Below are positions 1 to 64,000 of a DNA stretch of 64,000 nt, one piece after another. The notes beneath the pieces were generated by a model that was not told the origin of the DNA, did no database searches, and saw nothing but the letters and a program-made list of their open reading frames with translations. Origin of the DNA: Pisolithus tinctorius (taxonomy: Eukaryota; Basidiomycota; Agaricomycetes; Boletales; Pisolithaceae). The stretch is from the NCBI GenBank assembly GCA_024663395.1, contig JANFAH010000010.1:434001-498000 (forward strand), given 5' to 3'. Within the stretch, counting starts at the first letter, position 1. The number at the start of each line of letters is the position of its first letter. Position numbers and translations under genes: made by a program.

Positions 1-1430
1 TCGCATATCGTTTTTCAAGAAAATGATCAACCATAGGTCCAGGTACATCCTCTTTCATATCGCTGCAGCAGCCCCGCTGACCATGGCTTTCATACTCGAG
101 CAGGGCTTTCATGTCATGCGTCGTCGTCGTCTTCTTCCAGGTTCGTCTGCCCTGTGCGCTTTAGATATTAGGCTTACATAATAGCGATGTTCCTCTGACA
201 AGCCAATGACGATTACTGTCGATTGACCCAGCGGTTCTGGGGATGTCCGGGACGGAACGAAAGACAGCAGGTCCTCGCGAACCCGTGCACTTTACTCCCG
301 TTTTGGCTTCCACGAACCGTTGAATTTCGGATCAATATGTGTGGCATTGAATCTCCCTGCCCGTCTTCGCGTGATCGAAAGACATGAAGCTATTGCGTGG
401 GGCGTCGACTTTGTCCCGACGGTGACGACAGCGATATCTGACCAAACAAATGTTTTGGAACCGGGACTCATCACACCCGAATTTCAGGCCGTCGATCGCT
501 GGCCAGGATGCCACAAGATTCCGAAGCCGCCCTTGTGCGGAAACCTTCTTCCCTGCTTTCTGTTATTGCCGATTTACCGCGATCGCCTCGTGTTCTCACT
601 GCCCTGTTCATGCCATTGGTTTCCAGGTGAATTCCACCTACATTTCCCAGTTTTGCGACTCATCTTCTCGGCAGCGTTGTGAATAGCATGGAAGAGCTTA
701 CCTTGCCGTTACACTTACAAGCTGTATGGGGCCTTGATTCCAGTCAAGTTGGTTTGGTATACCTCGCCGCTTTCATACCAGCTCTGGTCTGTCAGTTAAA
801 TCTCATCTGGCTGCACACCTTCTGACTTCTTGTGGCGTCGCCCATCGCCGGTTGGCCTAGTTGACCGAGTAGAAACAGACTACATGACTGTATCGAGCTG
901 GCCGCCGTGTCACGGAACATGTAGGCGTACGCAGCTTCTTATTCTTTCTCAGCGGGTCCAGGCCACCCTCACAATTCAGTTTTCCCAAGCTCTTGAACGT
1001 TCAACGCTAGAGGCTTTGGTTAAATACGACGACCAAGGGATTCGATACACTACATGCAACGAAATCCACAAAAATCGTGACTGTCGCAGAGCGAATGTTA
1101 TTTACTTTTCTTCTTCTTCATGCTTACTTCGTCGACGTATTATGAGACAAACACTATAAATAAAACTGTGAACTGATAAGCACGAGAAAAAATCACCGCG
1201 TTGTGGACTGCCCGGAGGGCGGGTGTATTATCAACAGTGGTCAAGCACAACTTCTACCGCTGGGTAAGTATCGAACAACGCTACCGTATAACGGTTAAGT
1301 GACCCCACGAAACTCGCGTCAACTGTCAGAACAACTGAGCGCAGACATGGTAAAAGGGTACGGCAATCAAAACCATGAGGTCCAGGTCCAGGAGAGTGGG
1401 TAGGATGCTGCAGAAGCGCATCTAATAGGC
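1..1430. repeat. MFS-segment repeat, copy C1
   Basis: Inverted copy of 10926-12355 (positions sum to 12356) and mirror of 43035-44464. It contains an MFS-transporter remnant and the last ~66 codons of the F-box gene. C1, C2 and C4 differ at only one or two sites in about 1.4 kb, whereas C3 is clearly diverged. Confidence 0.9.
335..935 (+). pseudogene. MFS transporter fragment (C1)
   Basis: Parent proteins are 12-helix major facilitator membrane transporters of the vesicular-amine/multidrug type. Visible pieces in order are the central loop (ICVALNLPARL, VIERHEAIAWG), a helix start (RSPRVLTALFM), a well-kept block (LPLHLQAVWGLDSSQ, VGLVYLAAF), the SPIAGW/LVDR motif and ELAAVSRNM. The frame breaks between SPIAG and LVDR by one extra base near 857, a stop follows ELAAVSRNM, and sequence expected between these motifs is missing. 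The N-terminal third is not recognisable. It is a broken captured or duplicated gene piece. Confidence 0.75.
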
Positions 1431-1494
1431 TAGTATGATGAGTCACGAGGATGTCTAGTCGTGCAACCAGAGTAATAGCAAGAGTTGATACCAA
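1231..1494 (-). pseudogene. F-box gene tail fused to unrelated sequence
   Basis: An 87-codon ORF whose last ~66 codons equal the C-terminus of the F-box protein (LLDALLQHPTH ... VVLDHC). Its first ~21 codons come from flanking DNA. The junction at 1430/1431 is the inner edge of repeat C1, so this is a duplication by-product. I see no sign that it is a gene of its own. Confidence 0.6.
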
Positions 1495-1726
1495 ATTACA
1501 GATCGTACGATTTTTGATATGATGCGTGATGGACAGAATGGTAGATTTTGGGAACTAAGAGACCGTTACTCCTGCAAATGATGGACTGGTGGAGGTAGAT
1601 CAAGGAAGGAGCGAACTGCTGACCGCAGCCAATCCACCATCGCCACAGCTACATCACGAATAAAACTTCTCGCTGTAAGAAGAACGAGGCATCCCTCTGA
1701 TGCCAACCATAACCCAAGCGACAGCA

Positions 1727-3425
1727 CTATATATGCCACATTTCGTACCTAAATAGTGTTAGTGTTTGGGTTTGTGTGAATGGGAAATCAACCACGCGTA
1801 CAAAATTGATGATGCCCTCACAAATCTCTCCCCACGGGGTATGCAGCCACATTAACCGTACGGCGGCAAAAGCGGCAGCGGCCCATAGTATGGTGAACAC
1901 TACTGCTAACGCTACGCGCCCATAATCACTCAAATCCATAGAGAAACGTACGACCTCCAAAAGAGTAAGTCGAGTGAACCCAAACACAACTTACAACGGT
2001 AAGAAAACATAACTAACCATCAACCGATACCAGAATTCTTCAAGGAAATCGTCATCCGAAGAAGGGCCTGTGAAGTCCAGATTAATGTAAATCCAACACG
2101 AGTCAGGAAGGTACGAACCGATGTCTGCCTTCCAAATTTTAATATAGGTGCCCTGCCCTTTCAACGCAGATCCGACTGCAATATAGTTCCATGCACCCCG
2201 TTGATAAGTCTGTAGGGATGCCGGCTACCACATCACAGACAAGAAATAGGATATCTCATTATGCCTACCGCTACAGCTTGCATAACGTCACCTAAACCGG
2301 CGTGGTCAACACTTGAACCGAGTAATCTCACTCGAGCACTTACCACCATGTGGGAGAACCTGATACAGATCCTTCGAATCCATGTTCCATACACGGACAT
2401 TTCCGGTGATCGTACCCGAGACCACAGCTCGCCCTCCATGCAGAAATGAAATTGACGAAGGGCATTGTACATCGCACTCTGCCTCATGGTCCCATTTCCA
2501 GATGGCCTTCTTGCTACCTAATTTGTAAAGACAAAGACCATCTTGCAGAGAGTTTACAACAAGGACATTCATGTCATGGTGAATGGCGGAGCTCGCACTG
2601 TTGTGACATTGAGATATACGAATGAGCACGCCCCGTGCACCTGAAAAACTCACATTTGAGAAATTGAGGGGGGCTTGACGTGCCATGTAATGGTCTTGTC
2701 AACGATATTCCACGCCCTGAAAGCCTCGGCATGATCTGAAACGACTATCTCCGCACGGTACTTACACTATACCATGGTTGAGGTAGGACACGATAAGCTT
2801 GTGGCCACCACGAATAAAGTGAAGGGCACGCGGTCGGATACGTGAGTCATTCTCAGTGTATTTGGCCTCGACTTTAGGCGGGGGAGGTAACCTAGTTGCA
2901 GCAGTATATTCATCTGCAGATTTTAACTGGACTGAGAGGCGTAGGATTCTTGGTAGTCACCCACCTTGATTATCACCAGCGGTGATATTAACTTGGTTGC
3001 CGACACCTATTGCCCAGAGATTCGCGCTTGCGTCAATGTCCATACAGAAAACAGGAGCTTTGACACCCAGACGGATAACCTTCTTTTCAAATCCACTCTG
3101 AGGAATTTATCACCGTTGGTTGATTATGATGACTCCGAAAGAGGTTACTGTTACTTACGGGTCTGAAATCACTCATGGATAGCACCGAGCCATCTTCGCA
3201 GCCGCATATCAAGGTCTCTTCTCGAGTGGGATGCCAATGGAGGATATTGATGGCGCTATCGAATACAACGCGAAAGAGAAAAGAGCCTTTGTGCACGCTC
3301 CATATACAGACGGAGTGGTCTGAAGAACCACTCGCGAGATATTTCCCACAGGGAGAAAAGGCAACGGTGTTCATGGAATCGCCATGTTCACCGACTAGGG
3401 TCTTGTGCTCGACATATGCTGGCAT
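1727..3425 (-). CDS. WD40-repeat protein with C-terminal membrane segment
   Basis: Likely a beta-propeller scaffold; no specific partner can be inferred. The start MPAYVEHKTLVGEHG matches the usual N-terminus of an agaricomycete WD40 family. Visible blades include VAFSPCGKYLASGSSD..VCIW (first), VFDSAINILHWHP..TLICGCEDGSV, LHFIRGGHKLIVSYLNHGIV and FLHGGRAVVSGT..GNVRVWN, then YQRGAWNYIAVGSA and GTYIKIWKAD. The first exon ends after FRP at a GTAAGT donor, followed by an exon starting SGFEKKV, and at least four more introns follow. Downstream on the same strand is a hydrophobic segment (VALAVVFTILWAAAAFAAV, ~1930-1870) and a stop at 1727, fitting the C-terminal helix seen in this family. This arm's reading looks intact; later exon edges are uncertain. 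Confidence 0.75.
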
Positions 3426-3643
3426 TGTAGTGGTTTTCCAAAGAACAAAGCCCACGGCAGGCCTGGGAGTTCCATGACACGTCACGTGTTGATTTGCACA
3501 TCCCTGCCATGCTTTTCCCAATCACGGGTGGATTTTTCGTACCCTACCGCGTTTTCACTACGAAAAGTTAAATCACTAAAATTCAAACTGTAAATCACTT
3601 TTGCTGAGTGTCGGAACAGCTGAAGCACAGTGTCTGTCATGGA

Positions 3644-3672
3644 ACTTCAGTGTCATATTGTGACGCTGAAGT
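3644..3672. repeat. 29-nt hairpin
   Basis: ACTTCAG at the left pairs with CTGAAGT at the right, and the inner GTCA pairs with TGAC, leaving one T-G pair and a tiny loop. The mirror copy is at about 40789-40817. It lies between the WD40 gene start and the proline-rich ORF. Confidence 0.5.
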
Positions 3673-3787
3673 GTCCATTTGGCTTACTAAAAAGTGTTAA
3701 GGTCATTGAAATAAAGGTCTCCTCGTCATTGAAAATGGTGTCTATTTCATTCAATATAAATGACAGCTTCAAGTGGAGTGACGTGCG

Positions 3788-4333
3788 CTAGAAATGGTGG
3801 TAATGCATGTGGAATAAATACCCTATGCGTGAGATGTGACTGAACTTGCGCCGCAGTAACGAGGTAGGAAATAGGAGGGAGCTTACCTGTAGTGTGCAGA
3901 TCTGCCGCGGGAGAAGAGGTTTTTCAAGCGTGGTGAACCCCTCGTCGTCCAGCATAAAATCCGCTGTGGTGTCAAGCACAGGGTAGGCTTCCACAAGGGA
4001 ATTCGTCTCGAGCTCTACTAGGGGTGTCAAGGGGAGCGGAAGAGGGTTGGTATGTGGCAGGGATGCGAACCTGTTGGCGGCTCCGGGTGGTTGTTGCGGG
4101 CAACGGGCGGGAGAGTCCAGTGGTGGATCTTTGGCCTGCGAAGATGTCAAGGAAGCGGACGGCGCAGTATAGAAGGGCAGAGGTGGCGATAACGGAGGGG
4201 AATCAAATGGATAATCTCGCAGAGGGCGACGGAACAAAGGACTTGCAGGGGCAGTCAAATTTATATGGTTCGGAGGCACAATGGGCCTAGCAGAGAATGA
4301 GGAGGAACGACTTGAGAGCTCCGAGGTTGACAC
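3788..4333 (-). CDS. Proline/serine-rich hypothetical protein
   Basis: Unrecognised 181-codon ORF. The N-terminal ~100 residues are rich in Pro and Ser (SPLFRRPLRDYPFDSPPLSPP), followed by an acidic patch (TTADFMLDDEGFTTLEKPLL). A GTAAGC donor after TLQ (~3885) suggests the last ~34 codons are intronic and that more exons follow. It lies upstream of the WD40 gene on the same strand. One residue differs between the arms (K/E), which suggests constraint or recency but proves neither. Confidence 0.45.
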   Translation of the reverse strand: MSTSELSSRSSSFSARPIVPPNHINLTAPASPLFRRPLRDYPFDSPPLSPPLPFYTAPSASLTSSQAKDPPLDSPARCPQQPPGAANRFASLPHTNPLPLPLTPLVELETNSLVEAYPVLDTTADFMLDDEGFTTLEKPLLPRQICTLQVSSLLFPTSLLRRKFSHISRIGYLFHMHYHHF

Positions 4334-4339
4334 CTACGT

Positions 4340-5630
4340 TGACAAGCGGGAGCGTTGGATATCGACGAGAGACGCTGCTTGACCCGTGAATATCATTCAA
4401 GCGAGCGGGAGAATAACAACACGGAACACAAACTTTGGCAGAGGCCCGCTTTAAAGGCCTCAGGCGTTCCCCGATGAAGAAGTACGAGTATGAATGACAA
4501 GAGGAGGATAGACTGCAAACGAATCAGTGATTTCGATAATGCAAGCAGTCTGTTTAGAATACCCGCCAGTAGTAGCACCAGCAGTTAGCGCAGCAAGTCT
4601 TCACCGGTCAACGTGACACGAGTTTGATGTTATGCTTGGGGGTGAGGACTGACGAGAAATCATCACTATTAGCTTTGAAAAGTAGGCTTGTGCGAGTTCC
4701 AGACAGACGGAAAACACCAGATGCGCGAGTAAAAAAAATTGTGATCAAAAGGGGAAGGAAGCACACACAATGCCCGTTCCGAGGACAGGAAGTTGGACGA
4801 CCCGAGGCAAGAGCGAGACCCAAAATTGAGGGAAAAACATGATTCCAAAAGCGGGCAAGCCAGACGACGCCAACAGGGAAATCACAGCACGTTTTCGTGT
4901 GTCGTTTTCGTGCGTTTTCGATGCCGTTTTCGATTTGTTTTCGTTGACCGAGTAATTAGGCCGAAAACAGCAGCTTGCTTTGATATCCCGCGTTTTGGCT
5001 TCGTTTTGGCGGTTTCCGAGGTTTGAATAAGTGTAAATAAATGGAAATGATGGCTGGCAGGCTGAGTCAACAGTGGCGCCTGTGAAAACGTCCAAGTGCC
5101 ATTTTCATATCGTTTTCGAGTAATAGTTGCAGTGTTCATCGCAGTCATCTTCATCTTCGAGGGCTTCTAAGTGCCAAAGGGCATTTTCGTCGTCCATAGT
5201 TTATCGCTGACTTAGTATACACGATATCTACTGCAAACTTAGTCTATGCACGTGACCTGACCTACTCCCATTCTCTACGAAGTGCACCAGACGTTGCAGA
5301 GCACGAATGCGCGACTGAACCTGACATGTTTTTTGCCTCCGACATGAAACTCCGATGTGTGACTGCGTGAACAAGGTAAGGAGCGCGTCGTGCCCTACAA
5401 CGTAGGGAACGAGACTGGCACGTAGGAGCCTGACAAACGACGATGAGTGTGAGGGAATTAACGTTGTCCTGGGTTTGAATTTCGGATATTGCCTCGGAAT
5501 ACACCGACACTCAGGCCCAGCTGCTGTACACAGCAGATCGATACGCAGTTACTTTCAGGATCGTCTTACTTAGCCATTATGGACCGTGCTCAATAGTTCC
5601 CGGTAAATTTGGTACAGAAAGTAAGCTAGG
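4340..5630. other. Gene-poor stretch
   Basis: Between two minus-strand ORFs. Short overlapping ORFs are present on both strands, but none has family features or splice-supported continuity. The notable content is the GTTTTCG motif cluster at 4891-4943. The mirror stretch is 38825-40125. Confidence 0.5.
4891..4943 (+). promoter_or_regulatory. Cluster of five GTTTTCG motifs at about one helical turn
   Basis: GTTTTCG begins at 4891, 4904, 4914, 4926 and 4937, that is, at spacings of 13, 10, 12 and 11 bp; a sixth lies at about 5111. Such phasing would place the sites on one face of the helix, as in arrays bound by a transposase or transcription factor. The binding role is inference. The mirror array is 39515-39567. 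Confidence 0.4.
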
Positions 5631-5634
5631 CGAA

Positions 5635-6624
5635 TTACATATCAGGCTTCATAATCGTCAGGGCTTCTTGCTTCCTCTTCGCCCTCCCCCTGTCAGTGAC
5701 CATCGTCTTTCTGAGAACCCAGGACGGTTCTCCATTGTCCAACAACTTGAGGCGATAATCTGACAGTGTGGGATGGTGGGTATCCACCGCCGCTTTGATC
5801 CACCCCGTTTCAGACCTGATCCAGACCTGGAATGCGCCCTCGGTTTGATTGTGGTGAACGTATAGGTCTGCGATTCTCCAAGGATGTTCATAGGCCTCCG
5901 GGACGTCAGGAGGTGAGTCCAACGGTCCCTCTGAAAAGGACCTGTAGAAGGTTACATACTCCTTTTGCTTCCTGATGGCCTTCTGCGTGCGCTTTAATGG
6001 CCAGTTCACGACTGCAGCAGTAGTGGCGGTGGCCGGAATTGGTATCTGAGAATAAGGGTGGTTCGGAAATAACTGAAGGGTTATTGGAATGGCTGAAGCT
6101 ATATTGTCAGACCTAGTTTGGGTTTTGCCAGGTGAAAACGATGAGGTTGCTGGCTTATGAAGGAAGATGGATGGAGCGACTGCAGGGCCGTGTGGCTGCT
6201 GAGCCGGATGGGTGGGAGTAGGCAAATGAGTGGCTGTTGGATTATAATAAGTGTCCCTCGCTGAAGGACAGACCCTAGAAAGCCCTCTCTCCCCCTCCGG
6301 CGGCTGTATATGGTCGATGCCAGCAGGCGGAGCTGACGGTGAAACCAGATTTATTGGTTGGCTTGATCGGGAACTCGGGGGATGGATTTCGGCTCTCGAA
6401 TTATCGAAGGCCATGGACTCGGAAGGCTTCTCTGAAGAAGTCACGGCAGGAGGGTCCTGGCTCAACGTGGTAGGGGCAACATGTTCGACAGCGACGACAG
6501 GAGTGGGGGTGTGGGCAGGATGGCACACACGTTTTGGTTTTGTTGAATGGGCTTTAGCAGGATCCAGCCTGCTGGACTGATGTCGGAGACTAACCGGAAG
6601 TTGATTCTTGAGTTCTGCATCCAT
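5635..6624 (-). CDS. Hypothetical protein, 329 residues
   Basis: Unrecognised. The first ~200 residues are low-complexity and rich in Pro, Ser and Thr. The last ~120 look folded and begin with a basic stretch (LKRTQKAIRKQKEYV), then SFSEGPLDSPPDVPEAYEHPWRIAD, FQVWIRSETGWI and a basic tail (RGRAKRKQEAL). A CTGCAG acceptor lies just before the ATG (MDAELKNQ), so upstream exons near 6830-7170 may belong to the same gene. This arm's frame is intact; the arm 2 copy is broken. Confidence 0.5.
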   Translation of the reverse strand: MDAELKNQLPVSLRHQSSRLDPAKAHSTKPKRVCHPAHTPTPVVAVEHVAPTTLSQDPPAVTSSEKPSESMAFDNSRAEIHPPSSRSSQPINLVSPSAPPAGIDHIQPPEGERGLSRVCPSARDTYYNPTATHLPTPTHPAQQPHGPAVAPSIFLHKPATSSFSPGKTQTRSDNIASAIPITLQLFPNHPYSQIPIPATATTAAVVNWPLKRTQKAIRKQKEYVTFYRSFSEGPLDSPPDVPEAYEHPWRIADLYVHHNQTEGAFQVWIRSETGWIKAAVDTHHPTLSDYRLKLLDNGEPSWVLRKTMVTDRGRAKRKQEALTIMKPDM

Positions 6625-6916
6625 CGCACTGCAGTTGTGTGAACAAATCAGACCTGCGTCGGGAAGAAAGTCTCACCGAGTATTTGAATGTTTGTCAACT
6701 AGATACTTAGACGAATCAGATCGACCTAAGCGACGGTGGGCAACAGAAGTGATATAGCTGCGGCGACGAGGGTTAGTATGAGAAAACCCGAACACGAAAC
6801 TTGCCACTTGCCTTGCTACGCTTGGGGGGTTGAGGTGCAGTTTGGAACGCTGCCGACGAACGGGGAACAGTTGGCGAAAGATAGGGACGTCCTATCAAGA
6901 TGTTAAGGATGAGTTA

Positions 6917-7255
6917 CTAACGGGTAGCATCTAGCCTTACATCGCGCTCGAGAGTGACGCCAGGCCGAGGAGGAATATCTACAAAGAATGTGACGGGCTT
7001 CTCTGGCACTATCATACCTTTACCAGAAAGGAGGCCACGAGGGTATTGAATAATCACAAGCAACGAACGGCGATAGGTAAGGGCGACTAACAAGGAGAGG
7101 CTCCCACTCGAGTTGGAGGCATGGACTTTTTGAACCTGCCGTCGCCTAAACCTGGAGTGGCGAATGAGCATGATGGGGTCACACCATTGATATGGGAGGG
7201 ATAAAGCATATTGACAGAAAGAAGATAGAAGGAAGAGTACTGCCCGTAGTGACCA
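6917..7255 (-). CDS. Possible upstream exon(s) of a hypothetical gene
   Basis: An open frame with RFRRRQVQKVHASNSSG and FFVDIPPRPGVTLERD ends at a GTAAGG donor. A TAG acceptor about 45 bases later precedes a frame containing RPYLSPTVPRSS and PKRSK. The spacing and strand fit exons upstream of the 329-residue ORF, but I could not join the phases cleanly. Function unknown. Confidence 0.3.
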   Translation of the reverse strand, partial: WSLRAVLFLLSSFCQYALSLPYQWCDPIMLIRHSRFRRRQVQKVHASNSSGSLSLLVALTYRRSLLVIIQYPRGLLSGKGMIVPEKPVTFFVDIPPRPGVTLERDVRLDATR

Positions 7256-7259
7256 TTTT

Positions 7260-8010
7260 CTTTCACGATTCTTTCACTGGGGATCCCTTCATAAGTACAT
7301 TATTAGTGCCGCAATAACTTTACCCCGGGCCGGCGGGATAGCGACCAAACATCCCCGCTTCGCTCTAGTTTGTCGTAAACCTCGTCTCCGTCCATGAATT
7401 GGAGTGGTTCTGTGTATTGAAAAAATCAGCCGTAATTCGACGTTTTCGCGGATCTTGTACTGTTCACTGTGATATTAAAGGCAATGTTCTGCCGGTCAAT
7501 GAATGTTCACATGCACACTAGTTACTGAATGTTTTGCAGTGCTCGAAGTCCATCTCACACGTAGATTATCTCAGGTTCATGCACACGTGACTGGCCGACA
7601 AAAAGCACAGCCTCAGCAGTTGCTACGCAAAGAGAATGACTCAAGAAACCGCTGAAAGTTACGTTCAAGTCAACTTCAGTGAAGTTCGCTGACCAGCAGA
7701 ACACTGATTAAAGGTGTCTCTTCGTCCTTACGTGTTCTGCCGGTTCACTGTGTGAGTAATCTCGCCAGCTGCTCCTTGCTGTGTTCTAGCTCAGCAGGGG
7801 TGATAAAGAGCTTTTGTTGGACTTTGTATCAAGGATGTCGTTTGTCGTTATGACCTCCTTTGTTGGGTTGGTGCACTGAAAATTGTGGTCGTATTCCAGG
7901 TCAAATGAAGCTTCAGCAGTGCGATGACGATGCTTAAAGGCAGAATGCGACTCGCATGCAACCTCCCCAGCTGCTCACTCTTATATTCCGACTGTAAGAA
8001 GCCTTAACAG
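7260..8010. other. Intergenic stretch between divergent genes
   Basis: No supported gene. It separates a minus-strand hypothetical gene from the plus-strand RING gene, so it should hold both promoters. I see no clear TATA element. The mirror is 36445-37195. Confidence 0.5.
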
Positions 8011-8014
8011 CTAC

Positions 8015-8705
8015 ATGAATAAAGCACGACCCCCCAACCCTGACAGGATGGATGATGATGAAGGCTTCGTTGTTATTTCTCACGATGCCCTTGAGCCTGC
8101 AGAACCTGGAACAAAGACGATTTCCATCATCGGACCGCTGGTTCATCTCCCATTTTATTATGATTTACAACTCAGGTCCGCTTGCACATGCGAGGTTCAG
8201 ATGGATCACAACACGGCGTTGCGCAGGGAGCTCGCTACTACTAGAAACAATTTTTGGGAGGCTATCCAGAAGGTAATGGATGTATTCTGCCGATCGGGTA
8301 TGAAGCCACTGATGGATTGTTTTAAGATATTTGCTACGGCTGAACGTGACTTGTCCTGTGCCATATGCCTTGGCCTGCTTTGCCAGCCACTCACGTGAGT
8401 CATTGTCGACCCGTGGACCAGTCGCACTAACGCAACGCTATAACCATAGGCTACCTGACTGCGGACACACCTACTGTTGTTCATGCCTGGAGAGTTTCTT
8501 CGCAAAGCAGGTGGAAAGACGTCCATTTTCACAGCGCACTTGTCCCACATGCCGCAACCATGTCACAAGTGCGCCCGTACCAGCCTTTACTCTGCATGGA
8601 CTGTTGGATGGGATGAGTGCTGTTGCTCGGGAAACGCGAGGGGTGCTTGCAGCAAGTCGAGTCCAATTGGTGCCTGTGTTGGATTCATTCATCGGTGATA
8701 CTTGA
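8015..8705 (+). CDS. RING-finger (C3HC4) protein, likely E3 ubiquitin ligase
   Basis: Two exons, 8015-8394 and 8450-8705, joined by a 55-bp GTGAGT...CATAG intron inside the RING domain, encoding 211 residues. The zinc ligands follow the classic pattern: C115-X2-C118 (CAIC), then C131-X-H133-X2-C136-X2-C139 (CGHTYCCSC), then C158-X2-C161 (CPTC). RING proteins of this form bring an E2 enzyme to substrates for ubiquitin transfer. The N-terminal ~110 residues are acidic then helical, with no other domain I recognise. The start at MNKARPPNP is the first in-frame Met; MDDDEGF twelve residues later is an alternative. Both arm copies keep every ligand. Confidence 0.85.
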
Positions 8706-9079
8706 AGAGGATACGAAGGGATGCTTGCTGGGAACGCCTACTATCAATCTTGTGTATTGCAGATAGTATATGAATGAGTTGGTTATCCGTGAACATCTTA
8801 CTCGATGGGTATTGTATGGATGAAAACTAGGTATGAATGCGCATTAGGACCACCCCCCGCAGAATACCTCCATACAATTCTCTTCCCCTTGCGCCTTCAC
8901 CGCTTCCTAGCAACCCGTTACCAACCTCGTCTGACCGCAAATTACCCGAACGGTCCTTAGAGCTAACCTCGTAGCAGAAACATGAATTCCGACCGTCAAA
9001 CGTCTGTGGGTTCGGGATGTGTAGTAGAGGGTCGAGCTTGAGAGGGAGCCAGTTGAGGTGCAATACGGCCGCGGAAGAC

Positions 9080-9415
9080 CTAGAGGCAACTGGTGCGGTA
9101 TCTGCGTAGGTTGCTTGTTGCTTTCGAATGCTCTCTGATCTCTTCGGTGTGGTCTCGCGATTGCACCTCAGCGAAGTCGCAAGCTAGGTTTATGCCGAGC
9201 CCGGACGGCATTCTCCGAGTTACCATAACCTTGGCCTCCGGTCTGGCAATGCGCGTAAATGCTAGCATAACAAAGCATGGGTGAGTTCCCGTGATTTGTG
9301 GCAGGCGTCGGGATAATTCTCCGCCCCGCCACTCCTCCTTTGTTTTGAGATGGTTAAAAGAGAGGAAACTACAGGATATTGACGCGTTGGTCTCTGGTAA
9401 TTTACCGGTAACCAA
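9080..9415 (-). CDS. Short ORF upstream of and divergent from the F-box gene
   Basis: A 111-codon open frame (MVTGKLPET ... RYRTSCL) kept open in both arms with three substitutions. No domain is recognised. Its start overlaps the hairpin at 9380-9422. It may be a shadow of regulatory DNA. Confidence 0.25.
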   Translation of the reverse strand: MVTGKLPETNASISCSFLSFNHLKTKEEWRGGELSRRLPQITGTHPCFVMLAFTRIARPEAKVMVTRRMPSGLGINLACDFAEVQSRDHTEEIREHSKATSNLRRYRTSCL

Positions 9416-9422
9416 CGCGTCA
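9380..9422. repeat. 43-nt cruciform-capable inverted repeat upstream of the F-box gene
   Basis: TGACGCGTTGGT at the left pairs perfectly with ACCAACGCGTCA at the right (12 bp). An inner GGTAA/TTACC stem is flanked by a three-base mismatch, and the loop is one base. It lies 72 bases before the F-box ORF. The mirror is 35033-35075. Confidence 0.75.
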
Positions 9423-9493
9423 GTATGATAATCCCGTCCTTATTCCTGTTTGCGGCAACCGCGATTCCTGGTTAGTGTGGAATTCTGATATTC

Positions 9494-11125
9494 TTGTCGG
9501 TGATCTCAACTATTGGTGCAGTGCTATTTACTCTTCGATATCAGCGATCCCGAAAATTGCGATCTGCGGATGCACGGTTACAGCCCCAATACCAGGCATC
9601 ATTTGCACTGAGCGCTGCTGATCCTTTAGTTATTAGTGCAGAGGTCGCGCGTCTCCTTGAACTTGTCCGGTGCTTGCATGAGGGTCTAAACTCCTTTTCG
9701 CCCATCATGAGCCTTCCAGTGGAGCTCCTTCTGGATATCTTTCGATATGTTGCGGACTCAGAAGCCGGGAGCCACTCACTGGTAGCTTGTAGTCATGTGT
9801 GCCGTCAGTGGCGAGTAATCACCACCACTTCTCCCCGACTTTGGGCTCGTGCGATCAATTTTGCCAACGACAACGGAGAGTGGGTGGCAATGATGATACA
9901 GCGTTCTATGCCACATCTGCTGGACGTCTCCTGGGATTACGCGCTCAACTACTCGGAGAATATCTTCGGATCGATTGTTTATCGGCGGGACGTACTAACT
10001 GCGGAGAACAATGTCACTCGGGCGTTTGCCACACCACATCGGGTCCGCTCCGTTTACTTACACCTACCCCTTGAACACATGACGATAATGGTGGCGCGCA
10101 TCCCAAGGTTTACACCCAACCTGGAAACACTCATCCTGGTTGGTTACAACTCTCCCGAAGTGTTCGCTAGGCCAACAATTCCCACATTCGAGCTCAGAGC
10201 ACCAGCTCTTCGTCATCTGCACATCGAAAATTTCGGGGTCCACTGGCTGTTGTTCCACCCTGAAGGCTTTCGTAATCTGCGAAATTTCACTCTCTGCCAT
10301 CTCTCCGCAGATTCCAGATTGTCTCTGAACAATTTGATGGCGTTTTTACTGGATATGCCTCTCCTTCAGGTCCTTGTCATTCGCCAAGCCCTGCAGCAAT
10401 CTGTTCCTCCATCTAACGCATCAAGAATATCGTTTTCATGTCTTCGCACAGTCATTTTGGAAGCTACTGCAGTGCATACGGCGTTCTTACTGGAATCCCT
10501 TACTACCTCCTGCCTCCAGGTACTAGAAGTTCACTCTGAAGATCTGAGTGCCCAAGATAGCACCGCTGATTTGAATCATCTTTTGTCTGTTGTGGCGGCG
10601 TGTGCTCGACTAACCACATACCGCACGGTGGAGATCCATTACGCTGCAATGTCAATCCAAGTTTTTGGGTTTCCAGAGGCGATTGCTTGCGTTGGCGCAC
10701 CATCTGTCCCACATGTCATCCATTTATCCTTAGAATGGCCCAGTGTCGTCCCCTGGGATGCCACCCGTATAGCCGGCTCCTTTCCCTCCCTCCCGCATGT
10801 TCAGTGTCTGCATTTCATTTTTGGCACGGATTGCGACGACAAAATTCCCATTCGTGCTTGGACCAAAATCCTGTCAATGTATCCGGCTGTGCAACACCTG
10901 AGCGTCTACGGGATGACGTCAACTGGCCTATTAGATGCGCTTCTGCAGCATCCTACCCACTCTCCTGGACCTGGACCTCATGGTTTTGATTGCCGTACCC
11001 TTTTACCATGTCTGCGCTCAGTTGTTCTGACAGTTGATGCGAGTTTCGTGGGGTCACTTAACCGTTATACGGTAGCGTTGTTCGATACTTACCCAGCGGT
11101 AGAAGTTGTGCTTGACCACTGTTGA
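9494..11125 (+). CDS. F-box protein, 543 residues
   Basis: F-box proteins recruit substrates to SCF ubiquitin ligases through Skp1. The F-box spans about residues 72-118 (SLPVELLLDIFRYV ... CRQWRVITTTSPRLW), preceded by a short helical stretch (VARLLELVRCLHEGL). The rest is a leucine-rich C-terminal region typical of the large agaricomycete F-box families (LETLILVGYN, LRHLHIENFG, LRNFTLCHL). The ORF start (MSVISTIGAV) gives a hydrophobic N-terminus; a TGCAG acceptor-like site at about 9522 means the real start could be an upstream exon. The last 66 codons belong to the repeated segment C2. No intron is needed within the ORF. Confidence 0.85.
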   Translation: MSVISTIGAVLFTLRYQRSRKLRSADARLQPQYQASFALSAADPLVISAEVARLLELVRCLHEGLNSFSPIMSLPVELLLDIFRYVADSEAGSHSLVACSHVCRQWRVITTTSPRLWARAINFANDNGEWVAMMIQRSMPHLLDVSWDYALNYSENIFGSIVYRRDVLTAENNVTRAFATPHRVRSVYLHLPLEHMTIMVARIPRFTPNLETLILVGYNSPEVFARPTIPTFELRAPALRHLHIENFGVHWLLFHPEGFRNLRNFTLCHLSADSRLSLNNLMAFLLDMPLLQVLVIRQALQQSVPPSNASRISFSCLRTVILEATAVHTAFLLESLTTSCLQVLEVHSEDLSAQDSTADLNHLLSVVAACARLTTYRTVEIHYAAMSIQVFGFPEAIACVGAPSVPHVIHLSLEWPSVVPWDATRIAGSFPSLPHVQCLHFIFGTDCDDKIPIRAWTKILSMYPAVQHLSVYGMTSTGLLDALLQHPTHSPGPGPHGFDCRTLLPCLRSVVLTVDASFVGSLNRYTVALFDTYPAVEVVLDHC

Positions 11126-12531
11126 TAATACACCCGCCCTCCGGGCAGTCCACAACGCGGTGATTTTTTCTCGTGCTTATCAGTTCACAGTTTTATTTAT
11201 AGTGTTTGTCTCATAATACGTCGACGAAGTAAGCATGAAGAAGAAGAAAAGTAAATAACATTCGCTCTGCGACAGTCACGATTTTTGTGGATTTCGTTGC
11301 ATGTAGTGTATCGAATCCCTTGGTCGTCGTATTTAACCAAAGCCTCTAGCGTTGAACGTTCAAGAGCTTGGGAAAACTGAATTGTGAGGGTGGCCTGGAC
11401 CCGCTGAGAAAGAATAAGAAGCTGCGTACGCCTACATGTTCCGTGACACGGCGGCCAGCTCGATACAGTCATGTAGTCTGTTTCTACTCGGTCAACTAGG
11501 CCAACCGGCGATGGGCGACGCCACAAGAAGTCAGAAGGTGTGCAGCCAGATGAGATTTAACTGACAGACCAGAGCTGGTATGAAAGCGGCGAGGTATACC
11601 AAACCAACTTGACTGGAATCAAGGCCCCATACAGCTTGTAAGTGTAACGGCAAGGTAAGCTCTTCCATGCTATTCACAACGCTGCCGAGAAGATGAGTCG
11701 CAAAACTGGGAAATGTAGGTGGAATTCACCTGGAAACCAATGGCATGAACAGGGCAGTGAGAACACGAGGCGATCGCGGTAAATCGGCAATAACAGAAAG
11801 CAGGGAAGAAGGTTTCCGCACAAGGGCGGCTTCGGAATCTTGTGGCATCCTGGCCAGCGATCGACGGCCTGAAATTCGGGTGTGATGAGTCCCGGTTCCA
11901 AAACATTTGTTTGGTCAGATATCGCTGTCGTCACCGTCGGGACAAAGTCGACGCCCCACGCAATAGCTTCATGTCTTTCGATCACGCGAAGACGGGCAGG
12001 GAGATTCAATGCCACACATATTGATCCGAAATTCAACGGTTCGTGGAAGCCAAAACGGGAGTAAAGTGCACGGGTTCGCGAGGACCTGCTGTCTTTCGTT
12101 CCGTCCCGGACATCCCCAGAACCGCTGGGTCAATCGACAGTAATCGTCATTGGCTTGTCAGAGGAACATCGCTATTATGTAAGCCTAATATCTAAAGCGC
12201 ACAGGGCAGACGAACCTGGAAGAAGACGACGACGACGCATGACATGAAAGCCCTGCTCGAGTATGAAAGCCATGGTCAGCGGGGCTGCTGCAGCGATATG
12301 AAAGAGGATGTACCTGGACCTATGGTTGATCATTTTCTTGAAAAACGATATGCGATTTCGCCCGGACGAACGATTCCGAAACTGACGCCTTTGTGTTCGA
12401 GCGAAGACATGATGACCATCAGCGAATTCACGCCACTCGGGTGTCGCTAGTCGAAGCTGTCACTATTAGGTAGGAGGCTCTTATCATGTCCTCAAACTCC
12501 GCCAACGATTTTCAGCAGAAAGGTATTGATG
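10926..12531. repeat. MFS-segment repeat, copy C2
   Basis: Direct copy of 43035-44639 and inverted copy of 1-1430. It starts inside the F-box coding region at the GCCTATTAG string and ends 46 bases into the ATPase pseudogene. With C1 it brackets 1431-10925, so each palindrome arm itself contains a 9.5-kb segment between inverted repeats. Confidence 0.9.
11421..12021 (-). pseudogene. MFS transporter fragment (C2)
   Basis: Near-identical inverted copy of the remnant at 335-935, with the same frame break and the same stop after ELAAVSRNM. It lies just downstream of the F-box gene on the opposite strand. The shared lesions mean the damage predates the duplication. Confidence 0.75.
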
Positions 12532-13610
12532 AACTTGCTGGTGTCGGAAACTATCCATACACACGGTCCCTTGTCCGCCAATGACATCGTTCTTCTCGCT
12601 GCATATGCATCTCGCATGGAGAACCACGGTGAGGATACCAACCAGACAATTGACGACGCTCTGGCTCTCGGTGTCAAGGTCAAGGTGCTCAAGGATGGTC
12701 CTTCCCCTGGAGGCAAACGTATGAACTCGTTCTCGACGCCGGTGGTTTCGCTGGTGTCTTCCCCGAACATCGTGTAGCGATGGTGCTAACGACGCTAGCT
12801 TGCTCTTTCCCGCGCCAACGTCGGCATTGCTGATGAGGGCGCCTCTGACGCTACTTGAGTTGCTGCCGATATCGTCCTTACGCAACCCAATCTCTCCACT
12901 ATTGTCTAGCTATCCGAGGCTCCCCTGTGTCCTTCCAGCATATGCGTGACTACTCCGTCTACCTTGTGCCCTGACTATCCGTATTGTCCTCTGCTTCGCT
13001 ATTCTCGCGTTCGCATTCGGCTACGACTTCCTTTCGTGGCGCCGAGCATGCCCTGCTCCACGATACCACTGTCATGACCCTCTCCGACGACCGCGTCTTG
13101 CCTTCGATGACGCCAGATTCGTGGACGTGCGTATTTTCCCTTGGTACTATGACATCGTTTATTCATTATGTCCAGTGTCGCCCTCGTTCTTCAACGATAA
13201 ATCCGGCGTTACACTAACCTCGAGCAGCAATGACCCTCAACTGTACATAATTGCATACCTCCAGGTTGGGATCGATCTCTCAAGCGTTGATTTTCGTCCC
13301 CCGTTCGCATGGGCTCTTCTTCATGGAATGCCACACTTATGCTCTCACGAGTGCATCCTGCGTCACTATACTTGTTTCATCGCGTTTCATCGACGGTCGC
13401 TGCTTATGCCCATTGGGTTTCACGACCATCGCTGGGTCGGCATTATCGGGTCTGAGTAGGTTTCCACGTCAAATGTTTGGCGTACACTCGAGCTTATCTG
13501 TCGTCGTGGAAGGTCATCTGGTTTGTTCCCTCCGATTGGATTAAGTTCGCAATGAAGGCTACAATCATAAGAAGGTGCGCGAACGCCACTCCCGCACTGT
13601 CGCCACCCGA
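12485..13610 (+). pseudogene. PMA1: Plasma-membrane H+-ATPase (P-type) pseudogene
   Basis: The parent pumps protons out of the cell using ATP. Pieces in several frames match the C-terminal half of fungal Pma1: LAAYASR, QTIDDALALGVKVKVL, KDGPSPGG, DAGGFAGVFPEH, RANVGIADEGASDAT, AADIVLTQPNLSTIV, then MTLSDDRVLPSMTPDSW, FNDKSGVTLTSSSNDPQL, ISQALIFVPRSHG and DWIKFAMKATII. Frames shift repeatedly and stops occur (for example after SDAT). Several middle parts are missing, including the expected MVTGDQ region, where LGVKVK joins directly to VLKDGP. The N-terminal half with the phosphorylation site is absent. It begins inside repeat C2. Confidence 0.9.
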
Positions 13611-14266
13611 TTTTCACTCGGATTCCCCCCCGCATCGGTATTAATCAGCCAGGACTTACCTAATACCCGGACGACGAAAGCGAAAGCGCCACGATCGAAA
13701 ACGTGCTGTTGACAAGTGCGGTTAGGCCCGATAATCCACGACAAAGGCAATATCCACACCGCGAAAATGGAAAGTGCGTCTTCCAATACTGCCGTAGGCG
13801 ACGTTTACCTGGCATGAAGTTTCTGCATACGAGCAAGATCCTGCCCTTGAAGCTTGACCAGTTGTCGCAATGCTCTCGCCTTTCGAACCCCTTGGAAGCT
13901 GTACTTATTCTTATCGAAGGAGTCTAGCAGGAACTAGCCCAACGAATGTTGCCGAACAGCTCTAAATCCATTTCTTTGTTAACCCATCTTCTTTGTGTCC
14001 TCCATGACTTATAAGGTCCTTCGCCCTTGGGGCCGCGCCACTAGGATTTCGAGCTGATACAACCCATGTCCCAAGTCGATTTACGACATATCCGCACTCG
14101 CATGCGGCGTGGAACGTCGCAGGCCGTTCCTACAGGCGGCCCTACATACAAGCCCTTTCATCCCTATGCAAGGATCGCGCCAGACGCCCTGTCCCGAGGT
14201 ACCCTTTTCAGCTGTTGCACCCACATTTCGTCGTTGACGGTATAAACAGCCGAAACACGCCGAGAG
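13611..14266. other. Gene-poor stretch before the acidic gene
   Basis: No recognised gene. Short ORFs occur on both strands. A TATAAA string at 14241-14246 lies about 25 bases upstream of the acidic gene's start position. The mirror is 30347-31003. Confidence 0.45.
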
Positions 14267-17200
14267 ACGGCACGTCGCAAGGCAAAACGTCAAGGTCCGT
14301 TGCCAACTCCGCCCCCTAGCCATCCTCGAGCCTCTAGTCATGACAAGGTTCGTTTTATAACTCTGTTTGTAATTACTAACCAGCACATGACATTTGTCTT
14401 AACAGGATGCATCAGACACGAATGCTAAACCCATCGAGGATACCGTCGCGGAAGAACCCACACCCCCAATGTCACCGACGAAGCGCTTTCTTTCTTCATC
14501 TGCAGGCGCATTGGTGGGGTTTTTTAACAAGATAACGCGTGGTGCACTCGGAGAAAATGTACGCCGTTAATTGTCGTCTCTGGCATTAGACTTACGCTTG
14601 ATTTTGTGTGCGTCAGACGGCTTCAAACACAGCAGATACCAATGCACCGCAGCATGAACGTCGCGAGGGGGATAACTTGAAGGTGATTTTTTTTGTCTAG
14701 TATTTTCAAGCGTACCGAGTATTCCTATAGGTTACAGGAAGAAAAAGGGGCCGAGAGGAAGACGAGAAAGGCAGTGAAGACGACCACGACCGCGACAAAT
14801 CTGAAGATGTTGCTGCATTACGTCCCGATTTTTTTCGGGTCAGAAAACGCAGAAGGGAGGTGGACCTAGAACGAGAGCAACCCACCCCCCTGGCAGCTGA
14901 GCCTACTGCTGACGTGGACCTGGAGGGAGACATTGGAGATGTTCAGGAGGCGCCGGCACCTTCTGGATCTGGAGCAAGTGACACTAACGAGGCCACGGAT
15001 GACATGCAGGATCCCCCTAGAACTGAGTCAATGAAGGGATCTATTCCTGGTACTGATGACCAAGCTGATGGGGAGGGAGAAGAGAGACGGCGACGGCGAC
15101 GACGACGACAGGGAAGTCTCTTGCGGAGCTACCTCCAGCGAGGGCGGGGAAGACGGGGAGGAAGCTTTTTCTAACGTCAACATTCGTACCACTGACGACC
15201 AGGCTACCGAGGAGTTCGATCCCGCTGTTGGTGACAGCACTAGGAGTTGGACCCGGCGAAGGCGAGGAACAAGAGGATGAAGGAGACTCAGGCTCAGACT
15301 CTCGCTCGGACATTGGCTCGGAAGATGATGGTGGTATGAATGACGACGGTATGCCTGGAAATACCTTTCAGGTTGATGGACGTCGAGGTAAGCTTAGATC
15401 TTAGGGCGCAAGTCTGATATCCTACGCTAAATTCGGATTTTTCATAGTCATCAAGCGCGCCAGAACAGGGTGGGGAGCATTATGAAGCAGGAGATCTGAC
15501 CGCTGTGAAGGGGAAAAACAGGGCACGTACTGCGCTTGGTGTTTCTGCCCTTTCTGGACGTAAATCTTTTCGTAGGCTGTTGACGTCCGTACGGGACCCT
15601 CTAAATCCGTGCTCGCACGAGTCGTGAAGGACTCAAACTCGGGGGTAGGAGATCTGATTGCTATGAAGGGGAAAAATAAGGTACGTACTGAGTTTGGCAT
15701 TTCTGGCGTTTCTGGACGTGAATCGCCTCATAGGCTGTTGACGTCCACGCGGGACCCTCTAAATCCGTGCTCGCAGGAGCCGTCAAGGACTCAAACTCGG
15801 GCTCGGGCTCAGACTCGGACTCGGACTCAGACACTACTGAGGAAGGCGATGGTGGTATGAGTGACGACGATATGCTTGGAAATACCTTTCAGTTGATGGA
15901 TGTCGAAGTAAGCTTGGATCTTGGGCGCAGATTGATATCCCATACCGAATTCGGATTTTTCATAGACATCAAGCGTGCCAGAACAGGGTGGGGAGCAATC
16001 AGAGTTTGCTGTGAAGAGTAAAAATAAGGTACGTACTGAATTTGGTGTTTCTGGCCTTTCTGAACAAGGACTACTTCGTAGGGTGTTGGCGTTCACGCGG
16101 GACCCTCCAAACCCGCGCGTGCAAGAGATGTCAACAATACAATGACGGTTTGCACTGGTCTAAGTCCACACACCGATAGCTAATGGGCCTTGCAGGTTGC
16201 CACCGTTAGACCAAAACGCGGTCGAGTTGAAGATGTCGCTAGTGTGAAAGGGAAATCCAAAGTTTGTTTTCGCCTGTGGGTCGCTCGATCTGTGGCTTAC
16301 AAGCCCTCATAGGCTCCAGGCCCTGATCCTCTTACTTTTTCTCAGCCTCTCGAGGACGGTTTTTTTACGCCCCCTCCGCTGGTTCCTCAGCCACCTCCTC
16401 GACCGTCTGGAGGATCTACTCCTGGTCGAAAGACAGGCTGTCAGGCAGAGTGTAATGACAAAACCAATCAGTGTCCCCAGCCACAGTCAATGGTAGCTCG
16501 TTACCTTGTGTTCCAATTGCTGTCATTCTCACGTATCAATAAACTTAGAATACCAGCCCTGCGAGGATACGCGAGTTACAAGACCTCCAGGACAGCATCG
16601 AGAGTAAGATTCGAGCAAACATTTGGCAGGAACTTGGGAAGATCGTCGAGTCTTCTGTCGCCGTCGCGTTAGAGAAGGCACTTCCAGGTCTGACGAATCA
16701 ATCCGCTGAGAATGGCGCCGGGACAAGCTCATCACAAACGAGTAAGTCTACCTCTAAGAAGATAAAGAAACTCCCGAAACCCCGAGCACCAAGTTACAAT
16801 GAATTCAAGGTAGACGAGCCAGGACACACATGTACCCCAGAACTGCTGACAATTTCCGGCGTCTAGAAATCTGTTCGGGAGCTCGGGCAAGAGCTTTTGG
16901 GCATAGAAGACCACGAAGATCTGCCACGGTCCGTCGGTCGGAGGGACATCAGTGCATGGGATCCCAAGAGTGGGCCATGCTGCACAGTCGAAGATTTTCG
17001 CATAGACCTGGAAGGTTTGCCACGCTCTGAGTGGAACAAATCTGCTGCGCTTGTCTTCGCCCAAGAGTATCTGAAACGTCACCGAGGTCGCCAAGGAGAA
17101 AACCATACACTGGAATACGTTGCGAAGGCGTGGTTGACTCATGTAATGACATTAAGAACGCGGTACAAGGTCAAAGAACTGGATGACGAGGATAAAACGG

Positions 17201-17724
17201 AACGTAAAGCTCGAAATCGTCGTCGTCAAAGAAAGCACGAGGTAAGCTACTAACTACCTACACATGTTTTCGCATATCTAAGACTGTTGAAGCTCTACGG
17301 CCGTCGTCTGCAGACTGCCTATGAATACGGGGAAATCAAAGATCGTGCAGTCGCTATAGTGGAATCGCTTGGCCAAGATGGCATGAGTTCTGATGAATCT
17401 GACCACGAAGGTCACCGGGGCGAGGCGACGTACTACATCCTGGAGAAGGACTGGCGCTCTAAACAAGTCACTGCTTGGCTACGAATGCTGGATTCCCTCC
17501 ACCTGCGCCTCCGATACAATGGTAAATGGCAGACAACAGCTGGTGCCTGGCCACACTTTAGGACGGCTAGTTTAAATGAGAGCAAGGCACCTCCAGTGAA
17601 AGGGCTACCTATTGATTTCTACTCTCGTAACTGGTATGGGGCTCAGAACGCATTCGTGAGGGAGCAACTGCAGGCAACAAACCAATCTGATACTCTCGCA
17701 ATACCATCGCAGCATGCGAAGTAA
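14267..17724 (+). pseudogene. Long acidic 'GMSSDES'-family gene, start codon lost
   Basis: About a dozen exons can be traced: 14267-14347, 14406-14558, 14617-14682, from 14731, the repeated exons at 15.3-16.1 kb, exons near 16197-16262 and 16312-16489, one from 16557, then 16867-17241 and 17293-17724. The product has a basic start (ARRKAKRQGP), a long Asp/Glu/Ser-rich middle, a coiled-coil-like part (SPARIRELQDLQDS) and two folded C-terminal exons (ELLGIEDHEDLPRS; GQDGMSSDESDHEG, RSKQVTAWLRMLD). I recall the GMSSDESDHEG motif from many repeated agaricomycete proteins of unknown function, probably transposon-linked. The first codon is ACG here but ATG in arm 2, and frames break near 15085 and 15370. 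The C-terminal exons are intact. Confidence 0.7.
15523..16130 (+). repeat. Tandemly duplicated intron-exon modules inside the acidic gene
   Basis: A module made of a ~55-bp intron (GTACGTACTG...CATAG or CGTAG) plus an exon encoding AVDVxxGPSKSVLA occurs three times, starting at 15523, 15681 and 16029. A second module (MxGNTFQLMDVE, intron, SSxPEQGGE) occurs at about 15337-15480 and 15860-16000. Intron and exon were copied together. The mirror is in arm 2 at about 28480-29090. Confidence 0.75.
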
Positions 17725-18655
17725 GTACGCTCGCTTGATTGTGCAGAGCACCTGACTGAACCTGTTGCCTCGACAGAATCGCAGAGAAATACAATCTTTC
17801 CTGACCGTCGGGTCGTCCACGGACGCATGTTCTCTTGAATGGAACCTGGTGGTATAAACTTTCGACTCTTGCGCCGCTGCCAATGCACATGTAGATCATA
17901 TTTCCATGATCCTGAAATACTAATGTCGTCATAGCCTGTCCCTTCAGCCAACACATTCAGCTAGTGCTGTGGAAACTTTTTTTCCTTTTCTCTTAAATGA
18001 ATTGTATTGTGCGAGAAATGTAAAACTGTGAACTAGAAGATAGCACTGTCTCCGACGGCAGGTACCTTGTTTACGGCTGTGCCATCGTGACGATCCGTGA
18101 AACAGACGAGTTGCAACCCGTGAGGTCTCCGACGCGCGTGTTATTAAAAAGCGATAAAGCGTCCGGCCGTGGGCCACAACGCTCACATCGAGTCGAAGCA
18201 ACATATATCGATTCGTCGGGCTCGAGAGATCAACATTTCATTTAGATTCCATGGCGTTGAGCTTACGGTTACATTTCTTCCATGATGTACGACGATGAAC
18301 GACAAAATTGAATAAGTCCCTTTGAGAGGCACGTTGTCAAAGGAAAACATGCCACATGTCAATGATGTGTATCCGTTTTCTTTCTTTTCGACCGGGTTCT
18401 GCTTCCGAAGCCATCGTATCCGGGTAATCAAAGCAACTCGAGGAAGATTCATGGTGGCGGGCAAAACGATGTGCGGCAACCCATCGAGCTGTGTTTTGAG
18501 TTCGACGACTTTCGTTCGATTTCGAGTTGTTTTTACTTACAACTACATTATTCTAGGTATAAGGAATTCCGAACGACGACAGAGTGACGTTGTACAAACG
18601 CTCTGCCTCTTCGAGAAGACGGAGAGGAAGCAACTCTATCACAACGTCCGCACCG
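17725..18655. other. Gene-poor stretch between the acidic and YNLRSR genes
   Basis: Short ORFs on both strands have no family features. Positions 18186-18330 recur in CpG-stripped form at 50968-51108, so part of this is a dispersed repeat. The mirror is 25955-26880. Confidence 0.5.
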
Positions 18656-18658
18656 AAG

Positions 18659-18674
18659 TGAGCTCTAGAGCTCA
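18659..18674. repeat. 16-bp perfect palindrome
   Basis: TGAGCTCTAGAGCTCA is its own reverse complement. The mirror copy is at 25935-25950. The third copy at 44828-44843 is imperfect (CGAG in the centre). It marks the start of the segment repeated at 44828-45776. Confidence 0.6.
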
Positions 18675-18867
18675 TGTTTTTTACCCGTAGAGTATAGGCT
18701 TGCGCCGCCAACCAGCTTCGGTGCCAGTACCGCCATCAAGAACGCGTGGTACCCAACTGGGCTCCGCTCTGGGGTCATCGGCACGATGGCATCTTGCCTA
18801 GCCGAAGTTCACCTGCACAAAGACTCTTTCTCTGCAATGAACAAAGGTGAGCACGTGAGCATACTTC

Positions 18868-18875
18868 GTATAAAT
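18868..18875 (+). promoter_or_regulatory. TATA-like element of the YNLRSR gene
   Basis: GTATAAATGG is kept in all three copies (mirror about 25734-25741; third copy 45037-45046). It overlaps the first ATG (18874), so translation more likely starts at the Met at 18916. Confidence 0.45.
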
Positions 18876-18915
18876 GGACCCCACCCTCACCACTCTTCTC
18901 CGTCTCTACTACACA

Positions 18916-19484
18916 ATGTCTCCTATCACTCGCGGTATGGCTCGCAAGGGCATCAGGCGCTACGCACCGTATAACCTGCGTTCTCGTGGTCCTAACCAAA
19001 CTTTCTTAGACCTGTCCAGTCTGCCGTCTACACCCAGAACTCCAGTTCGTCTGCCCAACGTCGCCAGTACTCGTGCTGGTGTCCCCGCCCTTCCGCCCCC
19101 CATTCGTGCTGCAGAGGGCAACCCCCTTGCAAATGCTGTGAGGAAACAATGAGAAACCTTCGAGATGTTTGCTGACCACTGACCACTGATTATAGAATGA
19201 GTTCATCTGTCCCGACGTTCGAAAGGCCATACAAGATGGCGTACGGCCGGTGTGCTACATCTATAGTTGCCTTTGTGCCTTCGCGGCTGAATCCTGTTGT
19301 AGGAGGTCGTTGGTTACGGGATCAAGCTTAGATTTGTTCGTGATTGCCTTGAACTGGCGAAAGCCGTGGACGAAGAGAAAAAGAATATGTGAGCATCGCC
19401 ACGCACCATCGTGATCCCCTACTGATGATACTGATAGGCTTCGGGCTCTGGAGGCTGGCGAGGTTCATCTCGCGGGAGAGACTC
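18916..19484 (+). CDS. Small basic 'YNLRSR' protein, multi-exon, hypothetical
   Basis: Unrecognised. Exons supported by GT-AG and phase: 18916-19137 (MSPITRGMARKG ... GNPLANA), 19196-19249 (NEFICPDVRKAIQDGVRP), 19303-19388 (EVVGYGIKLRFVRDCLEL, AKAVDEEKKN) and 19438-19484 (LRALEAGEVHLAGET). A further exon with DMFGQGAVSYVEACMEI and VIVMADEIHK lies at about 19536-19660, but I could not settle its acceptor. The first exon is basic and proline-rich; the rest looks helical. An in-frame TGA at 19150 lies inside the first intron and is harmless. The start at 18916 is preferred because a TATA element sits at 18868. It points toward the palindrome centre. Confidence 0.55.
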
Positions 19485-19562
19485 GTACGTATTTTCTCTT
19501 CAGTTGTTGTGATTTATGTTCATGATCGTGATGAAGGACATGTTTGGGCAAGGCGCTGTCAG

Positions 19563-19844
19563 CTATGTTGAGGCATGCATGGAGATCGCGGCGGGTGTTA
19601 TTGTTATGGCTGACGAGATACATAAGTGCGGATTTTCAGCAGTTGACAAGGAATAACCACTCACCCGTTTTGGCAGCATGTAACCTGCCAATGGCGCATC
19701 GTCAACTTCTAATACTTGACCTGCCGAAGGGCCCTGACAATGATATTTACTACGGGACGTCGCTCCTAGCTTGTAATTATTGATACTCGTGACGACAGTC
19801 CAATCGAAAGACATTCCTGCTTTCGGCGACTCCGGATCGCGCAC
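19563..19844 (-). CDS. 93-codon ORF near the apex, outward-facing
   Basis: MRDPESPKAGMSFDWTVV ... ISMHAST is identical in both arms. A TATAAAT string lies about 60 bases upstream on the same strand (19908-19914). It overlaps the last proposed exon of the YNLRSR gene on the other strand, and a GTGAGT donor-like site follows MLPKR. One of the two readings may be a shadow. Function unknown. Confidence 0.3.
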   Translation of the reverse strand: MRDPESPKAGMSFDWTVVTSINNYKLGATSRSKYHCQGPSAGQVLEVDDAPLAGYMLPKRVSGYSLSTAENPHLCISSAITITPAAISMHAST

Positions 19845-19907
19845 TACTCGCGATGATTCACAACTTGTTGGAGCTCGTAGTCCGATACGGTCGACAAGAT
19901 GCCGGGC

Positions 19908-19914
19908 ATTTATA
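19908..19914 (-). promoter_or_regulatory. Outward TATAAAT at the arm 1 apex
   Basis: TATAAATGCC on the minus strand, two bases inside the end of the paired region. It would drive transcription away from the transposase. Confidence 0.35.
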
Positions 19915-19916
19915 CC

Positions 19917-22900
19917 GGAGTTTTCACAACTTAAATACTGTTCTTACACAAAACTTCATGAGCTCAAAGCACTAATAGTGCTCTGTCCCGACGCTGTGAT
20001 TAGTGCGAACGGCTCGAGGTGCTGCAACTTGCAAGCATTCTTCTGGTTATACATAAGTATCTCTTGAGGACCGAACTAAAAGAAGTTTCCTTCCGGATCG
20101 TCCCGGATAATCTTCGGTAGATCTTTGTCTTTTTTCTTAACGACCATGGGGGGTAGGACTCACCAGCGCCCACGGTTATGCACCTGCAATGTTGTAGGCT
20201 GTGGATCAAGCACAACCTGGTGCGAATCTCAATTGAAGTATGTTCGTGGCCGATTGATCCCCAAAGCGATGTATGCACGCCACTGTAAACTCGACAAATC
20301 TGCCCAGTACCTCGCGAGTCCTGCTGCCGAACTTCAGGCGGATGCGGTCCTCACCATCGAGCATAGTGCCACGGAGAGTTCCAGTGATCCAAAGGATGCG
20401 GAATCAAATGGAAGGGATCAACAACCCACCTTCGAGACTGACTTCGATGACCAGCGCAACCACGTCACACCGCTGCACCTTAAGGATGAAACCATCGCTC
20501 TGGAAAATGCGCTGCACGACCTCATGCACCTCTGTTCTGTGGTCACCCAGCAGATCGTGTCTTTCTCATATGACCTGAATCTCATCTTCTCCGAGAGTGG
20601 GCCCATAGAACCTGGCGCCATTTACCAACTCTATTCTTCTCTCCCATCCGGCGCAAACATGGGTCATCGACGACTCTCCCCAACTGCACCCGAGAATGTA
20701 GCCATACTAGCTCACGAGAGTGCGCTGTACGCGGTCCTGGTCAGTCTACGACGTCTTGAGCAATTCCCCTCTCTGGAGGCCGCTCGCCTGCAGCTTTTGG
20801 TTATGGTAGAAGATGAGTTGCACAGGGTCGATGCCATACGGCAGGCTGCTTGGAACAGTTTTCTGAGGAGGGACCTCATTGCGAACTTGGGACAGATCCA
20901 AGGTGTGGGGCGGTGTGAGGGGGCCGTACAGGGTGACGGTGATGAACAGAGCGAGGAACTTGAGCAGAGTTCGTGCAATTCGCCCAACAAGGAGTCCTAT
21001 GTTTTTGTCAACACTGGTAAGTAAAATACCACTTTTTGCTATGTTTTCTGAGTATATTTGGAAGATGTCTATTTTCGAAGTATTGGAGTGTCCCACCCCA
21101 CTGCTGTAGCCGGTAGTTTCTTGATTCTTTGCTTGAATCTCCTCTGTGGAATATCCCAAGTGCAAAGCAGGTTCGTCTCCGACAGCCTGAGCTTTATGAT
21201 GTCCCACGTCATCAGCGACGTACAAGCTCCCGAAGATAGAAGGTCCTTGCTGAAATTCCCAAGAGACTACCGCACTATCTTAAACAACTTCGATCTTGAC
21301 CCTCACCTACGACTCTATGTTTGCTGTCCGTCCTGTTATGCACTCTATGATGACGTTGACTTCCCCGATTTCTGCACTTTCCGCGATTTCCCTTCAAGCC
21401 ATCCCTGTTCTGCAAAGTTGAAGCGAGAGAGGACGATATGCGGGAATCAGGTTATCCGTCCGGTGCGGAAGTTTGCATACCAGGAGCTGAAAGGGTGGTT
21501 AGGAAGGATTCTATCTTATCCTGAGCTGGAGTCAGCGCTGGAAGCTCCACTGTCCAACCTCTCAGGTGGCGACTTCAACAACGGGCGATTCGCTGACATC
21601 TTCGATGCCAACTTCATCCGGAATATGCAGGGTTGTGACGGGAAGCCCTTTTTCCGCAAAGATGATAAGCTTCGCCTGGTTTTTTCTTTGGCTGTTGATG
21701 GATTCAATCCTTTTGGTATGAAGGTTGCCAAAGGAACATCTTCCGTGACTGGAATCTACATGGCATGCTTGAACTTGCCCGCAGACATCCGATACAACAC
21801 GGAGAATATGTATCTCTGTGGCGTCATTCCCGGCCCGAAAAAGCCGTCTCTCGAGCAGATCAACAATTTCCTTCGCCCTGCTTGTAAACGAACTACTGGA
21901 GTTCTGGGAGCCTGGTGTCTTCTTTTCGCGTACGGCACGCTATAGGCACGGAAGGGTTGTTTTACTTGCCCTGATCCCTCTAGTATGTGACATTCTTGGT
22001 GCACGTCAAGTGGCGGGATTCCTCAGCCATGCAGCCACGTTGTTCTGCTCCTTCTGCTATTTACCTGCAGATATGATCGAGAATCTCGACGTGGAGTCTT
22101 GGCCCATACGCTCTGCCGAAAAGCACCGCAAACATGCAGAGGAGTGGCTTTCAGCAACTTCAAGCGAGCAGCGAGAGCGAATTGCCAGGACTTGTGGTGT
22201 GCGATTCTCGGAGCTCCTTCGACTGCCCTACTGGGATCCTGTTTGGTTTACAGTACTGGATTCCATGCATGCATTCTTCCTTCGTGCCATTCAACAGCAT
22301 GTTCGATACATATGGGGCCTGAGTCCCACAGCTCCAGCTGGTGATGGCACTAATTCCCCCACTGAGAAACCACCTCCGAAGCCGACTGCCGCAGAACTTT
22401 CGAAAGGCCTCAAGGCCATACTTCAGACACTTACAGGCGATGCATGCATAGAATCTCTCTCCAAAAAATGCCGTAGGTCTGTGCTGTGGCATCTATGTCG
22501 CGAGTTTGACCTGAGGAGGGCTGGTACATCAGTGATGCTAACACGAGCGCTATTAGATTGGGTAAGTCACCATATTTCGCTACGTCTTCATAACCGATGG
22601 AAAGTACTTTATTAGCTTCAGGAGAGCCACGATAATCAACAAACGGCGAAGTTGTTCTTGCAGTCACTTCAGGTGAGTTTACGGTATCGGACGCAGTTAG
22701 GCATTCTCATACAGGGTTTCCCTGAAATCATAGGCGGCAGAGGATGATGCAGATGATAGTTTGCACACAACAGGAAAGACCGTACGACCACCCCGGACAC
22801 AAGATGACGTGCCGACTGAAGCTGAGCTAGAACATGCAAGATCTAGGCTGAAAACTGCCAAGACAGTCAAGAGCATAGGCAATGGTGTGCGGGTTCCAAC

Positions 22901-24693
22901 ACTTCGAGCGCTCTGTTGCGAGTTGGGCATATCAATACCTGACCCGAAGAGACATGGAAAACAGCTCACCAAGATGGCGCTAGTTGACCTAATTGGCAAA
23001 TGGGTGAGAACCTTGTCTTCGGCGTTCGAGCACATGTAATAGTATTCTCAGCGCATTGAACATGGCCTTACCGACGCACAAGGAAACCTGCCGGAGCATC
23101 CAGTTGAATACACCACTGTGGACTATCGCGAAATTCCCGTTGTACTTGGTCGGGCTGTTCTTGAAGAAGTATGGAGGGATCAAAAGCGGCTAGTTCTTCC
23201 TTCATCCATTTTCCCTGCTCCATCATCACTGGGCTTCGAAAAGAGAAAGCTTTCAGCTGACCAGTGGCGTTCAGTTGGTATGATTCACCTCGTCATTACA
23301 TTGATTCGTATTTGGGGTCACTCGCAGGGAAGGCAACGGCGGATTCTCAACAATTACATGCATCTTGTGACTGCAATTTACATCGCTAACTTGCGGTCTA
23401 CTTCGCAGGAACTAATAGGCCGTTACGTGTATCACTTCAAGAGCTACTTGTCGGGTGTTTTGGACTTGTATAAGGAAGCCAAGATACAACCTGTTCACCA
23501 TGCTTGCCTCCATTTCGATAGACTGTTGGTTGGACTGGGGCCAGTACATTCATGGAGAACCTGGGCTTTCGAGCGTTTTAACTACACGCTTCAGAGGACC
23601 AAGACAAATATGCGCTTTGGTGAGCACCCATCTCAGATTCTCGTGTTTCATCACTGACCATGTCATGCCCCTTGAATCCTTCAGGTGAACTGGAGTTGAC
23701 ATTTGTCAATGACGCGTGCAGAGCAGCAAACTTGCAACTGCTGTTGAATAGCCCGCGACTACCTGCAGAGATGAAGGACCTTCGCAGCCCATTCCAACAG
23801 GCATTTAAGTCCAAACTTCGTGGAACTCGGCTGAATGATGCTCATGCTTCTGGAACTTCTGCGGAATTGAAGATTCTTCTTACAGACCAGCGAACGGGAG
23901 GTCGTCTGGCTCGTGTACACAAGACTTTCCTACCACTGGCAATGGAATACACGCACACCCAATCAGAAGAAGGTAAATTTACGTGAACTTTAAAATTCAA
24001 GACTGATGCCGTTGATAGTGATACGCTGGTGTGACACAGTGCAGCTGGGAGGAGTGATATTCCAGCCTGCAGCTCAGTCACAACGGAACTCGCATGCCAT
24101 GGTTCAACTCCCCGGGCCGCACAGAAACATGGAGATTGCTGCTCAGATACTCGCGCTATTTGTTTTGAAGGGTGAAGAGGACGCAGCCTTTGCGGTTATC
24201 TCGTGCTACGCGCCTTTGAGTGACACAGATGCAAAACAGGACCCTTACCGCCAGTTCGGCATACTTGCTGGGTGCTTGTACTACGACGAAGTCGAAGCAC
24301 CTGTTGTTACTCATGCATCCAACGTCCTTGCACCTTTTGCGAAGACCCCGTTCAAACTTGACTATATCGCAAAACCTGTCGTTCATGTACTACCGCTTTA
24401 TAAGGCGAGCAGCCATCCCACATGAAATGAAGGCACAAACTAATGGTCTAACCAGGACATATATTCTCAAACCAATATTCCACATGATATTGAAGCCGAA
24501 GTACTGGAATGTACCAAGTAGACGGTAGAAGGGAATCCATATTCATGTGGTTGCTGGGGTACCTAGCTGTCCTAGCAGTGGGGTACATACAATGAAAGAT
24601 ATTTTTCTTTACTCTGCTGGCACACGTTTCGGTTTCGTGCCTGTGAGTCGAACGCATATCCTATGACTCTAGGGCGAGTACGGATGACATTAG
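19917..24693. mobile_element. Unpaired centre of the palindrome, carrying a Plavaka-like transposon gene
   Basis: This 4.78-kb segment is the only part of 1-44464 without a mirror copy. It is almost filled by one transposase gene (20146-24425). I looked for CACTA-like terminal inverted repeats just inside both edges and found none. Either the element's ends were lost when the palindrome formed, or the arms themselves now act as its flanks. Confidence 0.7.
20146..24425 (+). pseudogene. Plavaka/CACTA-like (En/Spm Tnp2-type) transposase, seven exons, one frameshift
   Basis: Predicted to cut and paste a CACTA-superfamily DNA transposon in the nucleus. Exons by GT-AG and reading frame: 20146-21016, 21110-22561, 22622-22672, 22734-23003, 23052-23619, 23685-23972, 24019-24425, giving about 1,301 residues. 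The N-terminus has a Cys/His-rich start (CTC, GCG, ARHCKLD). Exon 2 has the family blocks LRLYVCCPSCYAL, AVDGFNPFG, CLNLPADIRY, IPGPKKPS, LVCDILGARQVAGF, CSFC and LPYWDP...LDSMHAFF, in the usual order. One extra base near 21880 shifts the frame between NNFLRP and LVNELLEFW, so this copy is probably dead unless the base is a sequencing error. The start at MGGRTHQRP is chosen because the upstream in-frame Met (20125) adds only seven residues. Family assignment is from recalled family motifs. Confidence 0.85.
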
Positions 24694-24695
24694 GG

Positions 24696-24702
24696 TATAA
24701 AT
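24696..24702 (+). promoter_or_regulatory. Outward TATAAAT at the arm 2 apex
   Basis: Mirror of the element at 19908-19914, two bases inside the paired region. Confidence 0.35.
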
Positions 24703-24765
24703 GCCCGGCATCTTGTCGACCGTATCGGACTACGAGCTCCAACAAGTTGTGAATCATCGCGAGTA

Positions 24766-25047
24766 GTGCGCGATCCGGAGTCGCCGAAAGCAGGAATGTC
24801 TTTCGATTGGACTGTCGTCACGAGTATCAATAATTACAAGCTAGGAGCGACGTCCCGTAGTAAATATCATTGTCAGGGCCCTTCGGCAGGTCAAGTATTA
24901 GAAGTTGACGATGCGCCATTGGCAGGTTACATGCTGCCAAAACGGGTGAGTGGTTATTCCTTGTCAACTGCTGAAAATCCGCACTTATGTATCTCGTCAG
25001 CCATAACAATAACACCCGCCGCGATCTCCATGCATGCCTCAACATAG
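24766..25047 (+). CDS. 93-codon outward-facing ORF, arm 2 copy
   Basis: Mirror of 19563-19844 with an identical translation. TATAAAT lies at 24696-24702. Confidence 0.3.
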   Translation: MRDPESPKAGMSFDWTVVTSINNYKLGATSRSKYHCQGPSAGQVLEVDDAPLAGYMLPKRVSGYSLSTAENPHLCISSAITITPAAISMHAST

Positions 25048-25124
25048 CTGACAGTGCCTTGCCCAAACATGTCCTTCATCACGATCATGAACATAAATCA
25101 CAACAACTGAAGAGAAAATACGTA

Positions 25125-25693
25125 CGAGTCTCTCCCGCGAGATGACCTCGCCAGCCTCCAGAGCCCGAAGCCTATCAGTATCATCAGTAGGGGATCACGA
25201 TGGTGCGTGGCGATGCTCACATATTCTTTTTCTCTTCGTCCACGGCTTTCGCCAGTTCAAGGCAATCACGAACAAATCTAAGCTTGATCCCGTAACCAAC
25301 GACCTCCTACAACAGGATTCAGCCGCGAAGGCACAAAGGCAACTATAGATGTAGCACACCGGCCGTACGCCATCTTGTATGGCCTTTCGAACGTCGGGAC
25401 AGATGAACTCATTCTATAATCAGTGGTCAGTGGTCAGCAAACATCTCGAAGGTTTCTCATTGTTTCCTCACAGCATTTGCAAGGGGGTTGCCCTCTGCAG
25501 CACGAATGGGGGGCGGAAGGGCGGGGACACCAGCACGAGTACTGGCGACGTTGGGCAGACGAACTGGAGTTCTGGGTGTAGACGGCAGACTGGACAGGTC
25601 TAAGAAAGTTTGGTTAGGACCACGAGAACGCAGGTTATACGGTGCGTAGCGCCTGATGCCCTTGCGAGCCATACCGCGAGTGATAGGAGACAT
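25125..25693 (-). CDS. Small basic 'YNLRSR' protein, arm 2 copy
   Basis: Mirror of 18916-19484 with an identical first-exon translation, the same introns and the same harmless TGA. It also points toward the palindrome centre, facing the transposase gene's 3' side. Confidence 0.55.
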
Positions 25694-26882
25694 TGTGTAG
25701 TAGAGACGGAGAAGAGTGGTGAGGGTGGGGTCCATTTATACGAAGTATGCTCACGTGCTCACCTTTGTTCATTGCAGAGAAAGAGTCTTTGTGCAGGTGA
25801 ACTTCGGCTAGGCAAGATGCCATCGTGCCGATGACCCCAGAGCGGAGCCCAGTTGGGTACCACGCGTTCTTGATGGCGGTACTGGCACCGAAGCTGGTTG
25901 GCGGCGCAAGCCTATACTCTACGGGTAAAAAACATGAGCTCTAGAGCTCACTTCGGTGCGGACGTTGTGATAGAGTTGCTTCCTCTCCGTCTTCTCGAAG
26001 AGGCAGAGCGTTTGTACAACGTCACTCTGTCGTCGTTCGGAATTCCTTATACCTAGAATAATGTAGTTGTAAGTAAAAACAACTCGAAATCGAACGAAAG
26101 TCGTCGAACTCAAAACACAGCTCGATGGGTTGCCGCACATCGTTTTGCCCGCCACCATGAATCTTCCTCGAGTTGCTTTGATTACCCGGATACGATGGCT
26201 TCGGAAGCAGAACCCGGTCGAAAAGAAAGAAAACGGATACACATCATTGACATGTGGCATGTTTTCCTTTGACAACGTGCCTCTCAAAGGGACTTATTCA
26301 ATTTTGTCGTTCATCGTCGTACATCATGGAAGAAATGTAACCGTAAGCTCAACGCCATGGAATCTAAATGAAATGTTGATCTCTCGAGCCCGACGAATCG
26401 ATATATGTTGCTTCGACTCGATGTGAGCGTTGTGGCCCACGGCCGGACGCTTTATCGCTTTTTAATAACACGCGCGTCGGAGACCTCACGGTTGCAACTC
26501 GTCTGTTTCACGGATCGTCACGATGGCACAGCCGTAAACAAGGTACCTGCCGTCGGAGACAGTGCTATCTTCTAGTTCACAGTTTTACATTTCTCGCACA
26601 ATACAATTCATTTAAGAGAAAAGGAAAAAAAGTTTCCACAGCACTAGCTGAATGTGTTGGCTGAAGGGACAGGCTATGACGACATTAGTATTTCAGGATC
26701 ATGGAAATATGATCTACATGTGCATTGGCAGCGGCGCAAGAGTCGAAAGTTTATACCACCAGGTTCCATTCAAGAGAACATGCGTCCGTGGACGACCCGA
26801 CGGTCGGAAAGATTGTATTTCTCTGCGATTCTGTCGAGGCAACAGGTTCAGTCAGGTGCTCTGCACAATCAAGCGAGCGTAC

Positions 26883-29800
26883 TTACTTCGCATGCTGCGA
26901 TGGTATTGCGAGAGTATCAGATTGGTTTGTTGCCTGCAGTTGCTCCCTCACGAATGCGTTCTGAGCCCCATACCAGTTACGAGAGTAGAAATCAATAGGT
27001 AGCCCTTTCACTGGAGGTGCCTTGCTCTCATTTAAACTAGCCGTCCTAAAGTGTGGCCAGGCACCAGCTGTTGTCTGCCATTTACCATTGTATCGGAGGC
27101 GCAGGTGGAGGGAATCCAGCATTCGTAGCCAAGCAGTGACTTGTTTAGAGCGCCAGTCCTTCTCCAGGATGTAGTACGTCGCCTCGCCCCGGTGACCTTC
27201 GTGGTCAGATTCATCAGAACTCATGCCATCTTGGCCAAGCGATTCCACTATAGCGACTGCACGATCTTTGATTTCCCCGTATTCATAGGCAGTCTGCAGA
27301 CGACGGCCGTAGAGCTTCAACAGTCTTAGATATGCGAAAACATGTGTAGGTAGTTAGTAGCTTACCTCGTGCTTTCTTTGACGACGACGATTTCGAGCTT
27401 TACGTTCCGTTTTATCCTCGTCATCCAGTTCTTTGACCTTGTACCGCGTTCTTAATGTCATTACATGAGTCAACCACGCCTTCGCAACGTATTCCAGTGT
27501 ATGGTTTTCTCCTTGGCGACCTCGGTGACGTTTCAGATACTCTTGGGCGAAGACAAGCTGCAGCAGATTTGTTCCACTCAGAGCGTGGCAAACCTTCCAG
27601 GTCTATGCGAAAATCTTCGACTGTGCAGCATGGCCCACTCTTGGGATCCCATGCACTGATGTCCCTCCGACCGACGGACCGTGGCAGATCTTCGTGGTCT
27701 TCTATGCCCAAAAGCTCTTGCCCGAGCTCCCGAACAGATTTCTAGACGCCGGAAATTTGTCAGCAGGTTCTGGGGTACATGTGTGTCTGGCTCGTCTACC
27801 TTGAATTCATTGTAACTTGGTGCTCGGGGTTTCGGGAGTTTCTTTATCTTCTTAGAGGTAGACTTACTCGTTTGTGATGGGCTTGTCCCGGCGCCATTCT
27901 CAGCGGATTGATTCGTCAGACCTGGAAGTGCCTTCTCTAACGCGACGGCGACAGAAGACTCGACGATCTTCCCAAGTTCCTGCCAAATGTTTGCTCGAAT
28001 CTTACTCTCGATGCTGTCCTGGAGGTCTTGTAACTCGCGTATCCTCGCAGGGCTGGTATTCTAAGTTTATTGATACGTGAGAATGACAGCAATTGGAACA
28101 CAAGGTAACGAGCTACCATTGACTGTGGCTGGGGACTGCTGATTGGTTTTGTCATTACACTCTGCCTGACAGCCTGTCTTTCGACCAGGAGTAGATCCTC
28201 CAGATGGTCGAGGAGGTGGTTGAGGAACCAGCGGAGGGGGCGTAAAAAAACCGTCCTCGAGAGGCTGAGAAAAAGTAAGAGGATCAGGGCCTGGAGCCTA
28301 TGAGGGCTTGTAAGCCACAGATCGAGTGACCCACAGGCGAAAACAAACTTTGGATTTCCCTTTCACACTAGCGACATCTTCAACTCGACCGCGTTTTGGT
28401 CTAACGGTGGCAACCTGCAAGGCCCATTAGCTATCGGTGTGTGGACTTAGACCAGTGCAAACCGTCATTGTATTGTTGACATCTCTTGCACGCACGGATT
28501 TGGAGGGTCCCGCGTGAACGCCAACAGCCTACGAAGTAGTCCTTGTTCAGAAAGGCCAGAAACACCAAATTCGGTACGTACCTTATTTTTACTCTTCACA
28601 GCAAACTCTGATTGCTCCCCACCCTGTTCTGGCACACTTGATGTCTATGAAAAATCCGAATTCGGTATGGGATATCAATCTGCGCCCAAGATCCAAGCTT
28701 ACTTCGACATCCATCAACTGAAAGGTATTTCCAAGCATATCGTCGTCACTCATACCACCATCGCCTTCCTCAGTAGTGTCTGAGTCCGAGTCCGAGTCTG
28801 AGCCCGAGCCCGAGCCCGAGTTTGAGTCCTTGACGGCTCCTGCGAGCACGGATTTAGAGGGTCCCGCGTGGACGTCAACAGCCTACGAAGCGATTCACGT
28901 CCAGAAACGCCAGAAATGCCAAACTCAGTACGTACCTTATTTTTCCCCTTCATAGCAATCAGATCTCCTACCCCCGAGTTTGAGTCCTTCACGACTCGTG
29001 CGAGCACGGATTTAGAGGGTCCCGTACGGACGTCAACAGCCTACGAAAAGATTTACGTCCAGAAAGGGCAGAAACACCAAACGCAGTACGTGCCCTGTTT
29101 TTCCCCTTCACAGCGGTCAGATCTCCTGCTTCATAATGCTCCCCACCCTGTTCTGGCACGCTTGATGACTATGAAAAATCCGAATTTAGTGTAGGATATC
29201 AGACTTGCGCCCAAGATCTAAGCTTACCTCGACGTCCATCAACTGAAAGGTATTTCCAGGCATACCGTCGTCATTCATACCACCATCATCTTCCGAGCCA
29301 ATGTCCGAGCGAGAGTCTGAGCCTGAGTCTCCTTCATCCTCTTGTTCCTCGCCTTCGCCGGGTCCAACTCCAATGCTGTCACCAACAGCGGGATCGAACT
29401 CCTCGGTAGCCTGGTCGTCAGTGGTACGAATGTTGACGTTAGAAAAAGCTTCCTCCCCGTCTTCCCCGCCCTCGCTGGAGGTAGCTCCGCAAGAGACTTC
29501 CCTGTCGTCGTCGTCGCCGTCGTCGTCTCTCTCTCCCTCCCCATCAGCTTGGTCATCAGTACCAGGAATAGATCCCTTCATTGACTCAGTTCTAGGGGGA
29601 TCCTGCATGTCATCCGTGGCCTCGTTAGTGTTACTTGCTCCAGATCCAGAAGGTGCAGGCGCCTCCTGAACATCTCCAATGTCTCCCTCCAGGTCCACGT
29701 CAGCAGTAGGCTCAGCTGCCAGGGGGGTGGGTTGCTCTCGTTCTAGGTCCACCTCCCTTCTGCGTTTTCTGACCCGAAAAAAATCGGGACGTAATGTAGG

Positions 29801-30346
29801 AACATCTTCAGATTTGTCATGGTCGCGGTCGTCTTCACTGCCTTTCTCGTCTTCCTCTCGGCCCCTTTTTCTTCCTGTAACCTATAGGAATACTCGGTAC
29901 GCTTGAAAACACTAGACAAAAAAAAATCACCTTCAAATTATCCCCCTCGCGACGTTCATGCTGCGGTGCATTGGTATCTGCTGTGTTTGAAGCCGTCTGA
30001 CGCACACAAAATCAAGCGTAAGTCTAATGCCAGAGACGACAATTAACGACGTACATTTTCTCCGAGTGCACCACGCGTTATCTTGTTAAAAAACCCCACC
30101 AATGCGCCTGCAGATGAAGAAAGAAAGCGCTTCGTCGGTGACATTGGGGGTGTGGGTTCTTCCGCGACGGTATCCTCGATGGGTTTAGCATTCGTGTCTG
30201 ATGCATCCTGTTAAGACGAATGTCATGTGCTGGTTAGTAATTACAAACAGAGTTATAAAACGAACCTTGTCATGACTAGAGGCTCGAGGATGGCTAGGGG
30301 GCGGAGTTGGCAACGGACCTTGACGTTTTGCCTTGCGACGTGCCAT
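26883..30346 (-). pseudogene. Long acidic 'GMSSDES'-family gene, arm 2 copy broken near its 3' end
   Basis: Mirror of 14267-17724. The start codon is present (ATG at 30346-30344) and the acidic exon is fully open (about 29882-29226; VTGRKRG ... FQLMDVE). An extra base near 27561 (CTGCAGCTTG for CTGCGCTTG) shifts the exon after EWNKSAA. The final exon (27314-26883, LYGRRLQ ... SQHAK) is intact. The two arm copies are therefore damaged in different exons. Function unknown; acidic, probably nuclear or chromatin-facing by composition only. Confidence 0.7.
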
Positions 30347-31003
30347 CTCTCGGCGTGTTTCGGCTGTTTATACCGTCAACGACGAAACGTGGGTGCAACA
30401 GCCGAAAAGGGTACCTCGGGACAGGGCGTCTGGCGCGATCTTTGCATAGGGATGAAAGGGCTTGTATGTAGGGCCGCCTGTAGGAACGGCCTGCGGCGTT
30501 CCACGCCGCATGCGAGTGCGGATATGTCGTAAATCGACTTGGGACATGGGTTGTATGAGCTCGAAATCCTAGTGGCGCGGCCCCAAGGGTGAAGGACCTT
30601 ATAAGTCACGGAGGACACAAAGAAGAGGGGTTAACAAAGAAATGGATTTAGAGCTGTTCGGCGACATTCGTTGGGCTAGTTCCTGCTAGACTCCTTCGAT
30701 AAGAATAAGTACACCATCCAAGGGGTTCGAAAGGCGAGAGCATTGCGACAACTGGTCAAGCTTCAAGGTCAGGATCTTGCTCGTATGCAGAAACTTCATG
30801 CCAGGTAAACTGTCGCCTACGGCAGTATTGGAAGACGCACTTTCCATTTTCGCGGTGTGGATATTGCCTTTGTCGTGGATTATCGGGCCTAACCGCACTT
30901 GTCAACAGCACGTTTTCGATCGTGGCGCTTTCGCTTTCGTCGTCCGGGTATTAGGTAAGTCCTGGCCGATTAACACCGATGCGGGGGGGAATCCGAGTGA
31001 AAA

Positions 31004-32130
31004 TCGGGTGGCAACAGTGAGGGAGTGGCGTTCGCGCATCTTCTTATGATTGTAGCCTTCATCGCGAACTTAATCCAATCGGGGGGAACAAACCAGATGA
31101 CCTTCCACGACGACAGATAAGCTCGAGTGTACGCCAAACATTTGACGTGGAAACCTACTCAGACCCAATAATGCCGACCCAGCGATGGTCGTGAAACCCA
31201 ATGGGCATAAGCAGCGACCGTCGATGAAACACGATGAAACAAGTATAGTGACGCAGGATGCACTCGTGAGAGCATAAGCGTGGCATTCCATGAAGAAGAG
31301 CCCATGCGAACGGGGGACGAAAATCGACGCTTGAGAGATCGATCCCAACCTGGAGGTATACAATTATGTACAGTTGAGGGTCATTGCTGCTCGAGGTTAG
31401 TGTAACGCCGGATTTATCGTTGAAGAACGAGGGCGATACTGGACATAATGAATAAACGATGTCATAGGACCAAGGGAAAATACGCACGTCCACGAATCTG
31501 GCGTCATCGAAGGCAAGACGTGGTCGTCGGAGAGGGTCATGACAGTGGTATCGTTGAGCAGGGCATGCTCGGCGCCACGAAAGGAAGTCGTAGCCAAACG
31601 CGAACGCGAGAATAGCGAAGCAGACGACAATACGGATAGTCAGGGCACAAGGTAGACGGAGTAGTCACGCATATGCTGGAAGGACACAGGGGAGCCTCGG
31701 ATAGCTAGACAATAGTGGAGAGATTGGGTTGCGTAAGGACGATATCGGCAGCAACTCAAGTAGCGTCAGAGGCGCCCTCATCAGCAATGCCGACGTTGGC
31801 GCGGGAAAGAGCAAGTTAGCGTCGTTAGCACCATCACTACACGATGTTCGGGGAAGACACCAGCTAAACCACCGGCATCGAGAACGAGTTCATACGTTTG
31901 CCTCCAGGGGAAGGACCATCCTTGAGCACCTTGATCTTGACACCGAGAGCCAGAGCGTCGTCAATTGTCTGGTTGGTATCCTCACCGTGGTTCTCCATGC
32001 GAGATGCATATGCAGCGAGAAGAACAATGTCATTGGCGGACAAGGGACCGTGTGTATGGATAGTTTCCGACACCAGCAAGTTCATCAATACCTTTCTGCT
32101 GAAAATCGTTGGCGGAGTTTGAGGACATGA
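31004..32130 (-). pseudogene. PMA1: Plasma-membrane H+-ATPase pseudogene, arm 2 copy
   Basis: Mirror of 12485-13610 with the same internal deletions and shifts, so the decay predates the palindrome. A few substitutions differ (for example LNDTTVMTLSDDHVLPS here, LHDTTVMTLSDDRVLPS in arm 1). Confidence 0.9.
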
Positions 32131-33529
32131 TAAGAGCCTCCTACCTAATAGTGCCAGCTTCGACTAGCGACACCCGAGTGGCGTGAATTCGCTGATGAGT
32201 CATCATGTCTTCGCTCGAACACAAAGGCGTCAGTTTCGGAATCGTTCGTCCGGGCGAAATCGCATATCGTTTTCAAGAAAACGATCAACCATAGGTCCAG
32301 GTCCAGGATCTTTCATATCGCTGCAGCAGCCCCGCTGACCATGGCTTTCATACTCGAGCAGGGCTTTCATGTCGTGCGTCGTCGTCGTCTTCTTCCAGGC
32401 TCGTCTGCCCTGTGCGCTTTAGAGATTAGGCTTACATAATAGCGATGTTCCTCTGACAAGCCAATGGCGATTACTGTCGATTGGCCCAGCGGTTCTGGGG
32501 ATGTCCGGGACGGAATGAAAGACAGTAGGTCCTCGCGAACCCATGCACTTTACTCCCGTTTTGGCTTCCACGAACCGTCCATTTTCAGATCAATATGTGT
32601 GGCATTGAATCTCCCTGCCCGTCTTCTCGTGATCGAAAGACATGAAGCTATCGGGTGGGGCGTCGACTTTGTCCCGACGGTGACGACAGCGATATCTGAC
32701 CAAACAAATGTTTTGGAACCGGGACTCATCACACCCGAATTTCAGGCCGTCGGTCGCTGGCCGGGATGCCACAAGATTCCGAAGCCGCCCTTGTGCGGAA
32801 ACCTTCGTTACACTTACAAGCTGATATATGGGGCCTTGATTCCAGTCAAGTTGGTTTGGTATACCTCGCCGCTTTCATACCAGCTCTGGTCTGTCAGTTA
32901 AATCTCATCTAGCTGCACACCTTCTGACTTCTTGTGGCGCCGCCCATCGCCGGTTGGCCTAGTTGACCGAGTAGGAACAGACTACATTACGGTATCGAGC
33001 TGGCCGCCGTGTCACGGAACATGTAGGCGTACGCAGCTTCTTTCTCAGCGGGTCCAGGCTACCCTCACAATTCAGTTTTCCCAAGCTCTTGAACGTTCGA
33101 CGCTAGAGGCTTTGGTTAAATACGACGACCAAGGGATTCGATACACTACATGCAACGAAATCCACAAAAATCGTGGCTGTCGCAGAGCGAATGTTATTTA
33201 CTTTTCTTCTTCTTCATGCTTACTTCGTCGACGTATTATGAGACAAACACTATAAATATTTACTGTGAACTGATAAGCACGAGAAAAAATCACCGCGCTG
33301 TGGACTGCCCAGAGGGTGGGTGTATTATCAACAAGTGGTCAAGCACAATTTCTACCGCTGGGTAAGTATCAAACAACGCTACCGTATAACAGGTTAAGTG
33401 ACCCCACAAAACTCGCGTCAACTGTCAGAACAACTGAGCGCAGACATGGTAAAAGGGTACGGCAATCAAAACCATGAGGTCCAGGTCCAGGAGAGTGGGT
33501 AGGATGCTGCAGAAGCGCATCTAATAGGC
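32083..33529. repeat. MFS-segment repeat, copy C3 (diverged)
   Basis: Mirror partner of C2. It has a 159-bp deletion at 32806/32807 relative to 549-707 of C1 and many substitutions, for example around 32270-32315 and 32575-32660. It is the odd one out of the four copies. Confidence 0.88.
32590..33037 (+). pseudogene. MFS transporter fragment (C3, with 159-bp deletion)
   Basis: Same remnant as at 335-935, but the segment from RKPSSLLSV through EELTLP is deleted at 32806/32807, and the CTGTATGG string reads CTGATATATGG here. Substitutions such as LPARLL for LPARLR and IGWG for IAWG show separate descent from the other three copies. Confidence 0.72.
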
Positions 33530-34961
33530 CAGTTGACGTCATCCCGTAGACGCTCAGGTGTTGCACAGCCGGATACATTGACAGGATTTTGGTCCAAGCA
33601 CGAATGGGAATTTTGTCGTCGCAATCCGTGCCAAAAATGAAATGCAGACACTGCACATGCGGGAGGGAGGGAAAGGAGCCGGCTATATGGGTGGCATCCC
33701 AGGGGACGACACTGGGCCATTCTAAGGATAAATGGATGACATGTGGGACAGATGGTGCGCCAACGCAAGCAATCGCCTCTGGAAACCCAAAAACTTGGAT
33801 TGACATTGCAGCGTAATGGATCTCCACCGTGCGGTATGTGGTTAGTCGACCACACGCCGCCGCAACAGACAAAAGATGATTCAAATCAGCGGTGCTATCT
33901 TGGGCACTCAGATCTTCAGAGTGAACTTCTAGTACCTGGAGGCAGGGGGTAGTAAGGGATTCCAGTAAGAACGCCGTATGCACTGCAGTAGCTTCCAAAA
34001 TGACTGTGCGAAGACATGAAAACGATATTCTTGATGCGTTAGATGGAGGAACAGATTGCTGCAGGGCTTGGCGAATGACAAGGACCTGAAGGAGAGGCAT
34101 ATCCAGTAAAAACGCCATCAAATTGTTCAGAGACAATCTGGAATCTGCGGGGAGATGGCAGAGAGTGAAATTTCGCAGATTACGAAAGCCTTCAGGGTGG
34201 AACAGCAGCCAGTGGACCCCGAAATTTTCGATGTGCAGATGACGAAGAGCTGGTGCTCTGAGCTCGAGTGCGGGAATTGTTGGCCTAGCGAACACTTCGG
34301 GAGAGTTGTAGCCAACCAGGATGAGTGTTTTCAGGTTGGGTGTAAACCTTGGGATGCGCGCCACCATTATCGTCATGTGTTCAAGGGGTAGGTGTAAGTA
34401 AACGGAGCGGACCCGATGTGGTGTGGCAAACGCCTGAGAGACATTGTTCTCCGCAGTTAGTACGTCCCGCCGATAAACAATCGATCCGAAGATATTCTCC
34501 GAGTAGTTGAGCGCGTAATCCCAGGAGACGTCCAGCAGATGTGGCATAGAACGCTGTATCATCATTGCCACCCACTCTCCGTTGTCGTTGGCAAAATTGA
34601 TCGCACGAGCCCAAAGTCGGGGAGAAGTGGTGGTGATTACTCGCCACTGGCGGCACACATGACTACAAGCTACCAGTGAGTGGCTCCCGGCTTCTGAGTC
34701 CGCAACATATCGAAAGATATCCAGAAGGAGCTCCACTGGAAGGCTCATGATGGGCGAAAAGGAGTTTAGACCCTCATGCAAGCACCGGACAAGTTCAAGG
34801 AGACGCGCGACCTCTGCACTAATAACTAAAGGATCAGCAGCGCTCAGTGGAAATGATGACTGGTATTGGGGCTGTAACCGTGCATCGGCAGATCGCAATT
34901 TTCGGGATCGCTGATATCGAAGAGTAAATAGTACTGCACCAATAATTGAGATCACCGACAA
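33369..34961 (-). CDS. F-box protein, arm 2 copy with altered C-terminus
   Basis: Mirror of 9494-11125. It reads 530 residues with roughly a dozen substitutions (for example T6I, TRAFA to SQAFA, PTIPTF to PTIPAL). An extra base near 33391 (AACAGGTT for AACGGTT) changes the last residues to GSLNLLYGSVV, losing the normal YTVALFD...VVLDHC ending. The F-box itself is unchanged, so the protein may still bind Skp1. Confidence 0.8.
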   Translation of the reverse strand: MSVISIIGAVLFTLRYQRSRKLRSADARLQPQYQSSFPLSAADPLVISAEVARLLELVRCLHEGLNSFSPIMSLPVELLLDIFRYVADSEAGSHSLVACSHVCRQWRVITTTSPRLWARAINFANDNGEWVAMMIQRSMPHLLDVSWDYALNYSENIFGSIVYRRDVLTAENNVSQAFATPHRVRSVYLHLPLEHMTIMVARIPRFTPNLKTLILVGYNSPEVFARPTIPALELRAPALRHLHIENFGVHWLLFHPEGFRNLRNFTLCHLPADSRLSLNNLMAFLLDMPLLQVLVIRQALQQSVPPSNASRISFSCLRTVILEATAVHTAFLLESLTTPCLQVLEVHSEDLSAQDSTADLNHLLSVAAACGRLTTYRTVEIHYAAMSIQVFGFPEAIACVGAPSVPHVIHLSLEWPSVVPWDATHIAGSFPSLPHVQCLHFIFGTDCDDKIPIRAWTKILSMYPAVQHLSVYGMTSTGLLDALLQHPTHSPGPGPHGFDCRTLLPCLRSVVLTVDASFVGSLNLLYGSVV

Positions 34962-35032
34962 GAATATCAGAATTCCACACTAACCAGGAATCGCGGTTGC
35001 CACAAACAGGATTAAGGACGGGATTGTCATAC

Positions 35033-35075
35033 TGACGCGTTGGTAACTGGTAAATTACCAGAGACCAACGCGTCA
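35033..35075. repeat. Mirror 43-nt cruciform-capable inverted repeat
   Basis: The same outer 12-bp stem as at 9380-9422. Here the inner stem is a perfect TGGTAA/TTACCA, whereas the arm 1 copy has one mismatch. Confidence 0.75.
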
Positions 35076-35375
35076 ATATCCTGTAGTTTCCTCTCTTTTA
35101 ACCACCTCAAAACAAAGGAGGAGTGGCAGGGCGGAGAATTATCCCGACGCCTGCCACAAATCACGGGAACTCACCCATTCTTTGTTATGCTAGCATTCAC
35201 GCGCATTGCCAGACCGGAGGCCAAGGTTATGGTAACTCGGAGAATGCCGTCCGGGCTCGGCATAAACCTAGCTTGCGACTTTGCTGAGGTGCAATCGCGA
35301 GACCACACCGAAGAGATCAGAGAGCATTCGAAAGCAACAGGCAACCTACGCAGATACCGCACCAGTTGCCTCTAG
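35040..35375 (+). CDS. Short divergent ORF, arm 2 copy
   Basis: Mirror of 9080-9415, also 111 codons and open. Function unknown. Confidence 0.25.
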   Translation: MVTGKLPETNASISCSFLSFNHLKTKEEWQGGELSRRLPQITGTHPFFVMLAFTRIARPEAKVMVTRRMPSGLGINLACDFAEVQSRDHTEEIREHSKATGNLRRYRTSCL

Positions 35376-35749
35376 ATCTTCCACGGCCGTATTACACCTC
35401 AGCTGGCTCCCTCTCAAGCTCGACCCTCTACTACACATCCCGAACCCACAGACGTTTGACGGTCGGAATTCATGTTTCTGCTATGAGGTTAGCTCTAAGG
35501 ACCGTTCGGGTAATTTGCGGTCAGACAAGGTTGGTAACGGGTCGCTAGGAAGCGGTGAAGGCGCAAGGAGAAGAGAATTGTATGGAGGTATTCTGCGGGG
35601 GGTGGTCCTATTGTGCATTCACATCTAGTTTTCATCCATACAATATCCATCGAGTAAGATATTCACAGATAACCAACTCATTCATATACTATCTGCAACA
35701 CACAAGATTGACAGTAGGCGTTCCCAGCAAGCATCCCTTCGTATCCTCT

Positions 35750-36440
35750 TCAAGTATCACCGATGAATGAATCCAACACAGGCACCAATTGGACTCGACT
35801 TGCTGCAAGCACCCCTCGCGTTTCCCGAGCAACAGCACTCATCCCATCCAACAGTCCATGCAGAGTAAAGGCTGGTACGGGCGCACTTGTGACATGGTTG
35901 CGGCATGTGGGACAAGTGCGCTGTGAAAATGGACGTCTTTCTACCTGCTTTGCGAAGAAACTCTCCAGGCATGAACAACAGTAGGTGTGTCCGCAGTCAG
36001 GTAGCCTATGGTTATAGCGTTGCGTTAGTGCGACTGGTCCACGGATCGATAATGACTCACGTGAGTGGTTGGCAAAGCAGGCCAAGGCATATGGCACAGG
36101 ACAAGTCACGTTCAGCCGTAGCAAATATCTTAAAACAATCCATCAGTGGCTTCATACTCGATCGGCAGAATACATCCATTACCTTCTGGATAGCCTCCCA
36201 AAAATTGTTTCTAGTAGTAGCAAGCTCCCTGCGCAACGCCGTGTTGTGATCCATCTGAATCTCGCATGTGCAAGCGGACCTGAGTTGTAAATCATAATAA
36301 AATGGGAGACGAACCAGCGGCCCGACGATGGAAATCGTCTTTGTTCCAGGTTCTGCAGGCTCAAGGGCATCGTGAGAAATAACAACGAAGCCTTCATCAT
36401 CGTCCATCCTGTCAGGGTTGGGGGGTCGTGCTTTATTCAT
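35750..36440 (-). CDS. RING-finger (C3HC4) protein, arm 2 copy
   Basis: Mirror of 8015-8705 with the same two exons (36440 to about 36061, and 36005-35750) and all eight zinc ligands. There are only a handful of amino-acid changes in exon 1 (for example IVGPLVRLP for IIGPLVHLP and CEIQ for CEVQ). Both copies look intact, so this is one of the better-preserved pairs in the palindrome. Confidence 0.83.
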
Positions 36441-37199
36441 GTAGCTGTTAAGGCTTCTTACAGTCGGAATATAAGAGTGAGCAGCTGGGGAGGTTGCATG
36501 TGAGTCGCATTCTGCTTTTAAGCATCGTCATCGCACTGCTGAAGCTTCATTTGACCTGGAATACGACCACAATTTTCAGTGCACCAACCCAACAAAGGAG
36601 GTCATAACGACAAACGACATCCTTAATACAAAGTCCAACAAAAGCTCTTTATCACCCCTGTTGAGCTAGAACACAGCAAGGAGCAGCTGGCGAGATTACT
36701 CACACAGTGAACCGGCAGAACACGTAAGGACGAGGAGACACCTTAGATCAGTGTTCTGCTGGTCAGCGAACTTCACTGAAGTTGACTTGAACGTAACTTT
36801 CAGCGGTTTCTTGAGTCATTCTCTTTGCGTAGCAACTGCTGAGGCTGTGCTTTTTGTCGGCCAGTCACGTGTGCATGAGCCTGAGATAATCTACGTGTGA
36901 GATGGACTTCGAGGCACTGCAAAACATTCAGTAACTAGTGTGAACGTTCACTGACTGGCAGAACATTGCCTTTAATATCACAGTGAACAGTACAAGATCC
37001 GCGAAAACGTCGAATTACGGCTGATTTTTTCAATACACAGAACCACTCCGATTCATGGACGGAGACGAGGTTTACGACAAACTAACTTGAGCGAAGCGGG
37101 GATGTTTGGTCGCTATCCCGCCGGCCCGGGGTAAAGTTATTGCGGCACTAATAATGTACTTATGAAGGGATCCCCAGTGAAAGAATCGTGAAAGAAAAT

Positions 37200-37537
37200 G
37201 GTCACTACGGGCAGTGCTCTTCCTTCTGTCTTCTTTCTGTCAATATGCTTTATCCCTCCCATATCAATGGTGTGACCCCATCATGCTCATTCGCCACTCC
37301 AGGTTTAGGCGACGGCAGGTTCAAAAAGTCCATGCCTCCAACTCGAGTGGGAGCCTCTCCTTGTTAGTCGCCCTTACCTATCGCCGTTCGTTGCTTGTGA
37401 TTATTCAATACCCTCGTGGCCTCCTTTCTGGTAAAGGTATGATAGTGCCAGAGAAGCCCGTCACATTCTTTGTAGATATTCCTCCTCGGCCTGGCGTCAC
37501 TCTCGAGCGCGATGTAAGGCTAGATGCTACCCGTTAG
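37200..37537 (+). CDS. Possible upstream exon(s), arm 2 copy
   Basis: Mirror of the minus-strand frame at 6917-7255, with the same 84 C-terminal codons and the same donor. Any downstream gene would be the frameshifted copy at 37830-38821. Confidence 0.3.
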
Positions 37538-37829
37538 TAACTCATCCTTAACATCTTGATAGGACGTCCCTATCTTTCGCCAACTGTTCCCCGTTCGTCG
37601 GCAGCGTTCCAAACTGTACCTCAACCCCCCAAGCGTAGCAAGGCAAGTGGCAAGTTTCGTGTTCGGGTCTTCTCATACTAACCCTCGTCACCGCAGCTAT
37701 ATCACTTCTGTTACCCACCGTCGCTTAGGTCGATCTAATTCGTCTAAGTATCTAGTTGACAAACATTCAAATATTCGGTGAGACTTTCTTCCCGACGCAG
37801 GTCTGATTTGTTCACACAACTGCAGTGCG

Positions 37830-38821
37830 ATGGATGCAGAACTCAAGAATCAACTTCCAGTTAGTCTCCAACGTCAGTCCAGCAGGCTGGATCCTGCTAA
37901 AACCCATTCAACAAAACCAAAACGTGTGTGCCATCCTGCCCACACCCCCACTCCTGTCGTCGCTGTCGAACATGTTGCCCCTACCACGTTGAGCCAGGAC
38001 CCTCCTGCCGTGACTTCTTCAGAGAAGCCTTCCGAGTCCATGGCCTTCGATAATTCGAGAGCCGAAATCCATCCCCCGAGTTCCCGATCAAGCCAACCAA
38101 TAAATCTGGTTTCACCATCAGCTCCGCCTGCTGGCATCGACCATATACAGTTGCCGGAGGGGGAGAGAAGGCTTTCTAGGGTCTGTCCTTCGGCGAGGGA
38201 CACTTATTATAATCCAACAGCCACTCATTTGCCTACTCCCACCCATCCGGCTCAGCAGCCACACGGCCCTGCAGTCGCTCCATCCATCTTCCTTCATAAG
38301 CCAGCAACCTCATCGTTTTCGCCTGGCAAAACCCAAACTAGGCCTGACAATATAGCTTCAGCCATTCCAATAACCCCTCAGTTATTTCCGAACCACCCTT
38401 ATTCTCAGATACCAATTCCGGCCACCGCCACTACTGCTGCAGTCGTGAACTGGCCATTAAAGCGCACGCAGAAGGCCATCAGGAAAGCAAAAGGAGTATG
38501 TAACCTTCTACAGGTCCTTTTCAGAGGGACCGTTGGACTCACCTCCTGACGTCCGGAGGCCTACTGAACATCCTTGGAGAATTGCAGACCTATATGTTCA
38601 CCACAATCAAACCGAGGCGCGCATTCCAGGTCTGGATCAGGTCTGAAACGGGGTGGATCAAAGCGGCGGTGGATACCCACCATCCCACACTGTCAGATTA
38701 TCGCCTCAAGTTGTTGGACAATGGAGAACCGTCCTGGGTTCTCAGAAAGACGATGGTCACTGACAGGGGGAGGGCGAAGAGGAAGCAAGAAGCCCTGACG
38801 ATTATGAAGCCTGATATGTAA
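37830..38821 (+). pseudogene. Frameshifted copy of the 329-residue hypothetical protein
   Basis: Mirror of 5635-6624. An extra A (AGGAAAGC for AGGAAGC, near 38483) shifts the frame after LKRTQKAIRK, giving a stop at 38549. Further single-base differences follow around 38554, 38565 and 38617. The final ~60 codons are again readable from 38582. Confidence 0.65.
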
Positions 38822-39514
38822 TTCGCCTAGCTTACTTTCTGTACAAAATTTACTGGGAACATATGAGCACGGTCCATAATGGCTAAGTAAGACGATCCTG
38901 AAGTAACTGCGTATCGATCTGCTGTGTACAGCAGCTGGGCCTGAGTGTCGGTGTATTCCGAGGCAATATCCGAAATTCAAACCCAGGACAACGTTAATTC
39001 CCTCACACTCATCGTCGCTTTGTCAGGCTCCTTACATGCCAGTCTCGTTCCCTACGTTGTAGGGCACGACGCGCTCCTTACCTTGTTCACTGCAGTCACA
39101 CATCGGAGTTTCATGTCGGAGGCAAAAAACATGTCAGGTTCAGTCGCGCATTCGTGCTCTGCAACGTCTGGTGCACTTCGTAGAGAATGGGAGTAGGTCA
39201 GGTCACGTGCATAGACTAAGTTTGCAGTAGATATCGTGTATACTAAGTCAGCGATAAACTATGGACGACGAAAATGCCCTTTGGCACTTAGAAGCCCTCG
39301 AAGATGAAGATGACTGCGATGAACACTGCAACTATTACTCGAAAACGATATGAAAATGGCACTTGGACGTTTTCACAGGCGCCACTGTTGACTCAGCCTG
39401 CCAGCCATCATTTCCATTTATTTACACTTATTCAAACCTCGGAAACCGCCAAAACGAAGCCAAAACGCGGGATATCAAAGCAAGCTGCTGTTTTCGGCCT
39501 AATTACTCGGTCAA

Positions 39515-39567
39515 CGAAAACAAATCGAAAACGGCATCGAAAACGCACGAAAACGACACACGAAAAC
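39515..39567 (-). promoter_or_regulatory. Mirror cluster of five GTTTTCG motifs
   Basis: Reverse-strand copy of the array at 4891-4943, appearing as CGAAAAC on the plus strand, with all five units and their spacing kept. Confidence 0.4.
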
Positions 39568-40127
39568 GTGCTGTGATTTCCCTGTTGGCGTCGTCTGGCT
39601 TGCCCGCTTTTGGAATCATGTTTTTCCCCTCAATTTTGGGTCTCGCTCTTGCCTCGGGTCGTCCGACTTCCTGTCCTCGGAACGGGCATTGTGTGTGCTT
39701 CCTTCCCCTTTTGATCACGAATTTTTTTACTCGCGCATCTGGTGTTTGCCGTCTGTCTGGAACTCGGCACAAGCCTACTTTTCAAAGCTAATAGTGATGA
39801 TTTCTCGTCAGTCCTCACCCCCAAGTATGAACATCAAACTCGTGTCACGTTGACCGGTGAAGACTTGCTGCGCTAACTGCTGGTGCTACTACTGGCGGGT
39901 ATTCTAAACAGACTGCTTGCATCATCGAAATCACTGATTCGTTTGCAGTCTATCCTCCTCTTGTCATTCATACTCGTACTTCTTCATCGGGGAACGCCTG
40001 AGGCCTTTAAAGCGGGCCTCTGCCAAAGTTTGTGTTCCGTGTTGTTATTCTCCCGCTCGCTTGAATGATATTCACGGGTCAAGCAGCGTCTCTCGTCGAT
40101 ATCCAACGCTCCCGCTTGTCAACGTAG

Positions 40128-40673
40128 GTGTCAACCTCGGAGCTCTCAAGTCGTTCCTCCTCATTCTCTGCTAGGCCCATTGTGCCTCCGAACCATATAA
40201 ATTTGACTGCCCCTGCAAGTCCTTTGTTCCGTCGCCCTCTGCGAGATTATCCATTTGATTCCCCTCCGTTATCGCCACCTCTGCCCTTCTATACTGCGCC
40301 GTCCGCTTCCTTGACATCTTCGCAGGCCGAAGATCCACCACTGGACTCTCCCGCCCGTTGCCCGCAACAACCACCCGGAGCCGCCAACAGGTTCGCATCC
40401 CTGCCACATACCAACCCTCTTCCGCTCCCCTTGACACCCCTAGTAGAGCTCGAGACGAATTCCCTTGTGGAAGCCTACCCTGTGCTTGACACCACAGCGG
40501 ATTTTATGCTGGACGACGAGGGGTTCACCACGCTTGAAAAACCTCTTCTCCCGCGGCAGATCTGCACACTACAGGTAAGCTCCCTCCTATTTCCTACCTC
40601 GTTACTGCGGCGCAAGTTCAGTCACATCTCACGCATAGGGTATTTATTCCACATGCATTACCACCATTTCTAG
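40128..40673 (+). CDS. Proline/serine-rich hypothetical protein (arm 2 copy)
   Basis: Mirror of 3788-4333, 181 codons with one substitution (SSQAEDPP here, SSQAKDPP in arm 1). The reading frame is open. Function unknown. Confidence 0.45.
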   Translation: MSTSELSSRSSSFSARPIVPPNHINLTAPASPLFRRPLRDYPFDSPPLSPPLPFYTAPSASLTSSQAEDPPLDSPARCPQQPPGAANRFASLPHTNPLPLPLTPLVELETNSLVEAYPVLDTTADFMLDDEGFTTLEKPLLPRQICTLQVSSLLFPTSLLRRKFSHISRIGYLFHMHYHHF

Positions 40674-41035
40674 CGCACGTCACTCCACTTGAAGCTGTCA
40701 TTTATATTGAATGAAATAGACACCATTTTCAATGACGAGGAGACCTTTATTTCAATGACCTTAACACTTTTTAGTAAGCCAAATGGACACTTCAGCGTCA
40801 CAATATGACACTGAAGTTCCATGACAGACACTGTGCTTCAGCTGTTCCGACACTCAGCAAAAGTGATTTACAGTTTGAATTTTAGTGATTTAACTTTTCG
40901 TAGTGAAAACGCGGTAGGGTACGAAAAATCCACCCGTGATTGGGAAAAGCATGGCAGGGATGTGCAAATCAACACGTGACGTGTCATGGAACTCCCAGGC
41001 CTGCCGTGGGCTTTGTTCTTTGGAAAACCACTACA

Positions 41036-42738
41036 ATGCCAGCATATGTCGAGCACAAGACCCTAGTCGGTGAACATGGCGATTCCGTGAACACCGTTGC
41101 CTTTTCTCCCTGTGGGAAATATCTCGCGAGTGGTTCTTCAGACCACTCCGTCTGTATATGGAGCGTGCACAAAGGCTCTTTTCTCTTTCGCGTTGTATTC
41201 GATAGCGCCATCAATATCCTCCATTGGCATCCCACTCGAGAAGAGACCTTGATATGCGGCTGCGAAGATGGCTCGGTGCTATCCATGAGTGATTTCAGAC
41301 CCGTAAGTAACAGTAACCTCTTTCGGAGTCATCATAATCAACCAACGGTGATAAATTCCTCAGAGTGGATTTGAAAAGAAGGTTATCCGTCTGGGTGTCA
41401 AAGCTCCTGTTTTCTGTATGGACATTGACGCAAGCGCGAATCTCTGGGCAATAGGTGTCGGCAACCAAGTTAATATCACCGCTGGTGATAATCAAGGTGG
41501 GTGACTACCAAGAATCCTACGCCTCTCAGTCCAGTTAAAATCTGCAGATGAATATACTGCTGCAACTAGGTTACCTCCCCCGCCTAAAGTCGAGGCCAAA
41601 TACACTGAGAATGACTCACGTATCCGACCGCGTGCCCTTCACTTTATTCGTGGTGGCCACAAGCTTATCGTGTCCTACCTCAACCATGGTATAGTGTAAG
41701 TACCGTGCGGAGATAGTCGTTTCAGATCATGCCGAGGCTTTCAGGGCGTGGAATATCGTTGACAAGACCATTACATGGCATGTCAAGCCCCCCTCAATTT
41801 CTCAAATGTGAGTTTTTCAGGTGCACGGGGCGTGCTCATTTCGTATATCTCAATGTCACAACAGTGCGAGCTCCGCCATTCACCATGACATGAATGTCCT
41901 TGTTGTAAACATCTCTGCAAGATGGTCTTTGTCTTTACAAATTAGGTAGCAAGAAGGCCATCTGGAAATGGGACCATGAGGCAGAGTGCGATGTACAATG
42001 CCCTTCGTCAATTTCATTTCTGCATGGAGGGCGAGCTGTGGTCTCGGGTACGATCACCGGAAATGTCCGTGTATGGAACATGGATTCGAAGGATCTGTAT
42101 CAGGTTCTCCCACATGGTGGTAAGTGCTCGAGTGAGATTACTCGGTTCAAGTGTTGACCACGCCGGTTTAGGTGACGTTATGCAAGCTGTAGCGGTAGGC
42201 ATAATGAGATATCCTATTTCTTGTCTGTGATGTGGTAGCCGGCATCCCTACAGACTTATCAACGGGGTGCATGGAACTATATTGCAGTCGGATCTGCGTT
42301 GAAAGGGCAGGGCACCTATATTAAAATTTGGAAGGCAGACATCGGTTCGTACCTTCCTGACTCAGTGTTGGATGTACATTAATCTGGACTTCACAGGCCC
42401 TTCTTCGGATGTACGATTTCCTTGAAGAATTCTGGTATCGGTTGATGGTTAGTTATGTTTTCTTACCGTTGTAAGTTGTGTTTGGGTTCACTCGACTTAC
42501 TCTTTTGGAGGTCGTACGTTTCTCTATGGATTTGAGTGATTATGGGCGCGTAGCGTTAGCAGTAGTGTTCACCATACTATGGGCCGCTGCCGCTTTTGCC
42601 GCCGTACGGTTAATGTGGCTGCATACCCCGTGGGGAGAGATTTGTGAGGGCATCATCAATTTTGTACGCGTGGTTGATTTCCCATTCACACAAACCCAAA
42701 CACTAACACTATTTAGGTACGAAATGTGGCATATATAG
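41036..42738 (+). pseudogene. WD40-repeat protein, frameshifted copy
   Basis: Mirror copy of the gene at 1727-3425. The first two exons (41036-41302, and from 41364) read well. Relative to arm 1 it has single-base insertions near 41840 (CATTTCG for CATTCG), 41911 (AACATCTC for AACTCTC), 42365 and 42401, which destroy the later blades. The C-terminal hydrophobic segment at 42478-42738 is unchanged. If the insertions are sequencing errors, the gene is intact. Confidence 0.7.
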
Positions 42739-42970
42739 TGCTGTCGCTTGGGTTATGGTTGGCATCAGAGGGATGCCTCGTTCTTCTTACAGCGAGAAGT
42801 TTTATTCGTGATGTAGCTGTGGCGATGGTGGATTGGCTGCGGTCAGCAGTTCGCTCCTTCCTTGATCTACCTCCACCAGTCCATCATTTGCAGGAGTAAC
42901 GGTCTCTTAGTTCCCAAAATCTACCATTCTGTCCATCACGCATCATATCAAAAATCGTACGATCTGTAAT

Positions 42971-43234
42971 TTGGTATCAACTCTTGCTATTACTCTGGTT
43001 GCACGACTAGACATCCTCGTGACTCATCATACTAGCCTATTAGATGCGCTTCTGCAGCATCCTACCCACTCTCCTGGACCTGGACCTCATGGTTTTGATT
43101 GCCGTACCCTTTTACCATGTCTGCGCTCAGTTGTTCTGACAGTTGACGCGAGTTTCGTGGGGTCACTTAACCGTTATACGGTAGCGTTGTTCGATACTTA
43201 CCCAGCGGTAGAAGTTGTGCTTGACCACTGTTGA
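42971..43234 (+). pseudogene. F-box gene tail fused to unrelated sequence (arm 2)
   Basis: Mirror of 1231-1494 with an identical 87-codon translation. The junction lies at 43034/43035. Confidence 0.6.
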
Positions 43235-44639
43235 TAATACACCCGCCCTCCGGGCAGTCCACAACGCGGTGATTTTTTCTCGTGCTTATCAGTTCACAGT
43301 TTTATTTATAGTGTTTGTCTCATAATACGTCGACGAAGTAAGCATGAAGAAGAAGAAAAGTAAATAACATTCGCTCTGCGACAGTCACGATTTTTGTGGA
43401 TTTCGTTGCATGTAGTGTATCGAATCCCTTGGTCGTCGTATTTAACCAAAGCCTCTAGCGTTGAACGTTCAAGAGCTTGGGAAAACTGAATTGTGAGGGT
43501 AGCCTGGACCCGCTGAGAAAGAATAAGAAGCTGCGTACGCCTACATGTTCCGTGACACGGCGGCCAGCTCGATACAGTCATGTAGTCTGTTTCTACTCGG
43601 TCAACTAGGCCAACCGGCGATGGGCGACGCCACAAGAAGTCAGAAGGTGTGCAGCCAGATGAGATTTAACTGACAGACCAGAGCTGGTATGAAAGCGGCG
43701 AGGTATACCAAACCAACTTGACTGGAATCAAGGCCCCATACAGCTTGTAAGTGTAACGGCAAGGTAAGCTCTTCCATGCTATTCACAACGCTGCCGAGAA
43801 GATGAGTCGCAAAACTGGGAAATGTAGGTGGAATTCACCTGGAAACCAATGGCATGAACAGGGCAGTGAGAACACGAGGCGATCGCGGTAAATCGGCAAT
43901 AACAGAAAGCAGGGAAGAAGGTTTCCGCACAAGGGCGGCTTCGGAATCTTGTGGCATCCTGGCCAGCGATCGACGGCCTGAAATTCGGGTGTGATGAGTC
44001 CCGGTTCCAAAACATTTGTTTGGTCAGATATCGCTGTCGTCACCGTCGGGACAAAGTCGACGCCCCACGCAATAGCTTCATGTCTTTCGATCACGCGAAG
44101 ACGGGCAGGGAGATTCAATGCCACACATATTGATCCGAAATTCAACGGTTCGTGGAAGCCAAAACGGGAGTAAAGTGCACGGGTTCGCGAGGACCTGCTG
44201 TCTTTCGTTCCGTCCCGGACATCCCCAGAACCGCTGGGTCAATCGACAGTAATCGTCATTGGCTTGTCAGAGGAACATCGCTATTATGTAAGCCTAATAT
44301 CTAAAGCGCACAGGGCAGACGAACCTGGAAGAAGACGACGACGACGCATGACATGAAAGCCCTGCTCGAGTATGAAAGCCATGGTCAGCGGGGCTGCTGC
44401 AGCGATATGAAAGAGGATGTACCTGGACCTATGGTTGATCATTTTCTTGAAAAACGATATGCGATTTCGCCCGGACGAACGATTCCGAAACTGACGCCTT
44501 TGTGTTCGAGCGAAGACATGATGACATCAGCGAATTCACGCCACTCGGGTGTCGCTAGTCGAAGCTGTCACTATTAGGTAGGAGGCTCTTATCATGTCCT
44601 CAAACTCCGCCAACGATTTTCAGCAGAAAGGTATTGATG
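43035..44639. repeat. MFS-segment repeat, copy C4
   Basis: Direct copy of 10926-12531, 1 base shorter (a deletion in the GATGACCATC string), and mirror of C1. Homology stops at 44639, 46 bases into the ATPase pseudogene sequence, where unrelated DNA begins. Confidence 0.9.
43530..44130 (-). pseudogene. MFS transporter fragment (C4)
   Basis: Mirror of 335-935 and near-identical to the C2 copy. It carries the same lesions and has no independent reading frame. Confidence 0.75.
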
Positions 44640-44827
44640 GATAGCAAACTCCCTTCAGCTGCCAAGCGCCTCTTTGGCACCACTCGTGTCTACAATCTAT
44701 CTACCATACCGCAGCCCCATGTTGGGAATCGAAAGTGTCCACATCGAAGTTGGAGGCGAAGCGACGATCACTAGAATTTGGAGAGTCATAGCATGTTACA
44801 TGTTCGAAGCAGCGCGTTTGCACTCAC
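44640..44827. other. Unique spacer at the right rearrangement junction
   Basis: Lies between the end of repeat C4 and the start of the third YNLRSR-segment copy. No gene seen. Confidence 0.5.
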
Positions 44828-45776
44828 TGAGCTCGAGAGCTCATGTTTTTTATCCGTAGAGCACAGGCTTGCACCGCCAACCAGCTTCGGTGCCAGTGTC
44901 GCCATCAAGAACCCGTGTTACCCAACTGGGCTCCGCTCTGGGGTCATCGGCACGATGGCATCTTGCCTAGCCGAAGTTCATCTGCACAAAGACTCCTTCT
45001 CTGCAATGAACACAGGTGAGCACGCGAGCATACTTCGTATAAATGGACCCCGCCCTCACCACTCCTCTCCATCTCTACTACACAATGTCTCCCATCACTC
45101 GCGGTATGGCTCGCAAGGGCATCAAGCGCTACGCACCGTATAACCTGCGTTCTCGTGGTCCTAACCAAACTTTCTTAGACCTGTCCAGTCTGCCGTCTGT
45201 GCCCAGAACTCCAGTTCGTCTGCCCAACGTCGCCAGTGCTCGTGCTGGTGTCCCCGCCCTTCCGCCCCCCATTCGTGCTGCAGAGGGCAACCCCCTTGCA
45301 AATGCTGTGAGGAAACAATTAGAAACCTTCGAGATGTTTGCTGACCACTGACCACTGATTATAGAACGAGTTCATCTGTCCCGACGTTCGAAAGGCCATA
45401 CAAGATGGCGTACGGCCGGTGTGCTACATCTATAGTTGCCTTTGTGCCTTCGCGGCTGAATCCTGTTGTAGGAGGTCATTGGTTACGGGATCAAGCTTAG
45501 ATTTGTTCGTGATTGCCTTGAACTGGCGAAAGCCGTGGACGAAGAGGAAAAGAATATGTGAGCATCGCCACGCATCATTGTGATCCCCTACTGATATCAC
45601 TGATAGGCTTCGGGCTCTGGAGGCTGGCGTGGTTATCTCGCGGGAGAGACTCGTACGTATTTTCTCTTCAGTTGTTGTGACTTATGGCCATGATCGCGAT
45701 GAAGGACATGTTTGGGCAAGGCGCTGTCAACTGTGTTGAGGTATGCATGGAGATGTTATGGCTGACGAGATACGTA
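44828..45776 (+). repeat. Third copy of the apex-proximal arm segment
   Basis: Matches about 18659-19620 in direct orientation with a few percent divergence and small indels, for example loss of about 14 bases near 45750. It is outside the palindrome. Confidence 0.85.
45085..45650 (+). CDS. Small basic 'YNLRSR' protein, third copy
   Basis: MSPITRGMARKGIKRYAPYN and the following residues match 18916-19484 with a few substitutions (IKRY for IRRY, SVPRTP for STPRTP, ASARAG for ASTRAG). The first GTGAGG donor and TATAG acceptor are kept, and the third exon (GYGIKLRFVRDCLEL) is open. In the fourth exon GGCGAGGTTCATC is GGCGTGGTTATC, a one-base loss that shifts the frame, so this copy may be damaged there. 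Confidence 0.45.
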
Positions 45777-45779
45777 AGT

Positions 45780-46285
45780 CACGATTAATATTGTTAGCAA
45801 CCACTCTGGAACAGATCACATCAGACGCATGCCCAGCTCTTTTCCCCCCTGCTGTGGAACAAAGCGGTAAGTAGTAGGTGCACTGACGAAAGTGCAATCC
45901 TTTGGCGACGCGTGGAATATGCACCATTCTCTCACCGGCGGCGTTGTGGTGTCGGACTGCGTTCGTGGGCCTGCCCCCCTCGTTTCAGGGTGATATCAAT
46001 GTACTGCACTTGTTCTCCACTAACCCTCATCCAGAATTGCCCCTTCGTCGCCTTCCCTGCTTGCCTACCACTTCTTCGTTGTCGCATTTCTCCTTTATCT
46101 GTGTCCAGTTCTTCCTTCCATCCGTGATTGGTGGATAAAGATTTCATTCCTTTTATATACAATGACAGAGATCCGCTCTGACCAACGAAGTGTTGAAACT
46201 ACAGGGAAACGGGATGTATATAAGATCTACAAGGCTGTTGAAGCCTCAAAGGCGAAGAAACCACGATTCAGTTCCTGCTCCATTG
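45780..46285. other. Stretch without a supported gene
   Basis: Overlapping short ORFs on both strands at 45902-46162, none with recognisable features. Confidence 0.45.
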
Positions 46286-46286
46286 C

Positions 46287-46736
46287 CTAGTCCTCCCTCT
46301 TCCGCTTTCCAAGCACCTTCTCGGACACAGCCTGTTCGGCAAGGAAACGGTCCAGCGCGTAGACGGCGGCCTGAAGGCTATTGCGGAAGGTTAGAATGGA
46401 ATGGAAGTCGATGCCCGGGTTAGGTGCAATGGTCTCGGTGATGGGAACGTTGTTGGCTGGGATATCAGGAGGGGGATGAGCGTCGAGGGAGAGTAAAGCA
46501 GGGTCAATGGTGGAGGGCATGGCGATGGCAGCAGGAGCAGCCCATTCGGGGGGCGAGCCGTTGGGAGAAAAGTTCTAGGGGTGAGTCAATATCGACGGAC
46601 TAGTGCGCAAGCGGAATGGCAGACATACCACCAAGTTATACAAATCCCTGAGCATGTCTGTCGCTGTCTCAGCGGTCTCGGGCACGTCAATGGGAGTCGA
46701 AGCACCGTTGGGAGTTTTGAACGCGTTGGGGGACAT
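46287..46736 (-). CDS. Small two-exon hypothetical protein, 131 residues
   Basis: Exon 1 is 46736-46629 (MSPNAFKTPNGASTPIDV ... RDLYNLV). A 54-bp intron has GTATGT and CTAG ends (46628-46575). Exon 2 is 46574-46287 (NFSPNGSPPEWAAP ... VLGKRKRED). The phases agree. The C-terminus is a helix-like stretch (SLQAAVYALDRFLAEQ) ending in a basic GKRKRED that could be a nuclear signal. I do not recognise the family. Codon use and CpG content look like ordinary host DNA, unlike the region to the right. Confidence 0.55.
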
Positions 46737-46739
46737 GGG

Positions 46740-48030
46740 TGGGGCAGGGAAGGGGTAGAATTGAAGTCGCTGAGCGTAGAAGAGGAGAGTTCGTGTTGAA
46801 GTCGCCGAGCGTGGAGGGGGAATCGACAGTTGCACCACACGAGACCAACAGTCGACTGTCAGCGAGGGGAATTCGTGAATGAAGCACAAGGTGAATTTCG
46901 TACGACGCGGTAACAGAAGCTACTAATTGAAAGAGGTGCTGGACAAATGGAGACCGTGAGGATGCAGGAGCGCTGAACATATTCGAGGTGGATATACTAC
47001 TGACAAAAGTTTACTGGTATACGATAAGGCATCAGGAAACAGAATGAGCGTTGGCGGTGCTTTGCATCCGCAGATACAACAAACGCGTCGCTGGCCAGTC
47101 GAGGTCACGATGGCACGCGTTTGAGTCAGACGAGTATTGGGAAGTTGAGCATACCGTTTCACCGTTGTACCCGATTCATCACGCACTTACCTGCTGACTT
47201 TTTTTCCTTGACGGCATCAGATCTTCGTACAGAACGCAGTGTCTGGTTTTATTTTCCTTCACGTTCGCATGCGCGGATACAAAACTCACAATACATGTTG
47301 TGAGCAAGACGAGGTCTGTACTCGACCGGCTCTTTGCAACTTTCTATCCTGCCCATGGTTCGACCCACTATACATGCTTTTGTCCAAAGGGACACCCCGT
47401 CATCTTCCCATTCTCAGGTACCCTACAATGCCGGTAATCAGTCTTCTCCAGCACACAAGTAATGCGCAACTTTTGCAGTACACCAATGCTTTTAATATAC
47501 CAAAGCCCTCTGAGCGCTCCTGGACGCATTTGGAGAAAGCTCGACCATGGGTGATGAACGGGCAACCAGCAGGCAATTCATGTAAACCATACATCATACT
47601 TTACATTTCAATCCACATTTCGTCCTCATCCCGAGGTATTTATTGTTTGTCCACATTTGGAATCTTGGTCAACACATGAATATACTTCGGTCAGTTTCAA
47701 GAGGCCGAATTCCGAGTCGGCATAGTAGGCGTTCCTGTCCGCCCATCGTCCCTGACGGTGCTTCACACGCTTGAGCTTGATATTTTGTTGAAGTTATAAT
47801 GTGAAGATGAAATTGGAAGTTTGCACCCATGTTCGAAGCACTACCAAACTTGAAGCTAAGATTGACATTCTGACGCTGTCAATACATGTGCATAAACTTG
47901 AAGTATCGGCAAACATTGAGGCATTCACAAAACTTCAAGTTTTGCCTTTGAAGAATTGTCAAATTAATTTTCAAGTACAGTCTTTACATTTTCTACTACA
48001 TTAAAACTTTGCTTAACTCTCCAAAATTCG
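46740..48030. other. Stretch without a supported gene
   Basis: ORFs up to 146 codons (47239-47679) lack family features. A minus-strand run reading RVKHRQGRWADRNAYYADSE at about 47760-47700 looks gene-like but is too short to call. Confidence 0.4.
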
Positions 48031-50400
48031 TTGTGTGACTGTCCCAGTCAACCCGAAGGCAGCTCGACTACACAAGAACCCATGGTCATGAGGGGGGAGG
48101 CGAGACAAGACACATCGACAGACAACGGCCGCTCAGAATGCCACGAAATTCCAGGTGATGGCAGAGGGGAATGCAACGAGCGCGGCGCAAAACGAACAGA
48201 GGAAATCCGCACTCCTTGTCCTGAGATATCTGTAAAACCGTCCAAAGGTGTCCTCATCACCAAAAAAAAAAGAATATCACCACAAGTTCTGCAGCGACGA
48301 CGACGGAAAGAGTACCATTCAGAAGCTCTAGAATAGTAGCACCAAGCTCCCGAAAAGTGAGAAGCCGGGCCCAGGAATGGGTGAGATGTCACATACATGA
48401 TGTTGTTGACGGGAAAGGGGGGACCATCGATCGAAGACGAGTGCCTTAACCGGCACGGAACTGGAGGTGATGGCGAAGGTGAAGGTAGCGAGTGTGGAGT
48501 AAAAGGAATGGCGCGAATTTGCGCATCCGCTCCGCGAAAGTGCCTCTGGCCATTGTGACAGGCATATCTCTGCAACGGTGGTAGCAAGTGCGATGTAATC
48601 CACCATCGGAAAGCCTTCGATGAGTAGTGCACAATCCAAAGAACGCGAGAGGAGCAACCGTGAAATGCATGAGACATGCGAGGTAACGTCCTGGAGGAAG
48701 GAGTGAGGTGACCCTCGAACGGCAATGGCTGAGGTGACTGACACGAAACTCTGGGATGCAGTAGAGGACTCCAGGGAAATCAGGGAGAAAGAGAAAACCC
48801 ACCGATTGGATCACCCAATCCTGAGTTATACGCCAAACCATTTTGAAACCCTGCAAACAGAAAAATGGGAGTATCTCGACAACGAGCGCACGGAATTGGA
48901 TGAACAAGGGCTCCCCAAAAATGGGTCAGTGAGAGGGATTTGTGGCTCAGAAAGCGAGAGAAGCGGCGCGGACATGTGTGGAGGACCTCAAGGGTGGGCC
49001 TTGCCACAAAAATGCGAATATCTCTGTAACATATGCACCAATCAGAATGATCCAGGCATCGCGAAAGAGCCGTCATCGAGCAGTACGATCCTGAAAAGAA
49101 GCGAGAGACGCGTCGGAGAAACGAGCGAGATACGGCCCCAAGATGATGGGGGTGACTCCGGGCAAGCGAACAAGCGGGTGACAACCTCAGGATAACGGCT
49201 AGGGTGATCGACACGAGCTTAAGAAGGCAGTAGGGTACTCGCAGATAAACGCGGAGAAAAAGGAATCACCACGATTGGACCATCCGATCCTGAGCTACAC
49301 ACGAAACTGTTTCACTGCCCTCCAAACACGAAAATGGTGATATCTCAACAACGGCTGCACGGAATTAGACGAAAGAGGTCTCCCCAGAGAGATCTCGGCG
49401 AGGGAACGAGCATTCCGAAAAGCGATAGGAATGGCGCAGAACTGCATGATCTACGACTCCAGGATCTCGAGGGTGTGCCTTCGTGCAGAGCTGTCCCAGC
49501 TCAACCACCCCCCCCCCCCCCATATATCACGTGACATGCCGGCGGTATTCCAAATTAGGAATGTCGGGGAAGCGTTAGGTGTGGACGAGGCAGTAAAAAA
49601 AATACCAGTGTATGTGTGCCATAAATATAATAGATGTAAGTCGTGCTGCGTCTCTCGCTTTTTTGCAGGATGGCGATAGCTTCCTGTTGATCATAGGATT
49701 TTCCTGACAGGCCAAGCAGTTCCAGAGTTATTTGCATATTTGTGGGAAGGCCCACCCTTGAGGTCTCGTCGTCGTATCTCGCGTGTTGCTATGCCGTTTC
49801 TCTCGCCTTTCGGGTCGTTTGTTTCCCTCGCTCAGCCCTCGCTGGGGACGCCTCATTCATCCAATTCCGTGTGGTTGTTATAGAGATATGACCGTTTTTG
49901 TGTTAGGAGTGCTGTGCGATGCTTATGTGCATACCTCGTGACTGGATGGTCAGGTTAGTGCGGTTCCCTTTTCTCTGCACTCTTATAGGTGTTTCCTACC
50001 ATCTCCCAGCGTTTTGTGTTGATCCTTCCAGCCGTTGTTGTTCAGGCGACACTCCTCTCCCCACCTTTGAGGACTTGAGATCATATCTCACGCGTTTCTC
50101 CGCCGTTCCTCTCGGTTTTTGCGCAGTTTGTTCCCTTCGCTTAACCCTTCCTGGGGATACCTTTTTCATCCAGTTCCGCGCAGCCATTGTCGAGATATGC
50201 CTGTTTTTGTATTCAGAGGGTGGTGAGCCACTTTGGGTATAGCTCTGGATTGGGTGGTCGAAATGGCATGATTCCTTTTTCTGGTGTACGTCTGCAGGTT
50301 CCCTACCATCTACCATAGCTTGGTGTTGATCCCCCCAGCTGTTGTCACTCGACGGTCTCCCCTCTCCCTCCCCTAGGTGATACCTCACCGGTGCGTACGC
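48031..50400. repeat. Block of diverged repeat units in both orientations
   Basis: A unit containing a TATCTC.ACAACG...GCGGAATTGGATGAA-like core and an ACCTCAAGGGTGGGCC string occurs forward at about 48775-49195 and 49240-49490, and inverted at about 49700-49960 and 49960-50400. Weaker similarity extends into 48040-48700. ORFs here (for example 48048-48725 minus, 49919-50242 plus) are probably repeat-derived. A run of 14 C lies near 49507. Confidence 0.6.
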
Positions 50401-50967
50401 AATAGTTTGCCCATTTCGCCGTCCTACTTCTCGCTTTTTCAGATTATGGTACTAATCAACGAGACCTTTCGAACGGGGTATAGTTTATGTCCTTTATTTC
50501 TGTTGCTTTCCTTTCTGACTTATGACTACTGTGTTTTTGCCTCATTGCCTGTACGCATTTTTGCATGCTTAGTCAGCACCAGCCAGTAATGCATGTGCAT
50601 GCAACTTTTTGTTATACAAAAATAATAGACAAGTTGCAGCTTAGCCAGAGATGACAGATATTTGGAGCAGGCATCTGTAGGCTCAGGGCCTAAGATAACA
50701 AGGGTTGTATTGTACAAAACATGTGTGTGTCAGACTTGGGAGACACCAAACAACACTGCAAAAAGATGTGGCTGGTATGTCATGTGACATCATGTGACAT
50801 GTTGGAGGTGGTTGAGCAAGCTCAACCTACTTGCCCATGATCTCCTTGCTCAAGCTTCCTGGTATATGGATGCCTGTACTTGATCCCCATTGTAATTGTA
50901 GTATTGAATTTATTTCATGCATTATAACTGAAAGAGAGCATGTTCCCCAAGAAAGCCTGTATTGAGT

Positions 50968-51108
50968 TGAGGCAACATATATTGATTTATCAGGCTCAAG
51001 AGATCAATATTTCATTTTGATTCCATGGCATTGAGCATGTGGTTACATTGTACTAAGATGCACAATGAAGAACAACAATTGAATTAGTCCCTTTGAGAGG
51101 TACAAGGG
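50968..51108 (+). repeat. CpG-stripped fossil copy of a palindrome-arm segment
   Basis: Aligns to 18186-18330. AGCAACATATATCGATTCGT there reads AGGCAACATATATTGATTTA here, and GGGCTCGAGAGATCAACA reads AGGCTCAAGAGATCAATA. The shared end is CCCTTTGAGAGG. Most differences are CG to TG or CA. Confidence 0.75.
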
Positions 51109-52145
51109 AGTCTTTGAAACAGGTCATTCAATGCACACAGAATGTAGTATTAAGAAGTGGACTACTGTATAGTTGTAGATCTTGTGACTGCCATTGCTTT
51201 CAAGTGCATTGCCACTTTGAGCCAAGCTGATCATACTACCATCTGAGTATCATCTAAGTATCTGGCAAATTTGATAACAAGTGGCCAATTTTGAAATGGG
51301 GGTGCATGGATATAGTGGCCTGTGGGTGGCAATGGAACTAATTTTGCAGTGTTTGTAATTACAATTGTGGCTCCCCCTCATCCTCATCCTGCTGCTCCTG
51401 CCAGTGGTTGTCCCATCCATGGTCTGAGCCTCCCTATACCAAGTGCACATGCCTCCCCTACAGCTCTTCTTTAAATACAGCTTTGTACCAATTTAAGTGC
51501 CTTGAGGTCAAAACCTAACAGTCAGGACCACTCACTCTGACAAACTCTGACACTCCCAGAGGGCTAGAATCAAAGTGCAGAGGAAGTTTGACAAAGCAGA
51601 GAGGCAGAAGTGGAGTGAAGGCATTGGGTTCAGCTTGTGTGCTGCCCCCTTGTATGTTACTCAATGGAGGTCAACAGCTGTCAGTTGGGTGCTCTTAGAT
51701 GAATATGGAAACTTTGAATAGTGCAACAAAAAGGAATATGTACATACTAGTAGCCTCAGGGAATCCACATGCCCCATCAGTGGATTGGAGGTCAGTGATT
51801 GCACATAACTAGCTATCAAGCCATTCTGAGGACATAATAAAGCACAATTAGACAACACCATCAGTGGTAGGCAACTACAGTACAAAAGTCACTCACCTTG
51901 GTTCCTTCTGATATGTAATCAACCATGTGTTCCAGGGATCAATGTTGATGTGGTACAAATCATGAGTGCTATGTGACAATGCAAGGTCACATGATTTGTC
52001 TGAAACCAGCCTTTCAGGAGCTTTTTTCTCAGTTTCTTTCTGATTATAGTACACCTGTTTTATTAATTGTTTGTGTAATGGATGACTGCATGGCTAATCA
52101 TAGCTGTCAACACTGGGGAACTCCTAAATGATGTGCATGAAACTT

Positions 52146-52661
52146 ACTTGACTTTCTTGTCAAGGAACTGCTCAGCAGTCTCATGCATCTTTGTAAGTAC
52201 CATGGATGACAGTTCCTCAGCACTCTGGAGAGAACATGAGTTGTCTTACTGATCAAAACATTTGCCATGACATATGAATTGTTGGCTCTTGCTACCAATG
52301 TCAACCTCAACAGCTGGTCAAGCATCTGACTTCTCAGCAATTTTGAATGCTCTGCAGACAATATAAGATGCTGTCCTGTTTGACAGTTGTTGCATGTACT
52401 AACCAGTGCTTCAAGTCCTCCTGGACATCCACACCCTTGAACTTGCAGCCAATCAAGCCCTTAAATGTGAAGACAGTGTTGATGGATTAACCACTGCTTG
52501 ACACTTGGCAGGCAGGCCAACAAGATGCTCCCCATGTTTTGTGAAGGCCACTACTGATGGGGTTGTCCAGGCACCTTTGGAGTTCTCAGTCACACATGCC
52601 TGCTTGCCCTCTATGATGGCAATGATGAACTTGTTGTACCAAGGTCAATTCCAACCATGAG
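52146..52661 (-). pseudogene. SSC1: Mitochondrial-type HSP70 pseudogene
   Basis: The parent is the matrix chaperone that pulls in and folds imported proteins. Pieces on the minus strand are VGIDLGTT at the start of the ATPase domain, then [52 protein letters not shown] and DVQEDLKHW, and after a gap ELSSMVLTKMHETAEQFLDK. Frames shift and stops interrupt. Arg codons of the normal family appear as Trp, His or Cys (ARTTPS to AWTTPS, GERLVG to GEHLVG, AKRQ to AKCQ), as expected from CpG loss. Only about the first fifth of the gene is present. Confidence 0.75.
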
Positions 52662-52794
52662 GCTTTCAATAAATGCCAAACTTTTTTTTTCCTGCAGGAG
52701 GGTCATCAACATACCAGTGACTTTGGAGTTCATGTTCCCCATGATTGAGGACCACAGGATGTCCTGTATGAGTGAGGGTGTGGTTCCCAGCATG

Positions 52795-53262
52795 TGTCAA
52801 GTCTGAGGTTACCAGGTTCAAGACTAGACCAGAGACTGGTACAGGCATGAGGCCAAGGGGTCAGGGATTAGAGGGGAGCAGGGGTCAGATGGTGGACTGT
52901 TTGGACTTAATGAGACTTATTTGATTTCAGACTGAGGGAATACAGGCCAAATATCTATGGGTTTACATACTAGGGGTAACTATAGTATGGAGACTGGTAA
53001 TGCCAGTCTCACAGAGATTGGTAACTGATTGGTAAGAATGGTATTAGTAAGTCATGACAAAGATAACCAGAGACTGGGACAGAGATGAGGGCAGACTGGG
53101 GACAAGGCTGGGTCAGGCTCAACCAAAATGACACTTCATAGCAGCACTTCAAAGCAGTGCTACCTGTGCTAGACCAACTGGGGGTAGGGGTTTGGCAAGG
53201 CTGAGGCTGGACTGAGTGAGTGCAAGGCTGAGTCTGGCTGGGGTCAAGGCATGGCTATGACA
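52795..53262 (-). mobile_element. Solo Ty3/Gypsy LTR with 5-bp target-site duplication
   Basis: On the minus strand it starts TGTCATAGCCATGCC and ends ACTTGACA, matching the LTRs at 55331-55831 and 58349-58868. The direct repeat GCATG lies at 52790-52794 and 53263-53267, so the element inserted here and later recombined to a single LTR. All CpG sites are gone. Confidence 0.8.
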
Positions 53263-53831
53263 GCATGCCATATCTGCATCAGCATACCATACTGTATCAA
53301 TTGCTCTTGACATGTGTAATAATATATGCAATATTTCATCTAGAAATAATTTTTGATGTTTTGACCTATGATTTTAATGTGGAAAGACTTTATTTCTGAT
53401 TTGATTTTTTGTTGAAAAATATTTCACTGTATATTACATGTTTGAGAATAAAAAAAGCAGAATGTTTTTCATATGAGCTTCAGCACACAACTCATCATTG
53501 CAATACAATACTTAGACTAAATAAATACTGCCTACTTTTTAAACTTTCTGCTCACAAAAAAGCAGATTGTTGATTCTAAAAAAAAGTGACATATATTGGA
53601 AAATTATTTACAATGTATCACACATATTGTGTTCAAAATCATTCTGCTGAACATCCATAATTTTTTTATGTGCAAAGATTTAAAATTTTCTGGTGGCATT
53701 TTGTGAGGCATGATAGACAATACAAATCCAATATATTTTTACAATATTTGTCACAAAAACATCCCAAATTAAAGAGTCTCATTTTTCAATCTTTTTTTAA
53801 AATGTTTTCAGCAAAGAAATTGAGAAATGTT

Positions 53832-54571
53832 TCCAGTGTCTTGCAGTAAGAAGGCAAGATGCATGTCATACTCGTCATGAATGCGATCAGGGAGGCTGGA
53901 GGACAGTAGATTATACTGCAGCTGTCGCAATGCAGGAAGAATGATGGACGAGATTGGAATAAAGACGGTGCAGGGAGCAGGGAGGAACGATCCATATGCT
54001 TCATCAACCGGGGAGACTGAAACGACCACATAAGACCTTTCTAACCGAGTGACAGACCTGAGGCGACCAAAGAACGTCCTTCTGGAAGTCATACTGACAA
54101 GGAGAACACGCTGACCAAGCTGCATGGGATGAGATGGGGCTGACAATGATGGGATGAACCAGGGGGCTTCAGGACGGAAGCTGGTGGGAACGCCTGGCAG
54201 ATATACGTAGCCACTGTCTCTGGCAAATGAGACAAGCGAGATGATTGATGAAGAGGTGGCCATGATTGATGGACTTAGCGAAATGAGCATCTGATGGACG
54301 GAGTGCTGTAGAAACGTGCAGGGTGCGAGGATCCTCTCCAAATTTGGAAGGAAGAATCGTGGGGCTGAGCACTTTAAGCGAGCATGGGAATGGAGTTGAT
54401 ATCTTTGGAAATGGTGGAGATACGACGAAAACCGGAATGCCGTACACGGGCGCTAAAAACCTTTAATGCGCGCTTAACTCGCTTCCTCTTCTCTCTTTAG
54501 CACTGATGACTCGTTCTTGTGCGAAGGATGACTGTTCACGTCCAACAGTCTTTCTACGCATGAGGCCTTTA
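53832..54571 (-). repeat. Element E, CpG-rich copy (inverted pair)
   Basis: Inverted copy of 55832-56572. By eye it has close to thirty CpG sites, of which about three survive in the partner. It lies downstream of the coiled-coil ORF of the same element. Confidence 0.85.
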
Positions 54572-54626
54572 GTCTTCATCTGCATGCATGGGCATTGTGC
54601 GCAACTCGTCAACGAGTTAGGCAGAG

Positions 54627-55193
54627 TCAGCTGTAACCATGTCCACAACACCTTTGGTGTGTGACACCGTCTATGAGGAACTCGCAGACGACCTGCGCCT
54701 GAGTGCAATGGGTACAGCTAGAGGTTGTTAGATGAAAAAAGCGCAGGTAGTAGAAAAATACTCACCCGGGGTCCATCACTATCCTCTTCACTTCACCCCC
54801 GGGCTCACCACTAGCGCCCCCAGCGCCGGCCTCATCACTCTTACCGGCCTCAGCCTTGCGCTTGCGCTCGGCCTCCCGCCTCTCCTCCTCTTTGTGCGCT
54901 CTCCTCTCCTTGGCCTCTCGCACTGCCTTCTCAGCCTTGGCCTTCTCCCTCTCAGCCCTCTCGGCCTCAATCTGCTCCCTCTCTACTCTCTCGGCCTCCA
55001 GTCGCACCTGCTCTTCCCGCCAGGCTTGCTCTGCCGCCTTTCGCCGCTTCCTTTCCTTCGACTTGGCCTTCATCACTTCCTCCTCGTCGTCGGTGTCATA
55101 TTGAATGGTGTCATCTGACACCTGGGTCCAGTCGACGACGACCCAGCCTTTGTCGTTCTTGTCTGTTGCGGTGATCGGCCTTGAGTCGGACAT
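54627..55193 (-). CDS. Coiled-coil transposon-associated protein, truncated at a Cys cluster
   Basis: Exon 1 is 55193-54766 and exon 2 is 54717-54627, joined by a GTGAGT...CTAG intron, giving about 172 residues. The start MSDSRPITATDKNDKGW leads into an acidic stretch (YDTDDEEEV) and a long Glu/Lys/Arg/Ala coiled coil, then MDPGCTHCTQAQVVCEF with the start of a cysteine cluster. A TGA ends the frame shortly after CCGHGYS. I recall this architecture from many repeated agaricomycete proteins where the cysteine cluster continues further, so this copy is probably truncated. It lies in the CpG-rich island. Function unknown. Confidence 0.6.
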
Positions 55194-55330
55194 GATGGTT
55201 AGGATGAGAAAGAAAGATGCAAAGGGCTTAGCGGGCCACAAGTATCATTTTTTCGAACTCAGCCAACTTTCGGACTCAGCCCACCACTCTCGCAGGGGTC
55301 TCATGGGTTTGACCCCTAAGAGGGGGATAC

Positions 55331-55831
55331 TGTCATAGTCATGCCTTGACTCCGGCCAGACTCGGCCTCGCCTGTCCCGCATCTCCAGTTGGTCTAGCGC
55401 GGTAGACACTGCTTTGCAGTGTCTGTCATTTCAGTTAGGTCCTGTCCCCGGTCCTGTCCCCGGTCCACCTGTCCCGGTCTCCGTTACCTTAGTCATGCAT
55501 TACTAATACTTGCCTTACCAATCGTCTTAGCAATCTTTGCAAGACCGGCATTACCGGTCTCCGTACTATAGTTACTTCTGGTATATAAACTCGTAGTTAC
55601 TCGGCCTGTACTCCTTAGTCTGAAATCAACTAAGTATCTCCTGATAACCCTGCCTCGGCCTCGGACTCGGACTGAGACCCACGCAAGGGAATAGCGCTGT
55701 ATCCTCAGTCGCTAAGTCCAAACAGTCCAAAACTTCTGTACTCTTGTCTCCCCTCTCGATCCCGACCCTCGGCCTCGCGCCCGCTTCGGTCTCCGGTCCG
55801 GCCTCAACCTGGACAATCCCCATACTTAACA
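55331..55831 (+). mobile_element. Ty3/Gypsy LTR, CpG-rich (probable 3' LTR)
   Basis: 501 bp starting TGTCATAGTCATGCC and ending CTTAACA, with a TATAAA string at about 55582. It is preceded by a purine-rich AAGAGGGGGAT at 55319-55329, the usual polypurine tract before a 3' LTR. It keeps many CpG sites that are TG or CA in the other two family members. No matching target duplication was found. Confidence 0.75.
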
Positions 55832-56572
55832 TAAAGGCCTCATGCATAGAAAGACTGTTGGATGTAAACAGTCATCCTTCACACAAGAATGAGTCATCAG
55901 TGCTAAAGAGAAAAGAGGAAGTGAGTTAAGTGTGCATTAAAAGTTTTTAGTGCCCATGTATGGCATTCCAGTTTTCATTGTATCTCCACCATTTCCAAAG
56001 ATATCAACTCAGTTGTCACACTCACTTAAAGTGCTCAGCCCCATGATTCTTCCTTCCAAATTTGGAGAGGATCCTCACACCCTACACGTTTCTACAGCAC
56101 TCCATCCATCAGACACTCATTTCACTAAGTCCATCAATCATGGCCACCTCTTTGTCAATCATCTCACTTGTCTCATTTGCCAGAGACAATGGCTACATAT
56201 ATCTGCCAGGCGTTCCCACCAGCTTCCATCCTGAAGCCCCTGGTTCATCCCGTCATTGTCAGCCCCATCTCATCCCATGCAGCTTGGTCAGCATGTTCTC
56301 CTTGTCAGTATGACTTCCAGAAGGATGTTCTTTGGTCACCTCAGGTCTGTCACTCAGTTAGAAAGGTCTTATGTGGTCATTTCGGTCTCCCCTCTTGATG
56401 AAGCATATGGATCATTCCTCCCTGCTCCCTGCACTGTCTTTATTCCAATCTCGTCCATCATTCTTCCTGCATTGCAACAGCTGCAGTATGGTCTACTGTC
56501 CTCCAGCCTCCCTGATTGCATCCATGACAAGTATGATGTGCATCTTGCCTTCTTACTGCAAGATCCAGCAGA
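55832..56572 (+). repeat. Element E, CpG-stripped copy (inverted pair)
   Basis: Mirror of 53832-54571, starting at TAAAGGCCTCATGC immediately after the LTR. Differences are overwhelmingly CG to TG or CA (for example PRTL to PHTL, LRPS to LHPS and DAHFAK to DTHFTK in one conceptual frame). Confidence 0.85.
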
Positions 56573-56579
56573 AGATGTC

Positions 56580-57620
56580 CCCCCTTCTCCTCCTCCTCCA
56601 TCAGAGCCCTGTTCATGAAGTTTTTGTTAACTTTGCTGAGAGGATGAAAGGGTGGGAGATGCAATCACATATGCTCCCATTGCCCCACAGACCCCCAATG
56701 CCCTAGCCCCCTTTGACACCTGACTCATGCCCTTCAATTCTGGAATTAATACTTCCCTATCTGGAAACACTGTCCATCTGTCATGCCATCTTTGGACCTA
56801 GAGATGTCTCTGCTGAGATCTAACTTGCATTGCCACCCCCTAATGTGATATCAGTGTGCTTACTCAGTTCTGACTCCATTTGACTCATTTTGTGATGTTT
56901 TGACTATCCTTGACTTGTTCATTGCCAATACTTACCAATCCTCTTTGCTTGCTTACTTTTCATTTCTCGCTTACTCATCATGATTATTCAGTCCTTACTC
57001 ATTACTTACCAAGTGTTTGTGCCCTGTTTGTCACAAGCTATGCTCCCCCCACAGTATATAAACCCCCATGTACTTAGCTACCAAGACACAATTCAGAAGC
57101 AATCAAGAAGTCACTCAGCAGTCAGTTCAGTGCCTATCTCATCATTGACAGTTGAGGCTCCATGAAGGGGTCTATCTGTCATCATTTGTATACTTGGTAG
57201 TTGAGGCTCATTCGGAAGAGTCTATCTGCCATCCTTCATCATCTGAAGCTTCCTCTTAGTCAGCAGTCTTAGTCATCCCTCCACTCCTGTGTAACTCTTC
57301 AACGACTTGTGCCAGGAGCACATTTTATCAAAGTCCATTATTCAAAGAAGTCCTTTCAGCTGAACACCTTCACTCTGTTCAGCATCCCCCATCCAGTCAT
57401 CATTCATTCACCTGCTCTTGCATAACTCATCAATGACTTGCACCAGGAGCACCTCCACTTGAAATCCCCCCCCACATTTAGATTTTTCTGCACTCCAGGT
57501 TCCACAGAGGCAAACCACCACTTGCTCTTATTTGTCTTTTGTGTTGGTTTTGGTTGGTTTTCACCACCTTTCCACACTTTGACTCACACCAGTCTTGAAG
57601 CCCAGTCACCTGAGGGTAAA
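56580..57620 (+). mobile_element. Possible LTR of another family, decayed
   Basis: A TATAAA box in CAGTATATAAACCCCC at about 57051-57066 is followed by repeated-looking CTATCTGTCATC and CTATCTGCCATC strings and two copies of a GACTTG.(C)CAGGAGCAC block (57306 and 57434). Ends are not defined. The remainder shows no gene. Confidence 0.3.
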
Positions 57621-57629
57621 CCCATACTT

Positions 57630-58170
57630 GACATTCTAGGATGAACTCCCTCCAGGAGTCCATCCAGAGAGGCCAGTCATTGGGGTCCTCAACCCCAAGC
57701 AAGTCCAGTTCAAACCATTCTAAGGCCATGCCTTTGAGGTAGGACTGGGCAAAGATGATCTTTGCATGGTCAGTCCTAAAATCCTGGGGTCAGTCTTGAA
57801 AATTAAGCTCACACTGGATGAAGAAGGCACAAAGCTTCTTGGGGTCAGTACCATCAAAGGTATTGGCTCACACAACTTGGTCCTGCTTGAGGACTCAGGG
57901 CTAATGCAGGTGTTGCAGGCCAGTAGCTTGATGGCCTTTGTGAGACTGTTGAACACTGTGACTGCAGGTTCAGTGTCTGGGTCTGGGAAGTCTGGTTCAT
58001 CCTCTGGATCATTCTCATCCAGATTATCATCACTGGGCCCATCATCACTGGGACCATTGCTGGGGTCATCATCATCTGGCCCTTCATCCCCAGGATCACC
58101 ACTGGGGATGGGAGCAATGGGGCATTGTGGTGTAGGAGTATTGGATGTTTAGCCTGAAAAACCCCTGAAA
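57630..58170 (-). pseudogene. Ty3/Gypsy gag remnant
   Basis: The parent gag forms the particle shell of the retrotransposon. The minus strand reads an acidic stretch (DPEDEPDFPDPD), then REPNTFDGTDPKKL, FIQCELNFQD, FAQSYLKGMALEWFELDLL and WMDSWREFI, matching the conserved core of basidiomycete Gypsy gag. A stop follows LNFQD and the frame shifts near the TFDGTDP block. It lies just inside the 5' LTR at 58349-58868 and is cut off at about 57630. Confidence 0.75.
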
Positions 58171-58348
58171 GGACTAATGGGGTCTGGGGATCATCTAGTG
58201 GTGCCCAAGGCAGCTAGTGCTGTCTTGCAGTGAGTTCCACTGGCTGAAGTGGAGCTTTGGTTGGTAGCAGAGTGGCCACAGGGAGGTTGGAAACAAGTCT
58301 TGGTTGCTGTGATGTTTTAGACCCACACAGGTAGCAAGTCTGAAATAC

Positions 58349-58868
58349 TGTCGAGTTTGTGATGTCCAGGTTTAGCTGGACCAGAGACCAAAGTGGGCAC
58401 AAGGCTGAGGAGTCAGGATCAGAGGGAAGGGGCAGAGATACAGGGAGTGGACTGATTGGACTTAGTAGCTGATGATGCAGTGCTATTCCCTTGCATGGGT
58501 TGCAGTCCAAGTCTGAGGCTGAGAGATACAGATAGAACTTATTTAATTTCAGACTGGAGAGTACAAGTCAAGTAACTACAGGTTTACATACCAGAGACAG
58601 ACTATAGTGTGGAGACCAGTAATGCCAGTCCCACAAAGATTGCTAAGACAATTGATAAGACAAGTATTAGTAAGGTATGACTAAGGTAATGGAGACCAGG
58701 ACAGGGCAGACTGGAGACACAACTGGGCAGGGTTCAACCAAAGTGACATGCACTGCAAAGCAGTGTGTACTGTGCTAGACTATCTGGGGATAAGGGATTG
58801 GCAAGGCTGAGGCCAGACTGAATGAGTGCAAGACCAAGTCCAGCCAGGGTCAAGGCATGGTTATGACA
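58349..58868 (-). mobile_element. Ty3/Gypsy 5' LTR, CpG-stripped
   Basis: On the minus strand it starts TGTCATAACCATGCC and ends ACTCGACA. It aligns along its length with the LTRs at 55331-55831 and 52795-53262 and is followed by the gag remnant, so it is a 5' LTR. No partner 3' LTR is seen. Confidence 0.75.
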
Positions 58869-61235
58869 ATATTGACATTCATATCCTTGAAAGAAGTGGA
58901 TAACACATGGTGAAACATGGGCTCATGGTCCCCACACCTTTCACTCCAAGCTTGTCAAAAATCTCAGGAACTTTAAGACAAGGGAAGTTGGGTACAAGAT
59001 TTGCCTTTGGGAGGCCAAATATTTTCTCTGCACTGTCTCACAGTTTGAACAGAATGTCAGATTGAGATAACCCTAAGAAAAATGCCTTGGGCTAATCTAC
59101 TGTCACTCAGAGAGAAGAAACAGGATGCAAGTCTTTAGAGCAAAAACCTAAAAGAGAACTTGAATGAGGACTCTGGGTGTTGGTATCAGGATTTATACAT
59201 GACTACAAGCTCCCTACATGTGCACTACACATGTATGCATGACATCACTGGTGAGATCAAGGGTACCATATGTATACCTCAAGGTGAGAATCTGGAAGAG
59301 TCTGAGACAGAAAAGGAAAGAGACATAACTTGTGTCAATTAGATTGTCGTTGTATGATAAGATCAAGAGATAAAATGAAAAATGAAAAGATAAGACAAGA
59401 AAAAGATGGGTCCATCACACTAGCTCCTATTTAATTGTAGGATTCCAGACTGCAGAAGATGGGGTTGGACTCTGTGAGGTTTTCCAGAATTGATGAAAAT
59501 ATTGTAAATAAGTTTTATCTGTGTCTTACAACAGTGTGAATACCATGTAGTACACTTCACACATGCAAGCTTGAGATAACTCCCCACAACCTTACACTAG
59601 GCATGCTGCCATGGAGATGGATATTGAACATGCCAGACAAATTGATGATAAGCAATAGTCCCATACCCCAACATGCTACTCTTATTTGTGACTATTCATA
59701 GACTCTGTTGGCCTGCTGGCTTTATCAACAATCTGTTTTCTGAAAACTTCTCAGAATAATAACTCCATAAATGGTGAAAATATCCACTAAACATTATGTA
59801 TGCACATGGATGTTTTGGAATTCAAAGGTTAATACCACTGGACACATTTGTGAGAGATGTGACATTGTGGTAGCAGTTTGGGTGTATATGGGATTTTGGA
59901 GACTGTAGTATGTGTTGCCAAATTCCAGCAATCTATATGGGGTTATACAAAGGCAGCACAAACTCCCAACTTCTGATAGCAGGAAATCAGGTCTCAAATT
60001 TGAAGGGTGCATAGGACTATATGAGAGGACATGAATGTACACAATAACAAGCAGGTGTCAAATTTCAAAGGATTCTCCATAGCAATAGGGGATTTCAAAA
60101 AAGACACTGGTAGGCATTGAGATGCTACAAAGCAATCTCCATACTGGTTAGCAGATGGAAACCAAGGGAAAAACAAAGAACAGTGAAGCACATAAGAGTT
60201 GAAATTATCTTTTGTTCATTTCAGGAATGTCTTTGCTGTGGACAGTTCAAATAGGAGTTCCATCAATGTGGTAAGGAATGTGCCTTACACATCTGGTTTG
60301 CCTGTGCTATACCCACAAGCATGGGGCATAAATCACCCACACTTTCACCATGCTGCTGGAAGGCTTCTGCAATGCCTGCAATAACAGTATTTTGGACACC
60401 TGATTTCTGATATTTGCTGACAACCACTGTCAGATCCTGCTGTAAATCTTTTCTTGTAGTCCCCCCATCCTTGGCCTGCAACTGGAAAAATAAGTATTCA
60501 AAGACAATTACACAACCTGTAATCATGAGCTTAAGATTCAAGCAGCATCAAAGGAGATAATTTACCAATGGCATGTTCTGCAATTGCCACCAGAGAAGGC
60601 TGCCTTGACATGGATAATGTAGGGATGGAGATGTTACTGCTTTTATGTTTGATGGATTGCTGTGACCAATCAATTCAACACATCATAGACAGTGAGGGAA
60701 AAAAGGAATTGAAACATACCACCTAACAAGATATCAAGGTAAACAGGAAGGAATGTTGAACTGGGAAAAAGAGTGACAAACCAACTGTAAAACATGTGGG
60801 CAATGAATAAGTGTGAGATGTTAAACCAAACCATACATTCTGGAAATAGGTTAAACTTTGTCAGGATTTTAGGGGAATTATGACAACTAACATGCTGAGA
60901 GAGATACAAGAGAAATAAGAAAAAAGGAATACTCCAACAAAACATTATACCTACATCCTAACACATTGTGTCAACAATATAGCAGAGATACATGCAGTAA
61001 TCAAGCTCACCATCTGTTTAATGAAAAGACCTAGTGAAAAGCATGCTAAATGGGGAATTTCCACACCACTCACTCTCTAAGACCCAGTGGCCAAAAGGGA
61101 AATAATAAGTATTGTGAGTATATCTATTGCCACAGCAGATGCTGCCACAACATAACTCACTTCCTATGAATGCAAATGCAATAGGGTAAAAGAGAAAATC
61201 AAATTCAGCAACCATCCATGGCTATGTTGTTTAAT
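58869..61235. other. AT-richer, CpG-poor stretch without a recognised gene
   Basis: Short ORFs only, the longest about 92 codons at 60263-60541 minus, without family features. Probably decayed repeats. Confidence 0.5.
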
Positions 61236-61239
61236 CTGA

Positions 61240-64000
61240 CCACTCACATTCTATGCATGCAAGTCAAGCAATGCAGTGGTGAATATAGTCAGCATGCATC
61301 AACCACCATCTGCCATGACTCCACTCACAAACTATAAACCACAGTCAAAAGGGCAGGAGTGAACATGTCAGCATGCATCCACCATCTGCCATGACTCCAC
61401 TCACTCCCTATGAACCCCAGGCCAATAGGGTGGGAGTGAACATGTCAGCATGCATCCACCATCATCATCCAAGACCCCACTTACCCACTATGAACCCAGT
61501 CCAACAGGGTGGGAGTGAACATGTCAGCATGCATCCACCACCATCTGCCATGACTCCACTCACTCCCTATGAATCCCAGTCCAACAGTGTGGGAGTGAAC
61601 ATGTCAGCATGCATCCACCACCATCTTCCATGACTCCACTCACATTCTATGAACCCCAGTCCAACAGGGTGGGAGTGAACATGTCAACATGCATCCACCA
61701 CCATCTGCAATGACTCCACTCACTCCCTATGAACCACAGTCCAACAGAGTGAGGGTAAATATGTCAGCATACATCCACCACCATCTGCCATGACCCCACT
61801 TACCCACTATGAACCCAGTCCAACAGGGTGGGAGTGAACATGTCAGCATGCATCCACCATCTGCCATGACTCCACTCACGTCCTATAAACCCCAGTCCAA
61901 CAGGGTGGGAGTGAATATGTCAGCATGCATCCACCACCATCAGCCATGATTCCACTCACTCTCTATGAACCCCAGTCCAGCAGGGTGGGAGTGAACATGT
62001 CAGCATGCATCCACCACCATCTGCCATGACTCCACTCACTCCCTATGAATCCCAGTCCAACAGGGTGGGAGTGAACATGTCAACATGCATCCACCACCAT
62101 TTCCCATGACTCCACTCACTGGCTATGAAGCCCAGTCCAACAAAGTGAGGGTAAATATGTCAGCATACATCCACCACCATCTGCCATGACCCCACTTACC
62201 CACTATGAACCCAGTCCAACAGGGTGGGAGTGAACATGTCAGCATGCATCCACCACCATCTGCCATGATTCCACTCACTCCCTATGAATCCCAGTCCAAC
62301 AGGGTGGGAGTGAATATGCCAGCATGCATCCACCACCATCTGCCATGACTCCACTCACATACTGTGAACCCCAGTCCAACAGGATGGGAGTGAACATGTC
62401 AGCATGCATCCACCACCATCTGCCATGGTCCCACTCACATGCTATGAACCCAAGTCCAACAGTGTGGGAGTGAACATGTCAGCATGCACCCAGCACCATC
62501 TGCCATCACTCCACTCACAAACTATGAATCCAAGTCCAACAGGGTGAGAGTGGACATGTCACCATGCATCCACCACCATCTGCCATGACTCCACTCACTG
62601 TCTATGAACCCCAGTCCAACAGGGTGGGAGTAAACATGAGCATGCATCCACCACCATCTGCCATAACTCCACTCACATCCTATGAGCCCCATTCCAACAG
62701 CATGGGAGTGAACATGTCAACATGCATCCACCACTATCTACAATGACTCCACTCACAAGCTATGAACCCCAGTCCAACAGGGTGAGAGCAAAGATGTCAG
62801 CATGCATCCACCACCATCTTCCATGACTCCACTCACATCCTATGAACCCCAGTCCAACAGGGTGAGAGTGAATATGTCAGCATGCATCCACCATCATCTG
62901 CCATGACTCCACTCACTTCCTATGAACCCCAGTCCAACAGTGTGGGAGTGAACATGTCAGCATGCATCCACTACCATCTGCCATAACTCCACTCACATAC
63001 TATGAACCCCAATCCAACAGGGTGGGAGTGAGCATGTCAGCATGCATCCACCACCATCTTCCATGACTCCACTCACATCCTATGACCCCCAGTCCAACAG
63101 TGTGGGAGTGAACATGTCAGCATGCATCCACCACCATCTGCCATGATTCCACTCACTCTCTATGAACCCCAGTCCAGCAGGGTGGGAGTGAACATGTCAG
63201 CATGCACCCAGCACCATCTGCCATCACTCCACTCACAAACTATGAAACCAAGTCCAACAGGGTGAGAGTGGACATGTCACCATGCATCCACCACCATTTT
63301 CCATGACTCCACTCACTGCCTATGAACCCCACTCCAACAGGGTGGGAATGAATATATCAGCATGCATCCACCACCATCTGCCATGACTCCACTCACAAGC
63401 TGTGAACCCCAGTCCAACAGCATGGGAGTGGACATGTCAGCAGGCATCCACCACCATCTGTCGTGACCCCACTCACTCCCTATGAACCCCAATCCAGCAG
63501 GGTGGGAGTGCACATGTCAGCATGCATCCACTACTATCTGTCATGACTCCACTCACTTGCTATGAACCCCAGTCCAACAGTGTGGGAGTGAACATGTCAG
63601 CATGCATCCACCACCATCTGCCATGACTCCACTCACTTGCTATGAACCCCAGTCCAACAGGGTGGGAGTGAATATGTCAGCTTGCATCCACCACCATCTG
63701 CCAAGATTCCACTCACAACCTATGAACCCCAGTCCAACAGGGTGGAAGTGAACATGTCAGCATGCAATCACCACCATCTGCCAAGTCTCCACTCACTCTC
63801 TATGAAGCCCAGTCCAACAGGGTGAGAGTGGACATGTCACCATGCATCCACCACCATCTGCCATGACTCCACTTACCCACTATGAACCCAGTCCAACAAG
63901 GTGGGTGTGAACATGAGCATGCATCCACCACCATCTACCATGGCTCCACTCACTCCCTATGAACCCCAGTCCAACAGGGTGGGAGTGAACATGTCAACAT
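61240..64000. repeat. Satellite array, ~80-bp unit
   Basis: About 34 tandem units run to the window end. The core is GTCAGCATGCATCCACCAC, CATCTGCCATGACTCCACTC and GAACCCCAGTCCAACAGGG, with unit lengths of 77-80 bp measured at successive GCATGCATCC sites (61371, 61448, 61527, 61607, 61687, 61767, 61846). Units vary by a few bases and almost none contains CpG. The period is not a multiple of three and the frame does not stay open. The array continues past the window. Confidence 0.95.

What the first reader, a model, noticed from the sequence alone, without database searches (positions are those of the whole stretch)
1..44464. A 44-kb imperfect palindrome with 19.9-kb arms
Nearly every gene in 1-19916 recurs in mirror order on the opposite strand in 24694-44464. 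The arms are about 98% alike and carry separate substitutions and indels, so this is not a simple fold-back read chimera. Palindromes of this size are unusual in fungal chromosomes and could arise from inverted duplication around a transposase-made break.
Basis: partly seen in the sequence, partly recalled or inferred. Interest (0 to 1): 0.9.

Follow-up and report, generated by a model that had tools for sequence, protein, structure and literature searches.

The report
Giant palindromic transposon in a mushroom
In the tree-root mushroom Pisolithus tinctorius a 44-kb palindrome proves to be the inside of a 64-kb CACTA-type element, complete at one place in the assembly and recognised by its matching ends at three more, so it has likely jumped as one piece carrying two mirrored sets of other genes; no transposon of this enzyme class and size turned up in our literature searches.

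Summary
The palindrome is real but is only part of something larger. The window is C10:434001-498000 of a Pisolithus tinctorius assembly. The arms run on upstream: 26.3 and 26.1 kb around a 4,777-bp centre. Around them lies a 64,435-bp unit (window -10596..53838) with 550-bp terminal inverted repeats (531 of 550 bases alike), CACTG...CAGTG ends and TCT on both sides. Joining the outer flanks with one TCT rebuilds an intact 1,859-bp repeat without a gap (99.9%). Three more copies, each split over contigs that end inside the palindrome, have matching 3-bp duplications (TCT, TGG, TTT), and their joined flanks are contiguous elsewhere in the genome. The centre encodes a tnp2-type (PF02992) transposase. 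Seven related elements cross the left apex and all stop 5 bp past the right apex, so the right arm likely arose as a fold-back copy of the left half. Arm comparisons fit later exchange between arms. Verdict: a giant palindromic variant of a known kind (CACTA/EnSpm). Not shown: transposition itself, single reads across the apex, continuity of the three split copies, and whether the transposase works (the window copy has one base more than seven other copies).

The parts
1..53838 (.). In-window part of the 64,435-bp element; the whole runs -10596..53838 = C10:423404-487838
   Evidence: 550-bp TIRs, CACTG/CAGTG ends, TCT on both sides
1..19916 (+). Left arm (in-window part; begins at -6354, or about -7755 by comparison with other copies)
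19917..24693 (+). Non-repeated centre (loop) with the transposase gene
24694..50820 (-). Right arm, inverted copy of the left arm
24694..24698 (.). Right apex joint; 5 bases (GGTAT) shared by the joint and the non-palindromic relatives
   Evidence: 7 of 7 relatives match up to 24698 and stop; sequence
20146..24426 (+). Predicted tnp2-type transposase gene with introns; approximate limits; one base more near 21879 than in seven other copies
   Evidence: PF02992 in frame 21052-21942, 31.8 bits, cut-off 28.6; frames and approximate splicing; extra base
50919..53838 (+). Right end region of the element, shared with 3.5-kb elements elsewhere
53289..53838 (-). Right terminal inverted repeat; partner at -10596..-10047
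   Evidence: 531 of 550 bases alike
53839..53841 (.). Target-site duplication TCT, right copy; left copy at -10599..-10597
53839..54666 (+). Right half of the repeat (TE-2) into which the element is inserted; left half at -11630..-10597
   Evidence: Joined halves equal an intact copy over 1,859 bp, two mismatches, no gap
9476..11122 (+). Carried gene: F-box-like protein; mirror-image frame 33369-34961 (-)
   Evidence: PF12937, 44.1 bits, cut-off 24.3; mirror frame; relatives in other Pisolithus species
2309..3521 (-). Carried gene: WD40-repeat exons
   Evidence: PF00400, 43.5 bits, cut-off 27, in 3090-3521; weak matches in 2309-2698
8313..8702 (+). Carried gene: weak RING-finger-like exon
   Evidence: PF00097, 21.2 bits, cut-off 21; other RING models below their cut-offs
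5638..6672 (-). Carried gene: protein of unknown function with relatives in other Pisolithus species
   Evidence: no Pfam match; 12 related proteins
10919..12531 (+). Repeat X inside the arm; other copies -174..1438 (-), 32083-33536 (-), 43027-44639 (+)

Best explanation
The palindrome is the inside of a 64.4-kb element with CACTA-type ends, complete at C10 and recognised by matching ends and 3-bp target duplications at three more places, that has likely transposed as one piece, is predicted to use the tnp2-type transposase encoded in its non-repeated centre, and likely gained its right half as a fold-back copy of its left half. Shown: 550-bp terminal inverted repeats, CACTG/CAGTG ends, TCT on both sides at C10, a rebuilt target repeat, three further flank pairs with equal 3-bp ends that are contiguous elsewhere, a transposase domain in the centre, and seven relatives that cross the left apex and all stop at the right apex. 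Inferred: (1) in a non-palindromic ancestor a strand that had reached 24698 snapped back by about 5 complementary bases onto 19912-19916 and was extended, copying the left half out to its end, with the 4.8-kb centre as the loop; (2) the left end later received a right-type end, so the element again has one end of each type; (3) the palindromic form spread by transposition; (4) arms exchange sequence with each other and with other copies, and the centre may flip between them.
For: TIR pair -10596..-10047 / 53838..53289, 531 of 550 alike. Ends CACTGGAA/TTCCAGTG with TCT on both sides; flanks joined with one TCT equal an intact repeat over 1,859 bp with two mismatches and no gap. Seven outer ends read on other contigs all stop at CCAGTG; three left flanks (C75, C83, C69) and right flanks (C20, C33, C18 = C23) pair by TCT, TGG, TTT. 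The three joined flanks: 40 rows, of which 33 span a join (16, 4 and 13) and 7 are the flanks themselves. 14 samples at the same offsets 62 and 152 kb into seven contigs show no collinear match. PF02992 above cut-off in the centre. In 7 of 7 relatives the match crosses 19916/19917 and ends at 24698. Arm mosaic. A 3.5-kb element with the same ends sits in the C16 relative with a 3-base overlap.
Against: The three further copies are not assembled through; their left and right ends are paired by 3-bp ends and rebuilt repeats only, and the targets are repeats, so no allelic empty site was shown. The centre lies in opposite orientations on C75 and C20, a pair by its flanks. The inner right arm of C10 is almost identical to the other copies, so reads of other copies may have entered the C10 contig there. 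The window copy's transposase frame has one base more than 7 of 7 other copies. PF02992 scores are modest (31.8; 29.4 for the stitched reading). Genome searches score only the best candidates. The 5-bp snap-back rests on alignment ends; the relatives' own sequence beyond 24698 was not read.
Confidence: 0.85

Rival explanations
1. Assembly artefact: the palindrome is a false join of two haplotypes or a fold-back chimera.
For: Seven other contigs with the centre, and C23 with an arm, end inside the palindrome, the reads came from 10- or 30-kb libraries if this is the published assembly (PMC10066745), and the inner C10 right arm equals other copies.
Against: The two C10 flanks are halves of one repeat copy with the same TCT. 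Both outer C10 arms share 182 sites that differ from two other copies. The right-apex joint recurs on several contigs.
Confidence: 0.06
2. A segmental duplication or ectopic recombination product that only happens to lie between copies of a small CACTA element (composite of passive repeats), not moved by a transposase.
For: 3.5-kb elements with the same ends are common, and the left end of the giant looks like part of one.
Against: Four sites, each with ends at the outermost TIR bases and equal 3-bp flanks that rebuild an uninterrupted repeat; no shared collinear sequence at the sampled distances outside.
Confidence: 0.08
3. The palindrome is the older state and the non-palindromic relatives lost their right arm.
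For: Both forms share centre and left-arm pieces; no outgroup was available to root the direction.
Against: Seven relatives would have had to lose the arm at the same base (24698), or share one loss, and four of them have related end sequences on the far side (C7, C3, C4, C12).
Confidence: 0.1

Closest known systems
CACTA / EnSpm (CMC) DNA transposons
   Same: CAC..GTG-type ends, 3-bp target duplication, tnp2-type transposase with the expected D, D, C(2)C, H(3)H, E pattern (description of the group from PMC12730594, passages).
   Different: 64 kb with 550-bp TIRs, palindromic inside, carries unrelated genes twice. A review-20-kb CACTA families in a red alga significantly enlarged (PMC6431247, passages).
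Plavaka (fungal relatives of EnSpm)
   Same: Related transposase group, fungal, 2-3-bp duplications (PMC12730594).
   Different: Plavaka ends are TGT..ACA or CATCA..TGATG; here CACTG..CAGTG.
Starship giant fungal transposons
   Same: Tens of kb, carry other genes, variable size; reported also in the basidiomycete Tremella fuciformis, 41,942-605,797 bp (PMC13066641, passages).
   Different: Starships are recognised by a tyrosine-recombinase captain gene; here the centre has a tnp2-type domain and the element has long TIRs.
Mu killer (maize inverted duplication of MuDR)
   Same: Transposon changed by partial inverted duplication (PMC3440606, start of abstract).
   Different: There the transposase gene itself is duplicated and a hairpin RNA is proposed to silence; here the transposase lies in the unduplicated loop and the palindromic form has multiplied.
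Large chromosomal palindromes with arm-to-arm gene conversion (such as those of Y chromosomes; recalled)
   Same: Long arms, short spacer, arm pattern that fits conversion.
   Different: Here the palindrome has transposon ends and target duplications and is present at several sites.

Membership tests
CACTA/EnSpm | Ends 5'-CAC..GTG-3' (classically CACTA/G) | tested here: met
   CACTG..CAGTG at C10; 7 of 7 other outer ends read stop at CCAGTG
CACTA/EnSpm | 3-bp target-site duplication | tested here: met
   TCT at C10 with rebuilt target; TCT, TGG, TTT for three flank pairs, joined flanks contiguous elsewhere
CACTA/EnSpm | tnp2-type transposase | tested here: met
   PF02992 31.8 bits, cut-off 28.6; stitched reading 29.4
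[quoted passage not shown]
   Motifs seen in that order near 21688, 21980, 23496 and 23562; catalytic assignment is by eye, and the gene model is approximate
CACTA/EnSpm | The transposase cuts at these ends | not testable with these tools
   Needs an excision assay
Plavaka | Ends TGT..ACA or CATCA..TGATG | tested here: not met
   CACTG..CAGTG; definition from PMC12730594
Starship | Tyrosine-recombinase captain gene | tested here: inconclusive
   None among the Pfam families shown for the frames scanned, but one search showed 25 of 34 families, exons were scanned singly, and the part left of the window was not scanned directly
Palindrome kept by arm-to-arm conversion | Arms of one copy more alike than to the same arm in other copies | tested here: inconclusive
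   True for the outer 13-22 kb (182 sites shared by both C10 arms against 34 and 9), not for the inner 13 kb (7 against 176 and 0); mixed reads not excluded

The most novel reading that the evidence does not exclude
A giant CACTA transposon turned itself into a 64-kb palindrome and still jumps: its transposase sits in an invertible loop that flips between the arms by recombination, and the two mirrored gene sets repair each other by gene conversion. With its 58-96-kb non-palindromic relatives it would be a family of gene-carrying giant transposons in mushrooms, parallel to the Starships but built on a different enzyme.
Probability: 0.35. Interest if true: 0.88.

Novelty: new variant of a known kind. 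Interest (0 to 1): 0.78.

Why it matters
Cut-and-paste transposons of the DDE type are mostly a few kb to some 20 kb (the larger figure from PMC6431247, the rest recalled). A 64-kb CACTA element with insertion signatures at four sites would show that this class too can carry tens of kb of other genes. The palindrome is a rare case in which un-duplicated relatives, the new joint and the later spread are visible in one genome, so the origin of large palindromes, arm-to-arm conversion and loop inversion become directly testable. It also explains why seven contigs of 0.2-1.3 Mb in this assembly end at the same sequence.

Tried and rejected
Rejected: polyploidy as the reason for many copies (an RNA-polymerase domain comes as three pairs of contigs plus one extra; sampled flanks at 62 and 152 kb are not shared). 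Centromere-like inverted repeat and terminal palindrome: considered because contigs end there, set aside because of the element ends and target duplications; one copy lies about 236 kb from a TTAGGG array on C69, which says nothing for the others. Known RNA genes: none at Rfam's gathering score and no tRNA in the window.

Led nowhere: one clean transposase model in all copies (chains were found for the window and for L001, L002, L004 and L005 with differing exons, none for L008, and L003, L006, L007 were not tried in the right orientation); the alignment of centres, where the same three copies were in the wrong orientation, so its counts are not used (the one-base check was redone in both orientations); repeated words in the TIR (A-rich words only); the empty allele of C10 in the other nucleus and the exact ends of the non-palindromic giants (genome tools did not complete).

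Literature: ten searches. Their listings, and the passages read, showed no CACTA element of this size and no palindromic giant transposon; preprints and most subscription journals are not held.

Full report
1. What the window is. The window is C10:434001-498000 of a 92.5-Mb assembly in 221 contigs. The F-box protein from it matches Pisolithus tinctorius records, and the longest contig listed for the best hit, 1,797,810 bases, equals the length of C10. An RNA-polymerase domain comes as three pairs of contigs plus one extra on C182, as expected if two nuclei are kept apart. A paper on the genus describes FALCON assemblies of PacBio reads from 10- or 30-kb libraries (PMC10066745, section 14 read; other passages). 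That this is the same assembly is inferred.

2. The observation. The palindrome is there and larger: with DNA left of the window the arms are -6354..19916 and 24694..50820, with 236 substitutions in 26,090 aligned bases and 40 indel events.

3. It has transposon ends. The arms lie between two inverted copies of a 550-bp sequence, -10596..-10047 and 53838..53289, alike at 531 of 550 bases. The outermost bases are CACTGGAA and TTCCAGTG, with TCT on both sides. Left flank plus right flank with one TCT equals another repeat copy at -21281..-19423 over all 1,859 bp, two mismatches, no gap. So the 64,435 bp between them interrupt that repeat as one insertion.

4. More copies. The 3.5-kb core of the centre is full length at 15 places: 8 at 99-100% (C10 among them) and 7 at 94-96%. 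The seven close ones besides C10 lie on C33, C20, C18, C183, C69, C83 and C75, contigs that end inside the palindrome (coordinates, contig lengths); C23 carries an arm and also ends there. Their outer flanks match either the left or the right side of the C10 element. Seven outer ends were read (C33, C20, C18, C23, C75, C83, C69); C183 ends inside the element. All seven stop at CCAGTG. Left flanks end in TCT (C75), TGG (C83) and TTT (C69), and right flanks begin with TCT (C20), TGG (C33) and TTT (C18 and C23, identical over 100 bp). Joined accordingly, all three pairs are contiguous elsewhere: of 40 rows 33 span a join (16, 4, 13; 79-100% identity) and 7 are the flanks themselves. The targets are repeats, so these are paralogous empty sites, not alleles. 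Fourteen 2-kb samples at equal offsets (62 and 152 kb) in seven contigs show only scattered repeat matches. I conclude at least four insertions: C10, C75/C20, C83/C33 and C69/C18 (with C23). The last three are not assembled through.

5. Machinery and cargo. The centre has a frame with Transposase_21 (PF02992, 31.8 bits, cut-off 28.6; stitched reading 29.4). A chain of exons from 20146 can be read; its boundaries, the 3' end above all, are approximate. The window copy has one base more at about 21879 than 7 of 7 other close copies, which shifts the frame there; whether this is real or a sequencing error is open. Two related proteins were found, in P. microcarpus and P. marmoratus, among the candidates scored. 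The arms carry an F-box-like protein, WD40 exons, a weak RING-like exon and an unknown protein with relatives in other Pisolithus species. Most single frames scanned have no Pfam match; of the 47 arm frames scanned together, 25 of 34 matching families were shown.

6. How the palindrome arose. Seven more distant elements (C1, C3, C4, C7, C12, C14, C16) hold the centre. In 7 of 7 the match crosses the left apex 19916/19917 (in C4 in a separate piece, in C1 by 67 bases), and in 7 of 7 it ends at 24698, five bases past the right apex. Arm pieces in several of them lie in the order left arm, then centre. So left arm plus centre is the plain order and the joint at 24693/24694 is new. The simplest model is a snap-back: a strand ending in GGTAT pairs with ATACC at 19912-19916 (sequence), leaves the 4.8-kb centre as a loop and copies the left half outwards. 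In agreement, the right end of the palindromic element is organised like the left end of the plain ones and its left end like their right end (coordinates). That the left end was replaced later is inference. Four plain elements (C7, C3, C4, C12) have related end sequences 58 to 96 kb apart; their exact ends and flanks were not read. Small 3.5-kb elements with the same ends recur; one interrupts the C16 relative with a 3-base overlap, as expected for a 3-bp duplication.

7. Exchange between arms. In 2-kb steps from the apex, the two C10 arms differ by 0.0-0.65% from 14 kb outwards but by 1.65-5.2% from other copies there. From 4 to 14 kb the C10 right arm is within 0-1.0% of the other copies while the left arm differs from them by 1.4-2.95%. 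Against C33 and C75: inner 13 kb, 176 sites where only the left C10 arm differs, 0 only right, 7 both; outer 13-22 kb, 34, 9 and 182. This fits conversion between arms outside and between copies inside; reads of other copies in the C10 contig could give the inner pattern.

8. Orientation of the centre. Relative to the flank types the centre lies as in C10 on C33, C83 and C20, and the other way round on C75, C69, C18 and C183. Two of three pairs agree; C75 and C20 disagree. Either the loop flips or the assembler, with reads shorter than the arms, chose freely.

9. Against known systems. Ends and duplication meet the EnSpm description in PMC12730594 (passages); Plavaka ends are not met. A review names 16-20-kb CACTA families as significantly enlarged (PMC6431247, passages). 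Starships in a basidiomycete are reported in PMC13066641 (passages). I file it as a CACTA/EnSpm element of unusual size and architecture: a new variant of a known kind.

Noticed in passing
61279-64000: Tandem array of an 80-bp unit, 34.2 copies in the window and cut by its right edge.
   Followed up: no
C7:1725778-1795545; C3:3797773-3856094; C4:3832599-3928191; C12:838599-900315: Non-palindromic relatives of the element, 58-96 kb between related end sequences; the same centre occurs also on C1, C14 and C16. Exact ends not read.
   Followed up: partly
C16:459105-462662; also C27, C24, C2, C18, C1 and others: 3.5-kb elements with the same ends as the giant, up to about 100% alike; likely internal-deletion derivatives. 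The C16 one sits in the centre of a giant relative with a 3-base overlap.
   Followed up: partly
C35:442677-471228 and C123:79184-84291; C19:912098-917600: Older partial copies of the palindromic element (arm pieces 94-96%); C35 and C123 share a break at the point equal to window 8553.
   Followed up: no
C10:407033-411848 and C10:511736-516497 (window -26967..-22152 and 77736..82497): A 4.8-kb direct repeat, 84% alike, on both sides of the element.
   Followed up: no
15489-15801 and mirror 28815-29127: Two tandem 158-bp units in each arm.
   Followed up: no
P0016 (Pisolithus marmoratus): A predicted protein that joins a tryptophan-synthase alpha domain to a tnp2 transposase domain; may be an annotation fusion.
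   Followed up: no
C69:61-84 and C43:586684-586713: The only places in the genome with four TTAGGG units in a row; C69 starts with one.
   Followed up: no
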